Shown: piece after piece, positions 1 through 64,000 of the stretch | Layout: every line of letters starts with the position of its first letter | How positions within the stretch are numbered: position 1 is the first letter of the stretch | Source of the DNA: Prochlorococcus marinus str. MIT 0917 | Lineage (GTDB): Bacteria; Cyanobacteriota; Cyanobacteriia; PCC-6307; Cyanobiaceae | Assembly (NCBI RefSeq): GCF_027359575.1 | Contig: NZ_CP114784.1 | Coordinates: forward strand, 1,363,819-1,427,818 | Direction: 5' to 3' | DNA: 64,000 nt | The notes under the pieces: generated by a model | What the model saw: the letters and a program-made list of their open reading frames with translations, nothing else | Database searches by the model: none | Told to the model about the DNA's origin: nothing | Program-made: the position numbers and the translations under genes

Positions 1-125
1 AAAGACCCCTGAAAATAATCAGGGGTTTGGGTTGTTCCGACTGTTGCAGAGACCGCACGAAAGGTGACTCTGTTCACATCAGGAGGTGTGAGATTCCTCC
101 TTAGAGTCAATGCACATTTCCCCTT
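1..125 (-). ncRNA. candidate small RNA with terminator
   Basis: On the - strand a nested hairpin (GACTCT at 103-108 with AGAGTC at 66-71, and AGGAGG/CCTCCT inside it at 81-101) is followed by a perfect 8-bp stem (5-12 with 19-26, loop 13-18) and a short T run at the window edge. This hairpin-plus-terminator layout matches the small RNAs further right. No known family was recognised and the 5' end is a guess; the 3' stem could instead end a gene outside the window. Confidence 0.35.
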
Positions 126-264
126 TTTAATATCTTCGAGAGTGCGATGACTCTTGATTTATGTCTACTCCCCTTATTAGAAAATATCTATACAGAGAAC
201 CCAAATGTAGAAATACTTTGGTGTTCTTACCCATAGCAATTTCCATTCAGTAGTAGTAAAACAT

Positions 265-336
265 TCTCAGGAGTCAACGCACTTCCTTAGGTCTGGAGTG
301 ATGGACTCAAAGGGGGCGACCAAAATCTCGCCCTCT
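265..336. terminator. hairpin pair, terminator-like
   Basis: GGGCGA (314-319) pairs with TCGCCC (328-333), followed by a short pyrimidine run on the + strand. Just before it an imperfect hairpin is closed by GAGTC/GACTC around 271-306. It could be the end of a small + strand RNA or a bidirectional terminator. It lies just upstream of the small ORF starting at 358. Confidence 0.35.
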
Positions 337-357
337 TACTACTTTTGAGGTATATCT

Positions 358-528
358 ATGACCAGAAAAAGAGACAAGATCTGGACAGCAATTATTGCAA
401 CTAAGCAATGGTTCACTAAACTTTTTACAAGTGAGGCAGATGCTTTGGTTGATGACTTCGGAAATAATCCACCACCAGAGATAGGAACTCAATCTTATTC
501 AGGCGATATTCACGATAAAGGAGACTGA
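358..528 (+). CDS. small hypothetical protein (56 aa)
   Basis: An ATG ORF starts about 5 nt after a purine-rich TTGAGG stretch. The basic, Trp-containing N-terminus (MTRKRDKIW) may form an amphipathic helix, and the C-terminus is acidic and Gly/Asp-rich. There is no signal peptide or membrane segment. No family was recognised. An antisense ORF covers the same bases but has unlikely composition. Small solitary genes like this are common in Prochlorococcus accessory regions. Confidence 0.45.
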   Translation: MTRKRDKIWTAIIATKQWFTKLFTSEADALVDDFGNNPPPEIGTQSYSGDIHDKGD

Positions 529-557
529 TTTAACTCATTTAAATTGCATTAACATTA

Positions 558-638
558 AGAAAGGGACCCTGCTGCCTCAGCGACCTTGAGTCCCTCTCTT
601 CATTGACAGAACGAATTTTGGTAAGGAGTTGTTCTGCT
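558..638 (-). ncRNA. degenerate Yfr1-like small RNA copy
   Basis: The - strand has the same layout as the copies at 1012-1086 and 39204-39277. A CAGAAC/GTTCTG stem (607-612 with 631-636) closes a loop containing ACTCCTTAC, a changed form of the ACTCCTCAC motif. A terminator stem GGGAC/GTCCC follows (563-567 with 590-594). The motif has drifted, so this may be a decayed copy. Confidence 0.4.
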
Positions 639-690
639 TTTCCTTTTCTAATCAATTTCACAAAGGTTCTGCATCCGAAAAAATTCCTAA

Positions 691-804
691 TTAGATATCG
701 TCCTCACTGTTTCCGAATGGGTTGTATCTGATATCAAAAATCAAAACTACTGCTGTGCTTAAAAGCAGTAATCCAAAAACAACTTGGGGAGGTGGAAATA
801 TCAT
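691..804 (-). CDS. small single-span membrane protein (37 aa)
   Basis: A short ATG ORF encodes one clear membrane helix (about residues 7-23, rich in Leu, Val and Ala) after a Pro-rich start (MIFPPP), with a charged acidic tail ending EDDI. Size and layout resemble the one-helix subunits of photosynthetic complexes, but no named subunit was recognised. It stands alone between small RNAs. Only the composition supports its being a gene. Confidence 0.45.
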   Translation of the reverse strand: MIFPPPQVVFGLLLLSTAVVLIFDIRYNPFGNSEDDI

Positions 805-825
805 TAGACCACTCTAGAAAAGGCA

Positions 826-920
826 CAAAAAAACCGCCCAGTTCTGTTAGGGCGGTTTCTTTGTGAGATCAGGCGCAAGTGTTTCCTTGTTTCCACTGCG
901 GAGGATCTCAACTCCTCACA
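826..920 (-). ncRNA. Yfr2-family small RNA
   Basis: The - strand has two GGAAACA motifs (complements at 880-886 and 888-894) inside a stem of GCAGTG/CACTTGC type, closed by GAGATC/GATCTC. A Rho-independent terminator follows (stem 831-839/850-858) with seven Ts. The GGAAACA loop is the hallmark of the Yfr2-5 RNAs of marine picocyanobacteria. The 5' part reads GTGAGGAGTTG, complementary to the Yfr1 core motif carried by the neighbouring RNA. The 5' end is estimated. Confidence 0.72.
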
Positions 921-1011
921 AAATCAACTTATTAGACGCAACTAGGGGTCTCAAGTGTTAGCAGATGAGTTTCTCAACTGTCACATGTGCCAATTCTATA
1001 AAATCAACCAT

Positions 1012-1086
1012 TAAAAAAGCACCCTACTTACGCGAAGTCGAGTGCCTTTTTACAACAGAACTATTGTGTGAGGAGTTGTTCTGTTA
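1012..1086 (-). ncRNA. small RNA carrying the Yfr1 motif
   Basis: On the - strand a perfect 8-bp stem (1078-1085 with 1054-1061) presents ACTCCTCACAC in its loop (complement at 1066-1076). This is the 11-nt core known from cyanobacterial Yfr1. A terminator hairpin (GCAC/GTGC, 1019-1045) with a T6 run follows. In canonical Yfr1 the motif is single-stranded between two hairpins and the gene lies by trxA, so this is a Yfr1-motif RNA rather than the standard locus. It is upstream of, and co-oriented with, the Yfr2-type RNA. Confidence 0.6.
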
Positions 1087-1218
1087 TTTCATTTTTACTC
1101 CTGTCTGCACCTTTTGTCACTAGGGAAACACAAACTGATGAAACCCTGCAAAAAAGGAACAAGAACACATGAATAGATCTACAGTTCAAAAGATTGTTGA
1201 AAGAGAAGGAGTGGCAGC

Positions 1219-1422
1219 ATGACTAAAAAAAATAATTATGCAGGTGGATTATCTAATTACATTGTTTTGAAGGAAGAGAAGGAAGTTATTTTTTATTTGC
1301 ATAACCCTTATCCAGATTGCTTGGAAATTCCAGCAATCATGAAGGCACGCTTCCCTGAGGATTACAAGAGCATAGTTGTCAGTTCATTGGATGAGTTTAA
1401 AAAATATGGAGGGAAAGCATGA
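1219..1422 (+). CDS. small hypothetical protein (67 aa), module protein 1
   Basis: Starts at an ATG overlapping the stop of a 17-codon ORF (1170-1221) and ends overlapping the next gene by ATGA, so it sits in a translationally coupled run. The core reads KEVIFYLHNPYPD...IPAIMKARFPEDYKS. This resembles the 60-aa product at 62353-62535 (KEVVFHIKGGHPV...IPNWMKSFPDHYKG), so the two are likely paralogs. No transmembrane segment or known domain is visible. The beta-strand-like VIFYL core and short helix suggest a small globular protein of unknown role. Confidence 0.7.
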   Translation: MTKKNNYAGGLSNYIVLKEEKEVIFYLHNPYPDCLEIPAIMKARFPEDYKSIVVSSLDEFKKYGGKA

Positions 1423-1589
1423 GCACCAAATGGGATGACACCTCATGGCAAGAAGAGTTCTTAGAAATGAAGACATATAAACCTGAAGTAGTGAGACTGC
1501 TAATGGAAGGTCCAAGAGGATTCCGAGACGCATGGCAACTGGGTGCACTTCATGAGGAATACAAAAGATTGAAGAAGATATATGAGTAA
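1419..1589 (+). CDS. small hypothetical protein (56 aa), WxLGAL family
   Basis: The ATG overlaps the previous stop (ATGA). The protein is helical and charged. Its second half (DAWQLGALHEEYKRLKK) matches the motif region of the following gene (DSWLLGALYTRWKKME) and of the gene at 62124-62360 (ESWLIGALYIRWKKLK). It is therefore probably a short, diverged member of the same family. The function is unknown. Confidence 0.65.
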   Translation: MSTKWDDTSWQEEFLEMKTYKPEVVRLLMEGPRGFRDAWQLGALHEEYKRLKKIYE

Positions 1590-1624
1590 CTAAAACTGCA
1601 AAAAGAACAAAAGGAAGAACAGCA

Positions 1625-1891
1625 ATGAGAGAACAAATAGATTGGAAGCAAGAACTACTTGATTCAGCAAACTTCAATGGCAAACAAGAAAAGATATTGA
1701 AGCATGGTCAAAAGTCTTTAACTGATAGTTGGTTATTAGGTGCGTTGTATACCCGTTGGAAAAAGATGGAAGGATATCGAGAACCTCCAACTTCTAATTG
1801 TCAGAGTTCATTTCTTGAATGGGAAAAGCGACTTGCAAAAAAAGAGTTTTATGTCCTTATTGAGGACGATGTTCTCTATCTAGATTGGTAA
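1625..1891 (+). CDS. small hypothetical protein (88 aa), WxLGAL family
   Basis: Clear paralog of the 78-aa product at 62124-62360. Shared features are a WKQELLDS start, a K-S-L-T-[DE]-S-W-L-[LI]-G-A-L-Y core, and an NC-SSF-EW tail near residues 58-68. The C-terminus is acidic (LIEDDVLYLDW). Helical, soluble and without a known domain. Its stop overlaps the next start by one base (TAATG). It is the third gene of a compact four-gene run. Confidence 0.7.
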   Translation: MREQIDWKQELLDSANFNGKQEKILKHGQKSLTDSWLLGALYTRWKKMEGYREPPTSNCQSSFLEWEKRLAKKEFYVLIEDDVLYLDW

Positions 1892-2037
1892 TGAGATTTC
1901 AAGTCACGATGATCGATAAGGAGGAGAAGACTTTTGAAGAAACAATCGTTGCAGGAAATATGGACGAAGCAAAAACGATTGCAAAAGAAAGTAACCCAGA
2001 AGCAAAAATAGTTTCTGCTAACTGGGTTTATAAGTGA
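1891..2037 (+). CDS. small hypothetical protein (48 aa), WVYK-type
   Basis: Coupled to the preceding gene (TAATG). The predicted fold is a beta-strand (RFQVTMID), a variable turn, a helix (MDEAKTIAKESNP) and a strand (AKIVSANWVYK). This pattern of small protein recurs in picocyanobacteria and their phages. A diverged homolog is encoded at 62548-62691 as part of the matching module. No enzymatic motif is visible. Confidence 0.6.
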   Translation: MRFQVTMIDKEEKTFEETIVAGNMDEAKTIAKESNPEAKIVSANWVYK

Positions 2038-2306
2038 TTTATTTTTACGTTTTTTGAGTCCCCACTTTTCCTTGGATAAACGTTCCACGTGAGTTCCACG
2101 TGGTATAATGTGTTTAAGAAACCCTGTCTATGACTGCATTTTGACACCCCATATATAGTGGGAACTATTGAGTGGGAGTAAATATGACTACTGAAGCGTA
2201 GTTATATATTAACAAAAATGTATAATTTCTATTTTTATACCAAATCATAACTATGGATTTTCTACAAGTACTACTTACTCATTAGTAATAACTAGACGAG
2301 AACTAG
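2038..2306. repeat. intergenic repeat cluster at the left edge of the TPR island
   Basis: Holds a near-perfect pair of 11-bp direct repeats (GTTCCACGTGA/GTTCCACGTGG at 2082-2103). At about 2160-2205 it has the island's recurrent element: GGAACTATTGAGTGGGAGT followed by a CTAC/GTAG hairpin. No gene is seen. It lies downstream of the first TPR gene and convergent with the small-gene run. Confidence 0.6.
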
Positions 2307-3788
2307 CTAATTACTAACCCTTTCTCCAAATAACATCGTGATATTAATTCGGCGATTTTGATATCCTTCTTTGAATTCATAATTATCAGTTTCATGAAAT
2401 AAATTAGAATTGAAGATAACAGCACGATTTTCGTTATGTGGAATAATTTGTTTATTGCCTTTACTTTTTTTTAGCTCTTCTCGTATTTTTGTTTTGTCAT
2501 TAGGATTATTGTAAATTCTAAAATCCCAATCATGTGGAGCTTCTACATCGTAGACAATTAAACCACCAGAATTAGAATTTAAGTTGGCTTCTTGAGGAGT
2601 AATCCAAAAATTTACATTTATCGCTGCCTGATCTGCGTGAACTTTGATGCCTCTGAGTAATGAATTTTCTTTTTTTGCGCGACTATCATACTTGTAAGCC
2701 CATATCTGCTTTATTGGATGATTTTTGAAGATTCTTGGTAATTTCTTGCTTAATTCTTCCGCTATTTGAATAATTAATGGACTAGCTAAACCTTCTTTTA
2801 AATAAGCGCCAAGATATCCACCATTTTTAATATCGAACCAAATTGTACTTCCCAGTAAAAATTTGCGAAGAGATTCCAGAGCAGCAGGACTTAAGAAATT
2901 ATCAATGTAAGTCAGTCCGAATTCATGATCTAAATAGTTCTTTGTAACTTCTTCAATATTTATGGAACTATTCATTGTTTTTTTTTGTAATCTAGGTGCT
3001 TCTATTACATGAATTAAACGATTATAGCTATCTTTAAGAAGACTTTGATGTTGATTATTTAGAGTAATTAATTGGGTATCAGATGGCCAATTGATTTCAG
3101 CAGAGATTTTTCTATAAAGAATAGCAAGATCAGTAAATTTGTTATTCTCAAAACCTTGTGAAACTAAATATTCAAATTGTTCAATATCATGAATTATTTT
3201 AGCTTTACTAATGGTAGTGAATCTTTTATGAGTTAATTCTTTATTATTTTGACCCCTCAGTAAATCAGCACTTTTGGAAAAATGTTTTATAGATAAGTCA
3301 TGTTCATCTTTTTCAAGGAGTATTAATCCCAAATTGTAATGAGCCTTTGCGTAATCAGGTTTGATTTCAATAGCTTTTCGAATGGATATTTCAGCTTCTT
3401 TTAATTTGCCAAGATCTTTCAATGTGTTTCCCAGATTGTAATGCACCTCTGCGAGACTAGGTTTGATTTCAATTGCTTTTCGAATGGATATTTCAGCTTC
3501 TTTTAATTTGCCAAGATCTCTCAATATGACTCCATAATTAGAAAAAACCCTGTAATCATGAAAACCTAGATTGATAAATTTTTGATAATGTTTTGATGCT
3601 TCTGGAATGTTTCCTTGTGAATGAAAACTGAGTGCTTGATTAATTATTTGTTCTTGAGATCGTTTAGAAGGATTATTCGTATTAATAGTCAGATTTTCCT
3701 GATTTTTGTCTAAAGCAAATGGAATTGGATATGTTTTAACTTCAGCGATTTTCTTGCTTCCTTGCTCTTTTTTAAATGAATTATCCAT
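2307..3788 (-). CDS. TPR protein with C-terminal 2OG-Fe(II) oxygenase
   Basis: 493 aa. The family N-terminal segment (about residues 14-40, with VKTYPIPFAL) is followed by about four TPRs (residues 45-165), a helical linker, and a C-terminal oxygenase (about 285-493). Candidate iron ligands are His384-x-Asp386 (VHADQ) and His465 (LFHETD), with Arg480 as the likely 2-oxoglutarate partner. Such domains hydroxylate proteins or sugars using Fe(II), O2 and 2-oxoglutarate; the substrate here is unknown. There is no signal peptide. The TPR block is short and no methyltransferase remnant is seen downstream. The oxygenase assignment rests on motif spacing. Confidence 0.8.
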   Translation of the reverse strand: MDNSFKKEQGSKKIAEVKTYPIPFALDKNQENLTINTNNPSKRSQEQIINQALSFHSQGNIPEASKHYQKFINLGFHDYRVFSNYGVILRDLGKLKEAEISIRKAIEIKPSLAEVHYNLGNTLKDLGKLKEAEISIRKAIEIKPDYAKAHYNLGLILLEKDEHDLSIKHFSKSADLLRGQNNKELTHKRFTTISKAKIIHDIEQFEYLVSQGFENNKFTDLAILYRKISAEINWPSDTQLITLNNQHQSLLKDSYNRLIHVIEAPRLQKKTMNSSINIEEVTKNYLDHEFGLTYIDNFLSPAALESLRKFLLGSTIWFDIKNGGYLGAYLKEGLASPLIIQIAEELSKKLPRIFKNHPIKQIWAYKYDSRAKKENSLLRGIKVHADQAAINVNFWITPQEANLNSNSGGLIVYDVEAPHDWDFRIYNNPNDKTKIREELKKSKGNKQIIPHNENRAVIFNSNLFHETDNYEFKEGYQNRRINITMLFGERVSN

Positions 3789-4437
3789 TGTCTCTACCCT
3801 TTGATGTCTAGACCTTTACTACTAATTCTAACTTACTTTGTCTGAAATTATTTCTGAACGAAGAGATGTATGACAAGGGGACAAAATCACCGAATGGAAA
3901 CAGGATGTAATATGATTTACGTAATCTCTATATGAATGTCTAAAACGGAAATATAAAAGGGCAAAAATGTCTCCTACACGTTTCCCATACGTCTCCCACG
4001 AGAAGTGTGAGAAAATTAGTTGAGTGAGGAACAGGGATTACAAGGAATATTTGGGGTAGGAACTATTGAGTGGGAGTAAAATACCAGCATAAAACCCAGT
4101 CATAGACTGAATACTTGAGTTTCACATGAGTTTCAAATAGAATATTGCTTACCTACTATCAAGGGTTTAGAGGTCTGTGGTTTCACCAAAGTTTCACTTG
4201 TCACCTTGTCACCTTCTCTGTAGAAAAGTCGTAGAAGGATTGATTTCTTTATACTTTGGTTCCTGATTTATGGGTAGTAACAGGAGACAAAATGATAATT
4301 CATATGCGTTATATGAAGAGTTAGAAGGGCGTTTGCGTGTTGATTCTGCATACATCTATAAATGATAGGTATACCCTACAACTACATTACTTATCGAGTT
4401 TCTAAACAAACTATGAAACTTCGATGCTTTTGAGTAT
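3789..4437. repeat. intergenic repeat cluster between TPR genes
   Basis: In order: an upstream region shared with other members (TTTACTACTAAT; GAAACAGGATGTAATATGA); three tandem 11-bp units (3969-4001, GTCTCCTACAC type); the recurrent GGAACTATTGAGTGGGAGT element (about 4061); two more 11-bp pairs (4119-4140 and 4180-4201, GTTTCAC type); and a hairpin segment with CTTCTCTGTAGAAAAG (about 4212-4250). A tiny + strand ORF lies at 4270-4365. Confidence 0.6.
4270..4365 (+). CDS. possible micro-ORF (31 aa)
   Basis: ATG ORF reading MGSNRRQNDNSYALYEELEG and a basic/acidic tail, of protein-like composition. It may be a fragment of a larger lost gene. The homologous stretch in the spacer at about 9735-9775 is degraded, which argues against strong selection. 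Low confidence. Confidence 0.25.
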   Translation: MGSNRRQNDNSYALYEELEGRLRVDSAYIYK

Positions 4438-7032
4438 TCAGATAGAAATCTTGGAAACCCAGAACTGATACATTCCTCTGAAGGTATTGGGATGTTTCTC
4501 TTCAAATGTTGCCCAGTTTTGTAAGTTCGTTTGTTTTTTATCTTCTGGGAAATAGTTTTTGTAGAGTGATTTAATTTGTTGTGGTAGTAAGAAACCTAAG
4601 AATTTCAAGGATCTTTGCTTCAATATTTCTTCGAGTTGACTTAGATAAATATAATGCGCTTGATAATGAAAGAAAAAATCACGAACCTCAGATGAAGAGT
4701 AGAAATCATTGAAGTTTACAAAATCTTTATTCCCAGGATACTTGCCTGAAAAGACTTCTTCTCTAAATAAATGGATATTTTCTAATGTAGGGTCCAAATT
4801 CCTTGAGGATATATGTTGTGCGGCGGCAATTACATCTTTGATCGCAATTCTGCTATATAAACCCAATTTCAGGAAACCATTATTTTTTAAAACACTTACT
4901 AATGCTTTCAATCCTTGTGAGGGATCATTCATATGGTGCAATACACCTCCACATTCAATCACATCAAATTTTCTTTTTAGCAAACTAACTTCTAATATAT
5001 CCATTTGAATTAGTTCAACATTGGTAATCCCAAGTTCATTTACCTTCCTTTGCGCATAAGCAAGACTAGATAAACTTAAATCTATAGCAGTTACTTGAGC
5101 ATTCTTATACCTTTGCGATTGTAAAATCTGCTGACCTGTACCACACCCAGCAATAAGAATTGTTAATTGATGATTATCTATATTTTGTTTTATATAATTA
5201 GGAATAATTTCATTATTAATTGCTTGAATAATAGATATCTTTTGATTTGTTTGATGACTACTATATCTCCATCTAGGATATGGATTTTCTTCATATTGAG
5301 ATTTTACTTTTTGAGAAATATCATCATTAATTGACCCTAATTTTTTGATATTTTTAGATAATTCAATTTCATTTAGAGGTTCTATTATTTGTAATTTTAT
5401 TAGTTCTTTAAAACTTTGATGATAAGAAGTAAAAGATTTTAATAAGGGTATCCGATTCAGAAGTTTATATAGCGGAAAATAACAAGATAAAATAGAAACA
5501 TTTGTTTCACTTAATTCGCCATCTATACATCTATTGATGATTGTATTAATAGATATATTTTCTTCTTCAGTAACTGAATAAATATATTCATTAAAGAAGC
5601 ATTGCTCACCTAATGTGATAATAAATTGTAATTGCGAGTAATTAATGCTCTTTATATCTTTAGAGATAAGATTGCATATATTTCGTCTTATTTTGGTTAG
5701 CAGTGTCTCCAATTCTTGATCAGTAAATATAATCTTTTTAAGTGCATTAATTATGACTTTATCATTAATAATTAAGTCTATTTGTGAAATGTCTGAATCT
5801 AATTTTTCTAGATTATTGATTAATTCATTGCTATAAGCAAATTTAAATGAATAGAATAATTCTTTATGAGAGATGTCATTTCTTTCTAGTAGAAGATTTA
5901 ATATATATTTTAATTTTGATTTGTTTAATTGAGATGGATCTGAATATTTTAGGAATCTAGTTATTGTGGTATAAATATTAGAAAGTGTTGGATTGATATC
6001 AATTGCTTTTAGATAAGAATTAAATGCTTCTTGTGATTTGTCAAGATCACTCAATATGTTTCCCAGATTGGAATGCGCTTCTGCGTAATTAGGATTGAGT
6101 TGAATTGCTTTGCGAGTGGATAATTCTGCATCTTGTAATTTGCCAAGATCACTCAATATGTTTCCTAGATTGGAATGCGCTTCTGCGTAATTAGGATTGA
6201 GTTGAATTGCTTTGCGAGTGGATAATTCTGCATCTTGTAATTTGCCAAGATCTATCAATATGCTTCCCAGATTGGAATGCGCTTCTGCAAAGTTAGTTTT
6301 CAATTCAATTGCTTTGCGAATGGATAATTCTGCTTCTTTTAAGTTTCCAAGTTCTTTTAATAAGTTTCCTAGATTGTAATGAGCATTTGCGAAATCAGGT
6401 TTAAGTTCAATTGCTTTGCGAATGGATAATTCTGCTTCTTTTAAGTTTCCAAGTTCTTTCAATAAGTTTCCCAGATTGTTATGCGCATCTGCGAAATTTG
6501 GATTAAGTTTAAGTGCTTTGCGATATGACAACTCTGCTTCTTGCAATTTACCAACATCATTCAATATTATTCCCAGATTGTTATGTGCCTCTGCAAAATC
6601 AGGATTGATTTCAATTGCTTTGAGGTATGATAATTCTGCTTCTTTTAAATTTCCCAGTGCTTGTAATGTGGTTCCAAGATTATAATTTGAATCTGCAAAA
6701 TCAGGTTTAATTTCAATTGCTTTCCGGTATGATAATTCTGCTTCTTTTAAATTTCCCAGTGATTGTAATATGGTGCCAAAATTAGAAAAAACTCTGTAAT
6801 CTTTGAAACCTTGATTTATGAACCGTTGATAATATTGTGCTGCTTCTAGAGTGTTTCCTTGTGAATGAAACTTGAATGCTTGTTTAATTAATTGCTCTTT
6901 AGAAAATTTAGAGAATTGATTAGTAGTAACAGTAATATTTTCTTTATTTTCCCCTAAAGCAAATGGAACTGCTAATGTTTTCACCTCAGTAATTTTCTTC
7001 TTTCCTTCTCCTTTTTGACTAGAACTTTCCAC
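4438..7032 (-). CDS. TPR protein with C-terminal SAM methyltransferase
   Basis: 864 aa, GTG start (the N-terminus then aligns with its paralogs). The VKTLAVPFAL segment is followed by about eight TPRs (residues 45-350), a helical linker (about 350-590), a YEENPYPRW motif and a class I methyltransferase. The SAM-binding loop is ILIAGCGTG, the acidic strand end AIDLS, and motif IV-like residues ECGGVLHHM. The tail ends FRGMYQFWVSKISI. It probably methylates a sugar or protein held by the TPRs; the target is unknown. With the gene at 9861-12047 it is one of two intact methyltransferase members, and its 3' end is the template for the remnants found behind six other genes. Confidence 0.87.
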   Translation of the reverse strand: MESSSQKGEGKKKITEVKTLAVPFALGENKENITVTTNQFSKFSKEQLIKQAFKFHSQGNTLEAAQYYQRFINQGFKDYRVFSNFGTILQSLGNLKEAELSYRKAIEIKPDFADSNYNLGTTLQALGNLKEAELSYLKAIEINPDFAEAHNNLGIILNDVGKLQEAELSYRKALKLNPNFADAHNNLGNLLKELGNLKEAELSIRKAIELKPDFANAHYNLGNLLKELGNLKEAELSIRKAIELKTNFAEAHSNLGSILIDLGKLQDAELSTRKAIQLNPNYAEAHSNLGNILSDLGKLQDAELSTRKAIQLNPNYAEAHSNLGNILSDLDKSQEAFNSYLKAIDINPTLSNIYTTITRFLKYSDPSQLNKSKLKYILNLLLERNDISHKELFYSFKFAYSNELINNLEKLDSDISQIDLIINDKVIINALKKIIFTDQELETLLTKIRRNICNLISKDIKSINYSQLQFIITLGEQCFFNEYIYSVTEEENISINTIINRCIDGELSETNVSILSCYFPLYKLLNRIPLLKSFTSYHQSFKELIKLQIIEPLNEIELSKNIKKLGSINDDISQKVKSQYEENPYPRWRYSSHQTNQKISIIQAINNEIIPNYIKQNIDNHQLTILIAGCGTGQQILQSQRYKNAQVTAIDLSLSSLAYAQRKVNELGITNVELIQMDILEVSLLKRKFDVIECGGVLHHMNDPSQGLKALVSVLKNNGFLKLGLYSRIAIKDVIAAAQHISSRNLDPTLENIHLFREEVFSGKYPGNKDFVNFNDFYSSSEVRDFFFHYQAHYIYLSQLEEILKQRSLKFLGFLLPQQIKSLYKNYFPEDKKQTNLQNWATFEEKHPNTFRGMYQFWVSKISI

Positions 7033-7369
7033 CTTCTCTTACCTTTTATCTCTTGTAATGCTTTCGATTTTACTACTAATTTGAATCCTTATTAATTCTT
7101 TCTGAAATCATTTACCACTTATAGAGCGAGAATAAAAATTAGGTCTGTATATTATTTCTCTACAAAAGCATCATTGAGTATATTTTTCTTTGTAATCTTT
7201 TGGCACGACTGGGTTTTACGTAGGTTCTACGTGACACCTTTTTACCGTCTCTATGAAGAAATCGTAGAAAGTTGATTTTTTCTACACTTATATAAAATTA
7301 ATAGAAAAAATTCCTTGTTTTGATTTCTCCAAAAACTCAAAATCTTAGATGCTCTTAAGTGGTTAGATT
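7033..7369. repeat. intergenic repeats between TPR genes
   Basis: Shares the upstream block seen at 9230-9380 and 12070-12220 (AAATCATTTACCACTTATAGAGCGAG; TTGAGTATATTTTTC), probably promoter-bearing for the - strand gene at 4438. An 11-bp pair follows (7213-7234, GTTTTACGTAG/GTTCTACGTGA), then the CGTAGAAAG...CTCTACA hairpin segment. The GGAACTATTGAGTGGGAG element is absent here, unlike in most spacers. Confidence 0.55.
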
Positions 7370-7453
7370 ATATTTTAGAAACCCAGAACTGATGCATACC
7401 TGCGATACTCGCGGATGTTGCTTTTCAAACTATCCCAGTTTTGCAAGTTTGTT
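7370..7453 (-). pseudogene. methyltransferase 3'-end remnant
   Basis: Immediately downstream of the sulfotransferase-type gene, the - strand reads GMHQFWVSKI then a stop, matching the last residues (GMYQFWVSKI) of the methyltransferase at 4438-7032. An LQNW-like stretch precedes it with a frame break. It is a leftover of a methyltransferase C-terminus. Confidence 0.75.
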
Positions 7454-9208
7454 TTAGGAGGTTATGTCTCGATATTTATCTGTTTGAGTAAGGATTCCTA
7501 TAGCAGGTTTCAGCATCTCTTTGTAATTTTTCCATCCACCAATTGATTTTGAATTGATTGGGGAACGAACTTGAACATTGCTTGCTGTTGAAACAGACCG
7601 TTCATTTAGATGTGGCGATAGATATGAATCATTCCATTTCCAACCTAACCAAGCAATTAAAGATTTAATTACTTGATCAGGATTTCTTACTAATGATTCA
7701 TAATTTAAGTCGTAAATTTTGGATCTGAATCTATTCTTATATTTTGTCATTACTTCGTCTTGATTTAAATAAACTCTTGCGCAATCCACTAGGGATGAAG
7801 AATATTCATTCCCTTTAGCAAAATGTGTTCGGTAGATTGAAAGAATATTATCTAAGGGATCGCGAAAACAGTGAATAATTTTTGCGTTAGGTATTTGCTT
7901 GGCAATGATACCTGCGTATTGATAATTATATAAGTTTTTATTAGTTGTTATGTTGGATTGTTTCTTAAGGTCTTTGATTTTATTCCAATATCCCTCAGCA
8001 AGTGTTAATACTTGATCACCTTTTTTATTATCTAGGAATGTTTCCATGAGGATATCAGTCTCCCCTAAATCATCAACAATATAATTCATACTAATAATTG
8101 ATTCCAATAATGTAGAACCACTTCTGGGCATCCCTACAATGAAAATACTCTCTGGTGATTTTGCGTATTCTTGTTGATTAATTTCTTGTTTATCAGATTC
8201 AATCAGCAATACTTTAGATTGGTTGATTAAATGATCTGCTATTGATGGCTGAAGAATAAGTTTTAAATTATTTGCCAATATAAGATATTTTGCACTTGCT
8301 TTATAATGTTTTTCCTTATGACAAATATTTGCTCTTGCTAAGTAAATTTTTACTTGATCTTTTTGTGATTTGTTATTTAAGATACTTTTAGAAAAGAGTT
8401 GATTCTGCCATTTATTATTTTCATCAGAAAATTTAAGTAACGATAGTGAATAGTATGCTTCTGTGAAATCAGGGTTGATTTCAATTGCTTTGCGAGTAGA
8501 TAATTCTGCTTCTTGTAATTTACCAAGATCTTTCAATATGATTCCCAGGTTGGAATGGGCTTCTGCAAAATTAGGATTTATTTCAATTGCTTTGCGAGTG
8601 GATAATTCTGCGTCTTGAAATTCGCCATAATCTCTCAATATGCCTCCTAGATTGTAATATCCTTTTGCGTAATTAGGTTTAATTTTTATTGCTTTGCGAT
8701 ATGAGATTTCTGCTTCTTGTAATTTACCAAGATCTATCAATACGTTTCCCAGATTGGAATGCGCCTCTGCGTAATAAGGATTGATTTCAATTGCTTTGCG
8801 GCAAGACAATTCTGCTTCTTGTAATTTACCAAGATCTCTCAATATGATTCCCAGATTGGAATGGGCTTCTGCAAAATAAGGATTGATTTCAATTGCTTTG
8901 CGGCATGATAATTCTGCTTCTTTTAAGCTTCCAAGATCTTGCAATATGATTCCATAATTAGAAAAAACCCTGTGATCTTTAAATCCTTCATTGATGAAAT
9001 ATTGATAATATTTAGTTGCTTCTAAAATATTTCCTTGTGAATGAAACTTAAATGCTTGATTGATTATTTGTTCTTTAGAAGGTTTAGAAGGAGTATTGGT
9101 ATTAACAGTAAGATTTCCTTTGCTTTCTCTTAATGGAAATGGAACTGCAAATGTTTTCACCTTTGTAATTTTACTCATTTCTTCTCCTTCTTGACTAGAA
9201 CTATCCAT
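7454..9208 (-). CDS. TPR protein with C-terminal sulfotransferase
   Basis: 584 aa. N-terminal VKTFAVPFPL segment, about six TPRs (residues 60-265), then a sulfotransferase domain (about 350-584). The PAPS 5'-phosphosulfate loop is FIVGMPRSGSTLLES (about 354-368). A second conserved stretch IIHCFRDPLDNILSIYR supplies the Arg/Ser of the 3'-phosphate site. It should transfer sulfate from PAPS to a hydroxyl or Tyr. It is paralogous to 21502-23664 and 28393-30249. The TPRs presumably select the acceptor. A methyltransferase remnant follows the stop codon. Confidence 0.86.
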   Translation of the reverse strand: MDSSSQEGEEMSKITKVKTFAVPFPLRESKGNLTVNTNTPSKPSKEQIINQAFKFHSQGNILEATKYYQYFINEGFKDHRVFSNYGIILQDLGSLKEAELSCRKAIEINPYFAEAHSNLGIILRDLGKLQEAELSCRKAIEINPYYAEAHSNLGNVLIDLGKLQEAEISYRKAIKIKPNYAKGYYNLGGILRDYGEFQDAELSTRKAIEINPNFAEAHSNLGIILKDLGKLQEAELSTRKAIEINPDFTEAYYSLSLLKFSDENNKWQNQLFSKSILNNKSQKDQVKIYLARANICHKEKHYKASAKYLILANNLKLILQPSIADHLINQSKVLLIESDKQEINQQEYAKSPESIFIVGMPRSGSTLLESIISMNYIVDDLGETDILMETFLDNKKGDQVLTLAEGYWNKIKDLKKQSNITTNKNLYNYQYAGIIAKQIPNAKIIHCFRDPLDNILSIYRTHFAKGNEYSSSLVDCARVYLNQDEVMTKYKNRFRSKIYDLNYESLVRNPDQVIKSLIAWLGWKWNDSYLSPHLNERSVSTASNVQVRSPINSKSIGGWKNYKEMLKPAIGILTQTDKYRDITS

Positions 9209-9860
9209 CTTTTCTTATTTCTTCTATCTTTTGCTTCTTCCGATTTTACTACTAAGTTCAATTTTTATTCATTCTTTCTGAAATCATTTACCACTTATAG
9301 AGCGAGAATAAAATTAGGTCTGTATATTATTTTTCTACAAGAACATTGTTGAGTATATTTTCCCTTGTAATTCATTGGCATGACAGCGTTTCACGTGGGT
9401 TACATGTGCTATATGTAAAGAAGTAACCCGTTAGTATGACTGAGGTTTATGGTATGCTCTTTTGCGATTGATTATTTAGTGGGGGTGAATATAACTACTA
9501 ATAGATAGTTATAAAATAACAGTTCTAGTTCCACGTGAAACCAAGGTAGAAAATTAATGAACTTAGTTCCAATGGTTTTGGGAGACGACTTTCACACGAT
9601 TATTGTCTGATGCAATAGGGCAACTATCACAGTACCACACTATGTTTTTGCACTACATATAGCAGGAACTATCAATGGGGATAAATACTCTACAAAAGGT
9701 AGATATAGAATGAAAAATAGAGTTGTCATAATTTTGCTTCCTGATATTTGGTGACGAAATAACAGGGATTTAAACCCCCGTGCTTGTCAGCGTCTCCATG
9801 AAGAAATCGTAGAAAGATGGTTTTCTCTACAAAATCAAGAATTAGAAGCTCTTTGAGGAT
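9209..9860. repeat. intergenic repeat cluster between TPR genes
   Basis: Contains the shared upstream block (9230-9380), an 11-bp pair (9388-9409, GTTTCACGTGG/GTTACATGTGC), two copies of the TATTGAGTGGGAG-like element (about 9465 and 9670, each followed by a CTAC/GTAG-type hairpin), and the CGTAGAAAG...CTCTACA hairpin segment (about 9790-9830). The partial repetition suggests two fused spacers. No gene is supported. Confidence 0.55.
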
Positions 9861-12047
9861 TCAGGTAGTCATTTTAGAAACCCAGAACTGATACATTCCT
9901 CTGAAGGTATGTGGCTGTTTTTCTTCAAATTTTTCCCAGTTTTGTAAGTTTGTTTGTTTTTTATCCTCTGGGAAATATTGCTTATAGAGTGATTTAACTG
10001 GTTTTGGAAGCAAGAATCCAAGAAACTCTAATTCATTAGATTTGAGAGTTTCTTGTAGTTGCTTAATGGTGAATCTATGTTCTTGGGTGTGAAAGCATAG
10101 ATCACGGCACTCCGATAATGCGTAAAAGTCCTTAAATGTTGTTAATGAGTTTAAATCTTCTAACTCACCCGAAATAATTTTTTGTCTAAAACTACGAATG
10201 TTATCCTCATTTGGTTGAATTTGTTTGCTGGTAATATAATTTCTTGCTTTAACTATATCTTGTCTTGCTACTTCGCTATATAAACCGAATTTAAGAAAAC
10301 CATTATTTTTTAAAACACTTACTAATGCTTTCAAACCTTTTGAGGGATCATACATATGGTGTAAAACACCCGAACATATAATAAGATCAAACTTTTTTTC
10401 TAGTAAACTTATTTCCAAGATATCCATCTGAATTAGTTCAACATTATCAATTCCAAGTTCATTTACTTTCCTTTGAGCATATGCAAGGCTAGATAAACTT
10501 AAATCTATAGCAGTAACATGAGCATCCTTATAACTCTGTGTATGTAAGATTTGATTACCTGTTCCACATCCCGCTACTAGAACATTTAATTGACTATCTA
10601 CATTACTAGAACTGATATAATTAGGTTTGATTTCATTATTAATTCCTTGTGAAATAGATATTTTTTGACTTTCTGAATTATTTCCATATCTCCATCTAGG
10701 ATATGGATTCTTTTCATATTGAGATTTTACTTTTTGAGAAACATAATCATTAATTGATCCTAGTTTTGTTATCTTTTTAGACAAGCAAATTTCTTTTAGA
10801 GGTTCTGATATTTGCAATTCTATTAGTCCTTTAAAACTTTTATTAGATGAATCAAACGATTTTAAAGATGGTATTTGTTCAGTAAGTTTATATAATGGGA
10901 AATAACAAGATAAAATCGCAATATTTGTTTCATTTACTTCCCCCTCTTTACATCTTTGGATGATTGTGTTAACAGATATATTTTCTTCTTGAGTAAATAA
11001 ATAAATATATTCATTCAAGAAGCATTGCTCTCCTAATGCAATAAGAAATTGTAATTGTTGATAATTAATAGTCTCTATATTTTTCGCGATACGATCGCAT
11101 ATAGTTCTTCTTACTTTTGTTAGCAGTTCCTCCAACTTTTGATCACAAAAGATAGTCTTTTTAATTGCATTAATTATGACTTTATTATTGATAAGTAATT
11201 CTATTTGGGAGAAGTCTGAATCTAATTTTTCTAGAATAAGGGTTATTTCATTTCTATATAAAAAGTGAAATGCATTGAATAATTCTTCATGAGGAACATC
11301 ATTCTTCTCTAGCAAAAGATTTATGATATATTTTAATTTTGATTTATTTAATTGGGATGGGTCTGAATCTTTGAGGAATCTAGTTATTACGGGATAAATA
11401 TTAGAACGTCTTGGATTGATTTCAATTGCTTTCAGATAAGAATCAAATGCGTCTTCTGATTTGCCAAGATCTTTCAGTATATTTCCCAGATTTAAATGCA
11501 CATCTACGTAATCAGGTTTAATTTCAATTGATTTACGGTATGACAATTCTGCTTCTTGTAATTTGCCAATATCTCTTAACAAATTTCCCAGATTTAAATG
11601 AGCATCTGCATAATCAGATTTAATTTCAATTGCTTTGCGATATAACACTTCTGCTTCTTTTGATTTACCAACATCTTTTAACAAATTTCCCAGATTGTAA
11701 TAAGGATTTGCGAAATCAGGTTTAATCTCAATTGCTTTGCGATATAACACTTCTGCTTCTTTGGATTTACCTAGACCTTTTGAAATTGCTCCATAATTAG
11801 AAAAAACTCTGTGATCTTTGAATCCTTGATCTATGAAATATTGATAATATTTTGCTGCTTCTAAAGTATTTCCTTGTGCATGAAACTTAAATGCTTGATT
11901 GATTATTTGTTCTTTAGAGGGTTTAGAACGCGTATTTGTATTAATAGTAATATTGGTTTTGATTTCTCCTAAAGCTAATGGAACTGGGAATGTTTTCACC
12001 TCAGTAATTTTCTTTTTTTCTTTTCTTTCTTTAGTAGAACTATCCAT
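9861..12047 (-). CDS. TPR protein with C-terminal SAM methyltransferase
   Basis: 728 aa paralog of 4438-7032 with only about four TPRs (residues 60-200). It shares the helical linker, the YEKNPYPRW motif, the SAM loop (VLVAGCGTG), the AIDLS acidic site, and the LHHMYDP and MYQFWVSKMTT endings. The two proteins are alike in the linker and catalytic part but differ in TPR number, as expected if TPR units are gained and lost while the enzyme is kept. The 3'-flanking bases after its stop (GATGCTCTTTGAGGATTCA type) also recur behind other members. Confidence 0.87.
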   Translation of the reverse strand: MDSSTKERKEKKKITEVKTFPVPLALGEIKTNITINTNTRSKPSKEQIINQAFKFHAQGNTLEAAKYYQYFIDQGFKDHRVFSNYGAISKGLGKSKEAEVLYRKAIEIKPDFANPYYNLGNLLKDVGKSKEAEVLYRKAIEIKSDYADAHLNLGNLLRDIGKLQEAELSYRKSIEIKPDYVDVHLNLGNILKDLGKSEDAFDSYLKAIEINPRRSNIYPVITRFLKDSDPSQLNKSKLKYIINLLLEKNDVPHEELFNAFHFLYRNEITLILEKLDSDFSQIELLINNKVIINAIKKTIFCDQKLEELLTKVRRTICDRIAKNIETINYQQLQFLIALGEQCFLNEYIYLFTQEENISVNTIIQRCKEGEVNETNIAILSCYFPLYKLTEQIPSLKSFDSSNKSFKGLIELQISEPLKEICLSKKITKLGSINDYVSQKVKSQYEKNPYPRWRYGNNSESQKISISQGINNEIKPNYISSSNVDSQLNVLVAGCGTGNQILHTQSYKDAHVTAIDLSLSSLAYAQRKVNELGIDNVELIQMDILEISLLEKKFDLIICSGVLHHMYDPSKGLKALVSVLKNNGFLKFGLYSEVARQDIVKARNYITSKQIQPNEDNIRSFRQKIISGELEDLNSLTTFKDFYALSECRDLCFHTQEHRFTIKQLQETLKSNELEFLGFLLPKPVKSLYKQYFPEDKKQTNLQNWEKFEEKQPHTFRGMYQFWVSKMTT

Positions 12048-12461
12048 CTTCTCTTATCTTTTCTCTCTTTTGGTTCTTCTGACTTTACTACCAATTTCAA
12101 CCCTTATTAATTCTTTCTGAAATCAATTACCACTTATAGAGCGAGAATCAAAAGTAGCTCTGTATATTATTTCTATACAAAAGCATCATTGAGTATATTT
12201 TTCCCTGTAATCCATTGGTAAAAATGGATTTCACGTGCTACATTTAAAGAAAAAAGCCGTTGGTATCACTAGGTTTGAGGGGGGGGGTACTCTTTTGTTA
12301 AGATCTATTGAGTGGGAGTAGCGGGGACGTCTACTTTTCAGTGATAATTTGATTTATTTGGTTTCACGTCGGTTTCATCCGTTACCTTGTCACCTTCTCT
12401 ATAGAGAAGTCTTAGAAGAATCCATTTCTCTACATATCTAACAAGTTAGATGCTCTTTAAT
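12048..12461. repeat. intergenic repeat cluster between TPR genes
   Basis: Shared upstream block (12075-12220), a run of nine Gs (about 12280), a TATTGAGTGGGAG element (about 12305), an 11-bp pair (12361-12382, GTTTCACGTCG/GTTTCATCCGT), and a perfect 16-bp palindrome CTTCTCTATAGAGAAG (about 12393-12410) inside the hairpin segment. No gene seen. Confidence 0.55.
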
Positions 12462-12545
12462 AATTAAGTTAGTCATTTGACAAACCCAGAACTGATACAT
12501 ACCTACTTAAAGTCGTGGGATATTGCTTTTCAAATCTTGAACATT
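12462..12545 (-). pseudogene. methyltransferase 3'-end remnant
   Basis: Downstream of the oxygenase-type gene the - strand reads GMYQFWVCQMTN, nearly the end of the methyltransferase at 9861-12047 (GMYQFWVSKMTT). Homology continues into that gene's 3' flank (GATGCTCTTTAA). Confidence 0.75.
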
Positions 12546-12563
12546 TTTTCTTTGTAGCTATTA

Positions 12564-14108
12564 CTATTTGATTGTTATATCAAATGAGATACTTCCTCTT
12601 GTGTAAGCAGCTTTATAAGGAATAGTCCCGTGCCAAAGATACGATGGAAACAATATAAACATTCCAACTTTTGGCTTTATTAATTTGATCTCTTTTTCTC
12701 CGCCAAAGTGAGGTAATTTATAGCCTGAACGATTGAATTCGATCCATCCAGCATTTGATTTGTTTTTTTCAACTTTTGGTTCATCTAAATAATAAACACC
12801 GCTTAACCATCCATTATTGTGGATATGATTTGACTGGAAATCTCCTGGCTCTAAAAAATTTACCCAGCAATTATCAATAGATGCTTGATCAATTTGTTTT
12901 CTTAAAAAAGGGTGATCAAAATCTACTGGTAAATCTTTTATATAAATTTCTATAGCTTGAGATAACATTCTATGAAATTGTGAAATGAAGGGATTGCTCA
13001 TATCTTCAAATAATGCTCTTATCACAGTACCCCCTCTAATTGCCCATCCAATTTGATTTTCTTCAGTTTTTCTACGAGGATCTACCAATAATGAATTTCT
13101 GAATTTCTTATTAAATTCAAAAATGTCTTCTTTGATTAGGTTTTGGCTATAAATTTTTTTGACTAGTTTTGGAAAGTTAATTAATTTGTTAAATTCATCG
13201 AATTTATTGACTCCTCTTAACGCAATAGTTTTGTACGCTAATGCTCTCGTATCACTTTGATTTTTTTCAAGAAATTTGTCGATTAGAATTAAAGCATTTT
13301 GAGGCTTTTTTTCTTTTAGATATAAACTCGCAAACCCCATATACATATCTAAATCAGGCTTTAAAAGCTGGGCTTTCGTGAAACTATTTTTTGCTTCTTT
13401 TAATTTGTTATTTAATTCTAATATTGAGCCCAGAATTAAATAATTATCTGGGGAATCAGAATTAATTTCAATTGCTTTACGAGTGTATAATTCTGCTTCT
13501 TCTAATTTGCCAAGATCTCTCAATATAATTCCCAGATTTAAATGCGCCTGTGCGTAATCAGGTTTAATTTCAATTGATTTACGGTATGACAATTCTGCTT
13601 CTTGTAATTTGCTAATATCTTTTAATAAATTTCCCAGATTTAAATGAGCATCTGTGTAATCAGGTTTAATTTCAATTGCTTTGCGATATAACACTTCTGC
13701 TTCTTGTAATTTACCAATAGCTTGTAACAAATTTGCCAGATTGTAATGAGCATCTGCGAAATCAGGTTTAATTTCAATTGCTTTGCGATATAACACTTCT
13801 GCTTTTTTTGATTTACCTTGACCTTGTGAAATTGCTCCATAATTTGAATAAACTCTGGGTTCATTGAATCCTTGATCTATGAAATATTGATAATATTTTG
13901 CTGCTTCTAAAGTATTTCCTTGTGAATGAAACCTAAATGCTTGATCGATTATTTGTTCTTTAGAGGGTTTAGAACGCGTATTTGTATTAATAGTAATATT
14001 GGTTTTGATTTCTCCTAAAGCAAATGGAACTGGGAATGGTTTCACCTCAGTAATTTTATTTTTTCGTCGCTCTTCTTTCTCCGAACCTTTCGTTTTTTTT
14101 CTATCCAT
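12564..14108 (-). CDS. TPR protein with C-terminal 2OG-Fe(II) oxygenase (second type)
   Basis: 514 aa from the ATG that aligns with paralogs; an in-frame TTG three codons upstream is also possible. VKPFPVPFAL segment, about six TPRs, a more degenerate helical repeat region (about 200-300), then an oxygenase domain (about 350-514). Visible features are CWVNFLEPGDFQSNHIHNNGW... then SGVYYLDEP, a distal SYLWHGTIPY and a final TRGSISFD. The His-x-His/Asn site, distal His and Arg fit the putative 2OG-Fe(II) oxygenase family often fused to TPRs. This differs in sequence from the oxygenase at 2307-3788, so the two were recruited separately. Confidence 0.82.
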   Translation of the reverse strand: MDRKKTKGSEKEERRKNKITEVKPFPVPFALGEIKTNITINTNTRSKPSKEQIIDQAFRFHSQGNTLEAAKYYQYFIDQGFNEPRVYSNYGAISQGQGKSKKAEVLYRKAIEIKPDFADAHYNLANLLQAIGKLQEAEVLYRKAIEIKPDYTDAHLNLGNLLKDISKLQEAELSYRKSIEIKPDYAQAHLNLGIILRDLGKLEEAELYTRKAIEINSDSPDNYLILGSILELNNKLKEAKNSFTKAQLLKPDLDMYMGFASLYLKEKKPQNALILIDKFLEKNQSDTRALAYKTIALRGVNKFDEFNKLINFPKLVKKIYSQNLIKEDIFEFNKKFRNSLLVDPRRKTEENQIGWAIRGGTVIRALFEDMSNPFISQFHRMLSQAIEIYIKDLPVDFDHPFLRKQIDQASIDNCWVNFLEPGDFQSNHIHNNGWLSGVYYLDEPKVEKNKSNAGWIEFNRSGYKLPHFGGEKEIKLIKPKVGMFILFPSYLWHGTIPYKAAYTRGSISFDITIK

Positions 14109-14484
14109 AGATTTCAATTGTTTTACTACTAATACTAATCTTTGTTTACTCTATCTTAAATGAGTTCTGAACTGATACAACGAAAATAAAAATTAGCTTT
14201 TTATATTATTTCTCTACCTAGAGACATACATAAGTAGTAGAAAAGAATCAAACCGAAATTGATGTAATATGATTTATATAATCTCCAAATCAATGTCTAA
14301 ATCACCAATATAAACGGAGAAAAACTATTGAGTGTGATCCAAGCATACGTCTACTGCTGAAGGATAACTTGATTTATATGTTTTGATATGGCGTCTTATC
14401 TCGGTCTCTATGGAGAAATCTAAGAAAGATGGTTTTCTCTACAAAATCAATTACTTTTATGTGCTGATAGTGGTTAAATCTCCG
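14109..14484. repeat. intergenic region duplicated at 27994-28304
   Basis: Runs from the gene's upstream block through AACTATTGAGTGTGAT and GCATACGTCTACT...GAAGGATAACTTGAT to the hairpin segment. It matches the spacer at 27994-28304 closely enough to be a duplication of the whole spacer, continuing into the following methyltransferase remnant. No gene seen. Confidence 0.6.
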
Positions 14485-14590
14485 TTTTAGAAATTCAGAA
14501 CTGATATATACCTGAAAAAGTTAATGGGAATTTCTTTTCTAATTATGCACAGTTTGGGAAGCTTATTTGTTTCTTATCTTCTTGACTTGA
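14485..14590 (-). pseudogene. methyltransferase 3'-end remnant
   Basis: Downstream of the stand-alone oxygenase gene the - strand reads LEKKFPLTFSGIYQF then a stop, matching FEEKHPNTFRGMYQFW of the intact methyltransferases. A KKQTN-like stretch precedes it. Confidence 0.65.
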
Positions 14591-14617
14591 AAAAGATAGG
14601 ATAATATCTCTAAGAAA

Positions 14618-15217
14618 TTAATTAGCAAAACAGATCCATCCAGTAATGATATATTTTGAACCTTCTCTTAAAATGTTACCTCTATGTGCGTGAGTCCATT
14701 CAGCAGGCCATATTAAAGTTAGTCCTTTTCTTGGTTGTATTTCAAGATCATAATGACTGAAATATGTTGAACCACCTTCTTCAACATCATTTAAGTAGGT
14801 CATAAAAGCAAAAATACGGTGAGAACTATCTATGCTTGTTCGCTCAGTATGTATTGCCTTGAAATGTTGGCCAGGTTTATATCTTTGAAGATTGAAGGAA
14901 CTAATTTCTAATTTTTGAGCTAAATTTTTTAAAAAAGGCCATTCGTCTATATAGTTTTTATAGCATATAAAAAGTTCTTCAAAATAAGCCTTAAATGCTT
15001 CATTACCAGGTAGAATAATTTCTTTTGGTTGAATCAAAATATCACTACTATCTTTGATATTAGGATTAATCCCACTCACTGTGATTCCTTTTTTTTGTTT
15101 GGCTAAATTGAGTTCAAAATAGCTAATAAGATCGTCACATATAGATAATGATTCTAGGGTCCAAGATCCAATAAAATGAGGATTAAGATTATTTGTTTTT
15201 ATGAAATTTTTTTTCAT
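14618..15217 (-). CDS. stand-alone 2OG-Fe(II) oxygenase (prolyl 4-hydroxylase-like)
   Basis: 199 aa with no TPRs. The core has YKPGQHFKAIHTER (candidate iron ligands His-x-Glu rather than the usual His-x-Asp), MTYLNDVEEGGSTYF, then PRKGLTLIWPAEWTHAHRG with the distal His and a Lys near SKYIITGW. This is the prolyl 4-hydroxylase-like layout; the family hydroxylates prolines or other side chains. Its ATG directly follows the stop of the TPR-only gene (TAAATG), so translation is probably coupled and the pair acts as a split version of the fused members. The Glu ligand should be treated as tentative. Confidence 0.8.
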   Translation of the reverse strand: MKKNFIKTNNLNPHFIGSWTLESLSICDDLISYFELNLAKQKKGITVSGINPNIKDSSDILIQPKEIILPGNEAFKAYFEELFICYKNYIDEWPFLKNLAQKLEISSFNLQRYKPGQHFKAIHTERTSIDSSHRIFAFMTYLNDVEEGGSTYFSHYDLEIQPRKGLTLIWPAEWTHAHRGNILREGSKYIITGWICFAN

Positions 15218-16501
15218 TTAATTAATGATAATATTAGAGTTTTTATAATTGAAATTAATGGACCCATATGCTTCTCTAATCTTCAATATACCCTCCTTCA
15301 ACTTACCAGTCTTCAAAAGTATAGTACCTATGCCTGCTTTTGCTTCATCAAAGTTGTTATCAAGATTAAACGCATCTTCGTAGGATAAAATAGCTTCTTT
15401 TAAATTTCCAAGATCTTTCAATATGGTTCCCAGATTGGAATGAGCCTCTATGAAATCAGGATTAAGTTCAATTGCTTTACGAGTAGATAATTCTGCTTCT
15501 TTTAAGTTTCCAAGATCTCTCAATATGTTGCCCAGATTTGAATGAGCTTCTGCGAGATTAGGATTAAGTTCAATTGCTTTACGAGTGGATAATTCTGCTT
15601 CTTTTAATTTGCCAAGATTACTCACTATGCTTCCCAGATTTAAATGTGCTTTTGGCTCATTAGGATTAAGTTCAATTGCTTTACGAGTAGATAATTCTGC
15701 TTCTTTTAATTTGCCAAGATCTCTCAATATACTTCCTAGATTAGAATGAGCATTAGCAAAATCAGGATTAAGTTCAATTGCTTTACGATATGACAATTCT
15801 GCTTCATGTAGTTTGCACATATTTTGCAGCGTATTACCTAGATTGTAATGCGCCACTGCGAAATTAGGATTCAGTTCAATTGCTTTGCGTTGGTAGAATT
15901 CTGCTTCTTTTAAATTTCCAAGATCTTTCAATATGGTTCCCAGATTGGAATGAGCTTCTATGAAATCAGGATTAAGTTCAATTGCTTTACGAGTAGATAA
16001 TTCTGCTTCTTTTAAATTTCCAAGATCTTTCAATATGGTTCCCAGATTGTAATGAGCATCTATGAAATCAGGATTAAGTTCAATTGCTTTACGAGTAGAT
16101 AATTCTGCTTCTTTTAAATTTCCAAGTGCTTGTAATATGGTTCCCAGATTGTAATGAGCATCTATGAAATCAGGATTAAGTTCAATTGCTTTGCGGTATG
16201 ATAATTCTGCTTCTTTTAAATTTCCAAGTGCTTGTAATATGGTTCCATAATTAGAAAAAACTCTGTGATCTTTGAAACCTTGATTTATGAAATATTGATA
16301 ATATTTTGCTGCTTCTGGAATATTTCCTTGTGAATGAAAACTCAATGCTTTATTGATGATTTGTTCTTTAGAGGGTGTAGAACGCGTATTTGTATTAATA
16401 GTAATATTGGTTTTGATTTCTCCTAAAGCAAATGGAACTGGGAATGGTTTCACCTCAGTAATTTTCTTTTTTTCTTCTCTTTCTTGACTAGAATTATCCA
16501 T
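15218..16501 (-). CDS. TPR-only member of the island family
   Basis: 427 aa from the MDNSSQ start that aligns with paralogs (an ATG eight codons upstream is in frame). It has the shared VKPFPVPFAL segment and then about ten TPRs with consensus AH-NLG-IL-DLGNLKEAELS-RKAIELNPDF. There is no catalytic domain: it ends in a degenerate repeat and a short Asn-rich tail. The separate oxygenase gene follows with no gap. It is either the binding half of a two-protein enzyme or a fusion broken by a stop codon. Confidence 0.82.
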   Translation of the reverse strand: MDNSSQEREEKKKITEVKPFPVPFALGEIKTNITINTNTRSTPSKEQIINKALSFHSQGNIPEAAKYYQYFINQGFKDHRVFSNYGTILQALGNLKEAELSYRKAIELNPDFIDAHYNLGTILQALGNLKEAELSTRKAIELNPDFIDAHYNLGTILKDLGNLKEAELSTRKAIELNPDFIEAHSNLGTILKDLGNLKEAEFYQRKAIELNPNFAVAHYNLGNTLQNMCKLHEAELSYRKAIELNPDFANAHSNLGSILRDLGKLKEAELSTRKAIELNPNEPKAHLNLGSIVSNLGKLKEAELSTRKAIELNPNLAEAHSNLGNILRDLGNLKEAELSTRKAIELNPDFIEAHSNLGTILKDLGNLKEAILSYEDAFNLDNNFDEAKAGIGTILLKTGKLKEGILKIREAYGSINFNYKNSNIIIN

Positions 16502-17188
16502 TTTCTGTCTTTTGATTCTTTCCATTTTACTACTAATTTCAATACTTATTAATTTTTTCTGAAATCATTTATTACTTATAGAGCAAGATTAACTAATACT
16601 TGCAATATACTTTATACGATTATTAATAAAATCAACTCATGGAATAGTACTTATCCTGGTTCATCGCTGAACTTTGTCAGTTTGTCACGGGTTTGTCACG
16701 ATAAAAAAATCCCTGAGAACCCAGTTATATCATCTTTCTTTTGGGTAGTTACTATTGAGTGCGAGTATTAATGACTACTACAAGGTAGTTATAGAGTAAA
16801 AGTTGTAGTCCACGTGAGTCTAAAGTAAAATTTATAAACCTGTTTCCAATGGTGTTGAGAGACGTGTTTTACGTGAGTTTTACGTGACCTTTTGTCACCT
16901 TTTCTGTAAAGACATCCTAGAAAGAGTATTTTCTCTACACTTGTGATTAATTTTTCAAGGTTTAGTTACTCAAATTTATTTACGACTTCTCTACATATTT
17001 ACAACGTTTTGATATCAATCAAGTACCTTGTTCATACGGAGATCCTGTATTAATTAGGATTGCTTTCTTTGAGAATATTTTAGTACAGATATGCTATTTC
17101 TTGGCTTTGGGGTCGTCAGGTGATCAGAGGAAAAATCAGCAAGATTTGCCTATGTTATAGGCATTCCTATTCTAGTCTGTATGCAGTG
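16502..17188. repeat. intergenic repeats between TPR gene and K+ channel
   Basis: Contains the upstream block of the TPR-only gene, tandem TTTGTCAC units with 11-bp spacing (16681-16702), a TATTGAGTGCGAG element with ACTAC/GTAGT hairpin (about 16747-16790), a perfect 11-bp pair GTTTTACGTGA twice (16866-16887), and a hairpin segment (about 16895-16940). An in-frame GTG at 17120 could extend the channel gene, but no homology or RBS supports it. Confidence 0.55.
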
Positions 17189-17980
17189 ATGAATGAATTA
17201 CGTCTAAGAATCTATAAGGAGATAATTAATGACTCTCCAGATGGAAGAACTTCTGTATTTAATAAAATTTGTGGTGTTACCATTTTTATTTCGATTTTTT
17301 TCGCAGTTATTGTTACTGAAAACTCAATTGATTATCAATTTGGTGATCAGATAGATCTTTTGGATTGGATTATTGGTGGTTTATTTTGCGTTGAATATTT
17401 TTGTCGCTTATGGGTCGCACCACTTGAAAAGAAATTTGGAAAAGGTTGGAGAGGTGTTTTGCGTTATATGGTCTCACCAATGGCAATTATTGATGTCATT
17501 GCAATCGTCCCATCTTTTATAGGTGTTCGTGCTGAATTGAAAATTCTAAGGATTATTCGTCTTTTAAGAATATTGAAAATTGGAAGAAGTGAAAAGTTTA
17601 AGCAAAGTATCTATCACTTTAATTACGCACTTCGATCAAAGAGTCAAGAATTACAAATCTCGATTTTTTATACAGTTTTACTTTTGTTGATCAGTAGCAC
17701 TTTTATGTATCTTGCTGAATCTTCTATTCAACCAGAATTGTTAGGATCAATTCCAAGATGTCTTTGGTGGTCAATTACAACTGTCAGTGCTGTTGGATAT
17801 GGAGATTCGATACCAGTTACAGCAGTTGGAAAAACAATTGCATCGATAACTTCTCTTATGGGCATTGCTGCAATAGCAATACCTACTGGAATACTTGCAT
17901 CTGGATTCAGTGAATCTATTGGGATAGAAGATAAAAATAAAAACGTATCTAATGACAATGAGTTGGATACGAATATTTAA
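17189..17980 (+). CDS. voltage-gated potassium channel (Kch/KvAP-like)
   Basis: 263 aa from the chosen ATG. Six-helix layout: four helices of a voltage-sensor domain, with an Arg-rich S4 (LRIIRLLRILKIGR), then S5, a pore loop with the filter TTVSAVGYGD, and S6 (MGIAAIAIPTGILASGF). It should conduct K+ across the cytoplasmic membrane. It is the only + strand gene of this size inside the TPR island. A 5'-truncated, stop-containing copy lies at 36855-37250. The Val-Gly-Tyr-Gly-Asp filter is intact here. Confidence 0.87.
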   Translation: MNELRLRIYKEIINDSPDGRTSVFNKICGVTIFISIFFAVIVTENSIDYQFGDQIDLLDWIIGGLFCVEYFCRLWVAPLEKKFGKGWRGVLRYMVSPMAIIDVIAIVPSFIGVRAELKILRIIRLLRILKIGRSEKFKQSIYHFNYALRSKSQELQISIFYTVLLLLISSTFMYLAESSIQPELLGSIPRCLWWSITTVSAVGYGDSIPVTAVGKTIASITSLMGIAAIAIPTGILASGFSESIGIEDKNKNVSNDNELDTNI

Positions 17981-17986
17981 AAAAAA

Positions 17987-18157
17987 ATGATATTCAAATC
18001 AAAGAACGGAAAATTTTTTTCCAAAGAAGAAGCAATAGATTTAATGGTGTCATTGACTGTAACTGACGCTAATTCAGAAAAGAAGTGGAGAGGTTTCTAT
18101 AACTCTTTATCGCAGACAGAATTGCATTGTGAGTGGGATGAGTATTGGACAACTTGA
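17987..18157 (+). CDS. small hypothetical protein (56 aa) after the K+ channel
   Basis: Begins 6 nt after the channel stop and is likely co-transcribed. The protein reads MIFKSKNGKFFSKEEAIDLM, then a helix and a Trp-rich acidic tail (CEWDEYW). It is helical, without membrane segments or a known domain. Two further copies occur at 37256-37397 and 38407-38580, both carrying stop codons, so only this copy is intact. One decayed copy also follows a decayed channel, so the pairing is old. Confidence 0.65.
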   Translation: MIFKSKNGKFFSKEEAIDLMVSLTVTDANSEKKWRGFYNSLSQTELHCEWDEYWTT

Positions 18158-18270
18158 GTACCCACAGTTCAGTATCAACCAAATCCACCCATATTAGTGA
18201 ATAACGCTTTTTTCTAGTACTAAATCGACTAATTGTTTTTCTATTGAGTTTAGAAATTTTTCTACACCAA

Positions 18271-18435
18271 CTAGCTCTTTATGTTTTTTAGTAGTTTTAG
18301 CTCTTTATCTATATTTTTTAGCTTTATCGCAGTCATATCTATTTGTTTGATTTCTAGGATTGTACTTTTATCGATTAGTTCTCCTAGAGAGACTGGAGTG
18401 AGCATAGAAGATAGGTATTTAACTTTTGAACTCAT
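18271..18435 (-). CDS. truncated DUF6165-like protein (54 aa)
   Basis: Its ATG overlaps the stop of the GT9-type TPR gene upstream (ATGA), suggesting coupled translation. The sequence TPVSLGELIDKSTILEIK is the signature start of the DUF6165 family, which is often encoded next to glycosyltransferases. The usual family length is about 110-130 aa. Here the frame stops after 54 aa, while a neighbouring frame stays open for about 24 more codons to about 18200, hinting at a frameshift. It may be a broken gene or a short functional form. Confidence 0.5.
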   Translation of the reverse strand: MSSKVKYLSSMLTPVSLGELIDKSTILEIKQIDMTAIKLKNIDKELKLLKNIKS

Positions 18436-20876
18436 ACTTTTGTCTCAATTTCTTTTTTAATTGAGCTGGATACTCTCTCCAAAACCTCTTGCCAATTATT
18501 TCGCTCTTTTTGTCGGAATAATCTCATTGATGGGTACCAAAATGTATTTTCTCCTTGAAGTCCCCATATCCATCCTGGAACATAGTGAAGAAGTAACCAG
18601 GTAGATTTTCCCATCCCTCCAGCTAAATGAGCTATGGAAGTATCACTGGTAATGATTAAATCACAATTTTCAATAATGCCAGCAATTTCAAGGAAATCCC
18701 ATGTGTTATTAATTTGTGGTTGGCATTCAACAAACTTATTTTTAAATGAACAATGATCTAATTGCTCTGAACCAAATGCTTTTTGTAGTGATAGAAAATT
18801 GAAATTATTATTTCTAGCAATAGTAGAGAAAGTTTCTAAAGGTAGTGAGCGTCCCTTTAGAGCTTGCTTTTCGGCATTTGGATTTCCTTGCCAATTAATA
18901 CCTATAATTGGTCTTCTTTCATTAGAAAGAATGTTTTCCCATTTTTTGACGAATTCAACAGATGGAAAAATATACGGATCATTAATGATTGGATTGTCTG
19001 GTCTTACTTGTAAATATCGCGGTAAAGATAAGAGTGGAATCCATGTCCCTTCTGAAACTTTTATAGTTTGTTCAGGAGTTAATGGATTTGTTTCAATGCC
19101 TGATGATTTAATTAAAGTATGTAGTTCTTCCTGAGCACAAAAAGAAACATCTAGACCTTGACTTCTTAGATAAGGAATATAACGCATATTTTGCAAAGTA
19201 TCGCCTAAACCTTGTTCACTAATGACTAAAAGTTTTTCTCCTTTTTTTAATTTTTTATGCTCGATTCGTTTTAGGTTTGTATTACCGTGAGTACAAGCAG
19301 GCTGCTCTGTTTTGAATCTAAATTCATAGTTTTCTAAACCATTTTTATAGTCACCTTGAAGTAGTTCAAGTAATGAAAGATTCCAAAATGCGTCTGCGTA
19401 ATCAGGTTTGATTTCAATTGCTTTGCGATATGACAATTCAGCTTCTTTGAATTTGCCAAGATCGATCAATATGATTCCGAGATTGTAATGTGCCTCTGCA
19501 AAATCAGGTTTAAGTTCAATTGCTTTGCGGTATGACAATTCAGCTTCTAGTAATTTGGCAAGATCTTTCAATACGTTGCCTAGATTGGAATGTGCCATTG
19601 CGAAATCAGGTTTGATTTCAATAGCTTTGCGATATGACAATTCAGCTTCTTGTGATTTGCCAAGATCGCTCAATATGATTCCGAGATTGTAATGTGCCTC
19701 TGCAAAATCAGGTTTAAGTTCAATAGCCTTGCGATATGACAATTTTGCTTCTAGTAATTTGCCAAGATCTTTCAATATTTTTCCAAGATTGTAATGTGCC
19801 TCTGAGAAATCAGGTTGGATTTCAATAGCTTTACGTAGTGATAATTCAGCTTCTAGTAATTTGCCAAGATCTTTCAATACGTTGCCTAGATTGGAATGTG
19901 CCATTGCGAAATCAGGTTTGATTTCAATAGCTTTACGTAGTGATAATTCAGCTTCTTGTAATTTGCCAAGATCTTTCAATACGTTGCCTAGATTGGAATG
20001 TGCCATTGCGAAATCAGGATTAAGTTCAATAGCTTTGCGAGTAGATAATTCAGCTTCTTGTAATTTGCCAAGATCTTTCAATACGTTGCCTAGATTGTAA
20101 TTCGCTGCTAAGAAATCAGGTTTGATTTCAATTGCTTTGCGGTATGACAATTCAGCTTCTTGTAATTTGGCAAGATCTTTCAATACGTTGCCTAGATTGG
20201 AATGTGCCATTGCGAAATCAGGTTTGATTTCAATAGCTTTGCGATATGACAATTCAGCTTCTTGTAATTTGCCAAGATCGCTCAATATGATTCCAAGATT
20301 GTAATGTGCCTCTGAGAAATCAGGTTTGATTTCAATTGTTTTATGGTATGACAATTTTGCTTCTTGTAATTTGCCAAGATCTTTCAATAAGCTTCCGAGA
20401 TTGTAATGTGCCATTGCGAAATCAGGTTTGATTTCAATTGTTTTATGGTATGACAATTTTGCTTCTTTTAATTTGCCAAGATCTTTCAATACGTTTCCCA
20501 GATTGTAATTCGCCTCTGCGAAATCAGGTTTGATTTCAATTGCTTTGCGAATATATAATTCTGCTTCTTGTAATTTGCCAAGATCTTTCAATATGTTTCC
20601 GAAATTAGCAAAAACTCTGTGATCTTTGAAACCTTGATTTATGAAATCTTGATATAGTTTTGCTGCTTCTGGAATATTGCCTTGCGAATGAAATTTAAAT
20701 GCTTGATTAATTATTTGTTCTTTAGAAGGTTTAGAAGGCGTATTTATATTAATAGTAATATTTCCTTGATTCTCTGTTAAATGAAATGGAACTGGGAATA
20801 TTTGGACTTTAGGGATCTTCTTGTTTTCTTTCTTTTCTTTCTGAGGCTTCTTCATTTGTTCCTTCTTCACTTTCAT
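18432..20876 (-). CDS. TPR protein with C-terminal GT9/heptosyltransferase-like domain
   Basis: 814 aa, with the largest TPR array in the window. After the VQIFPVPFHL segment come about twelve near-identical 34-aa TPRs plus a degenerate cap (AFWNLSLLELLQGDYKNG). The C-terminal domain (about 535-805) has LLVISEQGLGDTLQ, SLPRYLQV, IIGINWQGNPNAEK and the donor-site motif DLIITSDTSIAHLAGGMG. This is the layout of TPR-linked GT9-type transferases related to ADP-heptose:LPS heptosyltransferases. The nearby gmhA/hldE/gmhB genes make ADP-heptose a plausible donor. The last ~741 bp of this domain are almost identical to the gene at 33652-35556. Confidence 0.85.
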   Translation of the reverse strand: MKVKKEQMKKPQKEKKENKKIPKVQIFPVPFHLTENQGNITININTPSKPSKEQIINQAFKFHSQGNIPEAAKLYQDFINQGFKDHRVFANFGNILKDLGKLQEAELYIRKAIEIKPDFAEANYNLGNVLKDLGKLKEAKLSYHKTIEIKPDFAMAHYNLGSLLKDLGKLQEAKLSYHKTIEIKPDFSEAHYNLGIILSDLGKLQEAELSYRKAIEIKPDFAMAHSNLGNVLKDLAKLQEAELSYRKAIEIKPDFLAANYNLGNVLKDLGKLQEAELSTRKAIELNPDFAMAHSNLGNVLKDLGKLQEAELSLRKAIEIKPDFAMAHSNLGNVLKDLGKLLEAELSLRKAIEIQPDFSEAHYNLGKILKDLGKLLEAKLSYRKAIELKPDFAEAHYNLGIILSDLGKSQEAELSYRKAIEIKPDFAMAHSNLGNVLKDLAKLLEAELSYRKAIELKPDFAEAHYNLGIILIDLGKFKEAELSYRKAIEIKPDYADAFWNLSLLELLQGDYKNGLENYEFRFKTEQPACTHGNTNLKRIEHKKLKKGEKLLVISEQGLGDTLQNMRYIPYLRSQGLDVSFCAQEELHTLIKSSGIETNPLTPEQTIKVSEGTWIPLLSLPRYLQVRPDNPIINDPYIFPSVEFVKKWENILSNERRPIIGINWQGNPNAEKQALKGRSLPLETFSTIARNNNFNFLSLQKAFGSEQLDHCSFKNKFVECQPQINNTWDFLEIAGIIENCDLIITSDTSIAHLAGGMGKSTWLLLHYVPGWIWGLQGENTFWYPSMRLFRQKERNNWQEVLERVSSSIKKEIETKV
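18472..19212. repeat. gene-conversion block, copy 1 of 2
   Basis: 741 bp that match 33686-34426 base for base apart from one difference seen by eye (position 19190). Similarity drops sharply at both ends, and the neighbouring TPR and linker sequences differ much more. The shared part encodes the GT9-like catalytic core. Confidence 0.85.
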
Positions 20877-21414
20877 TTCAAATATTTTACGCCTAGTTTT
20901 AATGCAGTCTGTTTGAAATCATTTTTTGTTCTTATTGAGTGAGAAAAAAATAGTTCTTTGTATTATTTTTCTAAGTTGTGAAGATATGATCAGGGTACAA
21001 CATTACCAAACGGAAACAGAATGTAATATGATTTAAGTGATTAACGCAATTTCTATATTAATGTCTAAAACGGAAATATAAAAGTGCAAATATGTCTTCT
21101 ATGAGTTTCACACACGTTTCATAGGAGAATTGAGGGGGAATTGTTTGAGTGAGGCAATAGAATTATAGAGAATATTTTGTGTAGAAACTATTGAATGGGA
21201 GTAAAATACTAGGATAAAACCTAGTCATAGACTGAATACTTCATTTTCAGGTGGGTTTCAATTGGGAAATAACTACTTACTTGTAGTGGCTTAGTAGTGG
21301 GAATTTTCACAGGAGTTTCATTTGTCACCTTGCCACCTTCTATATAGAGAAGTCGTAGAAGAATTTATTTCTCTACACATCTCATAAATTAGATGCTCTT
21401 TGAGGATTCAGTTA
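20877..21414. repeat. intergenic repeat cluster between TPR genes
   Basis: Upstream block with GGAAACAGAATGTAATATGA (about 21013), three tandem 11-bp units (21094-21126), an AACTATTGAATGGGAGT element (about 21187), further 11-bp pairs (about 21244-21265 and 21304-21325), and a hairpin segment (CTATATAGAG; CGTAGAAG...CTCTACA). The order is the same as at 3789-4437. No gene seen. Confidence 0.55.
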
Positions 21415-21495
21415 GTCATTTAAGAAACTCAGCACTGATACATTTCCTTGAAAGTGTGCAAATGTTTTTCTTCAAACTTTGCCTAGTTTTGTGAG
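21415..21495 (-). pseudogene. methyltransferase 3'-end remnant
   Basis: Downstream of the sulfotransferase-type gene the - strand reads KFEEKHLHTFKEMYQC, stop, VS, stop, MTN. It aligns with KFEEKQPHTFRGMYQFWVSK of the methyltransferase at 9861-12047. Two stops show it has decayed. Confidence 0.75.
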
Positions 21496-21501
21496 CTTGT
21501 T

Positions 21502-23664
21502 TTAGGAGGTTATATCTTGATATTTATCCATTTGAGTAAGGATCTCAATAGCAGGTTTAAGCATATCTTTGTAGTTCTTCCATCCACCAATTGATTTTGA
21601 ATTGATTGGGGAACGAACCTGAACACTGCTTGCTGTAGATACTGAGCGTGGATTGAGATGAGGTGATAGATATTTATCGTGCCACTCCCAACCTAACCAA
21701 GAGATCAAAGATTGAATTTCTTTATTAGTATCTGACACTAATGAGTCGTAATTTAAGTCATATATTTGAGATCGGAATCTATTCTTGTATTCTGTCATTA
21801 TATTTTCTTGATCTAGATAAACTCTTGCGCAATCAACTAAAGAAGAGGAATATTCATTTCCTCTATCAAAATGTGCTCGGTAAATTGAAAGAATATTATC
21901 TAAAGGATTTCTAAAACAATGAATTATTTTTGCGTTTGGTATCTTCTTAGCAATAATGCCTGTGTATTGATAATTAAATAGGTTTTTATTAGTTGTTATA
22001 AGCAATTCAGTCTTATTATTTACTTTTTTCCAATACAATTCGGCAAGATTTATTTCTTGTTTAGATTTCTTACTCTCAACGAATGATTCCTCTAGAATAT
22101 TAATCTCACCTAGATCATATAAATCATCTCTCATACTAAGCACTGATTCCAATAATGTTGAACCACTTCTAAACATACCTACAATAAAAATACTCTCAGG
22201 TGGATTTGCTTGTTCTTCTTGATTAATTCCTTTTTTATTAGATTCAATAAGTAATATTTTTGATTTATTAAATATCATCTCGGGTTGAGATGGTTTAATA
22301 TCAAGTTTTAATTTATTTGCCAATTTAAGGTATCTAGAACTTTCTTCATAATTTTTCTCCTTATGAAGAATATTTGCTCTTGCGAAGTAAATATCAATTT
22401 GCTCTACTTGTGATTTGTTATTTAAGATATTTTCAGAAAAGAGTTGGTTCTTCCAAATATCATTATTACTATTAGAGTATTTCAAACCAGATAGATTAAA
22501 ATATGCTTTTTCTAACTTGGGATTAATTTCAATTGCTTTTCGGTATGACAATTCTGATTCTTGTAATTTGCCAAGATCTCTCAATATACTTCCCAGATTA
22601 GAATGAGCCATTGCGAAATCAGGATTAAGTTCAATTGCTTTGCGAGTAGATAATTCAGCTTCTTGTAATTTACCAAGATCACTAAATATCGTTCCTAGAT
22701 TTAAATGCGCTTTTGGCTCATTAGGATTAAGTTCAATTGCTTTGCGAGTAGATAATTCTGCTTCTTGTAAGTTGCCAAGCTTAATCAATATGCTGCCGAG
22801 ATTGGAATGTGCCTCTGCGAAATCAGGATTAAGTTCAATTGCCTTGCGAGTAGATAATTCAGCTTCTTGTAATTTACTAAGATCACTAAATATCGTTCCT
22901 AGATTTAAATGTGCTTTTGGCTCATTAGGATTAAGTTCAATAGCTTTGCGAGTAGATAATTCAGCTTCTTGTAATTTGCCAAGATCTTTCAAAATATTAC
23001 CCAGATTGTTATATGCCTCCGCGAGATCAGGATTAAGTTCAATTGCCCTGCTAAAAGATATTTCTGCTTCTTGTAACTTGCCCAGATTTTTTAGCGTATT
23101 ACCTAGGTTGTAATACGCCTCAGCGAAATCAGGTTTAATTTCAATTGCTTTGCGGTATGAGAATTCTGCTTCTTTTAACTTGCTAATATCTTTCAATGTG
23201 CTTCCCAGATTGTAATGCGCCTCAGCGAAATCAGGTTTAATTTCAATAGCTTTGCGTAGTGATAATTCAGCTTCTTGTAATTTGCCAAGATCCCTCAATA
23301 TGCTTCCCAGATTGGAATGTGCTTCTTCGAAATTAGGATTTAGTGTAATTGCCTTGCGAGTGTATAATTCTGCTTCTTGTAATTTGCCAAGATTTTTTAA
23401 AATGATTCCATAATTAGAAAAAACTCTGTCATCACTCAACCCTTGATCAATAAAATCTTGATAATATCTTACCGCCTCTTTAATATTTCCTTGTGAATGA
23501 AATTTAAATGCTTGATTAATTATTTGTTCTTTAGAAATTTTTTTAGGAGTATTAGTGATAATAGTAATATTTTCTTGATTTTCTCTTAAAGTAAATGGAA
23601 CTGGAAATGTAATTACTTTATAGACTATCTTTTTCTCTTGATCTTTGTCACCAGATTCTTCCAT
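21502..23664 (-). CDS. TPR protein with C-terminal sulfotransferase
   Basis: 720 aa. VITFPVPFTL segment, about ten TPRs, then the sulfotransferase domain (about 488-720). The PAPS loop is FIVGMFRSGSTLLES, where Phe replaces the Pro of its paralogs. IIHCFRNPLDNILSIYR and the ending RSPINSKSIGGWKNY are shared with 7454-9208 and 28393-30249. It predicts sulfate transfer from PAPS to an unknown acceptor. Alternate TPRs in the array repeat (APKAHLNLGTIFSDL units), consistent with duplication of two-repeat blocks. A methyltransferase remnant follows the stop. Confidence 0.86.
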   Translation of the reverse strand: MEESGDKDQEKKIVYKVITFPVPFTLRENQENITIITNTPKKISKEQIINQAFKFHSQGNIKEAVRYYQDFIDQGLSDDRVFSNYGIILKNLGKLQEAELYTRKAITLNPNFEEAHSNLGSILRDLGKLQEAELSLRKAIEIKPDFAEAHYNLGSTLKDISKLKEAEFSYRKAIEIKPDFAEAYYNLGNTLKNLGKLQEAEISFSRAIELNPDLAEAYNNLGNILKDLGKLQEAELSTRKAIELNPNEPKAHLNLGTIFSDLSKLQEAELSTRKAIELNPDFAEAHSNLGSILIKLGNLQEAELSTRKAIELNPNEPKAHLNLGTIFSDLGKLQEAELSTRKAIELNPDFAMAHSNLGSILRDLGKLQESELSYRKAIEINPKLEKAYFNLSGLKYSNSNNDIWKNQLFSENILNNKSQVEQIDIYFARANILHKEKNYEESSRYLKLANKLKLDIKPSQPEMIFNKSKILLIESNKKGINQEEQANPPESIFIVGMFRSGSTLLESVLSMRDDLYDLGEINILEESFVESKKSKQEINLAELYWKKVNNKTELLITTNKNLFNYQYTGIIAKKIPNAKIIHCFRNPLDNILSIYRAHFDRGNEYSSSLVDCARVYLDQENIMTEYKNRFRSQIYDLNYDSLVSDTNKEIQSLISWLGWEWHDKYLSPHLNPRSVSTASSVQVRSPINSKSIGGWKNYKDMLKPAIEILTQMDKYQDITS

Positions 23665-24030
23665 CTATACTATTATATTTTTTGATACTAGTCATTTTAC
23701 TACTAATACTGAAATCATTCTTGTTTCATTTTTAGTCCCATAAACTAGCAGTTTCTTGGAATAATTGCGTCAGATATCTCTATATTAATGTAGTTTTTGA
23801 GAAGTTTTTAGTTCATAATCGTCTCTTATGAGTTTTACTTAGGATTTCAACAATATCAAAGAGTATGATTTCTTCATTTATCAAAAGGGATCCTGAAATT
23901 AGTATTTTTAGAGGTTCTATTGAGTGGGAACCATTGGCTACATAATGTAGTTGTATTTTAGATTAGAATATTTTTATATACTCTAGCAATTTTGTCTGGT
24001 TTTGAATCCTTGACTTGAAATCCAATGCAC
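23665..24030. repeat. intergenic repeats between TPR genes
   Basis: Holds 11-bp-period units (GTCTCTTATGA/GTTTTACTTAG at 23821-23842) and a TCTATTGAGTGGGAACC element with CTACA/TGTAG hairpin (about 23917-23955). Shorter than its counterparts and lacking the methyltransferase remnant. A 23-codon ORF overlaps the next gene's stop (ATGA) but has no support. Confidence 0.5.
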
Positions 24031-25728
24031 TCATACTTTTTCTTTCATTTCCTTTTTTAGTTTATTTGAGACATTTTCCATAACTTCTTGCCAATTATGT
24101 CGTTCGTTTTGCCGAAATAATCTCATTGATGGATACCAAAATGTATTGTCCCCTTTCAGTCCCCATCTCCAGTCAGGTAAATGATTTAGGAGTAACCAGG
24201 TTGGTTTACCCATTCCTCCAGCTAGGTGAGCAATTGAAGTGTCAGAAGTAATAATTAAATCACAGTTTTCCATAATGGCAGCATTTTCCAGAAAATCCCA
24301 AGTGGCATCAATTTTAGCTTGGCATTCAACAAACTTATTTTTAAATGAGCAATGATGGAATTGCTCTGAACCAAATCCTTTTTGTAGTGATAAAAATTTG
24401 AAGTTATTATTTCTCGTAAGACTAGAGAAGGTTTCTAGAGGTAATGAGCGCCCTATGTGATCAGTCTTTTCTGCATTTGGATTTCCTTGCCAATTAATAG
24501 CTACGATTGGTCTTTTTTCTTGGGAGAGTATGTTTTTCCATTTCTTTTTTAGTTCATTAGTTGAAAAGATATATGGGTTTGAAATGATTGGATTATTCGG
24601 ACTTACTTGTAGATATCTAGGTAAAGATAATAGTGGGATCCATTGACCCTCTGAAACTTCGCTTGCCTCCTCTGGAGTTAATGGATGTTGATCAATACCA
24701 GAGGATTTGATTAATGAATGTAGTTTTGTTTGAGCACAAAAAGAAATTTTTAGGCCTTGATTTCTAATGTAAGGAATATATCTCATGAATTGAAGGGTAT
24801 CTCCTAAACCTTGCTCAGTGATGACTAATAGCTTTTCTCCTTTTTGTGATTTTTTATGCTCGATTCGTTTGAGTTTTGTAATACCGTGACTAATAATAGG
24901 CTTCTTTCTTTTGAATCTAAATTCATAGTTCTCTAAACCATTTTTATAGTCACCTTGAAGTAGTTCAAGTAATGAAAGATTCCAAAATGCGTCTGCGAAA
25001 TTAGTATTAATTTCAATTGCTTTGAGAGTTGCTATTTCTGCTTCTTTTAGCTTTCCCATATCTTTTAATATGCCTCCAAGATTATAATGAGCCTCTGCAA
25101 AATTAGGATTAATTTCAATAGCTTTGCGTTGTGAAATTTCTGCTTCTTGTAATTTGCCGAGATCCATCAATATGTTTCCTAGATTGGAATGAGCTTTAGC
25201 GAAATCAGGATTTATTTCAATTGCTCTGCGTTGTGAAATTTCTGCTTCTTGTAATTTGCCAAGATCTCTCAATATGTTTCCTAGATTGGAATGAGCATCA
25301 GCGAAATTGGGCTTTAGTTTAATTGCTCTGCGTTGTGAAATTTCTGCTTCTTGTAAGTTACCAATATGATTCAATAAATTTCCTAAATTGTAATGAGCCT
25401 CTGCGAAATCAGGTTTCAGTTTAATTGCTCTGCGAGTATTTAGTTCAGCTTCTTTTAATTTGCCTATATTTTTCAATAATACGCCATAATTGGAAAATAC
25501 TCTGTAATCAATGATTCCTTGTTGAATACAATTTTGATAATATTGTTCTGCTTTTGAAATGTTTCCTTGAGAATGAAGCTTAAATGCTTGATTGACTATT
25601 TCCTCTTTAAAATGTTGAGAAGGCGTATTTGTATTTATAGTATGATTTCCTTGATTGACTTTTAAAGCAAATGGAACTGGGAATATTTTTACTTCAGAAA
25701 CCTTTTTGATTTTATTAGATTCATCCAT
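24031..25728 (-). CDS. TPR protein with C-terminal GT9/heptosyltransferase-like domain
   Basis: 565 aa. VKIFPVPFAL segment, about six TPRs and the AFWNLSLLELLQGDYKNG cap, then the GT9-like domain with LLVITEQGLGDTLQFMRYIP, SLPRYLQV, INWQGNPNAEK and LIITSDTSIAHLAGGMG. It is clearly paralogous to 18432-20876 and 33652-35556 but diverged from both along the whole catalytic part, unlike those two, which share a near-identical block. A role in adding a sugar, possibly heptose, is inferred. Confidence 0.85.
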   Translation of the reverse strand: MDESNKIKKVSEVKIFPVPFALKVNQGNHTINTNTPSQHFKEEIVNQAFKLHSQGNISKAEQYYQNCIQQGIIDYRVFSNYGVLLKNIGKLKEAELNTRRAIKLKPDFAEAHYNLGNLLNHIGNLQEAEISQRRAIKLKPNFADAHSNLGNILRDLGKLQEAEISQRRAIEINPDFAKAHSNLGNILMDLGKLQEAEISQRKAIEINPNFAEAHYNLGGILKDMGKLKEAEIATLKAIEINTNFADAFWNLSLLELLQGDYKNGLENYEFRFKRKKPIISHGITKLKRIEHKKSQKGEKLLVITEQGLGDTLQFMRYIPYIRNQGLKISFCAQTKLHSLIKSSGIDQHPLTPEEASEVSEGQWIPLLSLPRYLQVSPNNPIISNPYIFSTNELKKKWKNILSQEKRPIVAINWQGNPNAEKTDHIGRSLPLETFSSLTRNNNFKFLSLQKGFGSEQFHHCSFKNKFVECQAKIDATWDFLENAAIMENCDLIITSDTSIAHLAGGMGKPTWLLLNHLPDWRWGLKGDNTFWYPSMRLFRQNERHNWQEVMENVSNKLKKEMKEKV

Positions 25729-26239
25729 CTATACTAATTATTCTCTTAAATATTTTACTTTACTTTTCATACTAAACCTATTCTACTTTTTTCATAATTA
25801 TTTTTGCTCTTTTTAGCGGGACAAGAAAATAAGTTCTTAATATGTTTCTCCACATAGAGATGTAGGAAAAGGGGGCAAAATCATATCACCGAAACAGGAT
25901 TGAATATGATTTAGGCAATCTCTATATCAATGTCTAACACGGAAATAAAAAATGGGTAAATATGTCTCCAAAGTATTTCACACATGTTTCATACGGAAAT
26001 TGAGGAAAAAATTTGTTGTGTCAGGGACAGTAATTATAGGTAACATATTATTTAGGAACTACTGAGTGTAAGTCAACATCTACTGAATAGTAGTTATTAT
26101 TTAATAAAGAGAGTTTTAGACTCGATAGTTTGTTACAGATTTGTTTTGTGACCTTGTTAGCGTCTCTACAGAAAAATCGTAGAAAGATTGTTTTCTCTAA
26201 ACAATCAAATCTTTCTATCTTTTGGAAGTTTTAAATATT
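25729..26239. repeat. intergenic repeat cluster between TPR genes
   Basis: Upstream block (GAAACAGGATTGAATATGA, about 25892), 11-bp-like units near 25964-25992 (GTCTCC...TTTCACACATGTTTCATACGG), a GGAACTACTGAGTGTAAGT element with CTACT/AGTAG hairpin (about 26054-26095), an 11-bp pair (26129-26150, TTTGTTACAGA/TTTGTTTTGTG) and the hairpin segment (about 26165-26205). Confidence 0.55.
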
Positions 26240-26345
26240 TGTTGAAGAAACTCTGACCTGCTTCATCGATTTGAAGGTATTGAGATGTTTCTTTTATGTT
26301 TTGCTCAGTTCGATAAGTTTGTTTGTTTGCTTCTTATCTTTTGCT
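26240..26345 (-). pseudogene. methyltransferase 3'-end remnant, decayed
   Basis: On the - strand KQTNLSN then a stop aligns with KQTNLQNW of the intact methyltransferases. The following bases still align (AAACAT...ACCTTCAAA) but with frame breaks. It is the most decayed of the six remnants. Confidence 0.55.
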
Positions 26346-26367
26346 ACATACTTTTGATGAAGAGGGA

Positions 26368-27993
26368 TTAAAGTTTTGAATTGGAGGTTTGCTTGGAAAG
26401 AATGTCCCTTTTAAAATGCTTGAAGAATTTGGGTTCTTTTATTTGCTCATTAGTAATTTTACTGACGCTTGTATCTTTTATTTTTTGTGCATATGCGATC
26501 CAGTTTCTCATTATAAGAAAGTCATTTAAATTAAATCCATCTATACTTTTGCTCAATTCTCCCCAATTCTTATTATCTTGATCTATTTCTTTTTCGATGG
26601 CTCTCCAACTTTCATTGTAGTTCATTGGCTGATCACCCGAGGTTGCTATCTCTTTATATTGAGGGAATTCTAGTGGATATTCAGAACAACCTCTTTTGAC
26701 TTTAGATAGTAAATCAATTCTAATATTATTTTGAATGTGAATATTTAACTTTTTAGAGATTTTGAATGCTTCAGTTAGACTTGAACAATATATAAGTCCT
26801 TTATAAAATCCTGAGATATTAGGTCGGAGTTCGATAATAGATTTTCTAGTATTATTATTTTTAAGTTTTAACTGATTGAAAACTAAGAATAGTTTAATTA
26901 ATTCAATGATTGAATCTACTTCAACTTGAACCTTATAACAACTAAAGCAAAATTCAGGAATTATTTTATGTTGATTGAAGATTAGTTTGTGTCTATTACA
27001 ATTTAAATTCACTTCATTTTTCTTATATATTTGTGATAAATTTATTTCTAATTTTAAATTATATTTTTTATAAATAATAAGTCCATCTTTATAAATTCTT
27101 ATCGCTTCATTATCAGTTATAAGAAAATTCTCTTTATGAATCAGATTGATTTCTTTGAATTCTTCATTTATTCTATATAATAAGTTTGACTCAATCTTTT
27201 TTGGTTTGTATATAGTGAGTAAATTTATTAAATTATGCTTAATAGATTCGTTTTTAGGATTTAATTTCAATGCTTTATGTATAGATTTTTCTGCTTCTTC
27301 TAGTTTTCTATAGTCAACTAATATGTTTCCCAGATTAGAATGAGCCTCTGCGTAATTGGGATTATATTCAATTGCTTTGCGAATAGATAATTCTGCTTCT
27401 TTTAATTTGCCAAGATCTTTTAATAAAACTCCGAGATTGGAATGTGCTTCTGCGCAATCAGATTTGATTTCAATTGCTTTGCGGTATGATAATTCTGCTT
27501 CTTTTAACTTTCCAAAATCTCTAAATATGTTTCCCAGATTGGAATAAGCTTCTGCGCAATTAGGATTAATTGCAATTGCTTTTTGATATGATAATTCTGC
27601 TTCTTTTAACTTTCCAAAATCTCTAAATATGTTTCCCAGATTGGAATAAGCTTCTGCGCAATTAGGATTAATTTCAATTGCTTTGCGGTATAATAATTCT
27701 GCTTCTTTTAGTTTGCTAAGACCTTTCAATATGCTTCCATAATTAGAAAAAACTATGTGATTTTTGAAACCTTGATTTATGAAATATTGATAATATCTTG
27801 CTGCTTCTAGAATATTCCCTTGTGAATGTAACTTAAATGCTTTGTTGATTATTTGCTCTTTAGTTATTTTAGATGAAGTATGGGTAGGAATACTAATATT
27901 TTCTTTGATTTCTCCTAAAGCAATCGGAACTGAGAATGTTTTAATTTCAGTGATTTTATTTTTTAGTTGGTCTTCTTTGTCCGAACCGTTCAT
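26368..27993 (-). CDS. TPR protein with unrecognised C-terminal domain
   Basis: 541 aa. IKTFSVPIAL segment and about five TPRs (residues 60-245), of which two 102-bp units (around 27485-27690) are almost exact copies. The C-terminal half (about 255-541) matches no family I recognise. It has a His/Cys-containing stretch CNRHKLIFNQHKIIP...FCFSCYKVQVEVDS, an ELRPNISGFYKGLIYC stretch and RGCSEYPLEFPQY. The clustered Cys/His suggests metal binding or a thiol active site, but this is a guess. By analogy with its neighbours it is probably an enzyme on the common chassis. Confidence 0.75.
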   Translation of the reverse strand: MNGSDKEDQLKNKITEIKTFSVPIALGEIKENISIPTHTSSKITKEQIINKAFKLHSQGNILEAARYYQYFINQGFKNHIVFSNYGSILKGLSKLKEAELLYRKAIEINPNCAEAYSNLGNIFRDFGKLKEAELSYQKAIAINPNCAEAYSNLGNIFRDFGKLKEAELSYRKAIEIKSDCAEAHSNLGVLLKDLGKLKEAELSIRKAIEYNPNYAEAHSNLGNILVDYRKLEEAEKSIHKALKLNPKNESIKHNLINLLTIYKPKKIESNLLYRINEEFKEINLIHKENFLITDNEAIRIYKDGLIIYKKYNLKLEINLSQIYKKNEVNLNCNRHKLIFNQHKIIPEFCFSCYKVQVEVDSIIELIKLFLVFNQLKLKNNNTRKSIIELRPNISGFYKGLIYCSSLTEAFKISKKLNIHIQNNIRIDLLSKVKRGCSEYPLEFPQYKEIATSGDQPMNYNESWRAIEKEIDQDNKNWGELSKSIDGFNLNDFLIMRNWIAYAQKIKDTSVSKITNEQIKEPKFFKHFKRDILSKQTSNSKL

Positions 27994-28304
27994 TTTGCTT
28001 TTCTATCCTTAGATTTGAATTATTTTACTACTAATACTAATCTTTGTTTGCGCTATCTTAAATGTGTTCTGAACTTATACAACGAAAATAAAAAGTATTT
28101 TTTTCTATGATTGACATAATCTCTAAATCAAAATATAAACCGAGAAAAACTATTGAGTGTGATTGAAGCATACGTCTACTTCTGAAGGATAACTTGATGT
28201 ATATGTTTTCATGTAGCGTCTTATCTCGTTCTCTATGGAGAAATTCAAGAAAGATTGTTTGTTCTACAAAATCAAATATTTTTATGATCTGGTATTGGTT
28301 AAAG
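27994..28304. repeat. intergenic region duplicated at 14109-14484
   Basis: Second copy of the spacer described at 14109-14484: TTTTACTACTAATACTAATC, GTTCTGAACTTATACAACGAAAATA, AACTATTGAGTGTGATT, GCATACGTCTACTTCTGAAGG and the hairpin segment in the same order. It precedes a gene with a different C-terminal domain, so the spacer moved or was copied independently of the enzyme part. Confidence 0.6.
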
Positions 28305-28390
28305 GCCATTTTAAAAAACCCATAACTGATATATAACTAAGAAAGTTAATTGAAATTTCTTTTTAAATTATGCACAGTTTTGGAAGCTAG
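28305..28390 (-). pseudogene. methyltransferase 3'-end remnant, decayed
   Basis: Downstream of the third sulfotransferase gene the - strand reads VIYQLWVF then a stop, matching GMYQFWVSK. It is most like the remnant at 14485-14590, with which the adjoining spacer is also shared. Confidence 0.6.
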
Positions 28391-28392
28391 TA

Positions 28393-30249
28393 TTATGAGG
28401 CTATGTCTTGATATTTAACAGTTTGAGTAAGGATTTCAATAGCAGGTTGTAGCATATCTTTGTAGTTCATCCATCCATAAATTGATTTTGAATTGATTGG
28501 GGATCGGACTTGAACACTACTTGCTGTTGAAACTGATCGTGGATTGAGATGTGGTGATAGATATGAATCATCCCATTCCCAATCTAACCAGGAGATTAAT
28601 GATTTGATTTCTTGGTTAGGATTTTTCACTAATAAGTCGTAATTTAAGTCGTATATCTTTGATTGAAATCTATTTTTGTACTTAGTCATTATTTTTTCTT
28701 GATCTAAATAAACTTTTGCTGAATCAACTAAGGAAGAAGAATATTCATTTCCTTTAGCAAAATGTGCTCGGTGTATTGAAAGAATATTATCTAAAGGATT
28801 TCTATAACAGTGAATAATTTTTGCGTTTGGTATTCTCTTGGCAATAATACCTGCGTATAGATAATTATATAAGTTTTTATCAGTTGTTTTATTGGAACGT
28901 TTATTTAGATGTTTGATTTTATTCCAATATAACTCAGCAAGTGTTAACTGTTGATCAACTTTCCTGCTTTCTATAAATGCTTCTTCGAGGTTATGACTCT
29001 CTCCCAAATCTTCAACTTTATTATTAATAGTAAGAATTGATTCTAATAACGTGGAACCACTTCTTGGCATTCCTACAATGAAAATGCACTCTGGTGATTC
29101 TGTATATTTTTTTTGATTAACTTCTTTTTTATCTGAATCAATAAGTAATTTTCTAGATTTATTTAATAAATGATTTGCGTTAGAGGGTGTAAGAGTAAGT
29201 TTTATTTTATTTGCTAATTTTATATATGCAGCACTTTCCTTATAATTTTGTTTCCTATGAAGAATGTTTGCTCTTGCGAAATAAATATCGACTATATCTT
29301 TTTGTAATTTGTTTTTTGAGATACTTTCGGAAAATAGTTTGTCTTGCCATATCTTGCTATTATTTGAGTATTTTAGATGAGATAGAGAAACATATGCCTT
29401 TGAGAAATGAGGATTGATTTCAATTGCTTTTCTAGTAGATATTTCTGCTTCTTGAAGTTTTCCAAGATCTATCAATATGGTTCCTAGATTATAATGTGCG
29501 TCAGCGTAATCAGGATTGATCTCAATTGCTTTTCTAGTAGATATTTCTGCTTCTTTTAAGTTACCAATACTTCTTAATATACTTCCTAAATTGCAATGTG
29601 CAACAGCATAATTAGGATTGATTTCAAGTGCTTTGCTAGTAAATAGTTCTGCTTTTTGCAATTTGCCAAGATCACTCAATATACTTCCCAGATTTGAATA
29701 AGCCTGTGTGTAATCAGATTTTAGTTCAATTGCTTTTCGGTATGACAATTCTGCTTCTTGTAATTTGTCAAGATCTCTCAATATATTTCCCAAATTGTAA
29801 TTTGCTTCTGCAAAATTAGGATTAATTTCAATTGCTTTGCGAAGTGATAATTCTGCTTCTTGTAATTTCCCAAGATCTCTCAATATGTTTCCTAGATTAG
29901 AATGTGCGTCAGCAAAAGTAGGGTTTAGTTCAATCGCTTTGCGGTATAAGATTTCTGCTTCTTGTAATTTTCCCTGATCTTTAAGTATTACTCCATAATT
30001 AGAAAAGATCCTGTGATCTTTAAATCCTTGATCGACAAAATATCGATAAGTTTTTTCTGCTTCTCGCATGTTTCCTTGTGAATGAAACTTAAATGCTTGA
30101 TTAATTATTTGTTTTTGAAAAGGCTTATCAAAGCTATTCGTATCAATAGTGATATTTTCTTTAATTTTTTTTAATGGAAATGGAACTGAAAATGTTGTCA
30201 CTTTAGGTATTTTCTTTTTTGCTTGTTCTTTTGTATGAGCACCCTCCAT
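28393..30249 (-). CDS. TPR protein with C-terminal sulfotransferase
   Basis: 618 aa from the MEGAHTKE start that aligns with paralogs (an in-frame start lies 15 codons upstream). VTTFSVPFPL segment, about seven TPRs, then a sulfotransferase domain with FIVGMPRSGSTLLES, IIHCYRNPLDNILSIHR and the RSPINSKSIYGW ending. It predicts a PAPS-dependent transferase of unknown acceptor. This is the third sulfotransferase member; all three keep the PAPS-binding residues, so they are probably active and differ mainly in the TPR region. Confidence 0.86.
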   Translation of the reverse strand: MEGAHTKEQAKKKIPKVTTFSVPFPLKKIKENITIDTNSFDKPFQKQIINQAFKFHSQGNMREAEKTYRYFVDQGFKDHRIFSNYGVILKDQGKLQEAEILYRKAIELNPTFADAHSNLGNILRDLGKLQEAELSLRKAIEINPNFAEANYNLGNILRDLDKLQEAELSYRKAIELKSDYTQAYSNLGSILSDLGKLQKAELFTSKALEINPNYAVAHCNLGSILRSIGNLKEAEISTRKAIEINPDYADAHYNLGTILIDLGKLQEAEISTRKAIEINPHFSKAYVSLSHLKYSNNSKIWQDKLFSESISKNKLQKDIVDIYFARANILHRKQNYKESAAYIKLANKIKLTLTPSNANHLLNKSRKLLIDSDKKEVNQKKYTESPECIFIVGMPRSGSTLLESILTINNKVEDLGESHNLEEAFIESRKVDQQLTLAELYWNKIKHLNKRSNKTTDKNLYNYLYAGIIAKRIPNAKIIHCYRNPLDNILSIHRAHFAKGNEYSSSLVDSAKVYLDQEKIMTKYKNRFQSKIYDLNYDLLVKNPNQEIKSLISWLDWEWDDSYLSPHLNPRSVSTASSVQVRSPINSKSIYGWMNYKDMLQPAIEILTQTVKYQDIAS

Positions 30250-30656
30250 TCCTTTTGTTCTACCTTTTAGTAACAAGTATTTTACTACTACCACTAATTC
30301 TTTTTAGCTCTTTCTGAAATCATTTGTGAACTTATAGAGAGACAATAAAAACGAGATATGTGTATTAATTGTCAAAGCAGGGAAGTAGGACAAATGGAAA
30401 AGATTACCAAGTCGATTCAGGATGTAATATTATTGTCGGAGTTTCTAAAATTAATATCTAAATCAGAAATATAAAAGATTAAAATTGTCTTCTATACGTT
30501 TCCCAAGAGAATGAGAAAAAAATTGGTTCTTTGAGTCAATAAGATTAAAAGGGATAGTTTGTCTATAAATAGTAGATATAATCAAAAAAATAGTTTTTCT
30601 CACAGGTTCATCTTGCTGTATTAGTTGACGTTATGATTGAGTTTTCAAATAAATGT
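30250..30656. repeat. intergenic region between TPR gene and gmhA
   Basis: Upstream block of the sulfotransferase gene, an 11-bp pair (30487-30508, GTCTTCTATAC/GTTTCCCAAGA), and only a weak remnant of the recurrent hairpin element (about 30550-30580). It marks where island-type spacers give way to the heptose genes. Confidence 0.5.
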
Positions 30657-31250
30657 TCAAACAACTAAACCTAGATTGTTTTCAATTAAATCAACAATCA
30701 TATGTCCAATGAATATATGAATTTCTTGGATTCTAGCGGTAGAAGATGAAGGGATAATAATTTTTTTAGATAAAAGGTTGGCGGCGCTTCCTCCATCTTT
30801 ACCTAGTAATCCAATAGATTCGATACCCATACTTTTAGCAGTTAATATTGCTTTTGTTATATTTAGGCTATTCCCAGAAGTTGAGATAACAATCAAAAGG
30901 TCTCCACTTTTCCCTAATGCCTCTAACTGTCGAGAAAAAATATTATCAAAACTATAATCATTAGATATAGCGGTCAGTACGGAAGTATCAGTCGAAAGAG
31001 AAATTGATTTAAGTGCCTGTCTATCAGAAATAAATCTACAAACAAGATCTGCTGCAAGATGCTGACTATCTGCTGCACTCCCTCCATTCCCACACCAAAA
31101 TATCGTCCCTCCTCTTTTAAGTGAATCTGCTGCTGTACTGGCAAATAATTGAGTACCGGAGATAATTAATTCCTGATTGTTAGCTATCAGCTCAGTATGA
31201 TCTCTCAATTGATTTGATAATATTTCATTTTGAGAGATACTCTCTTTCAT
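30657..31250 (-). CDS. gmhA: phosphoheptose isomerase (sedoheptulose-7-phosphate isomerase)
   Basis: 197 aa, full length for GmhA. SIS domain with WCGNGGSAADSQHLAADLV (about residues 52-70), LSTDTSVLTAISND and LIVISTSGNSLN, all typical of the family. It converts sedoheptulose 7-phosphate to D-glycero-D-manno-heptose 7-phosphate, the first step to ADP-heptose. It is divergent from hldE-gmhB across an AT-rich gap. Cyanobacterial LPS usually lacks heptose, so a dedicated local user such as the GT9-type TPR proteins is plausible. Confidence 0.92.
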   Translation of the reverse strand: MKESISQNEILSNQLRDHTELIANNQELIISGTQLFASTAADSLKRGGTIFWCGNGGSAADSQHLAADLVCRFISDRQALKSISLSTDTSVLTAISNDYSFDNIFSRQLEALGKSGDLLIVISTSGNSLNITKAILTAKSMGIESIGLLGKDGGSAANLLSKKIIIPSSSTARIQEIHIFIGHMIVDLIENNLGLVV

Positions 31251-31767
31251 TTTTAGAATAAGAATTAAATTTGTATAACATACATTATTTTATATCCAAA
31301 AGTAAAGATAGAAATAATAAATTTAATCATTTTACAGTCAAGAAAGTATTGGTTTAAAAATTTAGATTATATAAAATTTTATTTAAAAAATCATTTAACA
31401 CTAAAGGATGTTAATTTTTAAAGGAATGGCTTATTAGCTAGTTTATTAGGAAAATAAAATTTTTTTATTATGATCATCCTTAAATTAATTGATTAAAAAG
31501 TATTTATTGAATCCATTAACTATTTATTCTTTTATGAACTAATTTAGTATGTAAATTTTTATATTTTTGAAAAATTAAGTTTTTGATATGGATAAAAACT
31601 GAAAGAAATTAGTAGTCTCTGCTAGAGAATCTCGTTGTTAAAAGATTAAGTTTATAAACCATTGAAAATAATAAGTTAATCATCTTTCATTATTAAAAGG
31701 GATTTGAAATTATTTGTGATCCAGGTAATATTATATAATAGTTTAATCTTATAAAGTTATTGAATAA
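31251..31767. promoter_or_regulatory. very AT-rich divergent promoter region
   Basis: 517 bp between divergent gmhA and hldE. Much more AT-rich than the surroundings and with none of the island repeats. It should hold promoters for both directions (for example TATAAT-like sequences near 31730-31737), but no operator could be singled out. Confidence 0.45.
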
Positions 31768-33096
31768 ATGAGATTTCTTGTTATTGGAGAGGTATTTCTC
31801 GATGAAAATGTTATCGGAATATCAGATAGATTATCTCCTGAAGCGCCAGTGCCAATTCTCTATAATAGCTCTTGTCAGAAATCTTTAGGAGGAGCTGCGA
31901 ATGTTGCAAAAAATATATCTAACTTAGGAGGAGAAGTTAGCTTATTAAGTTTAGTAGGAGATGATGATGAAGCTCTAATTATTAAGTCTATTCTAAAAAA
32001 ATATAAAGTAAACTTTTTGGAAACTGACATTTATAGTAAAAATACCATTCGTAAGATAAGATTTATAGCAAATCAGCAGCATATCTTAAGGCATGATATT
32101 GAGCAAAGGATAGATAAAAATGAATCAAATTATATTGCAGATTACTTATATAATATATGTAATGATTATGATATATTGATAATTTCTGATTACAATAAAG
32201 GATTGCTTAATTCTGTAGAAACTAATGTTCTTCGCTCAATTATGGGAGAAAAACCAATATTAGTTGATAGCAAATTAGGCGCACCAAATTTATTAAATGG
32301 TGCGACAATATATAAGCCTAATAGATTAGAATTAAATTATATATGTGGTAAGAGCAATCATAATTTATTGACTATCAATGAGAAAGTAAATTATGTAATG
32401 AATAATTTTAATATATCAGAATTATTAGTGACTTTGGGAGATGAAGGTATGGTATATGCTTCAAAAATAAGTTCACAAATAAGAATCAAAACTTTACCTA
32501 TAGAAACAAAAGATGTATATGATGTTACTGGAGCTGGTGATACAGTTATTTCTGTTGTTGCATTCTGTATTTCCTTGGGTATTAGTACATATGAATGTGC
32601 GAAAAAAGCAAATTTTGTAGCATCAAAATCTGTTAGTGTTTTTGGAAATTATACTCCAATAAAAGAAGATTTAAACGAAGTAAATAATTTAATTATTTTT
32701 ACTAATGGATGTTTTGACGTTTTACATATTGGACATATTAAATTACTTGAATCATGTAAAGCCCTTGGAGGTAAAGTCATTGTAGGTTTAAATTCAGATA
32801 AATCAGTTCAACAATTAAAAGGAATAAATAGACCATATAACAAATTAGAAGCTAGAAAGGAAATACTCGAAAATTTAAAATCTGTTGATGAAGTAATAGT
32901 CTTTCATGAACTAACTCCTTATGAAATTATAAAAAAGATTCAACCTGATATAATAGTAAAAGGAGGAGATTACCAAAAACAAGACGTTATTGGTAAAGAT
33001 ATAGTTGAGGCTAAAGGAGGTAGAGTTGAAATAGTGCCTTATATGGCTAATTTTTCGACTACAATGTTAGTTAAAAAAATCAAGGATAATGAATAA
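31768..33096 (+). CDS. hldE: bifunctional heptose-7-P kinase / heptose-1-P adenylyltransferase
   Basis: 442 aa, close to the usual length. The N-terminal half is a ribokinase-fold kinase (SLGGAANVAKNISNLGG near residue 40, and catalytic DVTGAGDT at about 250-257). The C-terminal half is a nucleotidyltransferase (FTNGCFDVLHIGHIKLLE at about 311-328, with the HxGH motif, then GLNSDKSV). It phosphorylates heptose 7-P to the 1,7-bisphosphate and, after GmhB, forms ADP-heptose. Overlaps gmhB by 8 nt. Codon and base composition are more AT-rich than the neighbours, which suggests acquisition by transfer. Confidence 0.92.
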   Translation: MRFLVIGEVFLDENVIGISDRLSPEAPVPILYNSSCQKSLGGAANVAKNISNLGGEVSLLSLVGDDDEALIIKSILKKYKVNFLETDIYSKNTIRKIRFIANQQHILRHDIEQRIDKNESNYIADYLYNICNDYDILIISDYNKGLLNSVETNVLRSIMGEKPILVDSKLGAPNLLNGATIYKPNRLELNYICGKSNHNLLTINEKVNYVMNNFNISELLVTLGDEGMVYASKISSQIRIKTLPIETKDVYDVTGAGDTVISVVAFCISLGISTYECAKKANFVASKSVSVFGNYTPIKEDLNEVNNLIIFTNGCFDVLHIGHIKLLESCKALGGKVIVGLNSDKSVQQLKGINRPYNKLEARKEILENLKSVDEVIVFHELTPYEIIKKIQPDIIVKGGDYQKQDVIGKDIVEAKGGRVEIVPYMANFSTTMLVKKIKDNE

Positions 33097-33619
33097 GGCT
33101 TTATTTCTGGATAGAGATGGAGTTATTAATGTTGATAAAGAATATATTTATAAGCCAGATGATCTTGTTTTTACAGATGGTATTGCAAAATTAATTCAAA
33201 CTGCAAAGCAAAAATATTATAAAGTTATTTGTATTACTAATCAGAGTGGAATAGCAAGAGGATTTTTTAAAGAGAATGACTTGAAAAATTTCATGGCTTA
33301 CTTGAATCATGAATTAATTAATTTAATAGGATTTCCGTTAGATGCATACTATTATTGCCCTCATCATCCCTTTGGTGTGGTTGAAGCATATAGTTATGTA
33401 TGTGATTGTAGAAAACCTGCTGCGGGTTTAATAGAGGTAGCGTGTAAAGATTTTAATATTGATTGTAGTAGTTCTATTTTTATTGGAGATAAATTCACAG
33501 ACCTTCAAGCTGCTGAAAAAATGAATATATCTAAACTTTATTTGTATTCCAAAACTAAGATTTTATTTGAAAATCCAAGTTATTTATGTATAAATGATTT
33601 TAATCAGGTAATCATTTGA
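33089..33619 (+). CDS. gmhB: heptose 1,7-bisphosphate phosphatase (HAD family)
   Basis: 176 aa. HAD motif I FLDRDGVIN at residues 6-14, motif II as ITNQSG, a zinc loop YCPHHPFG...CDCRKP, and motif III/IV around IGDKFTDLQAA. It removes the 1-phosphate between the two HldE steps. Its start lies within the end of hldE, so the two are one operon. With gmhA the set covers the route from sedoheptulose 7-P to the ADP-activated heptose; no HldD-type epimerase is seen in the window. Confidence 0.9.
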   Translation: MNKALFLDRDGVINVDKEYIYKPDDLVFTDGIAKLIQTAKQKYYKVICITNQSGIARGFFKENDLKNFMAYLNHELINLIGFPLDAYYYCPHHPFGVVEAYSYVCDCRKPAAGLIEVACKDFNIDCSSSIFIGDKFTDLQAAEKMNISKLYLYSKTKILFENPSYLCINDFNQVII

Positions 33620-33651
33620 TAATAAAAGTATTTGTTTAGAACAATCTATTT

Positions 33652-35556
33652 TCACTTATTAAATATACTCTCCAGTTCAAAATTAACTCTCTCCAAAACC
33701 TCTTGCCAATTATTTCGCTCTTTTTGTCGGAATAATCTCATTGATGGGTACCAAAATGTATTTTCTCCTTGAAGTCCCCATATCCATCCTGGAACATAGT
33801 GAAGAAGTAACCAGGTAGATTTTCCCATCCCTCCAGCTAAATGAGCTATGGAAGTATCACTGGTAATGATTAAATCACAATTTTCAATAATGCCAGCAAT
33901 TTCAAGGAAATCCCATGTGTTATTAATTTGTGGTTGGCATTCAACAAACTTATTTTTAAATGAACAATGATCTAATTGCTCTGAACCAAATGCTTTTTGT
34001 AGTGATAGAAAATTGAAATTATTATTTCTAGCAATAGTAGAGAAAGTTTCTAAAGGTAGTGAGCGTCCCTTTAGAGCTTGCTTTTCGGCATTTGGATTTC
34101 CTTGCCAATTAATACCTATAATTGGTCTTCTTTCATTAGAAAGAATGTTTTCCCATTTTTTGACGAATTCAACAGATGGAAAAATATACGGATCATTAAT
34201 GATTGGATTGTCTGGTCTTACTTGTAAATATCGCGGTAAAGATAAGAGTGGAATCCATGTCCCTTCTGAAACTTTTATAGTTTGTTCAGGAGTTAATGGA
34301 TTTGTTTCAATGCCTGATGATTTAATTAAAGTATGTAGTTCTTCCTGAGCACAAAAAGAAACATCTAGACCTTGACTTCTTAGATAAGGAATATAACGCA
34401 TATATTGCAAAGTATCGCCTAAACCTCCTTCTCTAACGATTAATAACGAGCCATTTTTTTGTAATTTGTTACTTTTTAATTGTTCCAATTTTGAATTCGT
34501 GGGAGGAATAATAGGTTGCTTTGTTTTAAATCTAAACTCATAGTTATTTAGACCAGATTGATATTCTCCTCTTAAAAGTTGAAGCCAAGACAGGTTGAAA
34601 TAAGCATCGTAGTAATCAGGATTAAGTTCAATAGCTTTGCGTAGTGATAATTCAGCTTCTTGTAACTTGCCCAGATTTCTCAGAGTATTACCTAGGTTGT
34701 AATACGCCTCGGCGAGATCAGGATTAAGTTCAATAGCTTTGCGTAGTGATAATTCAGCTTCTTGTAATTTGCCAAGATCATCCAATATATTTCCTAGATT
34801 GGAATGTGCCTCTGCGAAATCAGGATTAAGTTCAATAGCTTTGCGTAGTGATAATTCAGCTTCTTGTAATTTGCCAAGATCATCCAATATATTTCCTAGA
34901 TTGGAATGTGCCTCTGCGAAATCAGGATTAAGTTCAATAGCTTTGCGAGTAGATAATTCAGCTTCTTGTAATTTGCCAAGATCGCTCAATATGATTCCGA
35001 GATTGTAATGTGCATCTGCGAAATCAGGATTAAGTACAATAGCTTTGCGTAGTGATAATTCAGCTTCTTGTAATTTGCCAAGATCTTTCAATATATTTCC
35101 CAGATTGGAATGAGCCATTGCGAAATCAGGATTAAGTACAATAGCTTTACGTAGTGATAATTCAGCTTCTTGTAATTTGCCAAGATCTTTCAATATATTT
35201 CCCAGATTGGAATGAGCCGTTGCGAAATCAGGATTAAGTTCAATAGCTTTGCGTAGTGATAATTCAGCTTCTTGTAATTTGCCAAGACTTGTTAATATGA
35301 CTCCATAATTAGTAAAAACTCTGTAATCTTTAAAACCCTGATTTATGAAATGTTGATAATATTTTGCTGCTTCTGCAATGTCCCCTTGAGTATGAAGTGT
35401 CAACGCTTGATTAATTATTTGTTCTTTAGAAGGTTGGCTTGCTGTATTAGCGGGAATAACAAAATTCTTTTTATTATTTGATAAAGCGAATGGAACTGGA
35501 AATGTTTTTACTTCATTGACCTTACTTTCTTTATCTTGTTTATTAGGATTATCCAC
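33652..35556 (-). CDS. TPR protein with C-terminal GT9/heptosyltransferase-like domain
   Basis: 634 aa, convergent with hldE-gmhB and only 32 bp away. VKTFPVPFAL segment, about eight TPRs (two adjacent 102-bp units near 34765-34966 are exact copies), and a cap AYFNLSWLQLLRGEYQSG that differs from the other GT9 members. The catalytic part from GLDVSFCAQEEL to NNWQEVLERV is identical in protein to 18432-20876, with the DTSIAHLAGGMG donor motif. The protein end then differs (NFELESIFNK). Its position beside the ADP-heptose genes is the best local hint that the GT9-type domains use heptose. Confidence 0.86.
   Translation of the reverse strand: MDNPNKQDKESKVNEVKTFPVPFALSNNKKNFVIPANTASQPSKEQIINQALTLHTQGDIAEAAKYYQHFINQGFKDYRVFTNYGVILTSLGKLQEAELSLRKAIELNPDFATAHSNLGNILKDLGKLQEAELSLRKAIVLNPDFAMAHSNLGNILKDLGKLQEAELSLRKAIVLNPDFADAHYNLGIILSDLGKLQEAELSTRKAIELNPDFAEAHSNLGNILDDLGKLQEAELSLRKAIELNPDFAEAHSNLGNILDDLGKLQEAELSLRKAIELNPDLAEAYYNLGNTLRNLGKLQEAELSLRKAIELNPDYYDAYFNLSWLQLLRGEYQSGLNNYEFRFKTKQPIIPPTNSKLEQLKSNKLQKNGSLLIVREGGLGDTLQYMRYIPYLRSQGLDVSFCAQEELHTLIKSSGIETNPLTPEQTIKVSEGTWIPLLSLPRYLQVRPDNPIINDPYIFPSVEFVKKWENILSNERRPIIGINWQGNPNAEKQALKGRSLPLETFSTIARNNNFNFLSLQKAFGSEQLDHCSFKNKFVECQPQINNTWDFLEIAGIIENCDLIITSDTSIAHLAGGMGKSTWLLLHYVPGWIWGLQGENTFWYPSMRLFRQKERNNWQEVLERVNFELESIFNK
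33686..34426. repeat. gene-conversion block, copy 2 of 2
   Basis: Nearly identical to 18472-19212 (one difference seen by eye), direct orientation, offset 15,214 bp. The boundaries fall inside coding sequence: one just after the GLGDT motif region, one at the last ten or so codons. Confidence 0.85.
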
Positions 35557-36046
35557 TTTTCTCTTTTATAATCTAAATCTTAATTATTTTACTACTCAGT
35601 CATATCTTTCTTCATTCTGTTTAATATCATTTTTCTATCTAGATAAGTAGTACAAGTGGATAAAATTATCAAACGGAAATATGATTTAGGTAATCTCTAA
35701 AACAATATCTTGAACCAAAAAATAAAGAATTCAATATGTCTACTATGCGTTGTATAAAGTTTTTAAGCAAGTCTTGAGTAAAAGTTTGATTAGAGAGGGA
35801 ATGACATGATAAGGAATGATTTGGTTTGAACTATTGATAGACCTTCTTCTGCCAATTCAAAATATCTTTGTGAACAACCCTAAAGTATAAATTTCTGATC
35901 AATTTTTCATGGGAGTAAGTTGCTGTATTTATAAATATTTCTTTCTCTTTTGGCTTTTTGATCATACTTTTCTCGCTAACCAATCCAATTAATGGCGAGA
36001 GCTCGACAAAGGCGTAATCATTTAAAGAAGATATAAATCACATCTA
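35557..36046. repeat. intergenic region at the right edge of the TPR island
   Basis: Upstream block of the last TPR gene (TTTTACTACTCAGTC; CAAACGGAAATATGATTTAGG), an 11-bp-period pair (35738-35759, GTCTACTATGC/GTTGTATAAAG), and a shortened GAACTATTGATAG element (about 35829). The last ~200 bp hold no repeat and should carry the promoter of the + strand gene at 36047. Confidence 0.5.
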
Positions 36047-36790
36047 ATGCCATTTGAAGTTACTTACAACGGGGATATTCAATACATTAAGGTTTTCTAC
36101 TCAACTGAAAAAACGAGAGCTGGAAAATACTATGGCGAGTTTTATAAGAAAATGGATTCACTCGCCAGTGACTTAAAACGCTTAAAACAGGAACTTGACG
36201 AAGATAGCGAAAAGGCAGCGAAGATTGCTAAAGATGCAGCCAATAAGGCACTTTCTGAGAGATTTGGTTCATTAAGATACATTATTGATGAGCGTCACTG
36301 GGACGAAGACATGGTCATCAGCAAGATTCTTGATGACAGAAAAGAGGAGATGTTGGTGTTAGCACAGAAGACTTTTAATAATGAAGTTCTTCTTGAAGAG
36401 GATGGTGTAGAGGAATATCAAATTCACTTGGAAGAAGGGGACATAGAAGTTGATGGTGAGAGAGTAGAGACTCCCATAATGGAGTTTTTTGATTCTGACG
36501 AATACTATAAATTTAATGAGGCAAAACTAGAAAAATTGGAAAAGCTGGATTGGTTTATTATTTGGTCGAGAACAGAGGCAGGCGAGTTTCAGACAGAGGG
36601 TAGATCTCATGAGGGTGATTTTGTATCGAAGGAATTAAACATGGAAAATTGCTTACTTACTTACAGAGGGTTACCCCTTGTTATTCCCTCCAATGGTACG
36701 GATATATTTAGTAATGAACTTGAGATTCATTTTGTAGATGAAACTAGGGTATCACTTGAAATGAATGACTTTAAATCGCATCTTCATTAA
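36047..36790 (+). CDS. hypothetical acidic protein (247 aa)
   Basis: Not recognised. Starts MPFEVTYNGDIQYIKV, with a long charged helix (about residues 30-80, possible coiled coil: SLASDLKRLKQELDEDSEKA) and an acidic middle (LLEEDGVEEYQIHLEEGD). There is no signal peptide or membrane helix. The C-terminal half looks beta-rich (LTYRGLPLVIPSNG). It stands alone on the + strand between the TPR island and a decayed channel locus. Confidence 0.7.
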   Translation: MPFEVTYNGDIQYIKVFYSTEKTRAGKYYGEFYKKMDSLASDLKRLKQELDEDSEKAAKIAKDAANKALSERFGSLRYIIDERHWDEDMVISKILDDRKEEMLVLAQKTFNNEVLLEEDGVEEYQIHLEEGDIEVDGERVETPIMEFFDSDEYYKFNEAKLEKLEKLDWFIIWSRTEAGEFQTEGRSHEGDFVSKELNMENCLLTYRGLPLVIPSNGTDIFSNELEIHFVDETRVSLEMNDFKSHLH

Positions 36791-36854
36791 TTAGATGTTT
36801 AACTAATTCTTAACGATCGCAAAGTATTTTTCTCTAAGTTTCGACTCCATTATC

Positions 36855-37250
36855 TCAATTTATTCGCCGTTTAATTATATTGAAAATTGGAAGAAGTGAA
36901 AAATTCAGGAAAGCATTGATAAATTTAATTATGCAATTCGATCAAAGAGTCAAGAATTACAAATTTCGATTTTTTATATAGCTTTACTTTTGTTGATCAT
37001 CATTCCTTTTATTTATGTTGCTGAATCTTCCATTCAACCAGAATTGTTAGGTTCAATACCAAGATGTCTGTGGTGGTCAAATACAACTATTAGTGCTGTT
37101 GGTTATGGAGATTAAATATCACTTACGGTTGTTGGAAAAACAATTGCATCGATAACCTCTCTTTTTGGTATTGTTGCAATTGCAATACCTATTGGAATAC
37201 TTGCATTGGGTTCATTGAATCAATCGGGGGTATAAGATAAAAATAAAAAT
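36855..37250 (+). pseudogene. decayed K+ channel, 3' half
   Basis: Closely follows the channel gene at 17189-17980 from its S4 segment (ILKIGRSEKF) to its C-terminus, but lacks the first three helices. A TAA follows the selectivity filter GYGD (GGAGATTAAATA against GGAGATTCGATA), and frame breaks come later. It is therefore non-functional. Confidence 0.88.
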
Positions 37251-37255
37251 TCTTA

Positions 37256-37397
37256 AAATTAAATAAAGGAAAATCTTTTAGTAAAGAATAAGCAATAGAT
37301 CCTATGGTCTCATTGAGTGCAATTGATATTAATTCTTGAGGGAAGTGGGAAAATTTTTATAACTCATTATCAAAGACTGAACTAGAATGCAATTGAA
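37256..37397 (+). pseudogene. decayed copy of the 56-aa channel-linked ORF
   Basis: Aligns with 17990-18157 (KGKSFSKE...AIDPMVSLSAIDINS) but has stops replacing the Glu before AID and the position after NS, and no intact start. It lies behind the decayed channel in the same order as the intact pair. Confidence 0.8.
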
Positions 37398-37442
37398 AGA
37401 TGAATTTCATAAAATAAAATCTCTTAGTTTATTGGAAAAAAA

Positions 37443-37814
37443 TTGAATATGCTAAATGAGGCTTGGTTGAAAGAACTCAATAAAAGAAATCTTGTGCTTC
37501 AAGGAGAAGATTCCTCCACATGGAACTTTGCAACAGTCACTGTATCTTCTTCGGTTTTAGACAAATTAAGTCAGGAAGAACAAGCGAAATTTCAAATGAC
37601 TGCATTCAAACGAGCAACTAATGAAATTGAGTATTGGTCAAGGGTTGAAGAAATTTGTGACTTTTTTGGTGTTGAAGACCCAGACCTGGCTGGAGAAATT
37701 TATGTGAGAAGGTTTAAAAATTTGAATTTAGATGAGGAGATTAAATGGCTAGATTTGAGAGATATTAGTGAAGATATACCTGAGGGCTTTGGAGTGAAAG
37801 TTGATTGGGGATAG
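37443..37814 (+). CDS. hypothetical protein (123 aa)
   Basis: Not recognised. A soluble, mixed alpha/beta, acidic protein. It begins MNMLNEAWLKELNKRNLVLQ, has a helical middle (SQEEQAKFQMTAFKRATNEIEYWSR shortened here) and ends in an acidic tail GFGVKVDWG. There is no signal peptide. A 28-codon ORF follows at 37829 with no further support. The context is a region of decayed duplicates. Confidence 0.65.
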   Translation: MNMLNEAWLKELNKRNLVLQGEDSSTWNFATVTVSSSVLDKLSQEEQAKFQMTAFKRATNEIEYWSRVEEICDFFGVEDPDLAGEIYVRRFKNLNLDEEIKWLDLRDISEDIPEGFGVKVDWG

Positions 37815-37906
37815 TAAAAAATAAGCAAATGCAGAAACAAGATATATTTGATAGGAAACGTTCTGAAGTTAAGAGAGTAAAGAAACTAATCACAGAAACT
37901 AAGGAT

Positions 37907-38305
37907 TCAATATGATTTCATAAAACCACAAACCTGATCGATCACACCCAAAATTAATTCATCTCCATTGGCATCTTTCCACTCTGAATCCTTATTTTTG
38001 AATTCATTAAATTCCTTTGCACCTACTGCAATATCTATGAAGGATTTTTCTGAACAGTTGATATTCATAGTATACAGAATGTCTTGAGTGATTTCAGTAG
38101 TACTTGTAGGAATAAATTTGCTTAACACTCTTATAAATCCAGCTTGATTTTTTTGAACGCTGTTCTTATCCCATAACTGCTCTCCATATTGACTCTTTGG
38201 AACTGCAATCCATTCGTGCGATCGAGCATATATTTTTGGTGGATAGAAAATAATTAGAAGTGCTAAACAACTAAGACAAATACTTCTAATGGTTTTGAGG
38301 TTCAT
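37907..38305 (-). CDS. secreted hypothetical protein, surface-adhesin E-like
   Basis: 132 aa with a clear signal peptide (basic start, hydrophobic core LSCLALLIIFYPP, probable cleavage after IYARS). The mature part has EWIAVPKSQYGEQLWDKNSV, a strand with RVLSKF, and an NINCSEKSF motif, with a second Cys near the end. This W...YDxxS...NCxxK pattern resembles the small surface-adhesin protein E domain, found in exported bacterial proteins. The function is unknown and the domain match is by eye. Confidence 0.65.
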   Translation of the reverse strand: MNLKTIRSICLSCLALLIIFYPPKIYARSHEWIAVPKSQYGEQLWDKNSVQKNQAGFIRVLSKFIPTSTTEITQDILYTMNINCSEKSFIDIAVGAKEFNEFKNKDSEWKDANGDELILGVIDQVCGFMKSY

Positions 38306-38406
38306 TGGATCATAAAAATTATGGTTGTTATTATCGGAAAATTGATAGCGCTACGACATCAGTACTTCAATTTTATAAAAATAATGCTCTTAGGGAGAAG
38401 ATCGCA

Positions 38407-38580
38407 ATGATATTCAAATCACATAAAGGAAAATCCTTTACCAAAAATGAAGCAATAGATCTAATAGTTTCATTTAGTGCAACTGACGCAAATTCAGACA
38501 AGAAGTGAAGAGGTTTCAACAACTCTTAAAAGCAGAGAGCATTGCATGGTGAGTGTGACGATTACTAGAAACCGTAGATA
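38407..38580 (+). pseudogene. third copy of the 56-aa channel-linked ORF, truncated
   Basis: The first 33 codons match 17987-18157 (MIFKSHKGKSFTKNEAIDLI). A TGG-to-TGA change (38506-38508) then stops the frame, after which homologous bases continue (AGAGGTTTCAACAACTCTTAAAAGCAGA). An open frame extends upstream to 38305 but overlaps the opposite gene and has no support. Confidence 0.75.
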
Positions 38581-38585
38581 AATAA

Positions 38586-38617
38586 AAAATGGGGTTTAGA
38601 CTTTTGCACCCCATTTT
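38586..38617. terminator. Rho-independent terminator (bidirectional)
   Basis: Nine-bp stem AAAATGGGG/CCCCATTTT (38586-38594 with 38609-38617), with A and T runs on both sides. It lies just downstream of the - strand gene at 38666-38905. Confidence 0.75.
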
Positions 38618-38665
38618 CTAATTAATTGATTAGTGGAATATTCCTAATTCTTTGTTTACTGAAAA

Positions 38666-38905
38666 TTATTTACCACCATTGCAAAAGCGAACTGCATCTG
38701 AAGAGCTCTTGCCAGTCGCTTGAACTTCTTCAACACATTCATTGAAAACTTTTGATTCTTGTTTAACAGAACAAAAACTAAGAGCGATTGCAGCAAGAGC
38801 CACAGCCGAAACTACATTAGAACCTAGTTGAACAATGCCATAAGCAAACATCGCTTTGCTTTTCCCACTGCATTTCTTTTGGCTTGCCTTGTTGTCTTCA
38901 GTCAT
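38666..38905 (-). CDS. small hypothetical protein with one membrane helix (79 aa)
   Basis: A charged N-terminus (MTEDNKASQKKCSGKSK) is followed by a hydrophobic helix (about residues 22-46, GSNVVSAVALAAIALSFC) and a short tail with a Cys pair (NECVEEVQ...VRFCNGG) that could form a disulfide outside the membrane. No known family. It has its own terminator downstream (38586-38617). Confidence 0.65.
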   Translation of the reverse strand: MTEDNKASQKKCSGKSKAMFAYGIVQLGSNVVSAVALAAIALSFCSVKQESKVFNECVEEVQATGKSSSDAVRFCNGGK

Positions 38906-39020
38906 TAGTAGTTTGTTAATTCTATAAGTTAATTGATTATTTGTTCAATTGAATTATAAATTGTAGAGAATACCGTTCTGATTGCTTTTTTAGGATCTTT
39001 TCTAAATAAAAAAATAATTA

Positions 39021-39115
39021 CAAAAAAGCCGCCTAGTTTAGAACTTGGCGGCTTTTTTGGAGATCAGGCGCAAGTGTTTCCTTGTTTCCACTGCGGAGGA
39101 TCCCAACTCCTCACA
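39021..39115 (-). ncRNA. Yfr2-family small RNA, second copy
   Basis: Same features as the RNA at 826-920: two GGAAACA motifs in one hairpin, closing stem GGGATC/GATCTC (kept by a G-U pair where the other copy has GAGATC), and a strong terminator (39022-39033 with 39047-39058) with T6. The loop segment of about 30 nt is identical in the two copies while the terminator stem differs, so structure rather than sequence is conserved there. Confidence 0.75.
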
Positions 39116-39203
39116 TAGATATAATTACGCATCTGATGGGAAACTCAAGTAAGAGCAGGTGAGTTGAGTAACTGTCACATGTGACAATTCGAAAATCAGT
39201 CAT

Positions 39204-39277
39204 TAAAAAAACACCCTGCTTGCAAGAAGTTGGGTGCTTTTTTTAACAGAACGATTGTGTGAGGAGTTGTCCTGTTG
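39204..39277 (-). ncRNA. small RNA carrying the Yfr1 motif, second copy
   Basis: AACAGGAC/GTTCTGTT stem (39269-39276 with 39245-39252) presenting ACTCCTCACAC (complement at 39257-39267), then a CACCC/GGGTG terminator (39212-39236) with T7. The stem differs from copy 1 by a G-U pair and the loop motif is unchanged. It lies upstream of the Yfr2-type RNA, as at the left end. Confidence 0.6.
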
Positions 39278-39372
39278 GTTTATTTTTACTCCCATAATGA
39301 CTTTTTGTCACTATTAAAAAACAAAATGACTTAGATCATCAGGCTGAATTGATTTGTAGCCTGTAAGACTAC

Positions 39373-39690
39373 TTAGTCTTCAGCATTCTCAAATTGTTTT
39401 GCTAATCTAAAACCTTTTCTCAGAATTAAATATATTCCATATAAACCAGCAATTAACGGAAGAACTATTAGAGGATTTGGACTGTAGCTGGAATAATCTT
39501 TGATACCATCAACATATTCGACACCTGAGCATTTCAAGTATAGAAAACTTGTGAAAATAATTCCCCAGCCAATGATTGATAGAATTCCTCCTTTTTTGTC
39601 ACCTTCATAAAATCTATCTAAACCCCATCCCCAACCAATAGCAAGGATTACTCCTCTCGTGATAGCATTCTTTTCTTGCTTACGAAGCAT
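39373..39690 (-). CDS. TM2-domain membrane protein (105 aa)
   Basis: Two hydrophobic segments separated by GWGWGLDRFYEGDKKGG, the G-x-D-R-F-Y-x-G signature of TM2-domain proteins, plus a third helix near residues 72-90 (LIVLPLIAGLYGIYLIL). The role in bacteria is unclear; the fold sits in the cytoplasmic membrane. A perfect palindrome lies 14 bp upstream of the ATG, so it may be under control of a dimeric repressor. Confidence 0.75.
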   Translation of the reverse strand: MLRKQEKNAITRGVILAIGWGWGLDRFYEGDKKGGILSIIGWGIIFTSFLYLKCSGVEYVDGIKDYSSYSPNPLIVLPLIAGLYGIYLILRKGFRLAKQFENAED

Positions 39691-39703
39691 TGCTTTTCTT
39701 TAG

Positions 39704-39724
39704 TTATGTTCAGGATGAACATAA
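39704..39724. promoter_or_regulatory. palindromic operator candidate
   Basis: TTATGTTCA-GGA-TGAACATAA, a perfect 9-bp inverted repeat with a 3-bp centre, 13-33 bp upstream of the TM2-protein start. It could be a repressor site or a 5'-UTR hairpin. The rest of the 310-bp gap to 40001 shows only AT-rich sequence and a start-region GGGTGGGGGTGG run. Confidence 0.45.
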
Positions 39725-40000
39725 CCGAATAATTGTTTTTTTGCATGAATTGATTAAAGAAGATACTTGTCTCTGTAAAAAATTTGATATGGCTTTTAGA
39801 GTACATTTTAATTAAATCAAGCGATAGACTTTCAACTCAAAATAAAAAAGTAGAGAATTAGAAAGAGATTTTCCAAAATTAATTCTATCTTCACCTTTCA
39901 AGTGAGAACAATTTAGATATTGCTAAATTGAGTAATCTTATTGGGTGGGGGTGGTGCACTTCAATAAAAAAAGATAACTTAGTTCAATAGCTGATTACTT

Positions 40001-40612
40001 TTGACAGTTGCACAACAAACTGATGCGCATTTAAGCAGACGGCTCCAGAAAGATAGTATTACTATCTCAGGGAAGGTAATTTATATTAATCCTTTTCTAT
40101 ATTGGCGACGCTTTGACAACAATACTGATAGATGGTTAAGAGAGCCTGGCCAGTTAGGAGAGGAGCAGATCAATCTTAATAGAGCTCGTTTTTATCCTGA
40201 AGTTGATTGGAATTTTCTCAAAGACGAAGAGCGTATTATTAAAGACGCCGCAGTTGAAATGTTTTTAAAAACACTTGAATTAATAGGTACTTTTCACCCT
40301 CATCTTACTGCAGGACAATTGTTAGAAGTGGAGAGAAAAATGGCAGTAACTAAAAAAAAGTCTTTTGAACGTTGGGTAGAAAAATCTTTTAGAAAAAAAA
40401 TTAATCAAGCTTCAAAAGAGCGTAATAGGTTTGCTAGAGAACGTTTTATAAGAGGTTGGAGAGAATGGTTAACTCTGGAAACTACCCATCAAGCTTTTCT
40501 TCCACTTGCAGCAGTAATTGTAATGTCAATCTTTGCTGGTTGGTCCATAGGTATATCTAATAATAGTTGTACGCCTTACTTCCCTACGTCAGAATCAGGT
40601 ATTCTTAAGTAG
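40001..40612 (+). CDS. conserved hypothetical protein with C-terminal membrane helix (203 aa)
   Basis: TTG start (MTVAQQTDAH). A soluble, basic N-terminal part (WRRFDNNTDRWL, KAVERKM-like helices, several Arg/Lys clusters) and one membrane helix (about residues 166-186, AFLPLAAVIVMSIFAGWSIGI). No named family was recognised. It begins the core-genome block and is followed by a 124-aa gene and mrdA in the same direction with short gaps, so an operon with cell-wall synthesis is likely. Confidence 0.75.
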   Translation: MTVAQQTDAHLSRRLQKDSITISGKVIYINPFLYWRRFDNNTDRWLREPGQLGEEQINLNRARFYPEVDWNFLKDEERIIKDAAVEMFLKTLELIGTFHPHLTAGQLLEVERKMAVTKKKSFERWVEKSFRKKINQASKERNRFARERFIRGWREWLTLETTHQAFLPLAAVIVMSIFAGWSIGISNNSCTPYFPTSESGILK

Positions 40613-40628
40613 CATTTATAAGGCCATT

Positions 40629-41003
40629 ATGGCTAAAGATCAATTAAGGGATTTTCATTTATTTGCAATGGAGTCTGCTTTGCCATTGGGTATGGGTATT
40701 TTAAAAAATGCTAAAAATGGTGGACTCCAAAAAATAATGCATGTATTCAAATCAAAAGATCCATTTTCAGAATTCCAGGTTGATGGCGAAACCTCTGCAA
40801 AAACATTTAGGGATAAGATTGATCAATGGATTCCTGGCTTAGGTTATCCAGTTGTTTCAGTTGATGTAACTGTTGAACAGAATTATCCTGACCACGAAAT
40901 AAATGATCAAGAGTCATTAGTGTCAACCTTAAATAGAATTGATACTGAACTAGATCAATTAAGACGTTTGATTGATAATGACTCATTAAAGATAGATGAT
41001 TAA
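40629..41003 (+). CDS. conserved hypothetical protein (124 aa)
   Basis: A soluble protein, 16 nt after the previous gene and 22 nt before mrdA. Begins with helices (DFHLFAMESALPLGMGIL), has a GLGYPVVSVDV beta stretch near residues 74-84 and ends with an acidic helix (RIDTELDQLRRLIDND). No domain recognised. Its placement suggests co-expression with the penicillin-binding protein. Confidence 0.7.
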   Translation: MAKDQLRDFHLFAMESALPLGMGILKNAKNGGLQKIMHVFKSKDPFSEFQVDGETSAKTFRDKIDQWIPGLGYPVVSVDVTVEQNYPDHEINDQESLVSTLNRIDTELDQLRRLIDNDSLKIDD

Positions 41004-41025
41004 TAAATATTCATGATTTTTAGAG

Positions 41026-42861
41026 ATGAAGAAAAAAGAAAGATTGTATTTAAGTTCAAAAAAGCATGTAGGTGCTTTTAATCAACCCTTAATTTTCTTT
41101 TTGTTTGTTTGTTTAATTTTTTTAGTAACAGGTGTGCGTCTTTTTTGGATACAAATAATCAATGGATCATATTATAAAAAACTTTCAGAAGAAAATAGAG
41201 TCAAGTTAATTGCTAATCCACCAATTAGAGGAAGATTATTAGATCGTAATGGTGTAGTTCTTGCCGATAATAAACTCTTTTACTCATTATCTATTCAACC
41301 TAGGCTTTTAACTAATAGTGATTGGATTGATCTTAGAAAGTCTTTATCAGATTTGTTTAATGTTTCTATTGATCAATTAGAGATTTCATTTAATAGAAGT
41401 CATTCCGACACTCCGTATAAAAAAGTACTATTGACTGATTTATCGGTGGAGCAAGTTATTAGATTTAAAGAACAAGAAAATAACTTATATGGTGCTCAAA
41501 TTGATATTGGTTTAGTTAGAAATTATCCTTACAAGTCTTTAGCTGCGCATGCTTTGGGTTATACACAGTTGATAACTGCAAATGAGTTTTCTAAGCTTTC
41601 AGAAAGAGGTTATAAATTATCTGACCGAATTGGACGGAAAGGTATTGAAGCTGCTTTTGAATCTGAATTGAGAGGTAAATGGGGAGGTGAAATGCTTGAG
41701 ATTGATTCATTAGGTACAGTTCAACGCAGTCTGGGGTTAAAAATGCCAAAAGCTGGTAAGGATATCAAATTAACTCTTGATCTAGATCTACAACTTACTG
41801 CAGAAAAAGTTTTGTCTGACAAAACTGCTGGAGCAATAGTAGCGATTGATCCACGAACAGGTGCAATTCGAGCAATTGCTAGTCAACCTACTTTCGATCT
41901 TAATTTTTTTTCTCAGCCTTTTACAAATAAACAATATGAAAATCTTTTTTTGTCCTCAAATCTTCCTCTTTTGAGTAGAGCATTTAATGCATATGATCCA
42001 GGCAGTACATGGAAGCCAGTAACTGCTATAGCTGGTATGGAAAGTGGTAAATTTCCTGCTAGTAAAAAATTAAATACGGTTCCTTGTATTACATATGGAA
42101 GTCATTGTTTTCCAGAATATAATAAAAGAGGTTTTGGATGGATTGGATATGAAGATGCATTCAGAGTCTCTAGCAATACTTTCTTTTACCAAATTGGGGT
42201 TGGATCTGGTTCACAGGCTTTATATGATGCTGCAACCAAACTTGGCTTCGACAATTACACTGGGATAGAAACTTTTCTTGATGAAAATAAAGGCTTAGTA
42301 GGGAATAAGAAATGGGCTGATCAAGGTCGTGGTTGGGGACAGCCTGGAGAAACTCCTTGGATAGTGGAGGATATGGCTAGTGCATCGATTGGTCAATCTG
42401 TTGTTCTAGTTACGCCATTGCAATTAGCACGAGCATATGCAGTTTTTGCAAATGGTGGTTATTTGATTACTCCTCATTTAGTAGATGCAAATATAAATTG
42501 GAGATCAGAAAAATATTTACAAAAAGTAGATATTCAAGATACGACACTTGCCACAATCCGTCGTGGGCTGCGTAAAGTAGTAACAAGCGGTACTGCTATG
42601 GACATAAATGTAGATACCTCTATTTTCCCTGAAGTTGCTGGTAAAACTGGAACAGCTGAAGATAGTAGTGGAGGTAGTGATCATGCGTGGTTTGCTGGCT
42701 TTGCACCTTATGACTCTGGAGAGATCGTCATTGTGGCATTCGCTCAGAACACTCCTGGTGGTGGTTCAGTACATGCTCTACCTATGGCAAAAAAAATGTT
42801 GCAGACATGGTATAAATTGAACTCTTATAAGCAATCAACTAGCGGTCAAGATCAGTTGTAG
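41026..42861 (+). CDS. mrdA: penicillin-binding protein 2 (peptidoglycan D,D-transpeptidase)
   Basis: 611 aa, the usual length for PBP2. N-terminal anchor helix (about residues 20-43), a dimerisation domain with RGRLLDRNGVVLADN, and a transpeptidase domain. Active-site motifs are STWK (serine nucleophile, in DPGSTWKPV), SSN and KTGT (GKTGTAED). It cross-links peptidoglycan during elongation in the periplasm. The 3' end overlaps the convergent flavin-reductase gene by 23 bp. Confidence 0.93.
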   Translation: MKKKERLYLSSKKHVGAFNQPLIFFLFVCLIFLVTGVRLFWIQIINGSYYKKLSEENRVKLIANPPIRGRLLDRNGVVLADNKLFYSLSIQPRLLTNSDWIDLRKSLSDLFNVSIDQLEISFNRSHSDTPYKKVLLTDLSVEQVIRFKEQENNLYGAQIDIGLVRNYPYKSLAAHALGYTQLITANEFSKLSERGYKLSDRIGRKGIEAAFESELRGKWGGEMLEIDSLGTVQRSLGLKMPKAGKDIKLTLDLDLQLTAEKVLSDKTAGAIVAIDPRTGAIRAIASQPTFDLNFFSQPFTNKQYENLFLSSNLPLLSRAFNAYDPGSTWKPVTAIAGMESGKFPASKKLNTVPCITYGSHCFPEYNKRGFGWIGYEDAFRVSSNTFFYQIGVGSGSQALYDAATKLGFDNYTGIETFLDENKGLVGNKKWADQGRGWGQPGETPWIVEDMASASIGQSVVLVTPLQLARAYAVFANGGYLITPHLVDANINWRSEKYLQKVDIQDTTLATIRRGLRKVVTSGTAMDINVDTSIFPEVAGKTGTAEDSSGGSDHAWFAGFAPYDSGEIVIVAFAQNTPGGGSVHALPMAKKMLQTWYKLNSYKQSTSGQDQL

Positions 42862-43387
42862 TTTGATTTGGGTGATTTAGTTGTAGTAGTTGATTTAGAA
42901 TTGCGTTAATTGATGTATCCTCAGCAACTTTTGATTTATTAGTAGCTAATTGACGACCTAATACTAAAGCTCCAAGATGAGTTAACTGAATTCGCATCGA
43001 AAGTAATAACTCCATACATCCTCCTCCTGAAAAACTTGCTATTGCAATTGGACGTTCATTAAATAAACTTCGAAAATCTTTTCCTTGTACAGAAAGCCAA
43101 GCTATTGCATTTGTAAGAATTGGAGGAATTGAACCGTTATATTCAGGCGCACAAATGATCCAGTGTGAATGGCTTTCCATTTGAGTATTGATAGACTTAA
43201 GATTTTCTGGTGCTTTATCTTTTGAATTATGACGTGGATTAAATATAGGTAACTCATTTTTTGATTCCGTCAAGTCCAGTAATTCGCATGAGCAATTTAG
43301 TTCTTTGCCTGCAACTAAAAATTTTTTGGCTAGTTTGAGATTTTCACCATTGCTAGCGGCTATAACAAGAAGCTTTTTATTAGACAT
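42839..43387 (-). CDS. NADPH-dependent FMN reductase family protein
   Basis: 182 aa flavodoxin-like fold. Features are the N-terminal phosphate loop (LVIAASNGENLKLAK), ICAPEYNGSIPP (flavin contact) and IASFSGGGCMELL. It likely reduces FMN or quinones with NAD(P)H. It is downstream of, and in line with, the two flavodiiron genes, which is consistent with a shared electron-transfer role, though this is only positional evidence. Confidence 0.85.
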   Translation of the reverse strand: MSNKKLLVIAASNGENLKLAKKFLVAGKELNCSCELLDLTESKNELPIFNPRHNSKDKAPENLKSINTQMESHSHWIICAPEYNGSIPPILTNAIAWLSVQGKDFRSLFNERPIAIASFSGGGCMELLLSMRIQLTHLGALVLGRQLATNKSKVAEDTSINAILNQLLQLNHPNQTTTDLDR

Positions 43388-43437
43388 TGTGAATAAGGAG
43401 GGAAGTATACATGGATAAAGTCGTTTCTCTAATGGGT

Positions 43438-45288
43438 TTAGTAGTTCGCTCCTGTTTTTCGATGATGAACTGCTGTTACTCCATCTTTTTTAATGACTTT
43501 TCCATGTTTAATCTCAGCATATATCAGCCAATGATCCCCGCACTCCATTCGTTGATTAACTGTACCCTCCAGCCAAGCTAAAGCTTCATTTAATAATGGC
43601 TGATTGCCTGGACTTAATTTGATCTCAAGATCGGTAAATCTATTATCTCCAGGTTTGAATGATTGAAGAAATTGTTTAAGCAGGGCTTGGTGATTATTTT
43701 GCTCTAAAATGTTTAAAGCAAAGTTATCGCCTGTATGCAGTAAGTTTTCTACAGCTCTTTCTTTAGCCACTGCAATCGTAATACCAGGAGGAGAAAAGCT
43801 TGCTTGACTAACCCAGCTTGCAACCATTGCTCCGTTAATTACATTATCTTCATTTCCCTTTTGAGCAGTCAATATACATAGTGAACCGACGACCCTTCCT
43901 AGTGCATTAATTGTTGGATCATTTTTACTCGTATTTAAACCAACATTAGCTTTTCTTTGTTGACGTAATTTTGCATTAATTAATTGCTTACCATATTGGA
44001 TACCTATTTCTTCAAGTTTTTTAATCATTAAAGGATCAGGACTAAATTTGATTTTTATAGGTTCGAATCCAAATTTGAAGCCTCCATCTTTTAATTTTTT
44101 TTCAAGTAAATCAAGAGCTTCCCCACTCCATCCATAACTTCCAAACACTCCAGTAGGCTTGCCTCTATCACCCTCAGCCAACAGTGTGCCAAGTGCTGAA
44201 ACAATCGGAGTGGGTGCATGTCCTCCTAATGTTGGGGATCCAATTAAATATCCATCTGCTTTACGAATTTCAGTGATCAAGCTATCTGATGCGGTGAATT
44301 CACAATTAATAATCTTAACTTTGACTCCTGTCTTACTAATTCCTCTGGCTATGGCATCAGCAATAGCGGCAGTATTTCCATATGCACTGGCAAATAATAG
44401 AGCTACTCTTAAGTTGCTATATTTTTGGCTTTCCCCCCAGCTTTGATAGTTATTTAACAAACTTCTCCAACTACCGCTGATTGCAGGTCCATGTCCGGGA
44501 ACTATTGTGTCAATCTCAAAGTCTTCAAATTTTTCGATAATACTATTGACTTGAGTAGACATTGGTGCCATAAGGCAATCAAAGTAATGTCTTCTTTCTT
44601 CCTCCGTACTAATACTGTTTAATTCAGCCCATTTTTCCTCATAAACATGTGCACCAAATAATTTATCACTCATCAGTAAACCAGTTTGCTTTTCAAAAAC
44701 AATTAGTCCACCTGGCCAACGAGCTGTTGGCGCGGGAATGAATGTAATCTCAAAATTATTATCGAGTGACAGAGTCTCTAATTGCTTAATAATTTGAATA
44801 TTCGGAAGGACTGCAACTGTCTCAAATGTTTCTTTGGGATTTGTATTTCTAGATGGTTTTCGTAAATTCCAAATCTCTTTGAATAATTTTGCTCCTGGAT
44901 TAGAACAAATAACCGTTAAATTTTTATATTTCACATTCATTCTTTTCACAAAAGCTACTTTATTGGGATTGATATGACCCATGACTAACTTTATTTCAGC
45001 GGAATCACTCTTAATTAATGTCTGAAACTCTTCTAAAAATTCTTTTTCAAATGTTAAACCAGGAGGATGAATTAAAATATATTCTTCTGATTTAGAATGT
45101 TCATCTTTAGAAGAATTGAATAAAAAAGAATTTGTACAACTTCCTTTTTCAAGAGAATATTCAACTTCAAATCTTGTTCTTTTTGGGTTTAGGCTTCTTA
45201 AGCAAAGTAAGTTCTCTTCAATGGGAATCTGAATTGTTTTTTTTATTAAAGTATTTAAATTTGTCGAAGAAATTGTTTCTACTGTCAT
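43438..45288 (-). CDS. A-type flavodiiron protein, Flv1-like
   Basis: 616 aa with a beta-lactamase-like domain, a flavodoxin domain (LLFASAYGNTAAIADAI, about residue 297) and a C-terminal flavin reductase domain (WVSQASFSPPGITIAVAKERA). The usual diiron ligand run H-x-E-x-D-H is replaced by GHINPNKV, and the later His and Asp are Arg and Lys (TARWPGG, MSDKLFG). This is the pattern of cyanobacterial Flv1, which works with Flv3 to reduce O2 with photosynthetic electrons. The gap to the Flv3-like gene is 2 bp. Confidence 0.88.
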   Translation of the reverse strand: MTVETISSTNLNTLIKKTIQIPIEENLLCLRSLNPKRTRFEVEYSLEKGSCTNSFLFNSSKDEHSKSEEYILIHPPGLTFEKEFLEEFQTLIKSDSAEIKLVMGHINPNKVAFVKRMNVKYKNLTVICSNPGAKLFKEIWNLRKPSRNTNPKETFETVAVLPNIQIIKQLETLSLDNNFEITFIPAPTARWPGGLIVFEKQTGLLMSDKLFGAHVYEEKWAELNSISTEEERRHYFDCLMAPMSTQVNSIIEKFEDFEIDTIVPGHGPAISGSWRSLLNNYQSWGESQKYSNLRVALLFASAYGNTAAIADAIARGISKTGVKVKIINCEFTASDSLITEIRKADGYLIGSPTLGGHAPTPIVSALGTLLAEGDRGKPTGVFGSYGWSGEALDLLEKKLKDGGFKFGFEPIKIKFSPDPLMIKKLEEIGIQYGKQLINAKLRQQRKANVGLNTSKNDPTINALGRVVGSLCILTAQKGNEDNVINGAMVASWVSQASFSPPGITIAVAKERAVENLLHTGDNFALNILEQNNHQALLKQFLQSFKPGDNRFTDLEIKLSPGNQPLLNEALAWLEGTVNQRMECGDHWLIYAEIKHGKVIKKDGVTAVHHRKTGANY

Positions 45289-45290
45289 TG

Positions 45291-47066
45291 TTAATAATTA
45301 CTACCAACTCTTCTGTGATGAACTGCTGTTTTACTTTGAGTATTAGATAAATTACCTTTTTCAACTAATGAATATATGATCCAATGATCTGTTGTCTCCA
45401 TTCTTTGAATAACTTTACATGAAAGAAATGCCAGTGCGTCAGATAAAACTGGTCCCCCAGCTGCAAGATCATTCATCAATTCAACTCCTTCAAATCGATT
45501 AGCACCTGGTGGAAAACGTTTTAAAAAGTGTCTGAAGAGGTGCAAATAGTTATTTTCTTGAAGAATATTCAGAACAAAACGATCATTGACTTGCAATAGT
45601 GATTCAATGGCTCTGTCTTTGGCTACCGCTACGGTTATTCCAGGGGGTTCAAAACTTGCTTGGCTAACCCAACTTGCAACCATCGCACCGTCTCGACTGT
45701 CCGCGCCTTCACTATCTTTTGCTGTAACAATGTAGAGTCCACCGCTTAAGCAACCAAGCGCTTTATTTAAGTCTCCATCAAGGCTTTTAGTAGCTGCTAA
45801 ATTTTTCTTTCTAGTAAGAATCTGACCTAAATCTGTACCAGCTTCTTCAAATTCTTGGTAAACACTTTTGTTTGGCTCGTCACGAACTCGAAGTGGTTTA
45901 AAAGCTTCTTTTTGTCCAAGCTTTCTTAATTGGTTAGTAATAAAGTCAATAGGCTCTTCATTTCCGCCATAGGAGTCATAAGTAGCTACCCACTGCTTTT
46001 GTTTTAAGGATGCAAGTAGGGTTCCAATGTTGCTTTGTAATTCTGAATCAGATTTGATAGGCCACGTTGGCACAACGACTGCACTTGCGTCACTAATTAG
46101 AGCGCTTAACTCCTGAGTGTCTGAAGCTATAAGATCAACTAATTGGACTTGAGCATTTGCCTTGCCTATGCCATGAGCAATTGCTTGACTAAGCCGATCA
46201 CAAAAACCATATTGGCTCAGATAGCAAACCACAGCGTAATTCTCGCCTGTACTTCTTTGACTACTCCACTGTCTGTAATTATTTAGCCATAACTGCGTAT
46301 TAAAATTAAGGATCGGTCCATGCCCAACACCAATAGTCTTGATGTCTGGCAATGCATCAATTTTTTTTAATGCCTGAACTACGCTACGGGCATTAGGACC
46401 CATGAGGCAGTCGTAATAAAATCGAAAATCTTCATTTAATAGGCTTGGATTCTCGTCATAGAGTATTTCTGAACAATAATGTAAACCAAACGCGTCACAA
46501 GTATATAAAACTTGTGTACCGTGATCAAAAGAAAAAATAGTATCTGGCCAGTGTAGATTTGGTGCACTAATAAATTCAATTTTATGTTCAATTCCACTGA
46601 TTGAATTAATTTCTAAGTTGAGTTCCTCGCCACTTTTGACTGCTCTTGAACTAAAAGGTTGATGAATTTGGTCTTCTAGAAATTTGATAGCTACTTTAGA
46701 TGCGACGATTTCAATATTTGGATTTAATTCAATTAAGTATTTAATTAGTCCTGAATGATCTGGCTCTGTGTGACTGACTATTAAATAATCAATTTCTGTT
46801 GGATTGATTTCTTGTTTTAGTTTTTCAAACCAAATATCTTGAAACTTCAAATGACTTGTATCAATAAGTGCTGTTTTTTTGCCTCTTATTAAAAAGCTAT
46901 TGTACGTAGTCCCATTTCGAAGGCCAAATTCAATATCAAATCTGCTTCGATCCCAATCCAATGATCTTAACGTGTGCGTATCTGCAGCAATTTTTTCATA
47001 TTGCAGTGAAAGCTTAGGACCATCACTTTTCTGATTTTCTAAAGCTGTCGATTCAGTAAAAATCAT
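45291..47066 (-). CDS. A-type flavodiiron protein, Flv3-like
   Basis: 591 aa with intact ligand motif SHTEPDHSG (about residue 100), NLHWPDT, YTCDAFG and GHGP, then a flavodoxin domain (CYLSQYGFCDRLSQAI) and a flavin reductase domain. It is the canonical partner of the Flv1-like protein encoded 2 bp downstream. The heterodimer accepts electrons after photosystem I and reduces O2 to water, protecting cells under changing light. The Flv3 label rests on ligand conservation and pairing. Confidence 0.88.
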   Translation of the reverse strand: MIFTESTALENQKSDGPKLSLQYEKIAADTHTLRSLDWDRSRFDIEFGLRNGTTYNSFLIRGKKTALIDTSHLKFQDIWFEKLKQEINPTEIDYLIVSHTEPDHSGLIKYLIELNPNIEIVASKVAIKFLEDQIHQPFSSRAVKSGEELNLEINSISGIEHKIEFISAPNLHWPDTIFSFDHGTQVLYTCDAFGLHYCSEILYDENPSLLNEDFRFYYDCLMGPNARSVVQALKKIDALPDIKTIGVGHGPILNFNTQLWLNNYRQWSSQRSTGENYAVVCYLSQYGFCDRLSQAIAHGIGKANAQVQLVDLIASDTQELSALISDASAVVVPTWPIKSDSELQSNIGTLLASLKQKQWVATYDSYGGNEEPIDFITNQLRKLGQKEAFKPLRVRDEPNKSVYQEFEEAGTDLGQILTRKKNLAATKSLDGDLNKALGCLSGGLYIVTAKDSEGADSRDGAMVASWVSQASFEPPGITVAVAKDRAIESLLQVNDRFVLNILQENNYLHLFRHFLKRFPPGANRFEGVELMNDLAAGGPVLSDALAFLSCKVIQRMETTDHWIIYSLVEKGNLSNTQSKTAVHHRRVGSNY

Positions 47067-47119
47067 GTTCCCAAAGACATTTATTAGAAGAAGCCTGAAG
47101 GTCGCAATAAATCAGGCTG

Positions 47120-47332
47120 CTAAGTGAAAATACCTAGATCATTTTTACCATAATAGGCTATTGGGGTTTGTAAGTGTGATACTGCTTCCCGTAAATAGTA
47201 TTTGTTTGCAATAGGGAAAGTTCTCGACTGATGTTTTTTGAATATTTTGTCTTTCGAAGTCTCACGGGTTTCCATTTTGTTATTGTTTAGGGTGAGTTGA
47301 GCAAATTTGACGTTTTTTGTGATTGTTTTCAA
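47120..47332 (-). CDS. possible small conserved protein (70 aa or 51 aa)
   Basis: Lies between the flavodiiron genes and alaS. An internal Met (47275) gives a better start: METRETSKDKIFKK. The C-terminal stretch RTFPIANKYYLREAVSHLQTP (here slightly shortened in description) and AYYGKNDLGIF looks protein-like. No family assigned. It could also be a chance ORF in the divergent promoter region. Confidence 0.42.
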   Translation of the reverse strand: MKTITKNVKFAQLTLNNNKMETRETSKDKIFKKHQSRTFPIANKYYLREAVSHLQTPIAYYGKNDLGIFT

Positions 47333-47359
47333 AAACCTTTTTAGAGATATTTTTTAGGT

Positions 47360-50020
47360 ATGCAAAAAAATTCTTCCTCCTCAATGAATCCGCCATTCCT
47401 TTCCGGAGATGAGATAAGAGAAGCATTTATCAACTTTTTTACCCAACATAATCATAAGAAACTAGCAAGTTCTTCTTTGATTCCAGATGATCCAACAGTT
47501 TTATTGACAATTGCGGGGATGTTACCTTTTAAGCCTATCTTCTTAGGATTAAAAGAGTCTTCCACTCCGAGAGCAACATCCAGTCAAAAATGTATAAGAA
47601 CAAATGATATTGAAAATGTAGGGAGAACTGCAAGGCATCATACTTTTTTTGAGATGCTGGGTAATTTTTCTTTTGGTGATTATTTTAAAAAAGAGGCAAT
47701 TCAATGGGCATGGGAATTAACTACTGAGGTTTTTCGACTAAATCCAAAAAATATAGTTATTAGTGTTTTTGAAGAAGACTCAGAAGCAGAGCAAATATGG
47801 AAAGAAGTTGTAGGGGTTGATGCAAAAAGAATTATCAGAATGGGTGCTTCAGATAATTTTTGGTCATCTGGAGCTACAGGACCTTGTGGTCCATGTTCGG
47901 AACTTTATTTTGATTTTAAACCTGAATTAGGAAGTGATGGAATAGATCTTGAAGACGATAGTCGATTTATAGAATTTTATAATTTGGTTTTTATGCAATA
48001 CAACCGAGACTCAAAGGGCAATCTAGAACCATTGGCGAATTGTCATATTGATACAGGAATGGGCTTAGAAAGAATGGCTCAAATTTTGCAGGGGAAATCT
48101 AATAATTATGAAACGGATCTTATTTTTCCTCTCATTGAGTCAGCGGCTTTATTAGCTCAAATTAATTATGAAACTACAAATAAAAAAAATAAAACATCAT
48201 TAAAAATTATTGGAGATCATTGCAGAGCTGTCACTCATTTAATTTGTGATGGTGTAACTGCTAGCAATCTAGGGCGAGGCTATATTCTTCGTCGTCTTAT
48301 ACGGCGTATGATTCGACATGGTCGACTGGTAGGCATTAACCAGTCGTTTTTACCTCAGCTAGCTGAAGTTGCTATTGAGTTGATGAAAAATGCTTATCCT
48401 CAATTACTTGAGAAAAAGAAAATCATTCTTAATGAGTTAAAAATAGAAGAATCTCGTTTCCTTGAAACTCTTGAACGGGGAGAGAAACTTTTAGCAGAGA
48501 TAACAGCTCATGAATGTGATCTTATCTCTGGTGCTCAGGCATTTGAGCTTTATGATACTTATGGTTTTCCTTTGGAATTAACAGAAGAGATCGCGAATGA
48601 AAAAGGCATTTCTGTTGATATTAATGGTTTTGAGAACGAGATGGCAAAGCAACGTAAACGTGCAAAAGATGCTTCTGTCAGTATTGATTTAACTGAAGAA
48701 GGTTCAATTGAAAGAGAAATTTCTTTATTTGATGAAACAAGATTTGAGGGATATGAAAAATTAAACACTACTTCAACTGTTATAGGCATTTTTAAAAATA
48801 ATGAATTAGTGAAACAAGCTGCTGAGGGTGATTTAGTCAAGATTATTGTTAATAGAACGCCTTTTTATGCTGAGTCAGGTGGCCAAATTGGAGATCAAGG
48901 CTTAATAACGTCTCAAGATCTAGAGGTGTATATAGAAAATGTTAGAAAAAAGAAGAATATTTTTATTCATTCTGGAATTGTTAAAACTGGAGTTCTCAAA
49001 GTTAACTCACCTGTTCAGATGAATGTTACTCCATCTTTTCGTCAACGAACTACATCAAATCACACCGCTACACATCTATTGCAATCAGCTTTAAAGTTAT
49101 CTATTGACTCAAGTGTAAGTCAAAGAGGCTCGTTAGTTTCAAATGATCGATTGAGATTTGATTTTAATGCTCCAAAACCTTTGACAAAAAAAGAACTTGA
49201 AGATATGGAAGTACGAATAAATCAATGGATTAACGAAGATCATCCAATTCAAATCAAAACAATGCCAATTAAGGAGGCTATGGCTTCTGGTGCTTTGTCA
49301 ATGTTTGGCGAGAAATATGGTGATGTGGTACGTGTAGTTGATGTCCCAGGTGTTTCTATGGAGTTATGTGGAGGAACCCATGTAACTCGCACGTCACAAC
49401 TAGGTACATTTAAGATTATTAATGAGACAGGTATTGCTTCAGGTATTAGACGAATAGAGGCAATAGCTGGTCCATCAGTTTTAGATTATTTTAATGAACG
49501 TGATTTGGTAGTTAAGGAGTTAAGTAAATCATTTAAGGTTCAATCATATGAAATTGTTGAGAGAGTTTCATCTCTTCAAGTGGAATTGAAAGATAAAACC
49601 AAAGAACTTATCAAAGTAAAGAATGAACTCGCATTAGCGAAGGCATTAGGTTTGGCGAGTTATGCAAAATCTGTTGGTAAGAGTAAATTATTAATCAGAC
49701 GTTTAGATGGAGTTGACGGATCTGGATTGCAATCTGCAGCTGCAAATTTGATAGATCATTTAGGGAAGTACTCTGCTGTTGTTTTTGGAGGCATTCCAAA
49801 TCAGGAGATCGATAATAAATTAGTTTTTGTTGTTGCATTTTCTCCTGATTTAGTTTCAGATGGTTTTCATGCCGGCAAATTTATAAGTGGGGTTGCAAAA
49901 ATGTGTGGTGGTGGTGGTGGTGGTCGTCCAAATTTGGCTCAAGCTGGTGGTAGTCAACCTCAATCGTTGGATCTAGCTTTAGAAAAAGCTAATGATGATT
50001 TGACTCAACAATTGTCTTAA
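47360..50020 (+). CDS. alaS: alanyl-tRNA synthetase
   Basis: 886 aa, full length. Class II catalytic core (SQKCIRTNDIENVGRTARHH; GPCGPCSELYFD), tRNA-recognition domain, an editing domain with HTATHLLQSAL and the CGGTH zinc motif, and a C-terminal Gly-rich end (CGGGGGGRPNLAQAGG). It charges tRNA-Ala with alanine. Convergent with speA, with stop codons 1 bp apart. Confidence 0.97.
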   Translation: MQKNSSSSMNPPFLSGDEIREAFINFFTQHNHKKLASSSLIPDDPTVLLTIAGMLPFKPIFLGLKESSTPRATSSQKCIRTNDIENVGRTARHHTFFEMLGNFSFGDYFKKEAIQWAWELTTEVFRLNPKNIVISVFEEDSEAEQIWKEVVGVDAKRIIRMGASDNFWSSGATGPCGPCSELYFDFKPELGSDGIDLEDDSRFIEFYNLVFMQYNRDSKGNLEPLANCHIDTGMGLERMAQILQGKSNNYETDLIFPLIESAALLAQINYETTNKKNKTSLKIIGDHCRAVTHLICDGVTASNLGRGYILRRLIRRMIRHGRLVGINQSFLPQLAEVAIELMKNAYPQLLEKKKIILNELKIEESRFLETLERGEKLLAEITAHECDLISGAQAFELYDTYGFPLELTEEIANEKGISVDINGFENEMAKQRKRAKDASVSIDLTEEGSIEREISLFDETRFEGYEKLNTTSTVIGIFKNNELVKQAAEGDLVKIIVNRTPFYAESGGQIGDQGLITSQDLEVYIENVRKKKNIFIHSGIVKTGVLKVNSPVQMNVTPSFRQRTTSNHTATHLLQSALKLSIDSSVSQRGSLVSNDRLRFDFNAPKPLTKKELEDMEVRINQWINEDHPIQIKTMPIKEAMASGALSMFGEKYGDVVRVVDVPGVSMELCGGTHVTRTSQLGTFKIINETGIASGIRRIEAIAGPSVLDYFNERDLVVKELSKSFKVQSYEIVERVSSLQVELKDKTKELIKVKNELALAKALGLASYAKSVGKSKLLIRRLDGVDGSGLQSAAANLIDHLGKYSAVVFGGIPNQEIDNKLVFVVAFSPDLVSDGFHAGKFISGVAKMCGGGGGGRPNLAQAGGSQPQSLDLALEKANDDLTQQLS

Positions 50021-50021
50021 T

Positions 50022-51965
50022 TTAGCTCTGTAGGTAAGTACTTTGACGGAGGCTTGCTTCTACATGCTCTATTAGTTTTTGTGCATCATGGATTTTTAGA
50101 TGCCCGCCTTGAATAGCTGATTCGCTTGATTTTCGTAATCGCTCTAATAATATTTCTGGATCATGTTCTAAATATTCAAGAACATTTGATTTTGTATTCC
50201 CACGAATGACATGCTCAACTTTATATTTCCCTTTTTCTGTAAATCTTATATGGACTGCATTAGTACTCCCAAATAAATTATGTAGATTTCCCATTACTTC
50301 TTGATAGGCGCCACCTAAGAAAAGACCAATTAGATATTTTTCGTCTTGATTAAATTCATGAAGAGGTAGCAAATTTTTAATTTTTCCATTATCAATAAAT
50401 TGATCAAGCTTTCCATCTGAATCGCATGTTAAATCTGCAAAGTGACCAAGTTTGTTCGGTTCTTTGCTAAGCCGATGAATTGGCATAATTGGAAAAACTT
50501 GATCAATGGCCCAAGTGTCTGGAGCTGATCTAAATACGGAAAGATTTGCGTAATAAGTTACGGCTAACCTTTCACTTAATTTCTTTAGTTCTTTAGGTAG
50601 AAGTATATTTTTTGGTAACTGATTAACAATTGTTTTTGCACAGGCCCATGTCAACTGTTCAGCTTTTGCACGTTCAACTAAATCTATATAACCCAGACGA
50701 AAAGCTGCTAGTGCATCTGCTTTAAACTTAAGAGAATCATTCCATGCTTCTTGTAGTTTGGCTAAATCTTCTTCTTGCTTAAGTTCTAGAGAATTTATAT
50801 GGACTAATGTTTCACGTAAATTTCTGACAGAGAGACATTCTTTTTCGTCTTCTTTAGGAATGTCAGAAGGTAACGAATTTATGCCTAAAATATTGAAGAT
50901 TAAGATTGAAAAGTGACTAGCAATAGCTCTCCCACTCTCCGTAATCAAAGTGGGTAGTGGTATCTTTTTTGATTCACAACACTCTTTAATTGTTGCTACT
51001 ACATCATTTGCATAATTTTGAAGTGAGTAGTTAGTAGATGCTATTGAGGCTGTTTGACTTCCATCGTAATCAATTCCTAAACCACCTCCAACATCTAAGT
51101 ATCCCATGGGTGCCCCAAGATTAATTAATTCGGCATAAATTTGTCCTGCTTCTTGTAAAGCATCTTTTAAAACACCTATATCGTTAATCTGACTCCCTAG
51201 ATGAAAATGTAAAAGCTTTAATTCATTGAGAAGATTTGCTTCTTTTAACCTTTTGATTGCTTTCAATATTTCTGGAATTGAAAGTCCAAATTTCGACTTT
51301 TCACCAATCGAGCTACTCCATCTTCCACTGCTTTGACTTGATAGTTTGGCTCTTATTCCTATGAGTGGAGAGGCTCCGAGTAAATGACTGGATTTGATTA
51401 TAAGATCAACATCACTTGCTTGTTCTATAACTACTATAGGTTGACGTCCAAGCTGACGTGCTAAAATAGCTGTTTCAATATAACGTTGATCTTTATATCC
51501 ATTACAAATTAGTAAAGCTTTAGGATCTTCTAGTGTTGATAAAGCAATTAGTAACTCTGTTTTGCTTCCAGCTTCTAAGCCAAAATTCCATTTGGAACCA
51601 CAGGTGATTAATTCTTCAACAACGTGACGCTGTTGATTACACTTGATTGGAAATACACCTTGGTATTTTCCTTGATATTGATAGTCATTAATTGCTTTTG
51701 CAAAAGCTTTATGTAAGTTTTTTAAGCAGTCTTCGAGAATGTCGTCAAATCTTATTAATAGAGGAAATTTTAGTTTTCGACTTTCGAGTTCATCTAATAG
51801 TTCCATCAAATCATGAGATTTGTTTTTGGAACCGTTAGGACAAATACCAATATTACCTTTTTCATTGATTGTGAAATAACCTTTTCCCCATCGATCAATC
51901 CCATAGAGATCTGAGCTGTTTTGGATAGTCCAAGAGAGAGATTGATTAGTATTTTTCACAGCCAT
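50022..51965 (-). CDS. speA: arginine decarboxylase (PLP-dependent, biosynthetic)
   Basis: 647 aa, typical for SpeA. PLP-binding lysine in FPIKCNQQRHV (about residue 104), phosphate site LDVGGGLGIDYDG and downstream HLGSQ. It makes agmatine from arginine for polyamine synthesis. It sits between alaS and ndk as expected in picocyanobacteria. Confidence 0.95.
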   Translation of the reverse strand: MAVKNTNQSLSWTIQNSSDLYGIDRWGKGYFTINEKGNIGICPNGSKNKSHDLMELLDELESRKLKFPLLIRFDDILEDCLKNLHKAFAKAINDYQYQGKYQGVFPIKCNQQRHVVEELITCGSKWNFGLEAGSKTELLIALSTLEDPKALLICNGYKDQRYIETAILARQLGRQPIVVIEQASDVDLIIKSSHLLGASPLIGIRAKLSSQSSGRWSSSIGEKSKFGLSIPEILKAIKRLKEANLLNELKLLHFHLGSQINDIGVLKDALQEAGQIYAELINLGAPMGYLDVGGGLGIDYDGSQTASIASTNYSLQNYANDVVATIKECCESKKIPLPTLITESGRAIASHFSILIFNILGINSLPSDIPKEDEKECLSVRNLRETLVHINSLELKQEEDLAKLQEAWNDSLKFKADALAAFRLGYIDLVERAKAEQLTWACAKTIVNQLPKNILLPKELKKLSERLAVTYYANLSVFRSAPDTWAIDQVFPIMPIHRLSKEPNKLGHFADLTCDSDGKLDQFIDNGKIKNLLPLHEFNQDEKYLIGLFLGGAYQEVMGNLHNLFGSTNAVHIRFTEKGKYKVEHVIRGNTKSNVLEYLEHDPEILLERLRKSSESAIQGGHLKIHDAQKLIEHVEASLRQSTYLQS

Positions 51966-52107
51966 TTATGCGATAACAAAGTTGCCAAGTTTTGATCATT
52001 CACGATTAATACAATTAAATCTAAGAACAGTTTTATTAAGTGTCATGTTTTACTTGCCAAGATGGTAGTTTTGGGAAGACTATGGCTTCATATTATTGAA
52101 TACCGCA

Positions 52108-52563
52108 ATGACTTTGGAAAGAACTTTTGTTGCTATCAAGCCAGATGGTGTGCAAAGAGGTTTAATCGCTGAGATTCTTGGTCGTTTTGAAACCAAAGGA
52201 TTTAAATTAGTAGGCCTAAAGCAACTCACACCAAGCAAAGAACTTGCCGAAAAACACTACGGTGTTCACCAAGATCGTCCTTTCTTTTCAGGTTTAGTTG
52301 ATTTCATAACAAGTGGTCCTGTTGTAGCGATGGTTTGGGAGGGTGAAGGTGTTATTGCAAGTGCGAGAAAATTGATTGGAGCAACAAAGCCTCTTGAGGC
52401 TGAACCTGGAACTATTAGAGGTGATTTAGCTGTGAATATTGGTCGTAATGTCATTCATGGTTCTGATGGTTCTGATACAGCGGTATTTGAAATTGATCTA
52501 TGGTTCCAGAAAAATGAACTTGTTGATTGGAACCCATCAGATCAATCATGGAGAGTTGAATAA
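52108..52563 (+). CDS. ndk: nucleoside diphosphate kinase
   Basis: 151 aa from the ATG giving [18 protein letters not shown]; an in-frame TTG four codons upstream is less likely. The active-site His is in GRNVIHGSD (about residue 115). It transfers gamma-phosphate between nucleoside tri- and diphosphates. Full length and well conserved. Confidence 0.96.
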
Positions 52564-52601
52564 ATTATTTCTGAACTTCACAATCTTTTGGTGAGTGGTT
52601 T

Positions 52602-53705
52602 TTAAAATCTGTCCCATCTGAATTGGGACAAAAAACTACTTTCCTCATTACTTAAAGAGCTCGAGCAAATAGATTTTCCTATTAATTCTGCAGTTATCGC
52701 TGCCAACAGAACTCCATTGCGATGATGCCCAGTAGCAAGCCAGAGTCCATTAATTGATGACATTCCCAGTAAAGGTCCTTCGTCTGGTGTGCATGGACGG
52801 AAACCCCACCATCTCTCCATATGAGGAAGTTGATTCAGTTCAGGGATAAGAGATTGAATTCCTTTTTGTAGCTCGCGTTGTCCTTTTGGAGTAAGTCCTT
52901 TTTGGAAGCCTGCCTCACGCTCACTAGTTGCTCCTACGATTATTAGGCCGTCATCTCTTGGAACTAGGTAAATGCCAGGTCCAAAAATAATTCTTTTTAG
53001 AATTTGTTTTGGTCCTTGAATAGATAACATCTGGCCTTTAACAGGAAAAATATGGAGTGTTTTGAATATTTGTTTGCTCCAGGCTCCGCAGCAGAGAACG
53101 GCCTCTTCGCTTTTTAAATGATTGATATTTCCATTGATGTCTTTAATTTTGACCCCATTAAATTGATTTGAATCTTTCATTATTTCAATAACTTCAACTC
53201 CTTCTTGAAAGTGAACACCTAATTCAACACAAGCTTTTTCAAGAGCTCTCATTAAAAGTCTTCGATTATCGATTTGACCGTCCTGTCTAAAAAGTAAACC
53301 TAATTTCCATTTTTCTGAGAGTCCTGGAACTTCTTGAAGGAGCTCATTCCTGTTTAGCTTTTCACCAAATTTATATGTTGGGTAGGATTCACAGTCTTTA
53401 AAGTTTTCAAATGGTACAACAATCCCACAAGTTTTAAGACCACATGACATTTTGCTATTTGTCTCAATGCTTTCTATCCATCTCGGGTGTCTTTGAAGAC
53501 TAATTTGACCAAGACTTAAAAGCTCACCTGTAAGTCCCTCAGCGTGAGGGGCTAGCATTCCAGCAGCTACAAATCCTGCTGCTTCACTTCTACTTCTACT
53601 TAAAATTTCTACGCGTTTCCCTTTTTGAGCAAGTTCATGGGCTATTGCAAGACCCATTAATCCTCCTCCGAGGATTAACAATGGTTTTTCATTTAAGATA
53701 CCCAT
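52602..53705 (-). CDS. thiO: FAD-dependent glycine oxidase-like (thiamine synthesis)
   Basis: 367 aa. Rossmann FAD motif LILGGGLMGLAIAHELAQ at the N-terminus, a DAO-family core, and the C-terminal HHRNGVLLAAITAELIG that binds the FAD. It oxidises glycine to the imine used for the thiazole of thiamine. Convergent with ndk and divergent from gatB. Confidence 0.88.
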   Translation of the reverse strand: MGILNEKPLLILGGGLMGLAIAHELAQKGKRVEILSRSRSEAAGFVAAGMLAPHAEGLTGELLSLGQISLQRHPRWIESIETNSKMSCGLKTCGIVVPFENFKDCESYPTYKFGEKLNRNELLQEVPGLSEKWKLGLLFRQDGQIDNRRLLMRALEKACVELGVHFQEGVEVIEIMKDSNQFNGVKIKDINGNINHLKSEEAVLCCGAWSKQIFKTLHIFPVKGQMLSIQGPKQILKRIIFGPGIYLVPRDDGLIIVGATSEREAGFQKGLTPKGQRELQKGIQSLIPELNQLPHMERWWGFRPCTPDEGPLLGMSSINGLWLATGHHRNGVLLAAITAELIGKSICSSSLSNEESSFLSQFRWDRF

Positions 53706-53804
53706 TGCTTGGATTTGGAAAATGTTATTTTCAATGTTTTAGATTACGTTAGCTTCCATGACTGAGCTTTTCTTTCATAAGATTCATATATCTAGGTCAA
53801 ATTA

Positions 53805-55280
53805 ATGTCAGAATCAAATGTTTCTTGGGAAGTTGTAATCGGATTAGAGACGCATGTGCAGTTGGGAACTAAGAGCAAAATATTTAGTAGTGCATCAACC
53901 AACTTTGGTGACGATCCAAATACTCATATTGACCCAGTGGTATGTGGCTTACCAGGCACTTTGCCAGTCCTAAATAAAAAGGTTCTGGAATATGCAGTAA
54001 AAGCTGCGATGGCTTTGAATTTAAATATTGCCTCTCACAGTAAATTTGATAGAAAGCAATATTTTTATCCAGACTTACCAAAAAATTATCAAATATCTCA
54101 ATTTGATGAACCAATTGCAGAAGATGGTTGGATAGAGGTAGAAGTAGCCGAAAAAGGAAAAGAAACTTATGTAAAAAAAATAGGTATTGAAAGATTACAT
54201 ATGGAGGAGGATGCTGGAAAACTTGTTCACGCAGGTAGTGATCAATTGTCAGGCTCTACCCATTCTTTGGTTGATTACAACAGAGCAGGCGTAGCACTAG
54301 CTGAAATAGTTAGTAAACCTGATTTAAGAACAGGTAGAGAGGCTGCGGAGTATGCAGCTGAAATTAGAAGAATTATGCGTTATCTGGGAGTATCTGATGG
54401 GAATATGCAGGAGGGGTCTTTGCGATGTGATGTGAATATTTCAGTTCGACCAACTGTTAATGATCCATTTGGTACAAAAGTAGAAATCAAAAATATGAAT
54501 TCATTTTCAGCTATTCAGAAAGCATGTGAATATGAAATTAAGCGACAAATTAAAGCTTATGAATCTGGAGAAGAAGTAAAACAAGAAACGAGGTTATGGG
54601 ATGAAAGTAAGCAACTGACTAAAAGCATGAGATCAAAAGAAGGCAGTAGCGATTACCGTTATTTTCCTGATCCTGATTTAGGTCCAATTGAAGTCAGTCA
54701 TTCTTTAAAAGAAAAATGGCGCTCAGAATTACCAGAATTGCCAGCCGCAAAAAGGAATAGATACGCAGCAGAACTTGGCCTTTCTATTTATGACGCACGA
54801 GTTTTGACTGACGAATCTTCAATGGCTAAATATTTTGAAAAAGTTGTTAATGAAGGTGGAGCAGCAAAATCTTCGGCAAATTGGATAACTGGAGATATAG
54901 CAGCATTTATTAAAACTAATAGATTATCATTTGATCAATTATCTTTTAAGCCAAATGAATTAGCAGAAATGTTGAAAATGATTGAAGCAGGAGAAATAAG
55001 TGGAAAAATTGCTAAAGAAATTTTGCCTGAACTATTAAGTAACGGTGGTTCTCCAAAGCAAGTAGTCAAAGAACGTGGTTTAGGTATGATTGGTGATCCA
55101 AAAGTTATTGAGGAAATTATTGATAAATTGATCCTTAATCATCCTAATGAGGTTGAATCTTTTAGAGCCGGGAAGAAGAAATTGCTAGGTTTTTTTGTGG
55201 GTCAATTAATGAAAGAAACAAAAGGTAAAGCGGATCCAAAACTTGCCAATCAAATATTAAATAAAAAGTTACAAGGCTAG
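53805..55280 (+). CDS. gatB: Asp/Glu-tRNA amidotransferase subunit B
   Basis: 491 aa, normal length. VIGLETHVQLGTKSKIFS start, ERLHMEEDAGKL, SLRCDVNISVRP and YFPDPDLGP are signature stretches, and the C-terminal YqeY-like helical domain is present. Part of GatCAB, which converts Glu-tRNA-Gln to Gln-tRNA-Gln. The stop overlaps the convergent coaE stop by 4 bp. Confidence 0.97.
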   Translation: MSESNVSWEVVIGLETHVQLGTKSKIFSSASTNFGDDPNTHIDPVVCGLPGTLPVLNKKVLEYAVKAAMALNLNIASHSKFDRKQYFYPDLPKNYQISQFDEPIAEDGWIEVEVAEKGKETYVKKIGIERLHMEEDAGKLVHAGSDQLSGSTHSLVDYNRAGVALAEIVSKPDLRTGREAAEYAAEIRRIMRYLGVSDGNMQEGSLRCDVNISVRPTVNDPFGTKVEIKNMNSFSAIQKACEYEIKRQIKAYESGEEVKQETRLWDESKQLTKSMRSKEGSSDYRYFPDPDLGPIEVSHSLKEKWRSELPELPAAKRNRYAAELGLSIYDARVLTDESSMAKYFEKVVNEGGAAKSSANWITGDIAAFIKTNRLSFDQLSFKPNELAEMLKMIEAGEISGKIAKEILPELLSNGGSPKQVVKERGLGMIGDPKVIEEIIDKLILNHPNEVESFRAGKKKLLGFFVGQLMKETKGKADPKLANQILNKKLQG

Positions 55281-55921
55281 AAATTATATAATTTTTTTAA
55301 TTGCATTTTCCATTTCTCATTATTATTAGAATTATTAATTATATGATCTGAAAATTGTTTTTTTAAATCGTTTTCCCATTGGGCATCTATTCTTTGATTA
55401 GCTTCTTCAAGACTTAATTGACCTCTTGACTGTAGTCGTTGTAATTGCATGCTTCTAGAGCAATCTATGTAACAAATTTCACTACATAAATTCGTATAAT
55501 TTTTTTCAAATAGAAGTGGAATAATCAAAATTACTTCTGAATTTGATTTTAATTTTTCTAATTCTTCGTCAATTCTTGCGTTGACAAATGGATGTATTAT
55601 TTCCTCTAACCACTTTTTTTCAATATCATTTTGAAATACTATTTGGGCTAATATTTTGCGATTAATACTTTGATCATTTTTATTCGAATTTTGAATTATT
55701 CTACTTCCATATCTTAATAAGACTTTCTGGGATATTTGACTTCCAGTTTTCAATGCTTCATGAGCATATATATCGGCGTCTAAAATAGGCCATTGCTTGG
55801 ATTGAGATAGAAAATCTCCAATCATCGTTTTTCCACTGGCAATACCTCCAGTGATACCTATTCTTCTTTGCTTGCCTTTCCATCGAAGGCAAAGTTTGTT
55901 GGTTTGTTTTTGGTCAATCAT
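55277..55921 (-). CDS. coaE: dephospho-CoA kinase
   Basis: 214 aa. P-loop GITGGIASGKT at about residues 23-33, then DADIYAHEAL, the substrate-binding region. It performs the last step of coenzyme A synthesis. The start lies 15 bp from argJ in the opposite direction, so their promoters must overlap. Confidence 0.94.
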   Translation of the reverse strand: MIDQKQTNKLCLRWKGKQRRIGITGGIASGKTMIGDFLSQSKQWPILDADIYAHEALKTGSQISQKVLLRYGSRIIQNSNKNDQSINRKILAQIVFQNDIEKKWLEEIIHPFVNARIDEELEKLKSNSEVILIIPLLFEKNYTNLCSEICYIDCSRSMQLQRLQSRGQLSLEEANQRIDAQWENDLKKQFSDHIINNSNNNEKWKMQLKKLYNF

Positions 55922-55936
55922 TAATATTGATAGTAA

Positions 55937-57199
55937 GTGAAAAATGCTCTTCTGAATTTGAGTCTTTTGACATCTTCTGTATGGTCTCCAATCTCTGGTG
56001 GTATTACTACCCCTGATGGTTTTTTAGCAGCTGGTATTTCCGCAGGACTGAAGCCTTCTGGGAAGAAAGATCTTGCTTTGCTATATGCCCCTGATGGTGC
56101 GTGTTGCAGTGGAACATTTACTCAATCACTGACTCGTGCTTATTGCGTGGATCTTTGTATTGGTCGACTTCAGGCATCTGAGGGAAAAATACGTGCTGTA
56201 GTTATCAACTCTGGACATGCAAATGCTTGTACAGGTAGTAGAGGCAAAATTGATAGTGAAGTCATAACACATGAGCTTGCGAAACGCCTGGGATTATCTA
56301 ATGAAGAAGTTTTGATATGTTCCACGGGTGTAATTGGCGAGCCAATACCTGTTGACAGGGTTAATAGTCACTTGGATCACCTTATAAATAGTTTAGATAA
56401 GGAGGCATACCTAGATGCGGCGAATGCAATTTTGACCACCGATCTTCAGGTAAAGCAAATTGCATATCAAGCAGTTTTAGGAGGAAGACGAATATCTATT
56501 GGAGGAATGGCTAAAGGCTCAGGTATGATTCATCCTTCAATGGCAACAATGTTGAGTTATATAACGTGTGATGTAGGCGTAGATTATAGTTTATGGTCGG
56601 AGATGATAAAGCGAGTTGCAGAATCATCTTTTAATGCTATTACAGTTGATGGAGATACGAGCACGAACGATACCTTTTTAGCTTTTTCTTCTGGAGAAGC
56701 ATTAGATAAAAGATATCTACCCTCTCTTGAAGAGGGATTACATTTAACAGCTCAACACCTAGCTAAAGCGATCGCAAGGGATGGAGAAGGGGCTAATTGT
56801 TTGCTTGAGATTCAAGTTGAGGGGGCTCCAAGTGATTTAGATGCTCATGCAATAGCTCGTACAATTGCATCATCCTCTTTGGTTAAAACAGCAGTTCATG
56901 GCTCCGATCCTAATTGGGGAAGAATTATTGCAGCACTTGGTCGTGCAGGCATATCTTTTAATTTAAATGATGTCAAATTATGGATTGGACCTTATGAAAT
57001 ATTTTCTAATGGAACACCTCACACCTTTGATAGGCAACTAGTGAGTAACTTTATGAAAGCAAGATTAACAGGGAAATATTTGATCGATGATCTTATAAGT
57101 ATTCGAGTAAGTATAGGGATTGGGAAAGGCTCGGCTACTGCTTGGGGCTGTGACTTGTCTGATCAATATGTACGCATCAATGCCGATTACACGACTTAG
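55937..57199 (+). CDS. argJ: bifunctional ornithine acetyltransferase / N-acetylglutamate synthase
   Basis: 420 aa from a GTG start; a nearby TTG is also possible. Conserved blocks are SGHANACTG, the autocleavage region KGSGMIHPSMATMLSY (cleavage before Thr in MATML), SSLVKTAVHGSDPNWGRI and the end VRINADYTT. It recycles acetyl groups in arginine synthesis. Its last ~30 bp are repeated near 58850 and 60915, which marks it as an insertion site. Confidence 0.95.
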   Translation: MKNALLNLSLLTSSVWSPISGGITTPDGFLAAGISAGLKPSGKKDLALLYAPDGACCSGTFTQSLTRAYCVDLCIGRLQASEGKIRAVVINSGHANACTGSRGKIDSEVITHELAKRLGLSNEEVLICSTGVIGEPIPVDRVNSHLDHLINSLDKEAYLDAANAILTTDLQVKQIAYQAVLGGRRISIGGMAKGSGMIHPSMATMLSYITCDVGVDYSLWSEMIKRVAESSFNAITVDGDTSTNDTFLAFSSGEALDKRYLPSLEEGLHLTAQHLAKAIARDGEGANCLLEIQVEGAPSDLDAHAIARTIASSSLVKTAVHGSDPNWGRIIAALGRAGISFNLNDVKLWIGPYEIFSNGTPHTFDRQLVSNFMKARLTGKYLIDDLISIRVSIGIGKGSATAWGCDLSDQYVRINADYTT

Positions 57200-57200
57200 C
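57166..57200 (+). repeat. argJ 3' end, attachment-like repeat copy 1
   Basis: ATATGTACGCATCAATGCCG...TTACAC up to the argJ stop TAG. It is the native copy of the sequence repeated at 58838-58870 and 60900-60932, all in direct orientation and all ending in a stop codon in the argJ frame. Confidence 0.8.
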
Positions 57201-57576
57201 TCGTAAATGTAGTCATATCAATTGAGTATAATTGTAAATATTTTTTGGTCACACTTTGGTCACAGTTGATTTAAACGTATCTTTTCAGAAATGATTTAAG
57301 TATGCTCAAGATTTATTGTAAGACTCTTAGAGAATTTGCTTAGACAGTAAACAACAAAGAGCAATAAAAAACGAATTTGACAGCTCAGCTATAAGGAAGT
57401 TTAGAAACTTTTAAAATTATTTTAATAGCTCTAAATAATGCATAGAATCTTTAATTAACTGAAAATAAAAACGATTATCATTTTAATTATCTATGAGCAT
57501 AGAATTTTATATCCATTGATATAATAGACTTTTAGCTCTTCTTATATTACAGTTAGAGATGTAAATCAAAGTTACT
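57201..57576. repeat. gene-free stretch with 11-bp repeats after argJ
   Basis: Holds the pair GGTCACACTTT/GGTCACAGTTG (57247-57268) and then TTGATTTAAACGTATCTTTTC, which recurs at 57811-57830. Near 57470-57490 ATTATCATTTTAATTATC is weakly like a Fur box. A TATAAT-like -10 (57519-57524) precedes the small gene. Confidence 0.5.
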
Positions 57577-57723
57577 ATGATTAAAAATTTCTTTAAGTAT
57601 AGAGTTTTAAGCTATGCAATTATTTCCAATGGAAATGAAGAAGAAGTATGTCCAGGATGTGGCTGTGTTTGTCCCTGTGAATGTTCAGAATGCGACGTTT
57701 GTTCACCTTGCAAAGATCATTAA
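57577..57723 (+). CDS. Cys-rich metallothionein-like peptide (48 aa)
   Basis: Too short for usual gene finding. After MIKNFFKYRVLSYAIISNGN comes an acidic EEEV and then nine cysteines in 23 residues (C-x2-C-x-C-x-C-x-C-x-C-x2-C-x2-C-x2-C pattern), ending KDH. Dense C-x-C and C-x2-C spacing is typical of metal-binding peptides. The unusual Pro/Glu spacers do not match a classical SmtA metallothionein. It sits next to a B12-controlled transporter, so it may handle cobalt, nickel or zinc; this is inferred. Confidence 0.6.
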   Translation: MIKNFFKYRVLSYAIISNGNEEEVCPGCGCVCPCECSECDVCSPCKDH

Positions 57724-57867
57724 TATTAATGCGATTACAAAACGTAAATCCTGATCTATGTTATGCCAATTGATTGTAGGGATTAATTTTTTGGTCATAC
57801 TTTATTCACCTTTGATTTAAATCTATCTTTTTAGACTCTCTGCTCAAAGAACAATTAGTTCAGTTGT

Positions 57868-57990
57868 TACTGAGGTTCCAAGGGGAAACAGCCATTGGAG
57901 GTAACGGGGAAAAGCGGTGAAAGTCCGCTGCTGTCCCGCAGCTGTGAAGTATCGATATTCATCGATATCAGTCAGAACGCCCGCCTTATT
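57868..57990 (+). promoter_or_regulatory. cobalamin riboswitch
   Basis: Shows the conserved order GGGGAAAAGCGGTGAAAGTCC, then GCTGTCCCGCAGCTGTGAA, and finally the B12-box-like AGTCAGAACGCCCGCC (about 57970-57985). It ends about 25 bp before the ATG at 58015, suited to hiding the ribosome site when adenosylcobalamin is bound. High B12 should lower expression of the HupE-like gene. Confidence 0.85.
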
Positions 57991-58014
57991 TCACAATTCG
58001 ACGAGGATCGATCT

Positions 58015-58647
58015 ATGACGTTTCCCTATTTTGGGCGTAAGCAATTTCTTGCAGCTTTTCTTCCACTCTTGTTTTTGTTGACTTTTTTAGTTGCTCCAGT
58101 GTTCGCTCATCATCCTTTTGGTATGGGAGATAGTGCTGGGCTGTCAGCTTGGCAAGCTCTGCTTAGTGGCGTCGGGCATCCATTACTTGGACCTGATCAT
58201 TTGCTTTTTATGCTAGGTATAGCTCTTATTGGGATCAAAAAAACGAAGCAATGGGTGTTCCCTCTTTTAGCGGTTGGCTTGGCAGGTAGTGCATTAGTAC
58301 AGTTGCAGCCATTACCTGATGTATTAGCTTCTTGGGCAGAAGCTCTTGTGTCTTTATCTTTAGCGATAGAAGGATTAATTGTTCTAAATCTTTTGAGCTC
58401 AAAATGGCTGTTACCAATGTTTGCTTTACACGGCTACTTACTTGGAAGCACAATTGTTGGTGCTGAGCCTACTTCTCTCATAGGTTATTTCGTTGGTCTT
58501 CTTCTTGCACAAGGATCGTTACTTTTACTTGTAACAGCAACTTCTCAAAAAGTGATCAATAAATTTGGTATTAATAGTCGTAATTTGTGGGCTGGGATTT
58601 GGATAGGCATAGGACTTGCATTCTCTTGGGTTGCTCTTGTTCCATAA
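58015..58647 (+). CDS. HupE/UreJ-family metal transporter
   Basis: 210 aa. The start is the ATG just after the riboswitch; an upstream TTG in the riboswitch is rejected. There is a signal-like first helix ending VAPVFAHH, then the HupE hallmark GHPLLGPDHLLFMLGIAL (about residues 53-70), then five more helices. The family carries nickel or cobalt. B12-riboswitch control points to cobalt uptake for cobalamin synthesis. It resides in the cytoplasmic membrane. Confidence 0.85.
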   Translation: MTFPYFGRKQFLAAFLPLLFLLTFLVAPVFAHHPFGMGDSAGLSAWQALLSGVGHPLLGPDHLLFMLGIALIGIKKTKQWVFPLLAVGLAGSALVQLQPLPDVLASWAEALVSLSLAIEGLIVLNLLSSKWLLPMFALHGYLLGSTIVGAEPTSLIGYFVGLLLAQGSLLLLVTATSQKVINKFGINSRNLWAGIWIGIGLAFSWVALVP

Positions 58648-59066
58648 CATCTATTAGGTAATAGATAGAAAGGAGGAATTAGATGATACTGATCCCCCTC
58701 AATCTGTTTTTGTTCACACCTTGTTCACAGTTATATGTCGGACAACAAGGTTAAGACTTGTTTTTCAGCCACTGGTCACAGTTTGTTCACGCTAGTCTCA
58801 TCGCTCAAAAGCCTTGCTATTACTGAAATATTGAGATATGTTCGTATCAATGCCGATTACACTATATAGCAAGTGTGATCAAATAAAACTCAGTTGTGCT
58901 AATGGATTTTGACGGTGTTATATGTGCACCTTTGAGGAGTGTGATGTAAGTGTGATTTTATTACGAACCTTGCATGGCTATTTCTAGAGGTGAACCGTGG
59001 TTCATGTCTAGATTTTGAAAATATATTTATTTACTACTACTATTAAGTTATTTGTGAATTAAATAA
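58648..59066. repeat. gene-free stretch with paired 11-bp repeats
   Basis: Three 11-bp pairs: GTTCACACCTT/GTTCACAGTTA (58712-58733), GGTCACAGTTT/GTTCACGCTAG (58774-58795), and AGTGTGATGTA/AGTGTGATTTT (58938-58959). The second argJ 3'-end copy lies between the last two. No coding sequence seen. Confidence 0.6.
58838..58870 (+). repeat. argJ 3' end, attachment-like repeat copy 2
   Basis: Reads in frame RYVRINADYTI then TAG, against QYVRINADYTT of argJ. The run ATCAATGCCGATTACAC is identical to the native end. Confidence 0.78.
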
Positions 59067-60557
59067 TCAGTATAAACCAGTGACCTCACTAAAGAGTAGT
59101 TGATTTTCATTTGATTCTGCAAAACCTAAAAGTAATTCACTTCTATCTTCAAGTCCATTATTGAGTTGTCCAACCCAGTAGTTATATCCATCTAAATCTG
59201 GTTCTCGATCAAGAATATTTTGATAAAGCGTTTTCACATATTGTTCATTTGTGACATCCTCTCCATATTTCTCTTTGAATTCATTGGATCCCAAGAATGA
59301 TTCTGCTACCTGTCTATCAGTATTTTCTCCTGATCCATTTTTCTCAATCCAGTACTCAAGTCCATCAGAATCAGGAAACCGGTTAAAGGCAGCGTTATAA
59401 ACGCGAAACATCTTTCCTGTGACATCGTCTTTTGCTTTGATTTGATCAAAGGTTGCTTCTATTTCAGCAATGGCACTCACTGCTTTATCGGCAAATTGAA
59501 GTTTGGGAATACCAGTGATGTCATCAAAACCAGTCTCTGTTTCAATTTCGATGGAGCCATCACTTCTTCTGAAGAATTCGTATTCCTCTAATTTTTTTTC
59601 AAAAGTTTTAGAAGTATTAATTTTACTTGGATCAACCCATCGATCATCAATATGGACTACTGGATCGAGCCAATCTGGATAGTCTTTTGGATCTCTAGTT
59701 TTAGCAATGTGTTTGATGTAATCAAAATCTTCCTTTGCAGACTCGCCTTGAGTTTCTTTAAGCAAAAGGGCATATTCTTTAGTACCTCTTAAAGGCATAT
59801 CCTCTGGTGGATTTGCTATAAAAATATCATTTATCTCTTTTCCTCGGGCATCCTTACCAGTAATCTCAATAGATTTATCTTGAGGTCCATCAGATGAATA
59901 AAAAGCTTCTGTGTAATTGACTTGCTTTGCGACTTTTTCTATGTATTGCTCTTCACTTTCCCAGACAAATTCACCATCAAAAAAACCTTGAGATTTTATT
60001 TCCTCAGAAATTGATTGTGGACCTGGGCCTGCAATTGGTCGTATTTCATCTTCAGGTGCCATCAGATAATCACCTTTGCTACTCCACCAAAGTTGACCAT
60101 CAAAATAGCCTTCTGGGTTATTCCAAGGAAGCAATCCAATTTGACTTTCTAACTGAGGATCAGACGCTAAAACAATTTCTGATTCTGATTCTGAATTTGA
60201 TTGAGATGCTTCTTCTGTTGTTTCCTGATTATTGGTAGTACTTTCTTGATTTGGATCAGGGACTAAACTCAATTCATAATCAGTTTCATTGGCCCACCAC
60301 TGTCCACCTCTAATTACACCTCCTTCAGGTTTTGGTGGTGGATCATTTTCTGAGGTGGTTTCTTGATTGGATGATGTTTCTTGACTATCGGTAGTACTTT
60401 CGTGATTGGATGATGCTTCTGTTGTTTCCTGATTATTGGTAGTACTTTCTTGATTTGGATCAGGGACTAAACTCAATTCATAATCAGTTTCATTGGCCCA
60501 CCACTGTCCACCTCTAATTACACCTCCTTCAGGTTTTGGTGGTGGATTATCATCCAT
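59067..60557 (-). CDS. DUF4214-domain protein with N-terminal repeats (496 aa)
   Basis: Residues ~1-120 hold two copies of a unit (PPPKPEGGVIRGGQWWANE...LSLVPDPNQE) joined by Ser/Thr/Gln-rich linkers, then two related DGQLWW/DGEFVWES units (about 155-215). The C-terminus (about 385-490) has two DUF4214-like repeats (FRVYNAAFNRFPDSDGLEYW; LYQNILDREPDLDGYNYW). DUF4214 occurs in large extracellular proteins such as S-layer or hemolysin-type ones. There is no N-terminal signal, so export would need a C-terminal or leaderless route. The function is unknown. Confidence 0.78.
   Translation of the reverse strand: MDDNPPPKPEGGVIRGGQWWANETDYELSLVPDPNQESTTNNQETTEASSNHESTTDSQETSSNQETTSENDPPPKPEGGVIRGGQWWANETDYELSLVPDPNQESTTNNQETTEEASQSNSESESEIVLASDPQLESQIGLLPWNNPEGYFDGQLWWSSKGDYLMAPEDEIRPIAGPGPQSISEEIKSQGFFDGEFVWESEEQYIEKVAKQVNYTEAFYSSDGPQDKSIEITGKDARGKEINDIFIANPPEDMPLRGTKEYALLLKETQGESAKEDFDYIKHIAKTRDPKDYPDWLDPVVHIDDRWVDPSKINTSKTFEKKLEEYEFFRRSDGSIEIETETGFDDITGIPKLQFADKAVSAIAEIEATFDQIKAKDDVTGKMFRVYNAAFNRFPDSDGLEYWIEKNGSGENTDRQVAESFLGSNEFKEKYGEDVTNEQYVKTLYQNILDREPDLDGYNYWVGQLNNGLEDRSELLLGFAESNENQLLFSEVTGLY
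60214..60345. repeat. 132-bp direct repeat inside the DUF4214 gene, copy 1
   Basis: Matches 60418-60549 by eye essentially base for base (offset 204 bp). It encodes the WW-containing N-terminal unit. A recent internal duplication. Confidence 0.8.
60418..60549. repeat. 132-bp direct repeat inside the DUF4214 gene, copy 2
   Basis: Partner of 60214-60345. It begins just after the start codon of the gene on the - strand. Confidence 0.8.
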
Positions 60558-60899
60558 GAAAATTTTTTTGGAGATTATACATTAAAATTCGTATACCTTG
60601 TATATTTTGTATATAAATTGATTGCTTTTTTTTAGAAATAAATCTAAGAATATTTTTGATACTAGTTGTTTTGCAACTTATTGATTATTACTAACCTGTA
60701 TAAGAAGTATAAGGAGAGTGTGATGAATTGCTTTATTCGAATCATAGAAAACTAGTAGACATCTACTGTTTATCGACTCATTTTGCGAGTGTGGTTTAAA
60801 TCTAGGGTAAGTGTGATGTGAGTGTGATTTATTTTGATAGGTCTTACTTAAGTGATAGTAAGTGATCTAAAGAATGTTTATTACTAACCTGCTCAATTA
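60558..60899. repeat. gene-free stretch upstream of the DUF4214 gene
   Basis: Should contain the promoter of the - strand gene (AT-rich 60575-60620). Also holds single and paired GTGTGAT units (60717; 60788; 60810-60831) and two copies of ATTACTAACCTG (about 60686 and 60880). Nothing else seen. Confidence 0.45.
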
Positions 60900-60932
60900 T
60901 TAGAATCAATGCCGATTATACAACCTAGCTTA
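60900..60932 (+). repeat. argJ 3' end, attachment-like repeat copy 3
   Basis: Reads in frame RINADYTT then TAG. ATCAATGCCGATTA and TAGCT match the native end, with a few differences between. Confidence 0.72.
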
Positions 60933-60937
60933 GAAAG

Positions 60938-61118
60938 CTAGATATAGAAAAGGTTTTAAAGGAGGCAGTAAGGAAGGGTATCACTAAGGTAACAGTACTA
61001 AAAGACATATCCTTTGGTCCTGTGTACTGACTTGTTAAAGGGTATGAGGGTAAATATAGTCCTGGCTTATACGTTTTAGAAAGAGAAAAAATCTTCTGTT
61101 CGTCTTTTCTGAACCTGT
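60938..61118 (+). pseudogene. possible gene fragment with internal stop
   Basis: One frame reads IEKVLKEAVRKGITKVTVLKD...GPVY, a TGA (61028-61030), then LVKGYEGKYSPGLYVLEREK. This looks protein-like, but no start or family is recognised. It lies right after the third argJ-end repeat and runs into the opposite gene. Confidence 0.25.
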
Positions 61119-61666
61119 AAAAAATTATTATTTTTTGAACTATTGTTAGTTGATAATAAGGGATCAATATAACTGATTTTTGTTATTTTAGTTTGAGATT
61201 GATTTGATGATTTTATTTGAGCCATTGATAATAAAGATTTTGCCGATTGATTTTCTGTCTTGATATTGACATGACTAGTGTTCACTCCTTTATATGAATT
61301 TTGGATAGATTGGATCCTTAAAAGACTTGATCCTCCTATGGCTACAACAGCTAAACTACCAATCCTCCAAAATTTTGAAGGTGGTATGAAATTTAGTTTT
61401 TTAATATTTGGCTTTTCTAATTTTTCGTGATTCACTTTTGCTGACTCAAGAGTTAATTGATCTTCTGACTTTTCTTTGACTAATTCAAGATGTAAATTAT
61501 CGTCTACTTTTTCAACAAATTGATTTGTTTGATTGTCGAGGATATTGTTAAAGTAATAACCTATTAATGCAAAGACAACTAATAGAAAAAGTATAAATAT
61601 TGCATCTGTAGGAATTGAAATTGTACTAGCATCGGTCAACTCAAGCTCAGTGATTCCAATGGACAT
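61076..61666 (-). CDS. hypothetical membrane protein (196 aa)
   Basis: A strong membrane helix near residues 21-40 (AIFILFLLVVFALIGYYF), a charged middle (possible coiled coil, LELVKEKSEDQLTLESAKVN), a weaker second hydrophobic segment (about 103-117, IGSLAVVAIGGSSLL) and a Ser/Asn/Gln-rich C-terminal tail. No recognised family. It stands alone. Confidence 0.6.
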   Translation of the reverse strand: MSIGITELELTDASTISIPTDAIFILFLLVVFALIGYYFNNILDNQTNQFVEKVDDNLHLELVKEKSEDQLTLESAKVNHEKLEKPNIKKLNFIPPSKFWRIGSLAVVAIGGSSLLRIQSIQNSYKGVNTSHVNIKTENQSAKSLLSMAQIKSSNQSQTKITKISYIDPLLSTNNSSKNNNFLQVQKRRTEDFFSF

Positions 61667-61803
61667 TTAAAATCTATAACTCTATTTATTAAAACTACCT
61701 CTAAAAAATATGGCTAGACTTCTTTACTTATATATTTAATTTCAATGCGTATTAATACTGGCTATACAATTTGAAAGCGTGATTAGTTTTAGAAAGAGTT
61801 TTA

Positions 61804-62136
61804 TTAGTTTGCGCCCATTACTTTTATTTGATTACCAGCATCACAGAATTTCATCAACTCCTTTTCATACTCATCAGTAAACGTTTCGACTCTTTTTGCA
61901 TACACGGCATCTGCATTTAAGTCTTCGATCATTTCATAACCGAAGAACTCCAATAATTCCTCTTGATTCTTAAAGCATCGATCACTCCATTCATAATTCT
62001 TGTTCCCCTTCGCATTTTCATACTCATAGCACTCGTAAAAATACTCAGTTCTATATCGCTCAACTAATGCAAACTTTTTTTGCTCCTCCTCTGGGAGTTT
62101 GTTGTAAATACTCCACCCAATTATCAAGACTGGCAT
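61804..62136 (-). CDS. hypothetical protein (110 aa)
   Basis: Last gene of a compact - strand run; overlaps the upstream gene by 13 bp. Tyr/Glu-rich (VERYRTEYFYECYEYENAKG) with four Cys, mostly helical, probably soluble despite a short hydrophobic start (MPVLIIGWSIY). It has no counterpart in the related run at 1.2-2.0 kb, so it is an addition to the module. Confidence 0.62.
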   Translation of the reverse strand: MPVLIIGWSIYNKLPEEEQKKFALVERYRTEYFYECYEYENAKGNKNYEWSDRCFKNQEELLEFFGYEMIEDLNADAVYAKRVETFTDEYEKELMKFCDAGNQIKVMGAN

Positions 62137-62360
62137 ACGTCTGCATCTTCAACTTTTTTATTCCACTCCTGGAAACTTGAACTGCAATTGGGTGAAGGTT
62201 GTTCGCGAATACCTTTTAACTTTTTCCATCTGATGTAGAGAGCACCAATCAACCAACTTTCAGTTAATGATTTTGCACCATTCTTTAGTAGGTTATTTTG
62301 TTTCTTATTGAATTTTTCTGAGTCAAGAAGTTCTTGTTTCCATTCTATTTTTTCAGTCAT
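62124..62360 (-). CDS. small hypothetical protein (78 aa), WxLGAL family
   Basis: Paralog of 1625-1891: IEWKQELLDSEKFNKKQ, KSLTESWLIGALYIRWKK and NCSSSFQEW line up across most of the length. The C-terminus differs (VEDADVCQS). Overlaps both neighbours, so it is translated as part of a run. Confidence 0.7.
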   Translation of the reverse strand: MTEKIEWKQELLDSEKFNKKQNNLLKNGAKSLTESWLIGALYIRWKKLKGIREQPSPNCSSSFQEWNKKVEDADVCQS

Positions 62361-62535
62361 TGATTTTTGCCCTCAACTTGTAGAAGGTTTCTTCACAGCG
62401 ACAAGAAACACCCTTGTAGTGATCTGGGAAAGATTTCATCCAATTAGGAATTGCCATCGTCACGGGATGACCGCCTTTGATGTGAAAGACAACCTCTTTG
62501 TTTTTTTTGTCTATGAAATGCGGAGGAAGACTCAT
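62353..62535 (-). CDS. small hypothetical protein (60 aa), module protein 1
   Basis: Counterpart of 1219-1422 (KEVVFHIKGGHPV...IPNWMKSFPDHYKGV). Overlaps the WxLGAL-family gene by 8 bp; in the other module this pair has a 56-aa gene between. A CRCEE stretch near the end is unique to this copy. Confidence 0.68.
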   Translation of the reverse strand: MSLPPHFIDKKNKEVVFHIKGGHPVTMAIPNWMKSFPDHYKGVSCRCEETFYKLRAKIND

Positions 62536-62547
62536 ATTGCTACCTAT

Positions 62548-62691
62548 TCATTTCATCAATACCTTTCTATTAACCACTCTGCAAAAGGGATTGTTTGATT
62601 TTGCGACCTTATCAGCATCCTCAAACTTTTCTACATGCACTATTTCTTTGATGACCATCCCTCCAACGAAACAAGAAACTTCAACTTTCAT
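62548..62691 (-). CDS. small hypothetical protein (47 aa), WVYK-type relative
   Basis: Starts MKVEVSCFVGGMVIKEIVHV, then a helix FEDADKVAKSNNP and a strand RVVNRKVLMK. The strand-helix-strand layout and DADKVAKSNNP against DEAKTIAKESNP link it to 1891-2037. Here it comes first in the run rather than last. A GGAGGTC ribosome site lies just upstream (around 62697-62703). Confidence 0.6.
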   Translation of the reverse strand: MKVEVSCFVGGMVIKEIVHVEKFEDADKVAKSNNPFCRVVNRKVLMK

Positions 62692-62920
62692 TGTTGACCT
62701 CCTCCCAGTCGGGAATGAAGAGTTCATTTTGAATTGAAATGTCTATGAAAACCTATTCCACGTCTTAAAGCAATAAAGTGTTCAATCAATGATTATGTTG
62801 GATAGATTCTTTCTTTGCTGTTCTTGATTGATGCAAAGTTTAGCGAACATGAACCCAAGTCTGATTCATTGTTTAGACGAAACTTTTCTCATATATCTCG
62901 AAGAACTGCAAAAACTTAAA

Positions 62921-63151
62921 TTAAATTTTCAATTTTGTATTATCACAGACATTAACTTCATCTAATTCTGGAAAAAGTATGTTGATATAGGCCATTATGA
63001 TCACAACTAATGGAGGCATATTTGTTGTATCATCTTTCGTGAGTCGCTTAAGCTCGGACAAGAACCCCTTAGCTTCTCGCTCGCTAATTTTGTATTCTGG
63101 GTTCTGTTCGACTTGGTCCACGAGAGATTGGATTTGATTAGCAGAATCCAT
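62921..63151 (-). CDS. hypothetical protein (76 aa)
   Basis: Helical N-terminus (SANQIQSLVDQVEQNPEYKIS), a basic middle and a hydrophobic stretch MPPLVVIIMAYINILFP (about residues 45-61) that could be a short membrane or amphipathic helix. No family recognised. The flanking gaps (62692-62920, 63152-63374) show nothing beyond AT-rich sequence. Confidence 0.55.
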   Translation of the reverse strand: MDSANQIQSLVDQVEQNPEYKISEREAKGFLSELKRLTKDDTTNMPPLVVIIMAYINILFPELDEVNVCDNTKLKI

Positions 63152-63374
63152 TAATTAATATATTGTTCTATGCCAATAAAACGAATGAGATATTTGACTA
63201 CAAGCATAGATTAAGAAAACTTATCATCTCTTTAACGATGACTTTAGACCTGGTTGATTTGGTATCCATATTTCTGTTCTATACTTCATATTGCTCATGA
63301 AATCTTTTATGTATTCTTTGAAGCATAATTCGATTATTCCTCTCAAAGGTTTTGCTTTCGCAAGTTTTTAGGGC

Positions 63375-63797
63375 TCAATAATCTATTTTTGATTGTCTGT
63401 TTCTTTTTATTTCACCTCGTTTCTTTTTTGACTCAACTCTCTTCATCTGTGATGAGCGTGTAGGAATGGTTTTCTTTCTCTTCTTGGGAGGTGGTTTTAA
63501 AAGGTCCCGCAAGGTTGAAGCCAGTCTACTTAAAGCTAATTGTCGGTTCTGATATTGGGTTCTCTTATCCTGAACAGCTATACAAATAGAACCATTTATT
63601 AGCTTGACTTTATCTTGAGTTGAGATCCTATGCTTATTGAATGGCGATAAGGCTTTTGATTCAAATACGTTGAATACTATTTCAGCTCGACTGTCTGTCT
63701 TATTTAGGTTCTCACCACCTGCTCCTGATGATCTAGAGAATCTCCACTTTATTTCGTTAGTTGGTATTTCAAGCTTAGTATTAATCCTTAGATTCAT
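63375..63797 (-). CDS. class-I release-factor-like protein (ArfB/YaeJ type), GGE variant
   Basis: 140 aa, the right length for ArfB-type peptidyl-tRNA hydrolases. It has the family core RFSRSSGAGGENLNKTDSRAE and a long Lys/Arg-rich C-terminal tail (about residues 100-140) that in ArfB enters the empty mRNA channel of stalled ribosomes. The catalytic Gly-Gly-Gln is Gly-Gly-Glu here (codon GAG). This may reduce or change activity, or be a sequencing or lineage variant. Confidence 0.78.
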   Translation of the reverse strand: MNLRINTKLEIPTNEIKWRFSRSSGAGGENLNKTDSRAEIVFNVFESKALSPFNKHRISTQDKVKLINGSICIAVQDKRTQYQNRQLALSRLASTLRDLLKPPPKKRKKTIPTRSSQMKRVESKKKRGEIKRNRQSKIDY

Positions 63798-63806
63798 TTG
63801 TCTTCT

Positions 63807-64000
63807 TTATCCAGCCAATCGAAGTGAGCTCATTTCTAAAGGATTCTGCTTTCTTGGTATTGCTATCTCATTTTGAGAGAAGAATACGAATGAATCAGTG
63901 TTGTTGACCTCTGGACATTTTTTATTAGGGCCACATATGAATAAATATGATTCACCATATATACTTGCATCTGGAAGTTTTATACAAATAGCTCCTAAGT
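63807..64000 (-). CDS. partial hypothetical protein, C-terminus only
   Basis: An open frame runs in from beyond the window and ends at 63807, 9 bp before the release-factor-like gene. The visible 63 residues include IYGESYLFICGPNKKCPEVN and a C-terminal SSLRLAG. Its size and family cannot be judged. The short gap suggests co-transcription. Confidence 0.45.
   Translation of the reverse strand, partial: LGAICIKLPDASIYGESYLFICGPNKKCPEVNNTDSFVFFSQNEIAIPRKQNPLEMSSLRLAG

Follow-up and report, generated by a model that had tools for sequence, protein, structure and literature searches.

TPR-enzyme units and the sequences behind them

The window is the whole stretch of 64,000 nucleotides analyzed here (G000:C1:1363819-1427818), which belongs to the closed 1.92-Mb genome of Prochlorococcus marinus str. 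MIT 0917. It contains an array of TPR genes that all lie on the minus strand, and the coordinate used as the start of a gene in the first-pass annotation is its stop-codon end. Two units of the array are intact TPR-methyltransferases (MT): 4438..7032 (Pfam TPR_1 and Methyltransf_25; MT-tail HMM E 9e-36), whose last ~134 nt (4438-4572) represent the parent sequence of the stubs described below, and 9861..12047 (assigned by Pfam; tail at 9861-9994, MT-tail HMM E 5e-35). The first-pass annotation claimed that pieces of this tail are still encoded just after the stop codons of six genes that now end in something else, and both blastn and an independent HMM confirm it for all six. Comparison by blastn of MT 3' ends with the 500 nt that follow each TPR gene gave matches at all six loci, with best E-values from 6e-37 (21502) to 3e-10 (28393), and no match downstream of the GT9-like units 18432, 24031 and 33652. 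The MT-tail HMM was built from 14 MT tails, all from other genomes and none from MIT 0917; its eight matches in the window comprise both intact MTs and the six claimed tails, with no others (E from 2e-7 to 8e-16 over the six), and the best match in 5.7 Mb of shuffled (first-order Markov) control DNA had an E of 0.29.

Three of these genes are TPR-sulfotransferases. The unit 7454..9208 (Sulfotransfer_3, Pfam 8.1e-29) is followed directly after its stop by a stub at 7371..7453 (HMM 7e-15 over 7454-7371), which is frameshifted, contains a stop and has its edge at -94, edge positions being counted from the MT stop with minus meaning upstream. Behind the unit 21502..23664 (Pfam 2.2e-26) lies a stub at 21412..21501 (HMM 2e-15 over 21502-21412) with the edge at -94 and three in-frame stops, and behind 28393..30294, which clusters with 7454 and 21502, the most decayed stub of the six at 28313..28391 (HMM 2e-7). 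The TPR-2OG-Fe(II) oxygenase unit 12564..14117 (2OG-FeII_Oxy_5, Pfam 1.3e-24) has its stub at 12473..12548 (edge ~-82, HMM 1e-11), 15-17 nt past the stop. At 14618..16525 the ORFs and Pfam reveal a TPR-only ORF (15218-16525) followed by an abutting, separate 2OG-Fe(II) oxygenase ORF (14618-15217), with a stub containing stops at 14476..14584 (edge ~-108, HMM 8e-16); a TPR ORF and an oxygenase ORF in such an unfused arrangement recur at L014 (4997-6375 and 6441-9037). The unit 26368..27993 carries a C-terminal domain without a Pfam match, here called U, a class found in eight genomes, and a stub at 26244..26364 (edge ~-124 to -130, HMM 2e-11). The units without an MT stub are 18432..20876, 24031..25728, which served as a control, and 33652..35556, all three being judged by blastn; the GT9-like assignment was demonstrated for 24031 only, and weakly (Glyco_transf_9 E 0.00096, below the curated cut-off).

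The tail peptides quoted in the first-pass annotation were found behind the stops when the DNA was read in the MT frame (GMHQFWVSK behind 7454, GMYQFWVCQMT behind 12564 and KFEEKHLHTFKEMYQC behind 21502), broken up by in-frame stops and frameshifts. About 30 codons were said to be left; an MT tail does remain, but its extent is not uniform and ranges over approximately the last 27-44 MT codons. Past the MT stop a weaker homology goes on in about half of the units. The genome of MIT 0917 has MT stubs outside the window as well (L013, L014, L016), and DNA matches to the MT 3' end, many of them of stub length, are present in 38 of the 41 genomes of the genus.

Other features are interspersed in the window. 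Heptose-synthesis-type genes stand within the TPR array at 30657-33619 (a SIS-domain isomerase at 30657, PfkB plus cytidylyltransferase at 31768 and a HAD phosphatase at 33089), and an opposite-strand gene at 17120-17980 (+) encodes an ion-channel-like protein, judged by eye from a TVGYGD-type motif. The Cyano-1 sRNA (RF01701) is present in two copies on the minus strand (861-925 and 39056-39120). A short hairpin-capable element, GTAGAGAAA...TTTCTACGATTTCT, is found repeatedly, 200-500 nt ahead of many units and also behind others, for example in the intergenic stretches 14381-14455 and 16862-16940.

Genome-wide, ~44 units share an N-terminal domain (ITEVKTFPVPFALGE...SKEQIINQAFKFHSQGN) and a TPR scaffold with a variable number of repeats, and the enzymes that stand behind the TPRs differ. 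Pfam identifies a SAM methyltransferase, a sulfotransferase and two types of 2OG-Fe(II) oxygenase; further ends are a TylF-like methyltransferase, a weakly scoring GT9-like domain, the Pfam-less U, an FkbM methyltransferase, GT41 and a weak match to NKWYS capsular synthesis. Classes were named by Pfam where it scored and by motifs elsewhere, 'SGNH', 'OX6' and 'OXb' being motif-based labels unconfirmed by Pfam, and the enzyme clusters were drawn from 75 loci of MIT 0917 and related genomes. The tail is borne by 40/40 MT units, 27/38 sulfotransferases, 13/16 TylF and 8/8 U units, and is nearly missing from the GT9-like (1/20) and GT41 (0/9) classes, frequencies that are biased toward tail-bearing units by the choice of loci through tail matches. 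A diverged TPR-MT paralogue of 780 aa with the same tail (~40%) is encoded at L144 (genome C1:726844-727632) and has a counterpart of 780-800 aa in most genomes of the genus; this type is possibly the ancestral member.

Edges and histories of the stubs

The edge of a stub depends on the class of the enzyme in front of it. It lies at -94 for the sulfotransferases, with their own stop adjoining (~-130 for a second sulfotransferase subtype), at -106 for TylF, about -134 for SGNH, ~-124 for FkbM, ~-130 for U, -82 or -135 for OX5 and -108 for OX3 (one unit only). In classes found in several genomes the edge is identical in each, the stub begins 0-40 nt past the stop of the replacing enzyme, and the edges of all classes fall within ~-138 to -82, i.e. 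56 nt. Because the edge is fixed per class and common to many genomes, the junction appears to have arisen once per enzyme class and to have been inherited since. The first-pass annotation spoke of a recurrent right-hand breakpoint: the looser clustering is indeed there, but the breakpoint is class-fixed and inherited, and the six window genes amount to four junction types, with -94 common to three sulfotransferases, rather than to six events. The differences between classes argue against one fixed recombination site, and the clustering of their edges could, as one possibility, have resulted from successive nibbling that started at one founding junction.

The proposal that related strains should carry the same locus with an intact MT is borne out beside guaA, where the locus is an MT in some genomes and another enzyme with an MT stub in others. 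The guaA-adjacent unit of MIT 0917 is an MT (1358196-1360721, just left of the window), and the same locus holds an MT also in G001, G002, G018 and G026, a sulfotransferase in G006, G013, G017, G028, G038 and G039, TylF in G011, U in G007, SGNH in G036, a tailless oxygenase-like unit in G004 and only a stub in G009; in the other genomes examined, no enzyme of these types lies within reach of guaA. The flank homology at this locus, up to 5 kb long (82-90%), enters the MT tail from outside and ends at the class edge. On average, the guaA stubs are closer to the MTs of the same locus than to other MTs in 6/7 cases, with a tie in the seventh, and closer to same-locus MT tails than to same-class stubs elsewhere in 7/7. 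The relatives compared are at species level only, and no case was found among them in which the enzyme is swapped between two near-identical outer flanks. A search for orthologues of the six window loci by their intergenic "address" led to matches behind units with mixed enzymes and to no clean allele; similarly, L085 and L055 were rejected as a simple allelic swap, their left and right flanks mapping to two different units, with the right edge alone usable.

At three loci the remains are layered, the current enzyme being followed by the tail of an earlier non-MT enzyme and then by the MT tail. In G040 (L094) an OX6 unit precedes a sulfotransferase tail (4007-3953) and an MT tail from 3952; in G020 (L061) an NKWYS-like unit precedes an FkbM tail (3721-3765) and an MT tail from 3777; in G015 (L084) an OXb unit precedes a TylF tail (8618-8663) and an MT tail from 8678. 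The inner tails were recognized with HMM E-values of 3e-5, 7e-5 and 3e-3, respectively, and they stand at about the distance from the MT tail that is seen in the intact class. This stacking indicates that enzyme replacement is serial and not limited to the MT. Thus the MT was rightly named as an enzyme that had been replaced, since its tails remain, but the process is not MT-specific, as other enzymes have left their tails too. Further remnants were noted at L071 of G017 (10040-12700), where a GT41 remnant (+83) and, farther on, another MT-tail stub (+312) follow a diverged MT, which may reflect a succession of MT, GT41 and MT, and in MIT 0917 at L019 (6127-6256, ~811.1 kb in the genome), where a GT41 tail remnant lies 44 nt behind an oxygenase-like unit, and at L017 (8512-8620), an orphan OX5 tail.

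Fresh copies are seen as well. In MIT 0917, 718 nt are identical between 18472-19189 (unit 18432) and 33686-34403 (unit 33652) and cover most of the GT9-like domain; the adjacent DNA is 60-94% identical on the TPR side and unrelated on the other side from ~12 codons before the stop. The identity suggests that the cassette was copied within this genome very recently. Two TylF units of MIT 0917 match at 92-100% as far as the stop codon and at 66-68% in the stub, and are unrelated beyond it.

The histories of the stub and of the 5' flank are decoupled from that of the enzyme. The nearest neighbours of non-MT stubs belong to the same enzyme class in 10/67 cases, compared with 9.2 expected from shuffled labels, and those of the 5' flanks in 2/33 compared with 5.6 expected, while for the enzymes themselves it is 64/67. 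Similarity of stubs and of enzymes is uncorrelated in sulfotransferase (Mantel p 0.71), TylF (0.24) and U units (0.54), the stubs being short (about 75-135 nt) and their similarity measures consequently noisy; in MT units, where the tail is still coding, tail and enzyme similarity are correlated. Furthermore, in same-class pairs with a four-fold identity of at least 0.8 the stubs are less alike than the four-fold sites in 19/19. The left flanks are alike among most units and hence provide no locus tag. Since both flanks are decoupled from the enzyme, either the flanks have been exchanged or the enzymes have been homogenized between units, and each amounts to recombination.

We had three ways of producing such stubs to weigh. 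In our opinion they were very probably left by replacement of the C-terminal enzyme in a modular family, each class having been joined once, the composite having spread by recombination and the stub decaying thereafter. One could also think of deletion instead of replacement: in a tandem of the type [TPR-X][TPR-MT], a deletion from the stop of X into the MT tail would leave the MT 3' end behind X. The units do stand in tandem, the stubs start within 40 nt of the stop of X, and the idea suits the first origin of each junction; but a class keeps one edge at many loci and in many genomes, independent deletions at the same base are implausible, exchange is needed anyway, and the stub and the enzyme do not share their history. 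As a complete account, deletion is therefore possible and rather doubtful. Independent loss of the MT at each of the six loci at a recurrent breakpoint, as the first-pass annotation had it, agrees with the presence of stubs at all six and with the narrow range of edges, but we hold it to be improbable given that class-specific edges are common to several genomes and that the six genes share four junction types; for the three sulfotransferases, whose junction is found in other genomes too, it is largely excluded.

Origin and decay of the tails

Among the sister genera, nearly all occurrences of the tail peptide are at the end of a long MT frame and in frame with it. Three candidates for stubs outside the genus were rejected, two short-frame exceptions (G044 and G141) being MT genes broken by frameshifts and G128 a continuous MT. 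Two short MT 3'-end fragments in G270, from another genus of the family (L136 and L137), may be stubs of the same kind. MTs of proteobacteria (Pelagibacteraceae, Rhodospirillaceae, Gallionella and others) align up to residue 312-314 of 317 with 41-48% identity. Carriage of the MT by phages was considered and rejected, as no phage record encodes it.

Compared with intact MT tails, the stubs have excess differences of.064,.051 and.048 at codon positions 1, 2 and 3, an evenness that is best read as neutral decay on top of inherited variation. In-frame stops are present in 40/70 stubs, and 23/70 are still open, therefore some should be young. Homology to a coding 3' end, disruption of the frame together with even substitutions, and a coding tail in outgroups were all found, and we regard the stubs as decayed MT 3' ends, i.e. 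pseudogene remnants. Judged from these comparisons, the order with the MT first holds at the level of the family, because the outgroup tail is the in-frame C-terminus of an MT and decayed stubs are essentially confined to Prochlorococcus. The direction claimed in the first-pass annotation, from MT to another enzyme, is retained to that extent; an MT need not, however, once have stood at every one of the six loci, because stubs and flanks are exchanged independently of enzymes and because G004 has stubs. In this closed genome there are several stubs, but array-type MTs are absent, the diverged core paralogue alone being present. A tail in genomes without the MT was named beforehand as a sign of a conserved 3' element, and G004 is such a genome, yet the MT origin is not refuted by it, because the decay of stubs ignores codon position and the tail is part of a reading frame in the outgroups.

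It is very improbable that the shared DNA is a functional element conserved at the 3' end (a terminator, a UTR or a recombination site) instead of a scar, although it stands behind most classes and in G004 and some of the homology extends past the MT stop. The stub consensus is MT coding sequence with decay even over codon positions, conservation drops from 0.68-0.78 in the tail to 0.55-0.58 in the flank beyond the stop, a flank that is recognizable in 50/106 units only, Rfam gives no match, and the GT9-like and GT41 units lack it almost or entirely. The codon-position, flank and Rfam tests revealed no constraint in the stubs beyond the sequence and structure inherited from the MT. A universal element past the MT stop was rejected on the same flank figures, the flank being in MIT 0917 confined to the array. 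A tRNA or tmRNA fragment in the 3' flank, suggested by the GGGGTTTAAATCCC motif, was likewise rejected, ARAGORN having found no tRNA in the window; Rfam returned nothing for the L011 flank even at E 1, and only Cyano-1 for window positions 1-40000 at gathering thresholds.

Proposed exchange of C-terminal enzymes

The replacement that we favor would proceed on a fixed order of modules: a constant N-terminus with the TPR array, an exchangeable enzyme and the downstream flank. Each foreign enzyme class would have entered an MT-type unit a single time, at a point 82-138 nt before the MT stop, and these first junctions may have been deletions between tandem units or illegitimate insertions. The composite of enzyme, stub and flank would then have spread between units and between strains by recombination, and the tail, now outside the reading frame, would decay neutrally until it is refreshed by exchange or fronted by a further enzyme. 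Homologous recombination very probably lies behind this exchange of C-terminal cassettes, and we infer that the TPR repeats would serve as its left arm and the MT tail together with the DNA that follows it as its right arm. A further step would be to suppose that these arms are kept for an ongoing intra-genomic cassette exchange akin to antigenic variation, with ~44 scaffolds in a 1.9-Mb genome and stacked stubs as the record of successive changes, an idea which we put forward tentatively and consider less probable than its opposite.

Comparable exchange is known from Rhs and CdiA, in which recombination joins new C-termini and displaced "orphan" C-terminal modules are found downstream (PMC3967940). 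The TPR family shares with them the constant N-terminal scaffold, the exchangeable C-terminus and the remnants of earlier C-termini downstream (PMC3967940). However, its remnants are the last tens of codons and decay, whereas those of Rhs/CDI are whole silent modules, and its C-terminal domains are glycan-type enzymes; Pfam found TPR repeats and enzymes only in the units scanned, and no Rhs repeats, CdiA scaffold, toxin or immunity gene. By analogy, the TPR family works like the Rhs/CDI tip exchange but is not part of it. In the replacement flexible genomic islands of aquatic bacteria, surface-related genes are exchanged between strains at fixed loci, for which homologous recombination and phage pressure have been held responsible (PMC4033161). 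The guaA locus resembles them in being one locus with a gene content that differs between strains; unlike in these islands, what is exchanged in the TPR family is one enzyme domain inside a gene, and a 3' stub that can still be read stays behind.

The types of enzymes and the neighbouring heptose-type genes suggest a surface or phage-receptor function of the TPR-enzyme units. We would expect them to vary the modification of surface glycans, plausibly under selection by phages, and variable surface chemistry fits because the array combines heptose-synthesis-type genes with glycan-type enzymes; phage pressure of this sort has been put forward for the replacement islands (PMC4033161). Among the papers searched, none joins Prochlorococcus, TPR and sulfotransferase. 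Over-representation of TPR Pfams in low-light Prochlorococcus is reported, and the TPR proteins there are interpreted as photosystem or adaptation proteins (PMC11357015); the passages on them make no mention of modular enzyme ends, exchange or stubs.

If replacement is the right reading, each stub identifies the enzyme that was replaced, the degree of its decay serves as a relative age and the stacking reveals the order of replacement. Shuffling at the scale of domains would thus take place in a genus that is among the most streamlined of the free-living ones, within an island that also holds heptose-synthesis-type genes, and offers a testable case that Prochlorococcus varies its surface chemistry through swaps of C-terminal modules. 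The large TPR families of low-light strains, hitherto related to the photosystem, may need to be reinterpreted.
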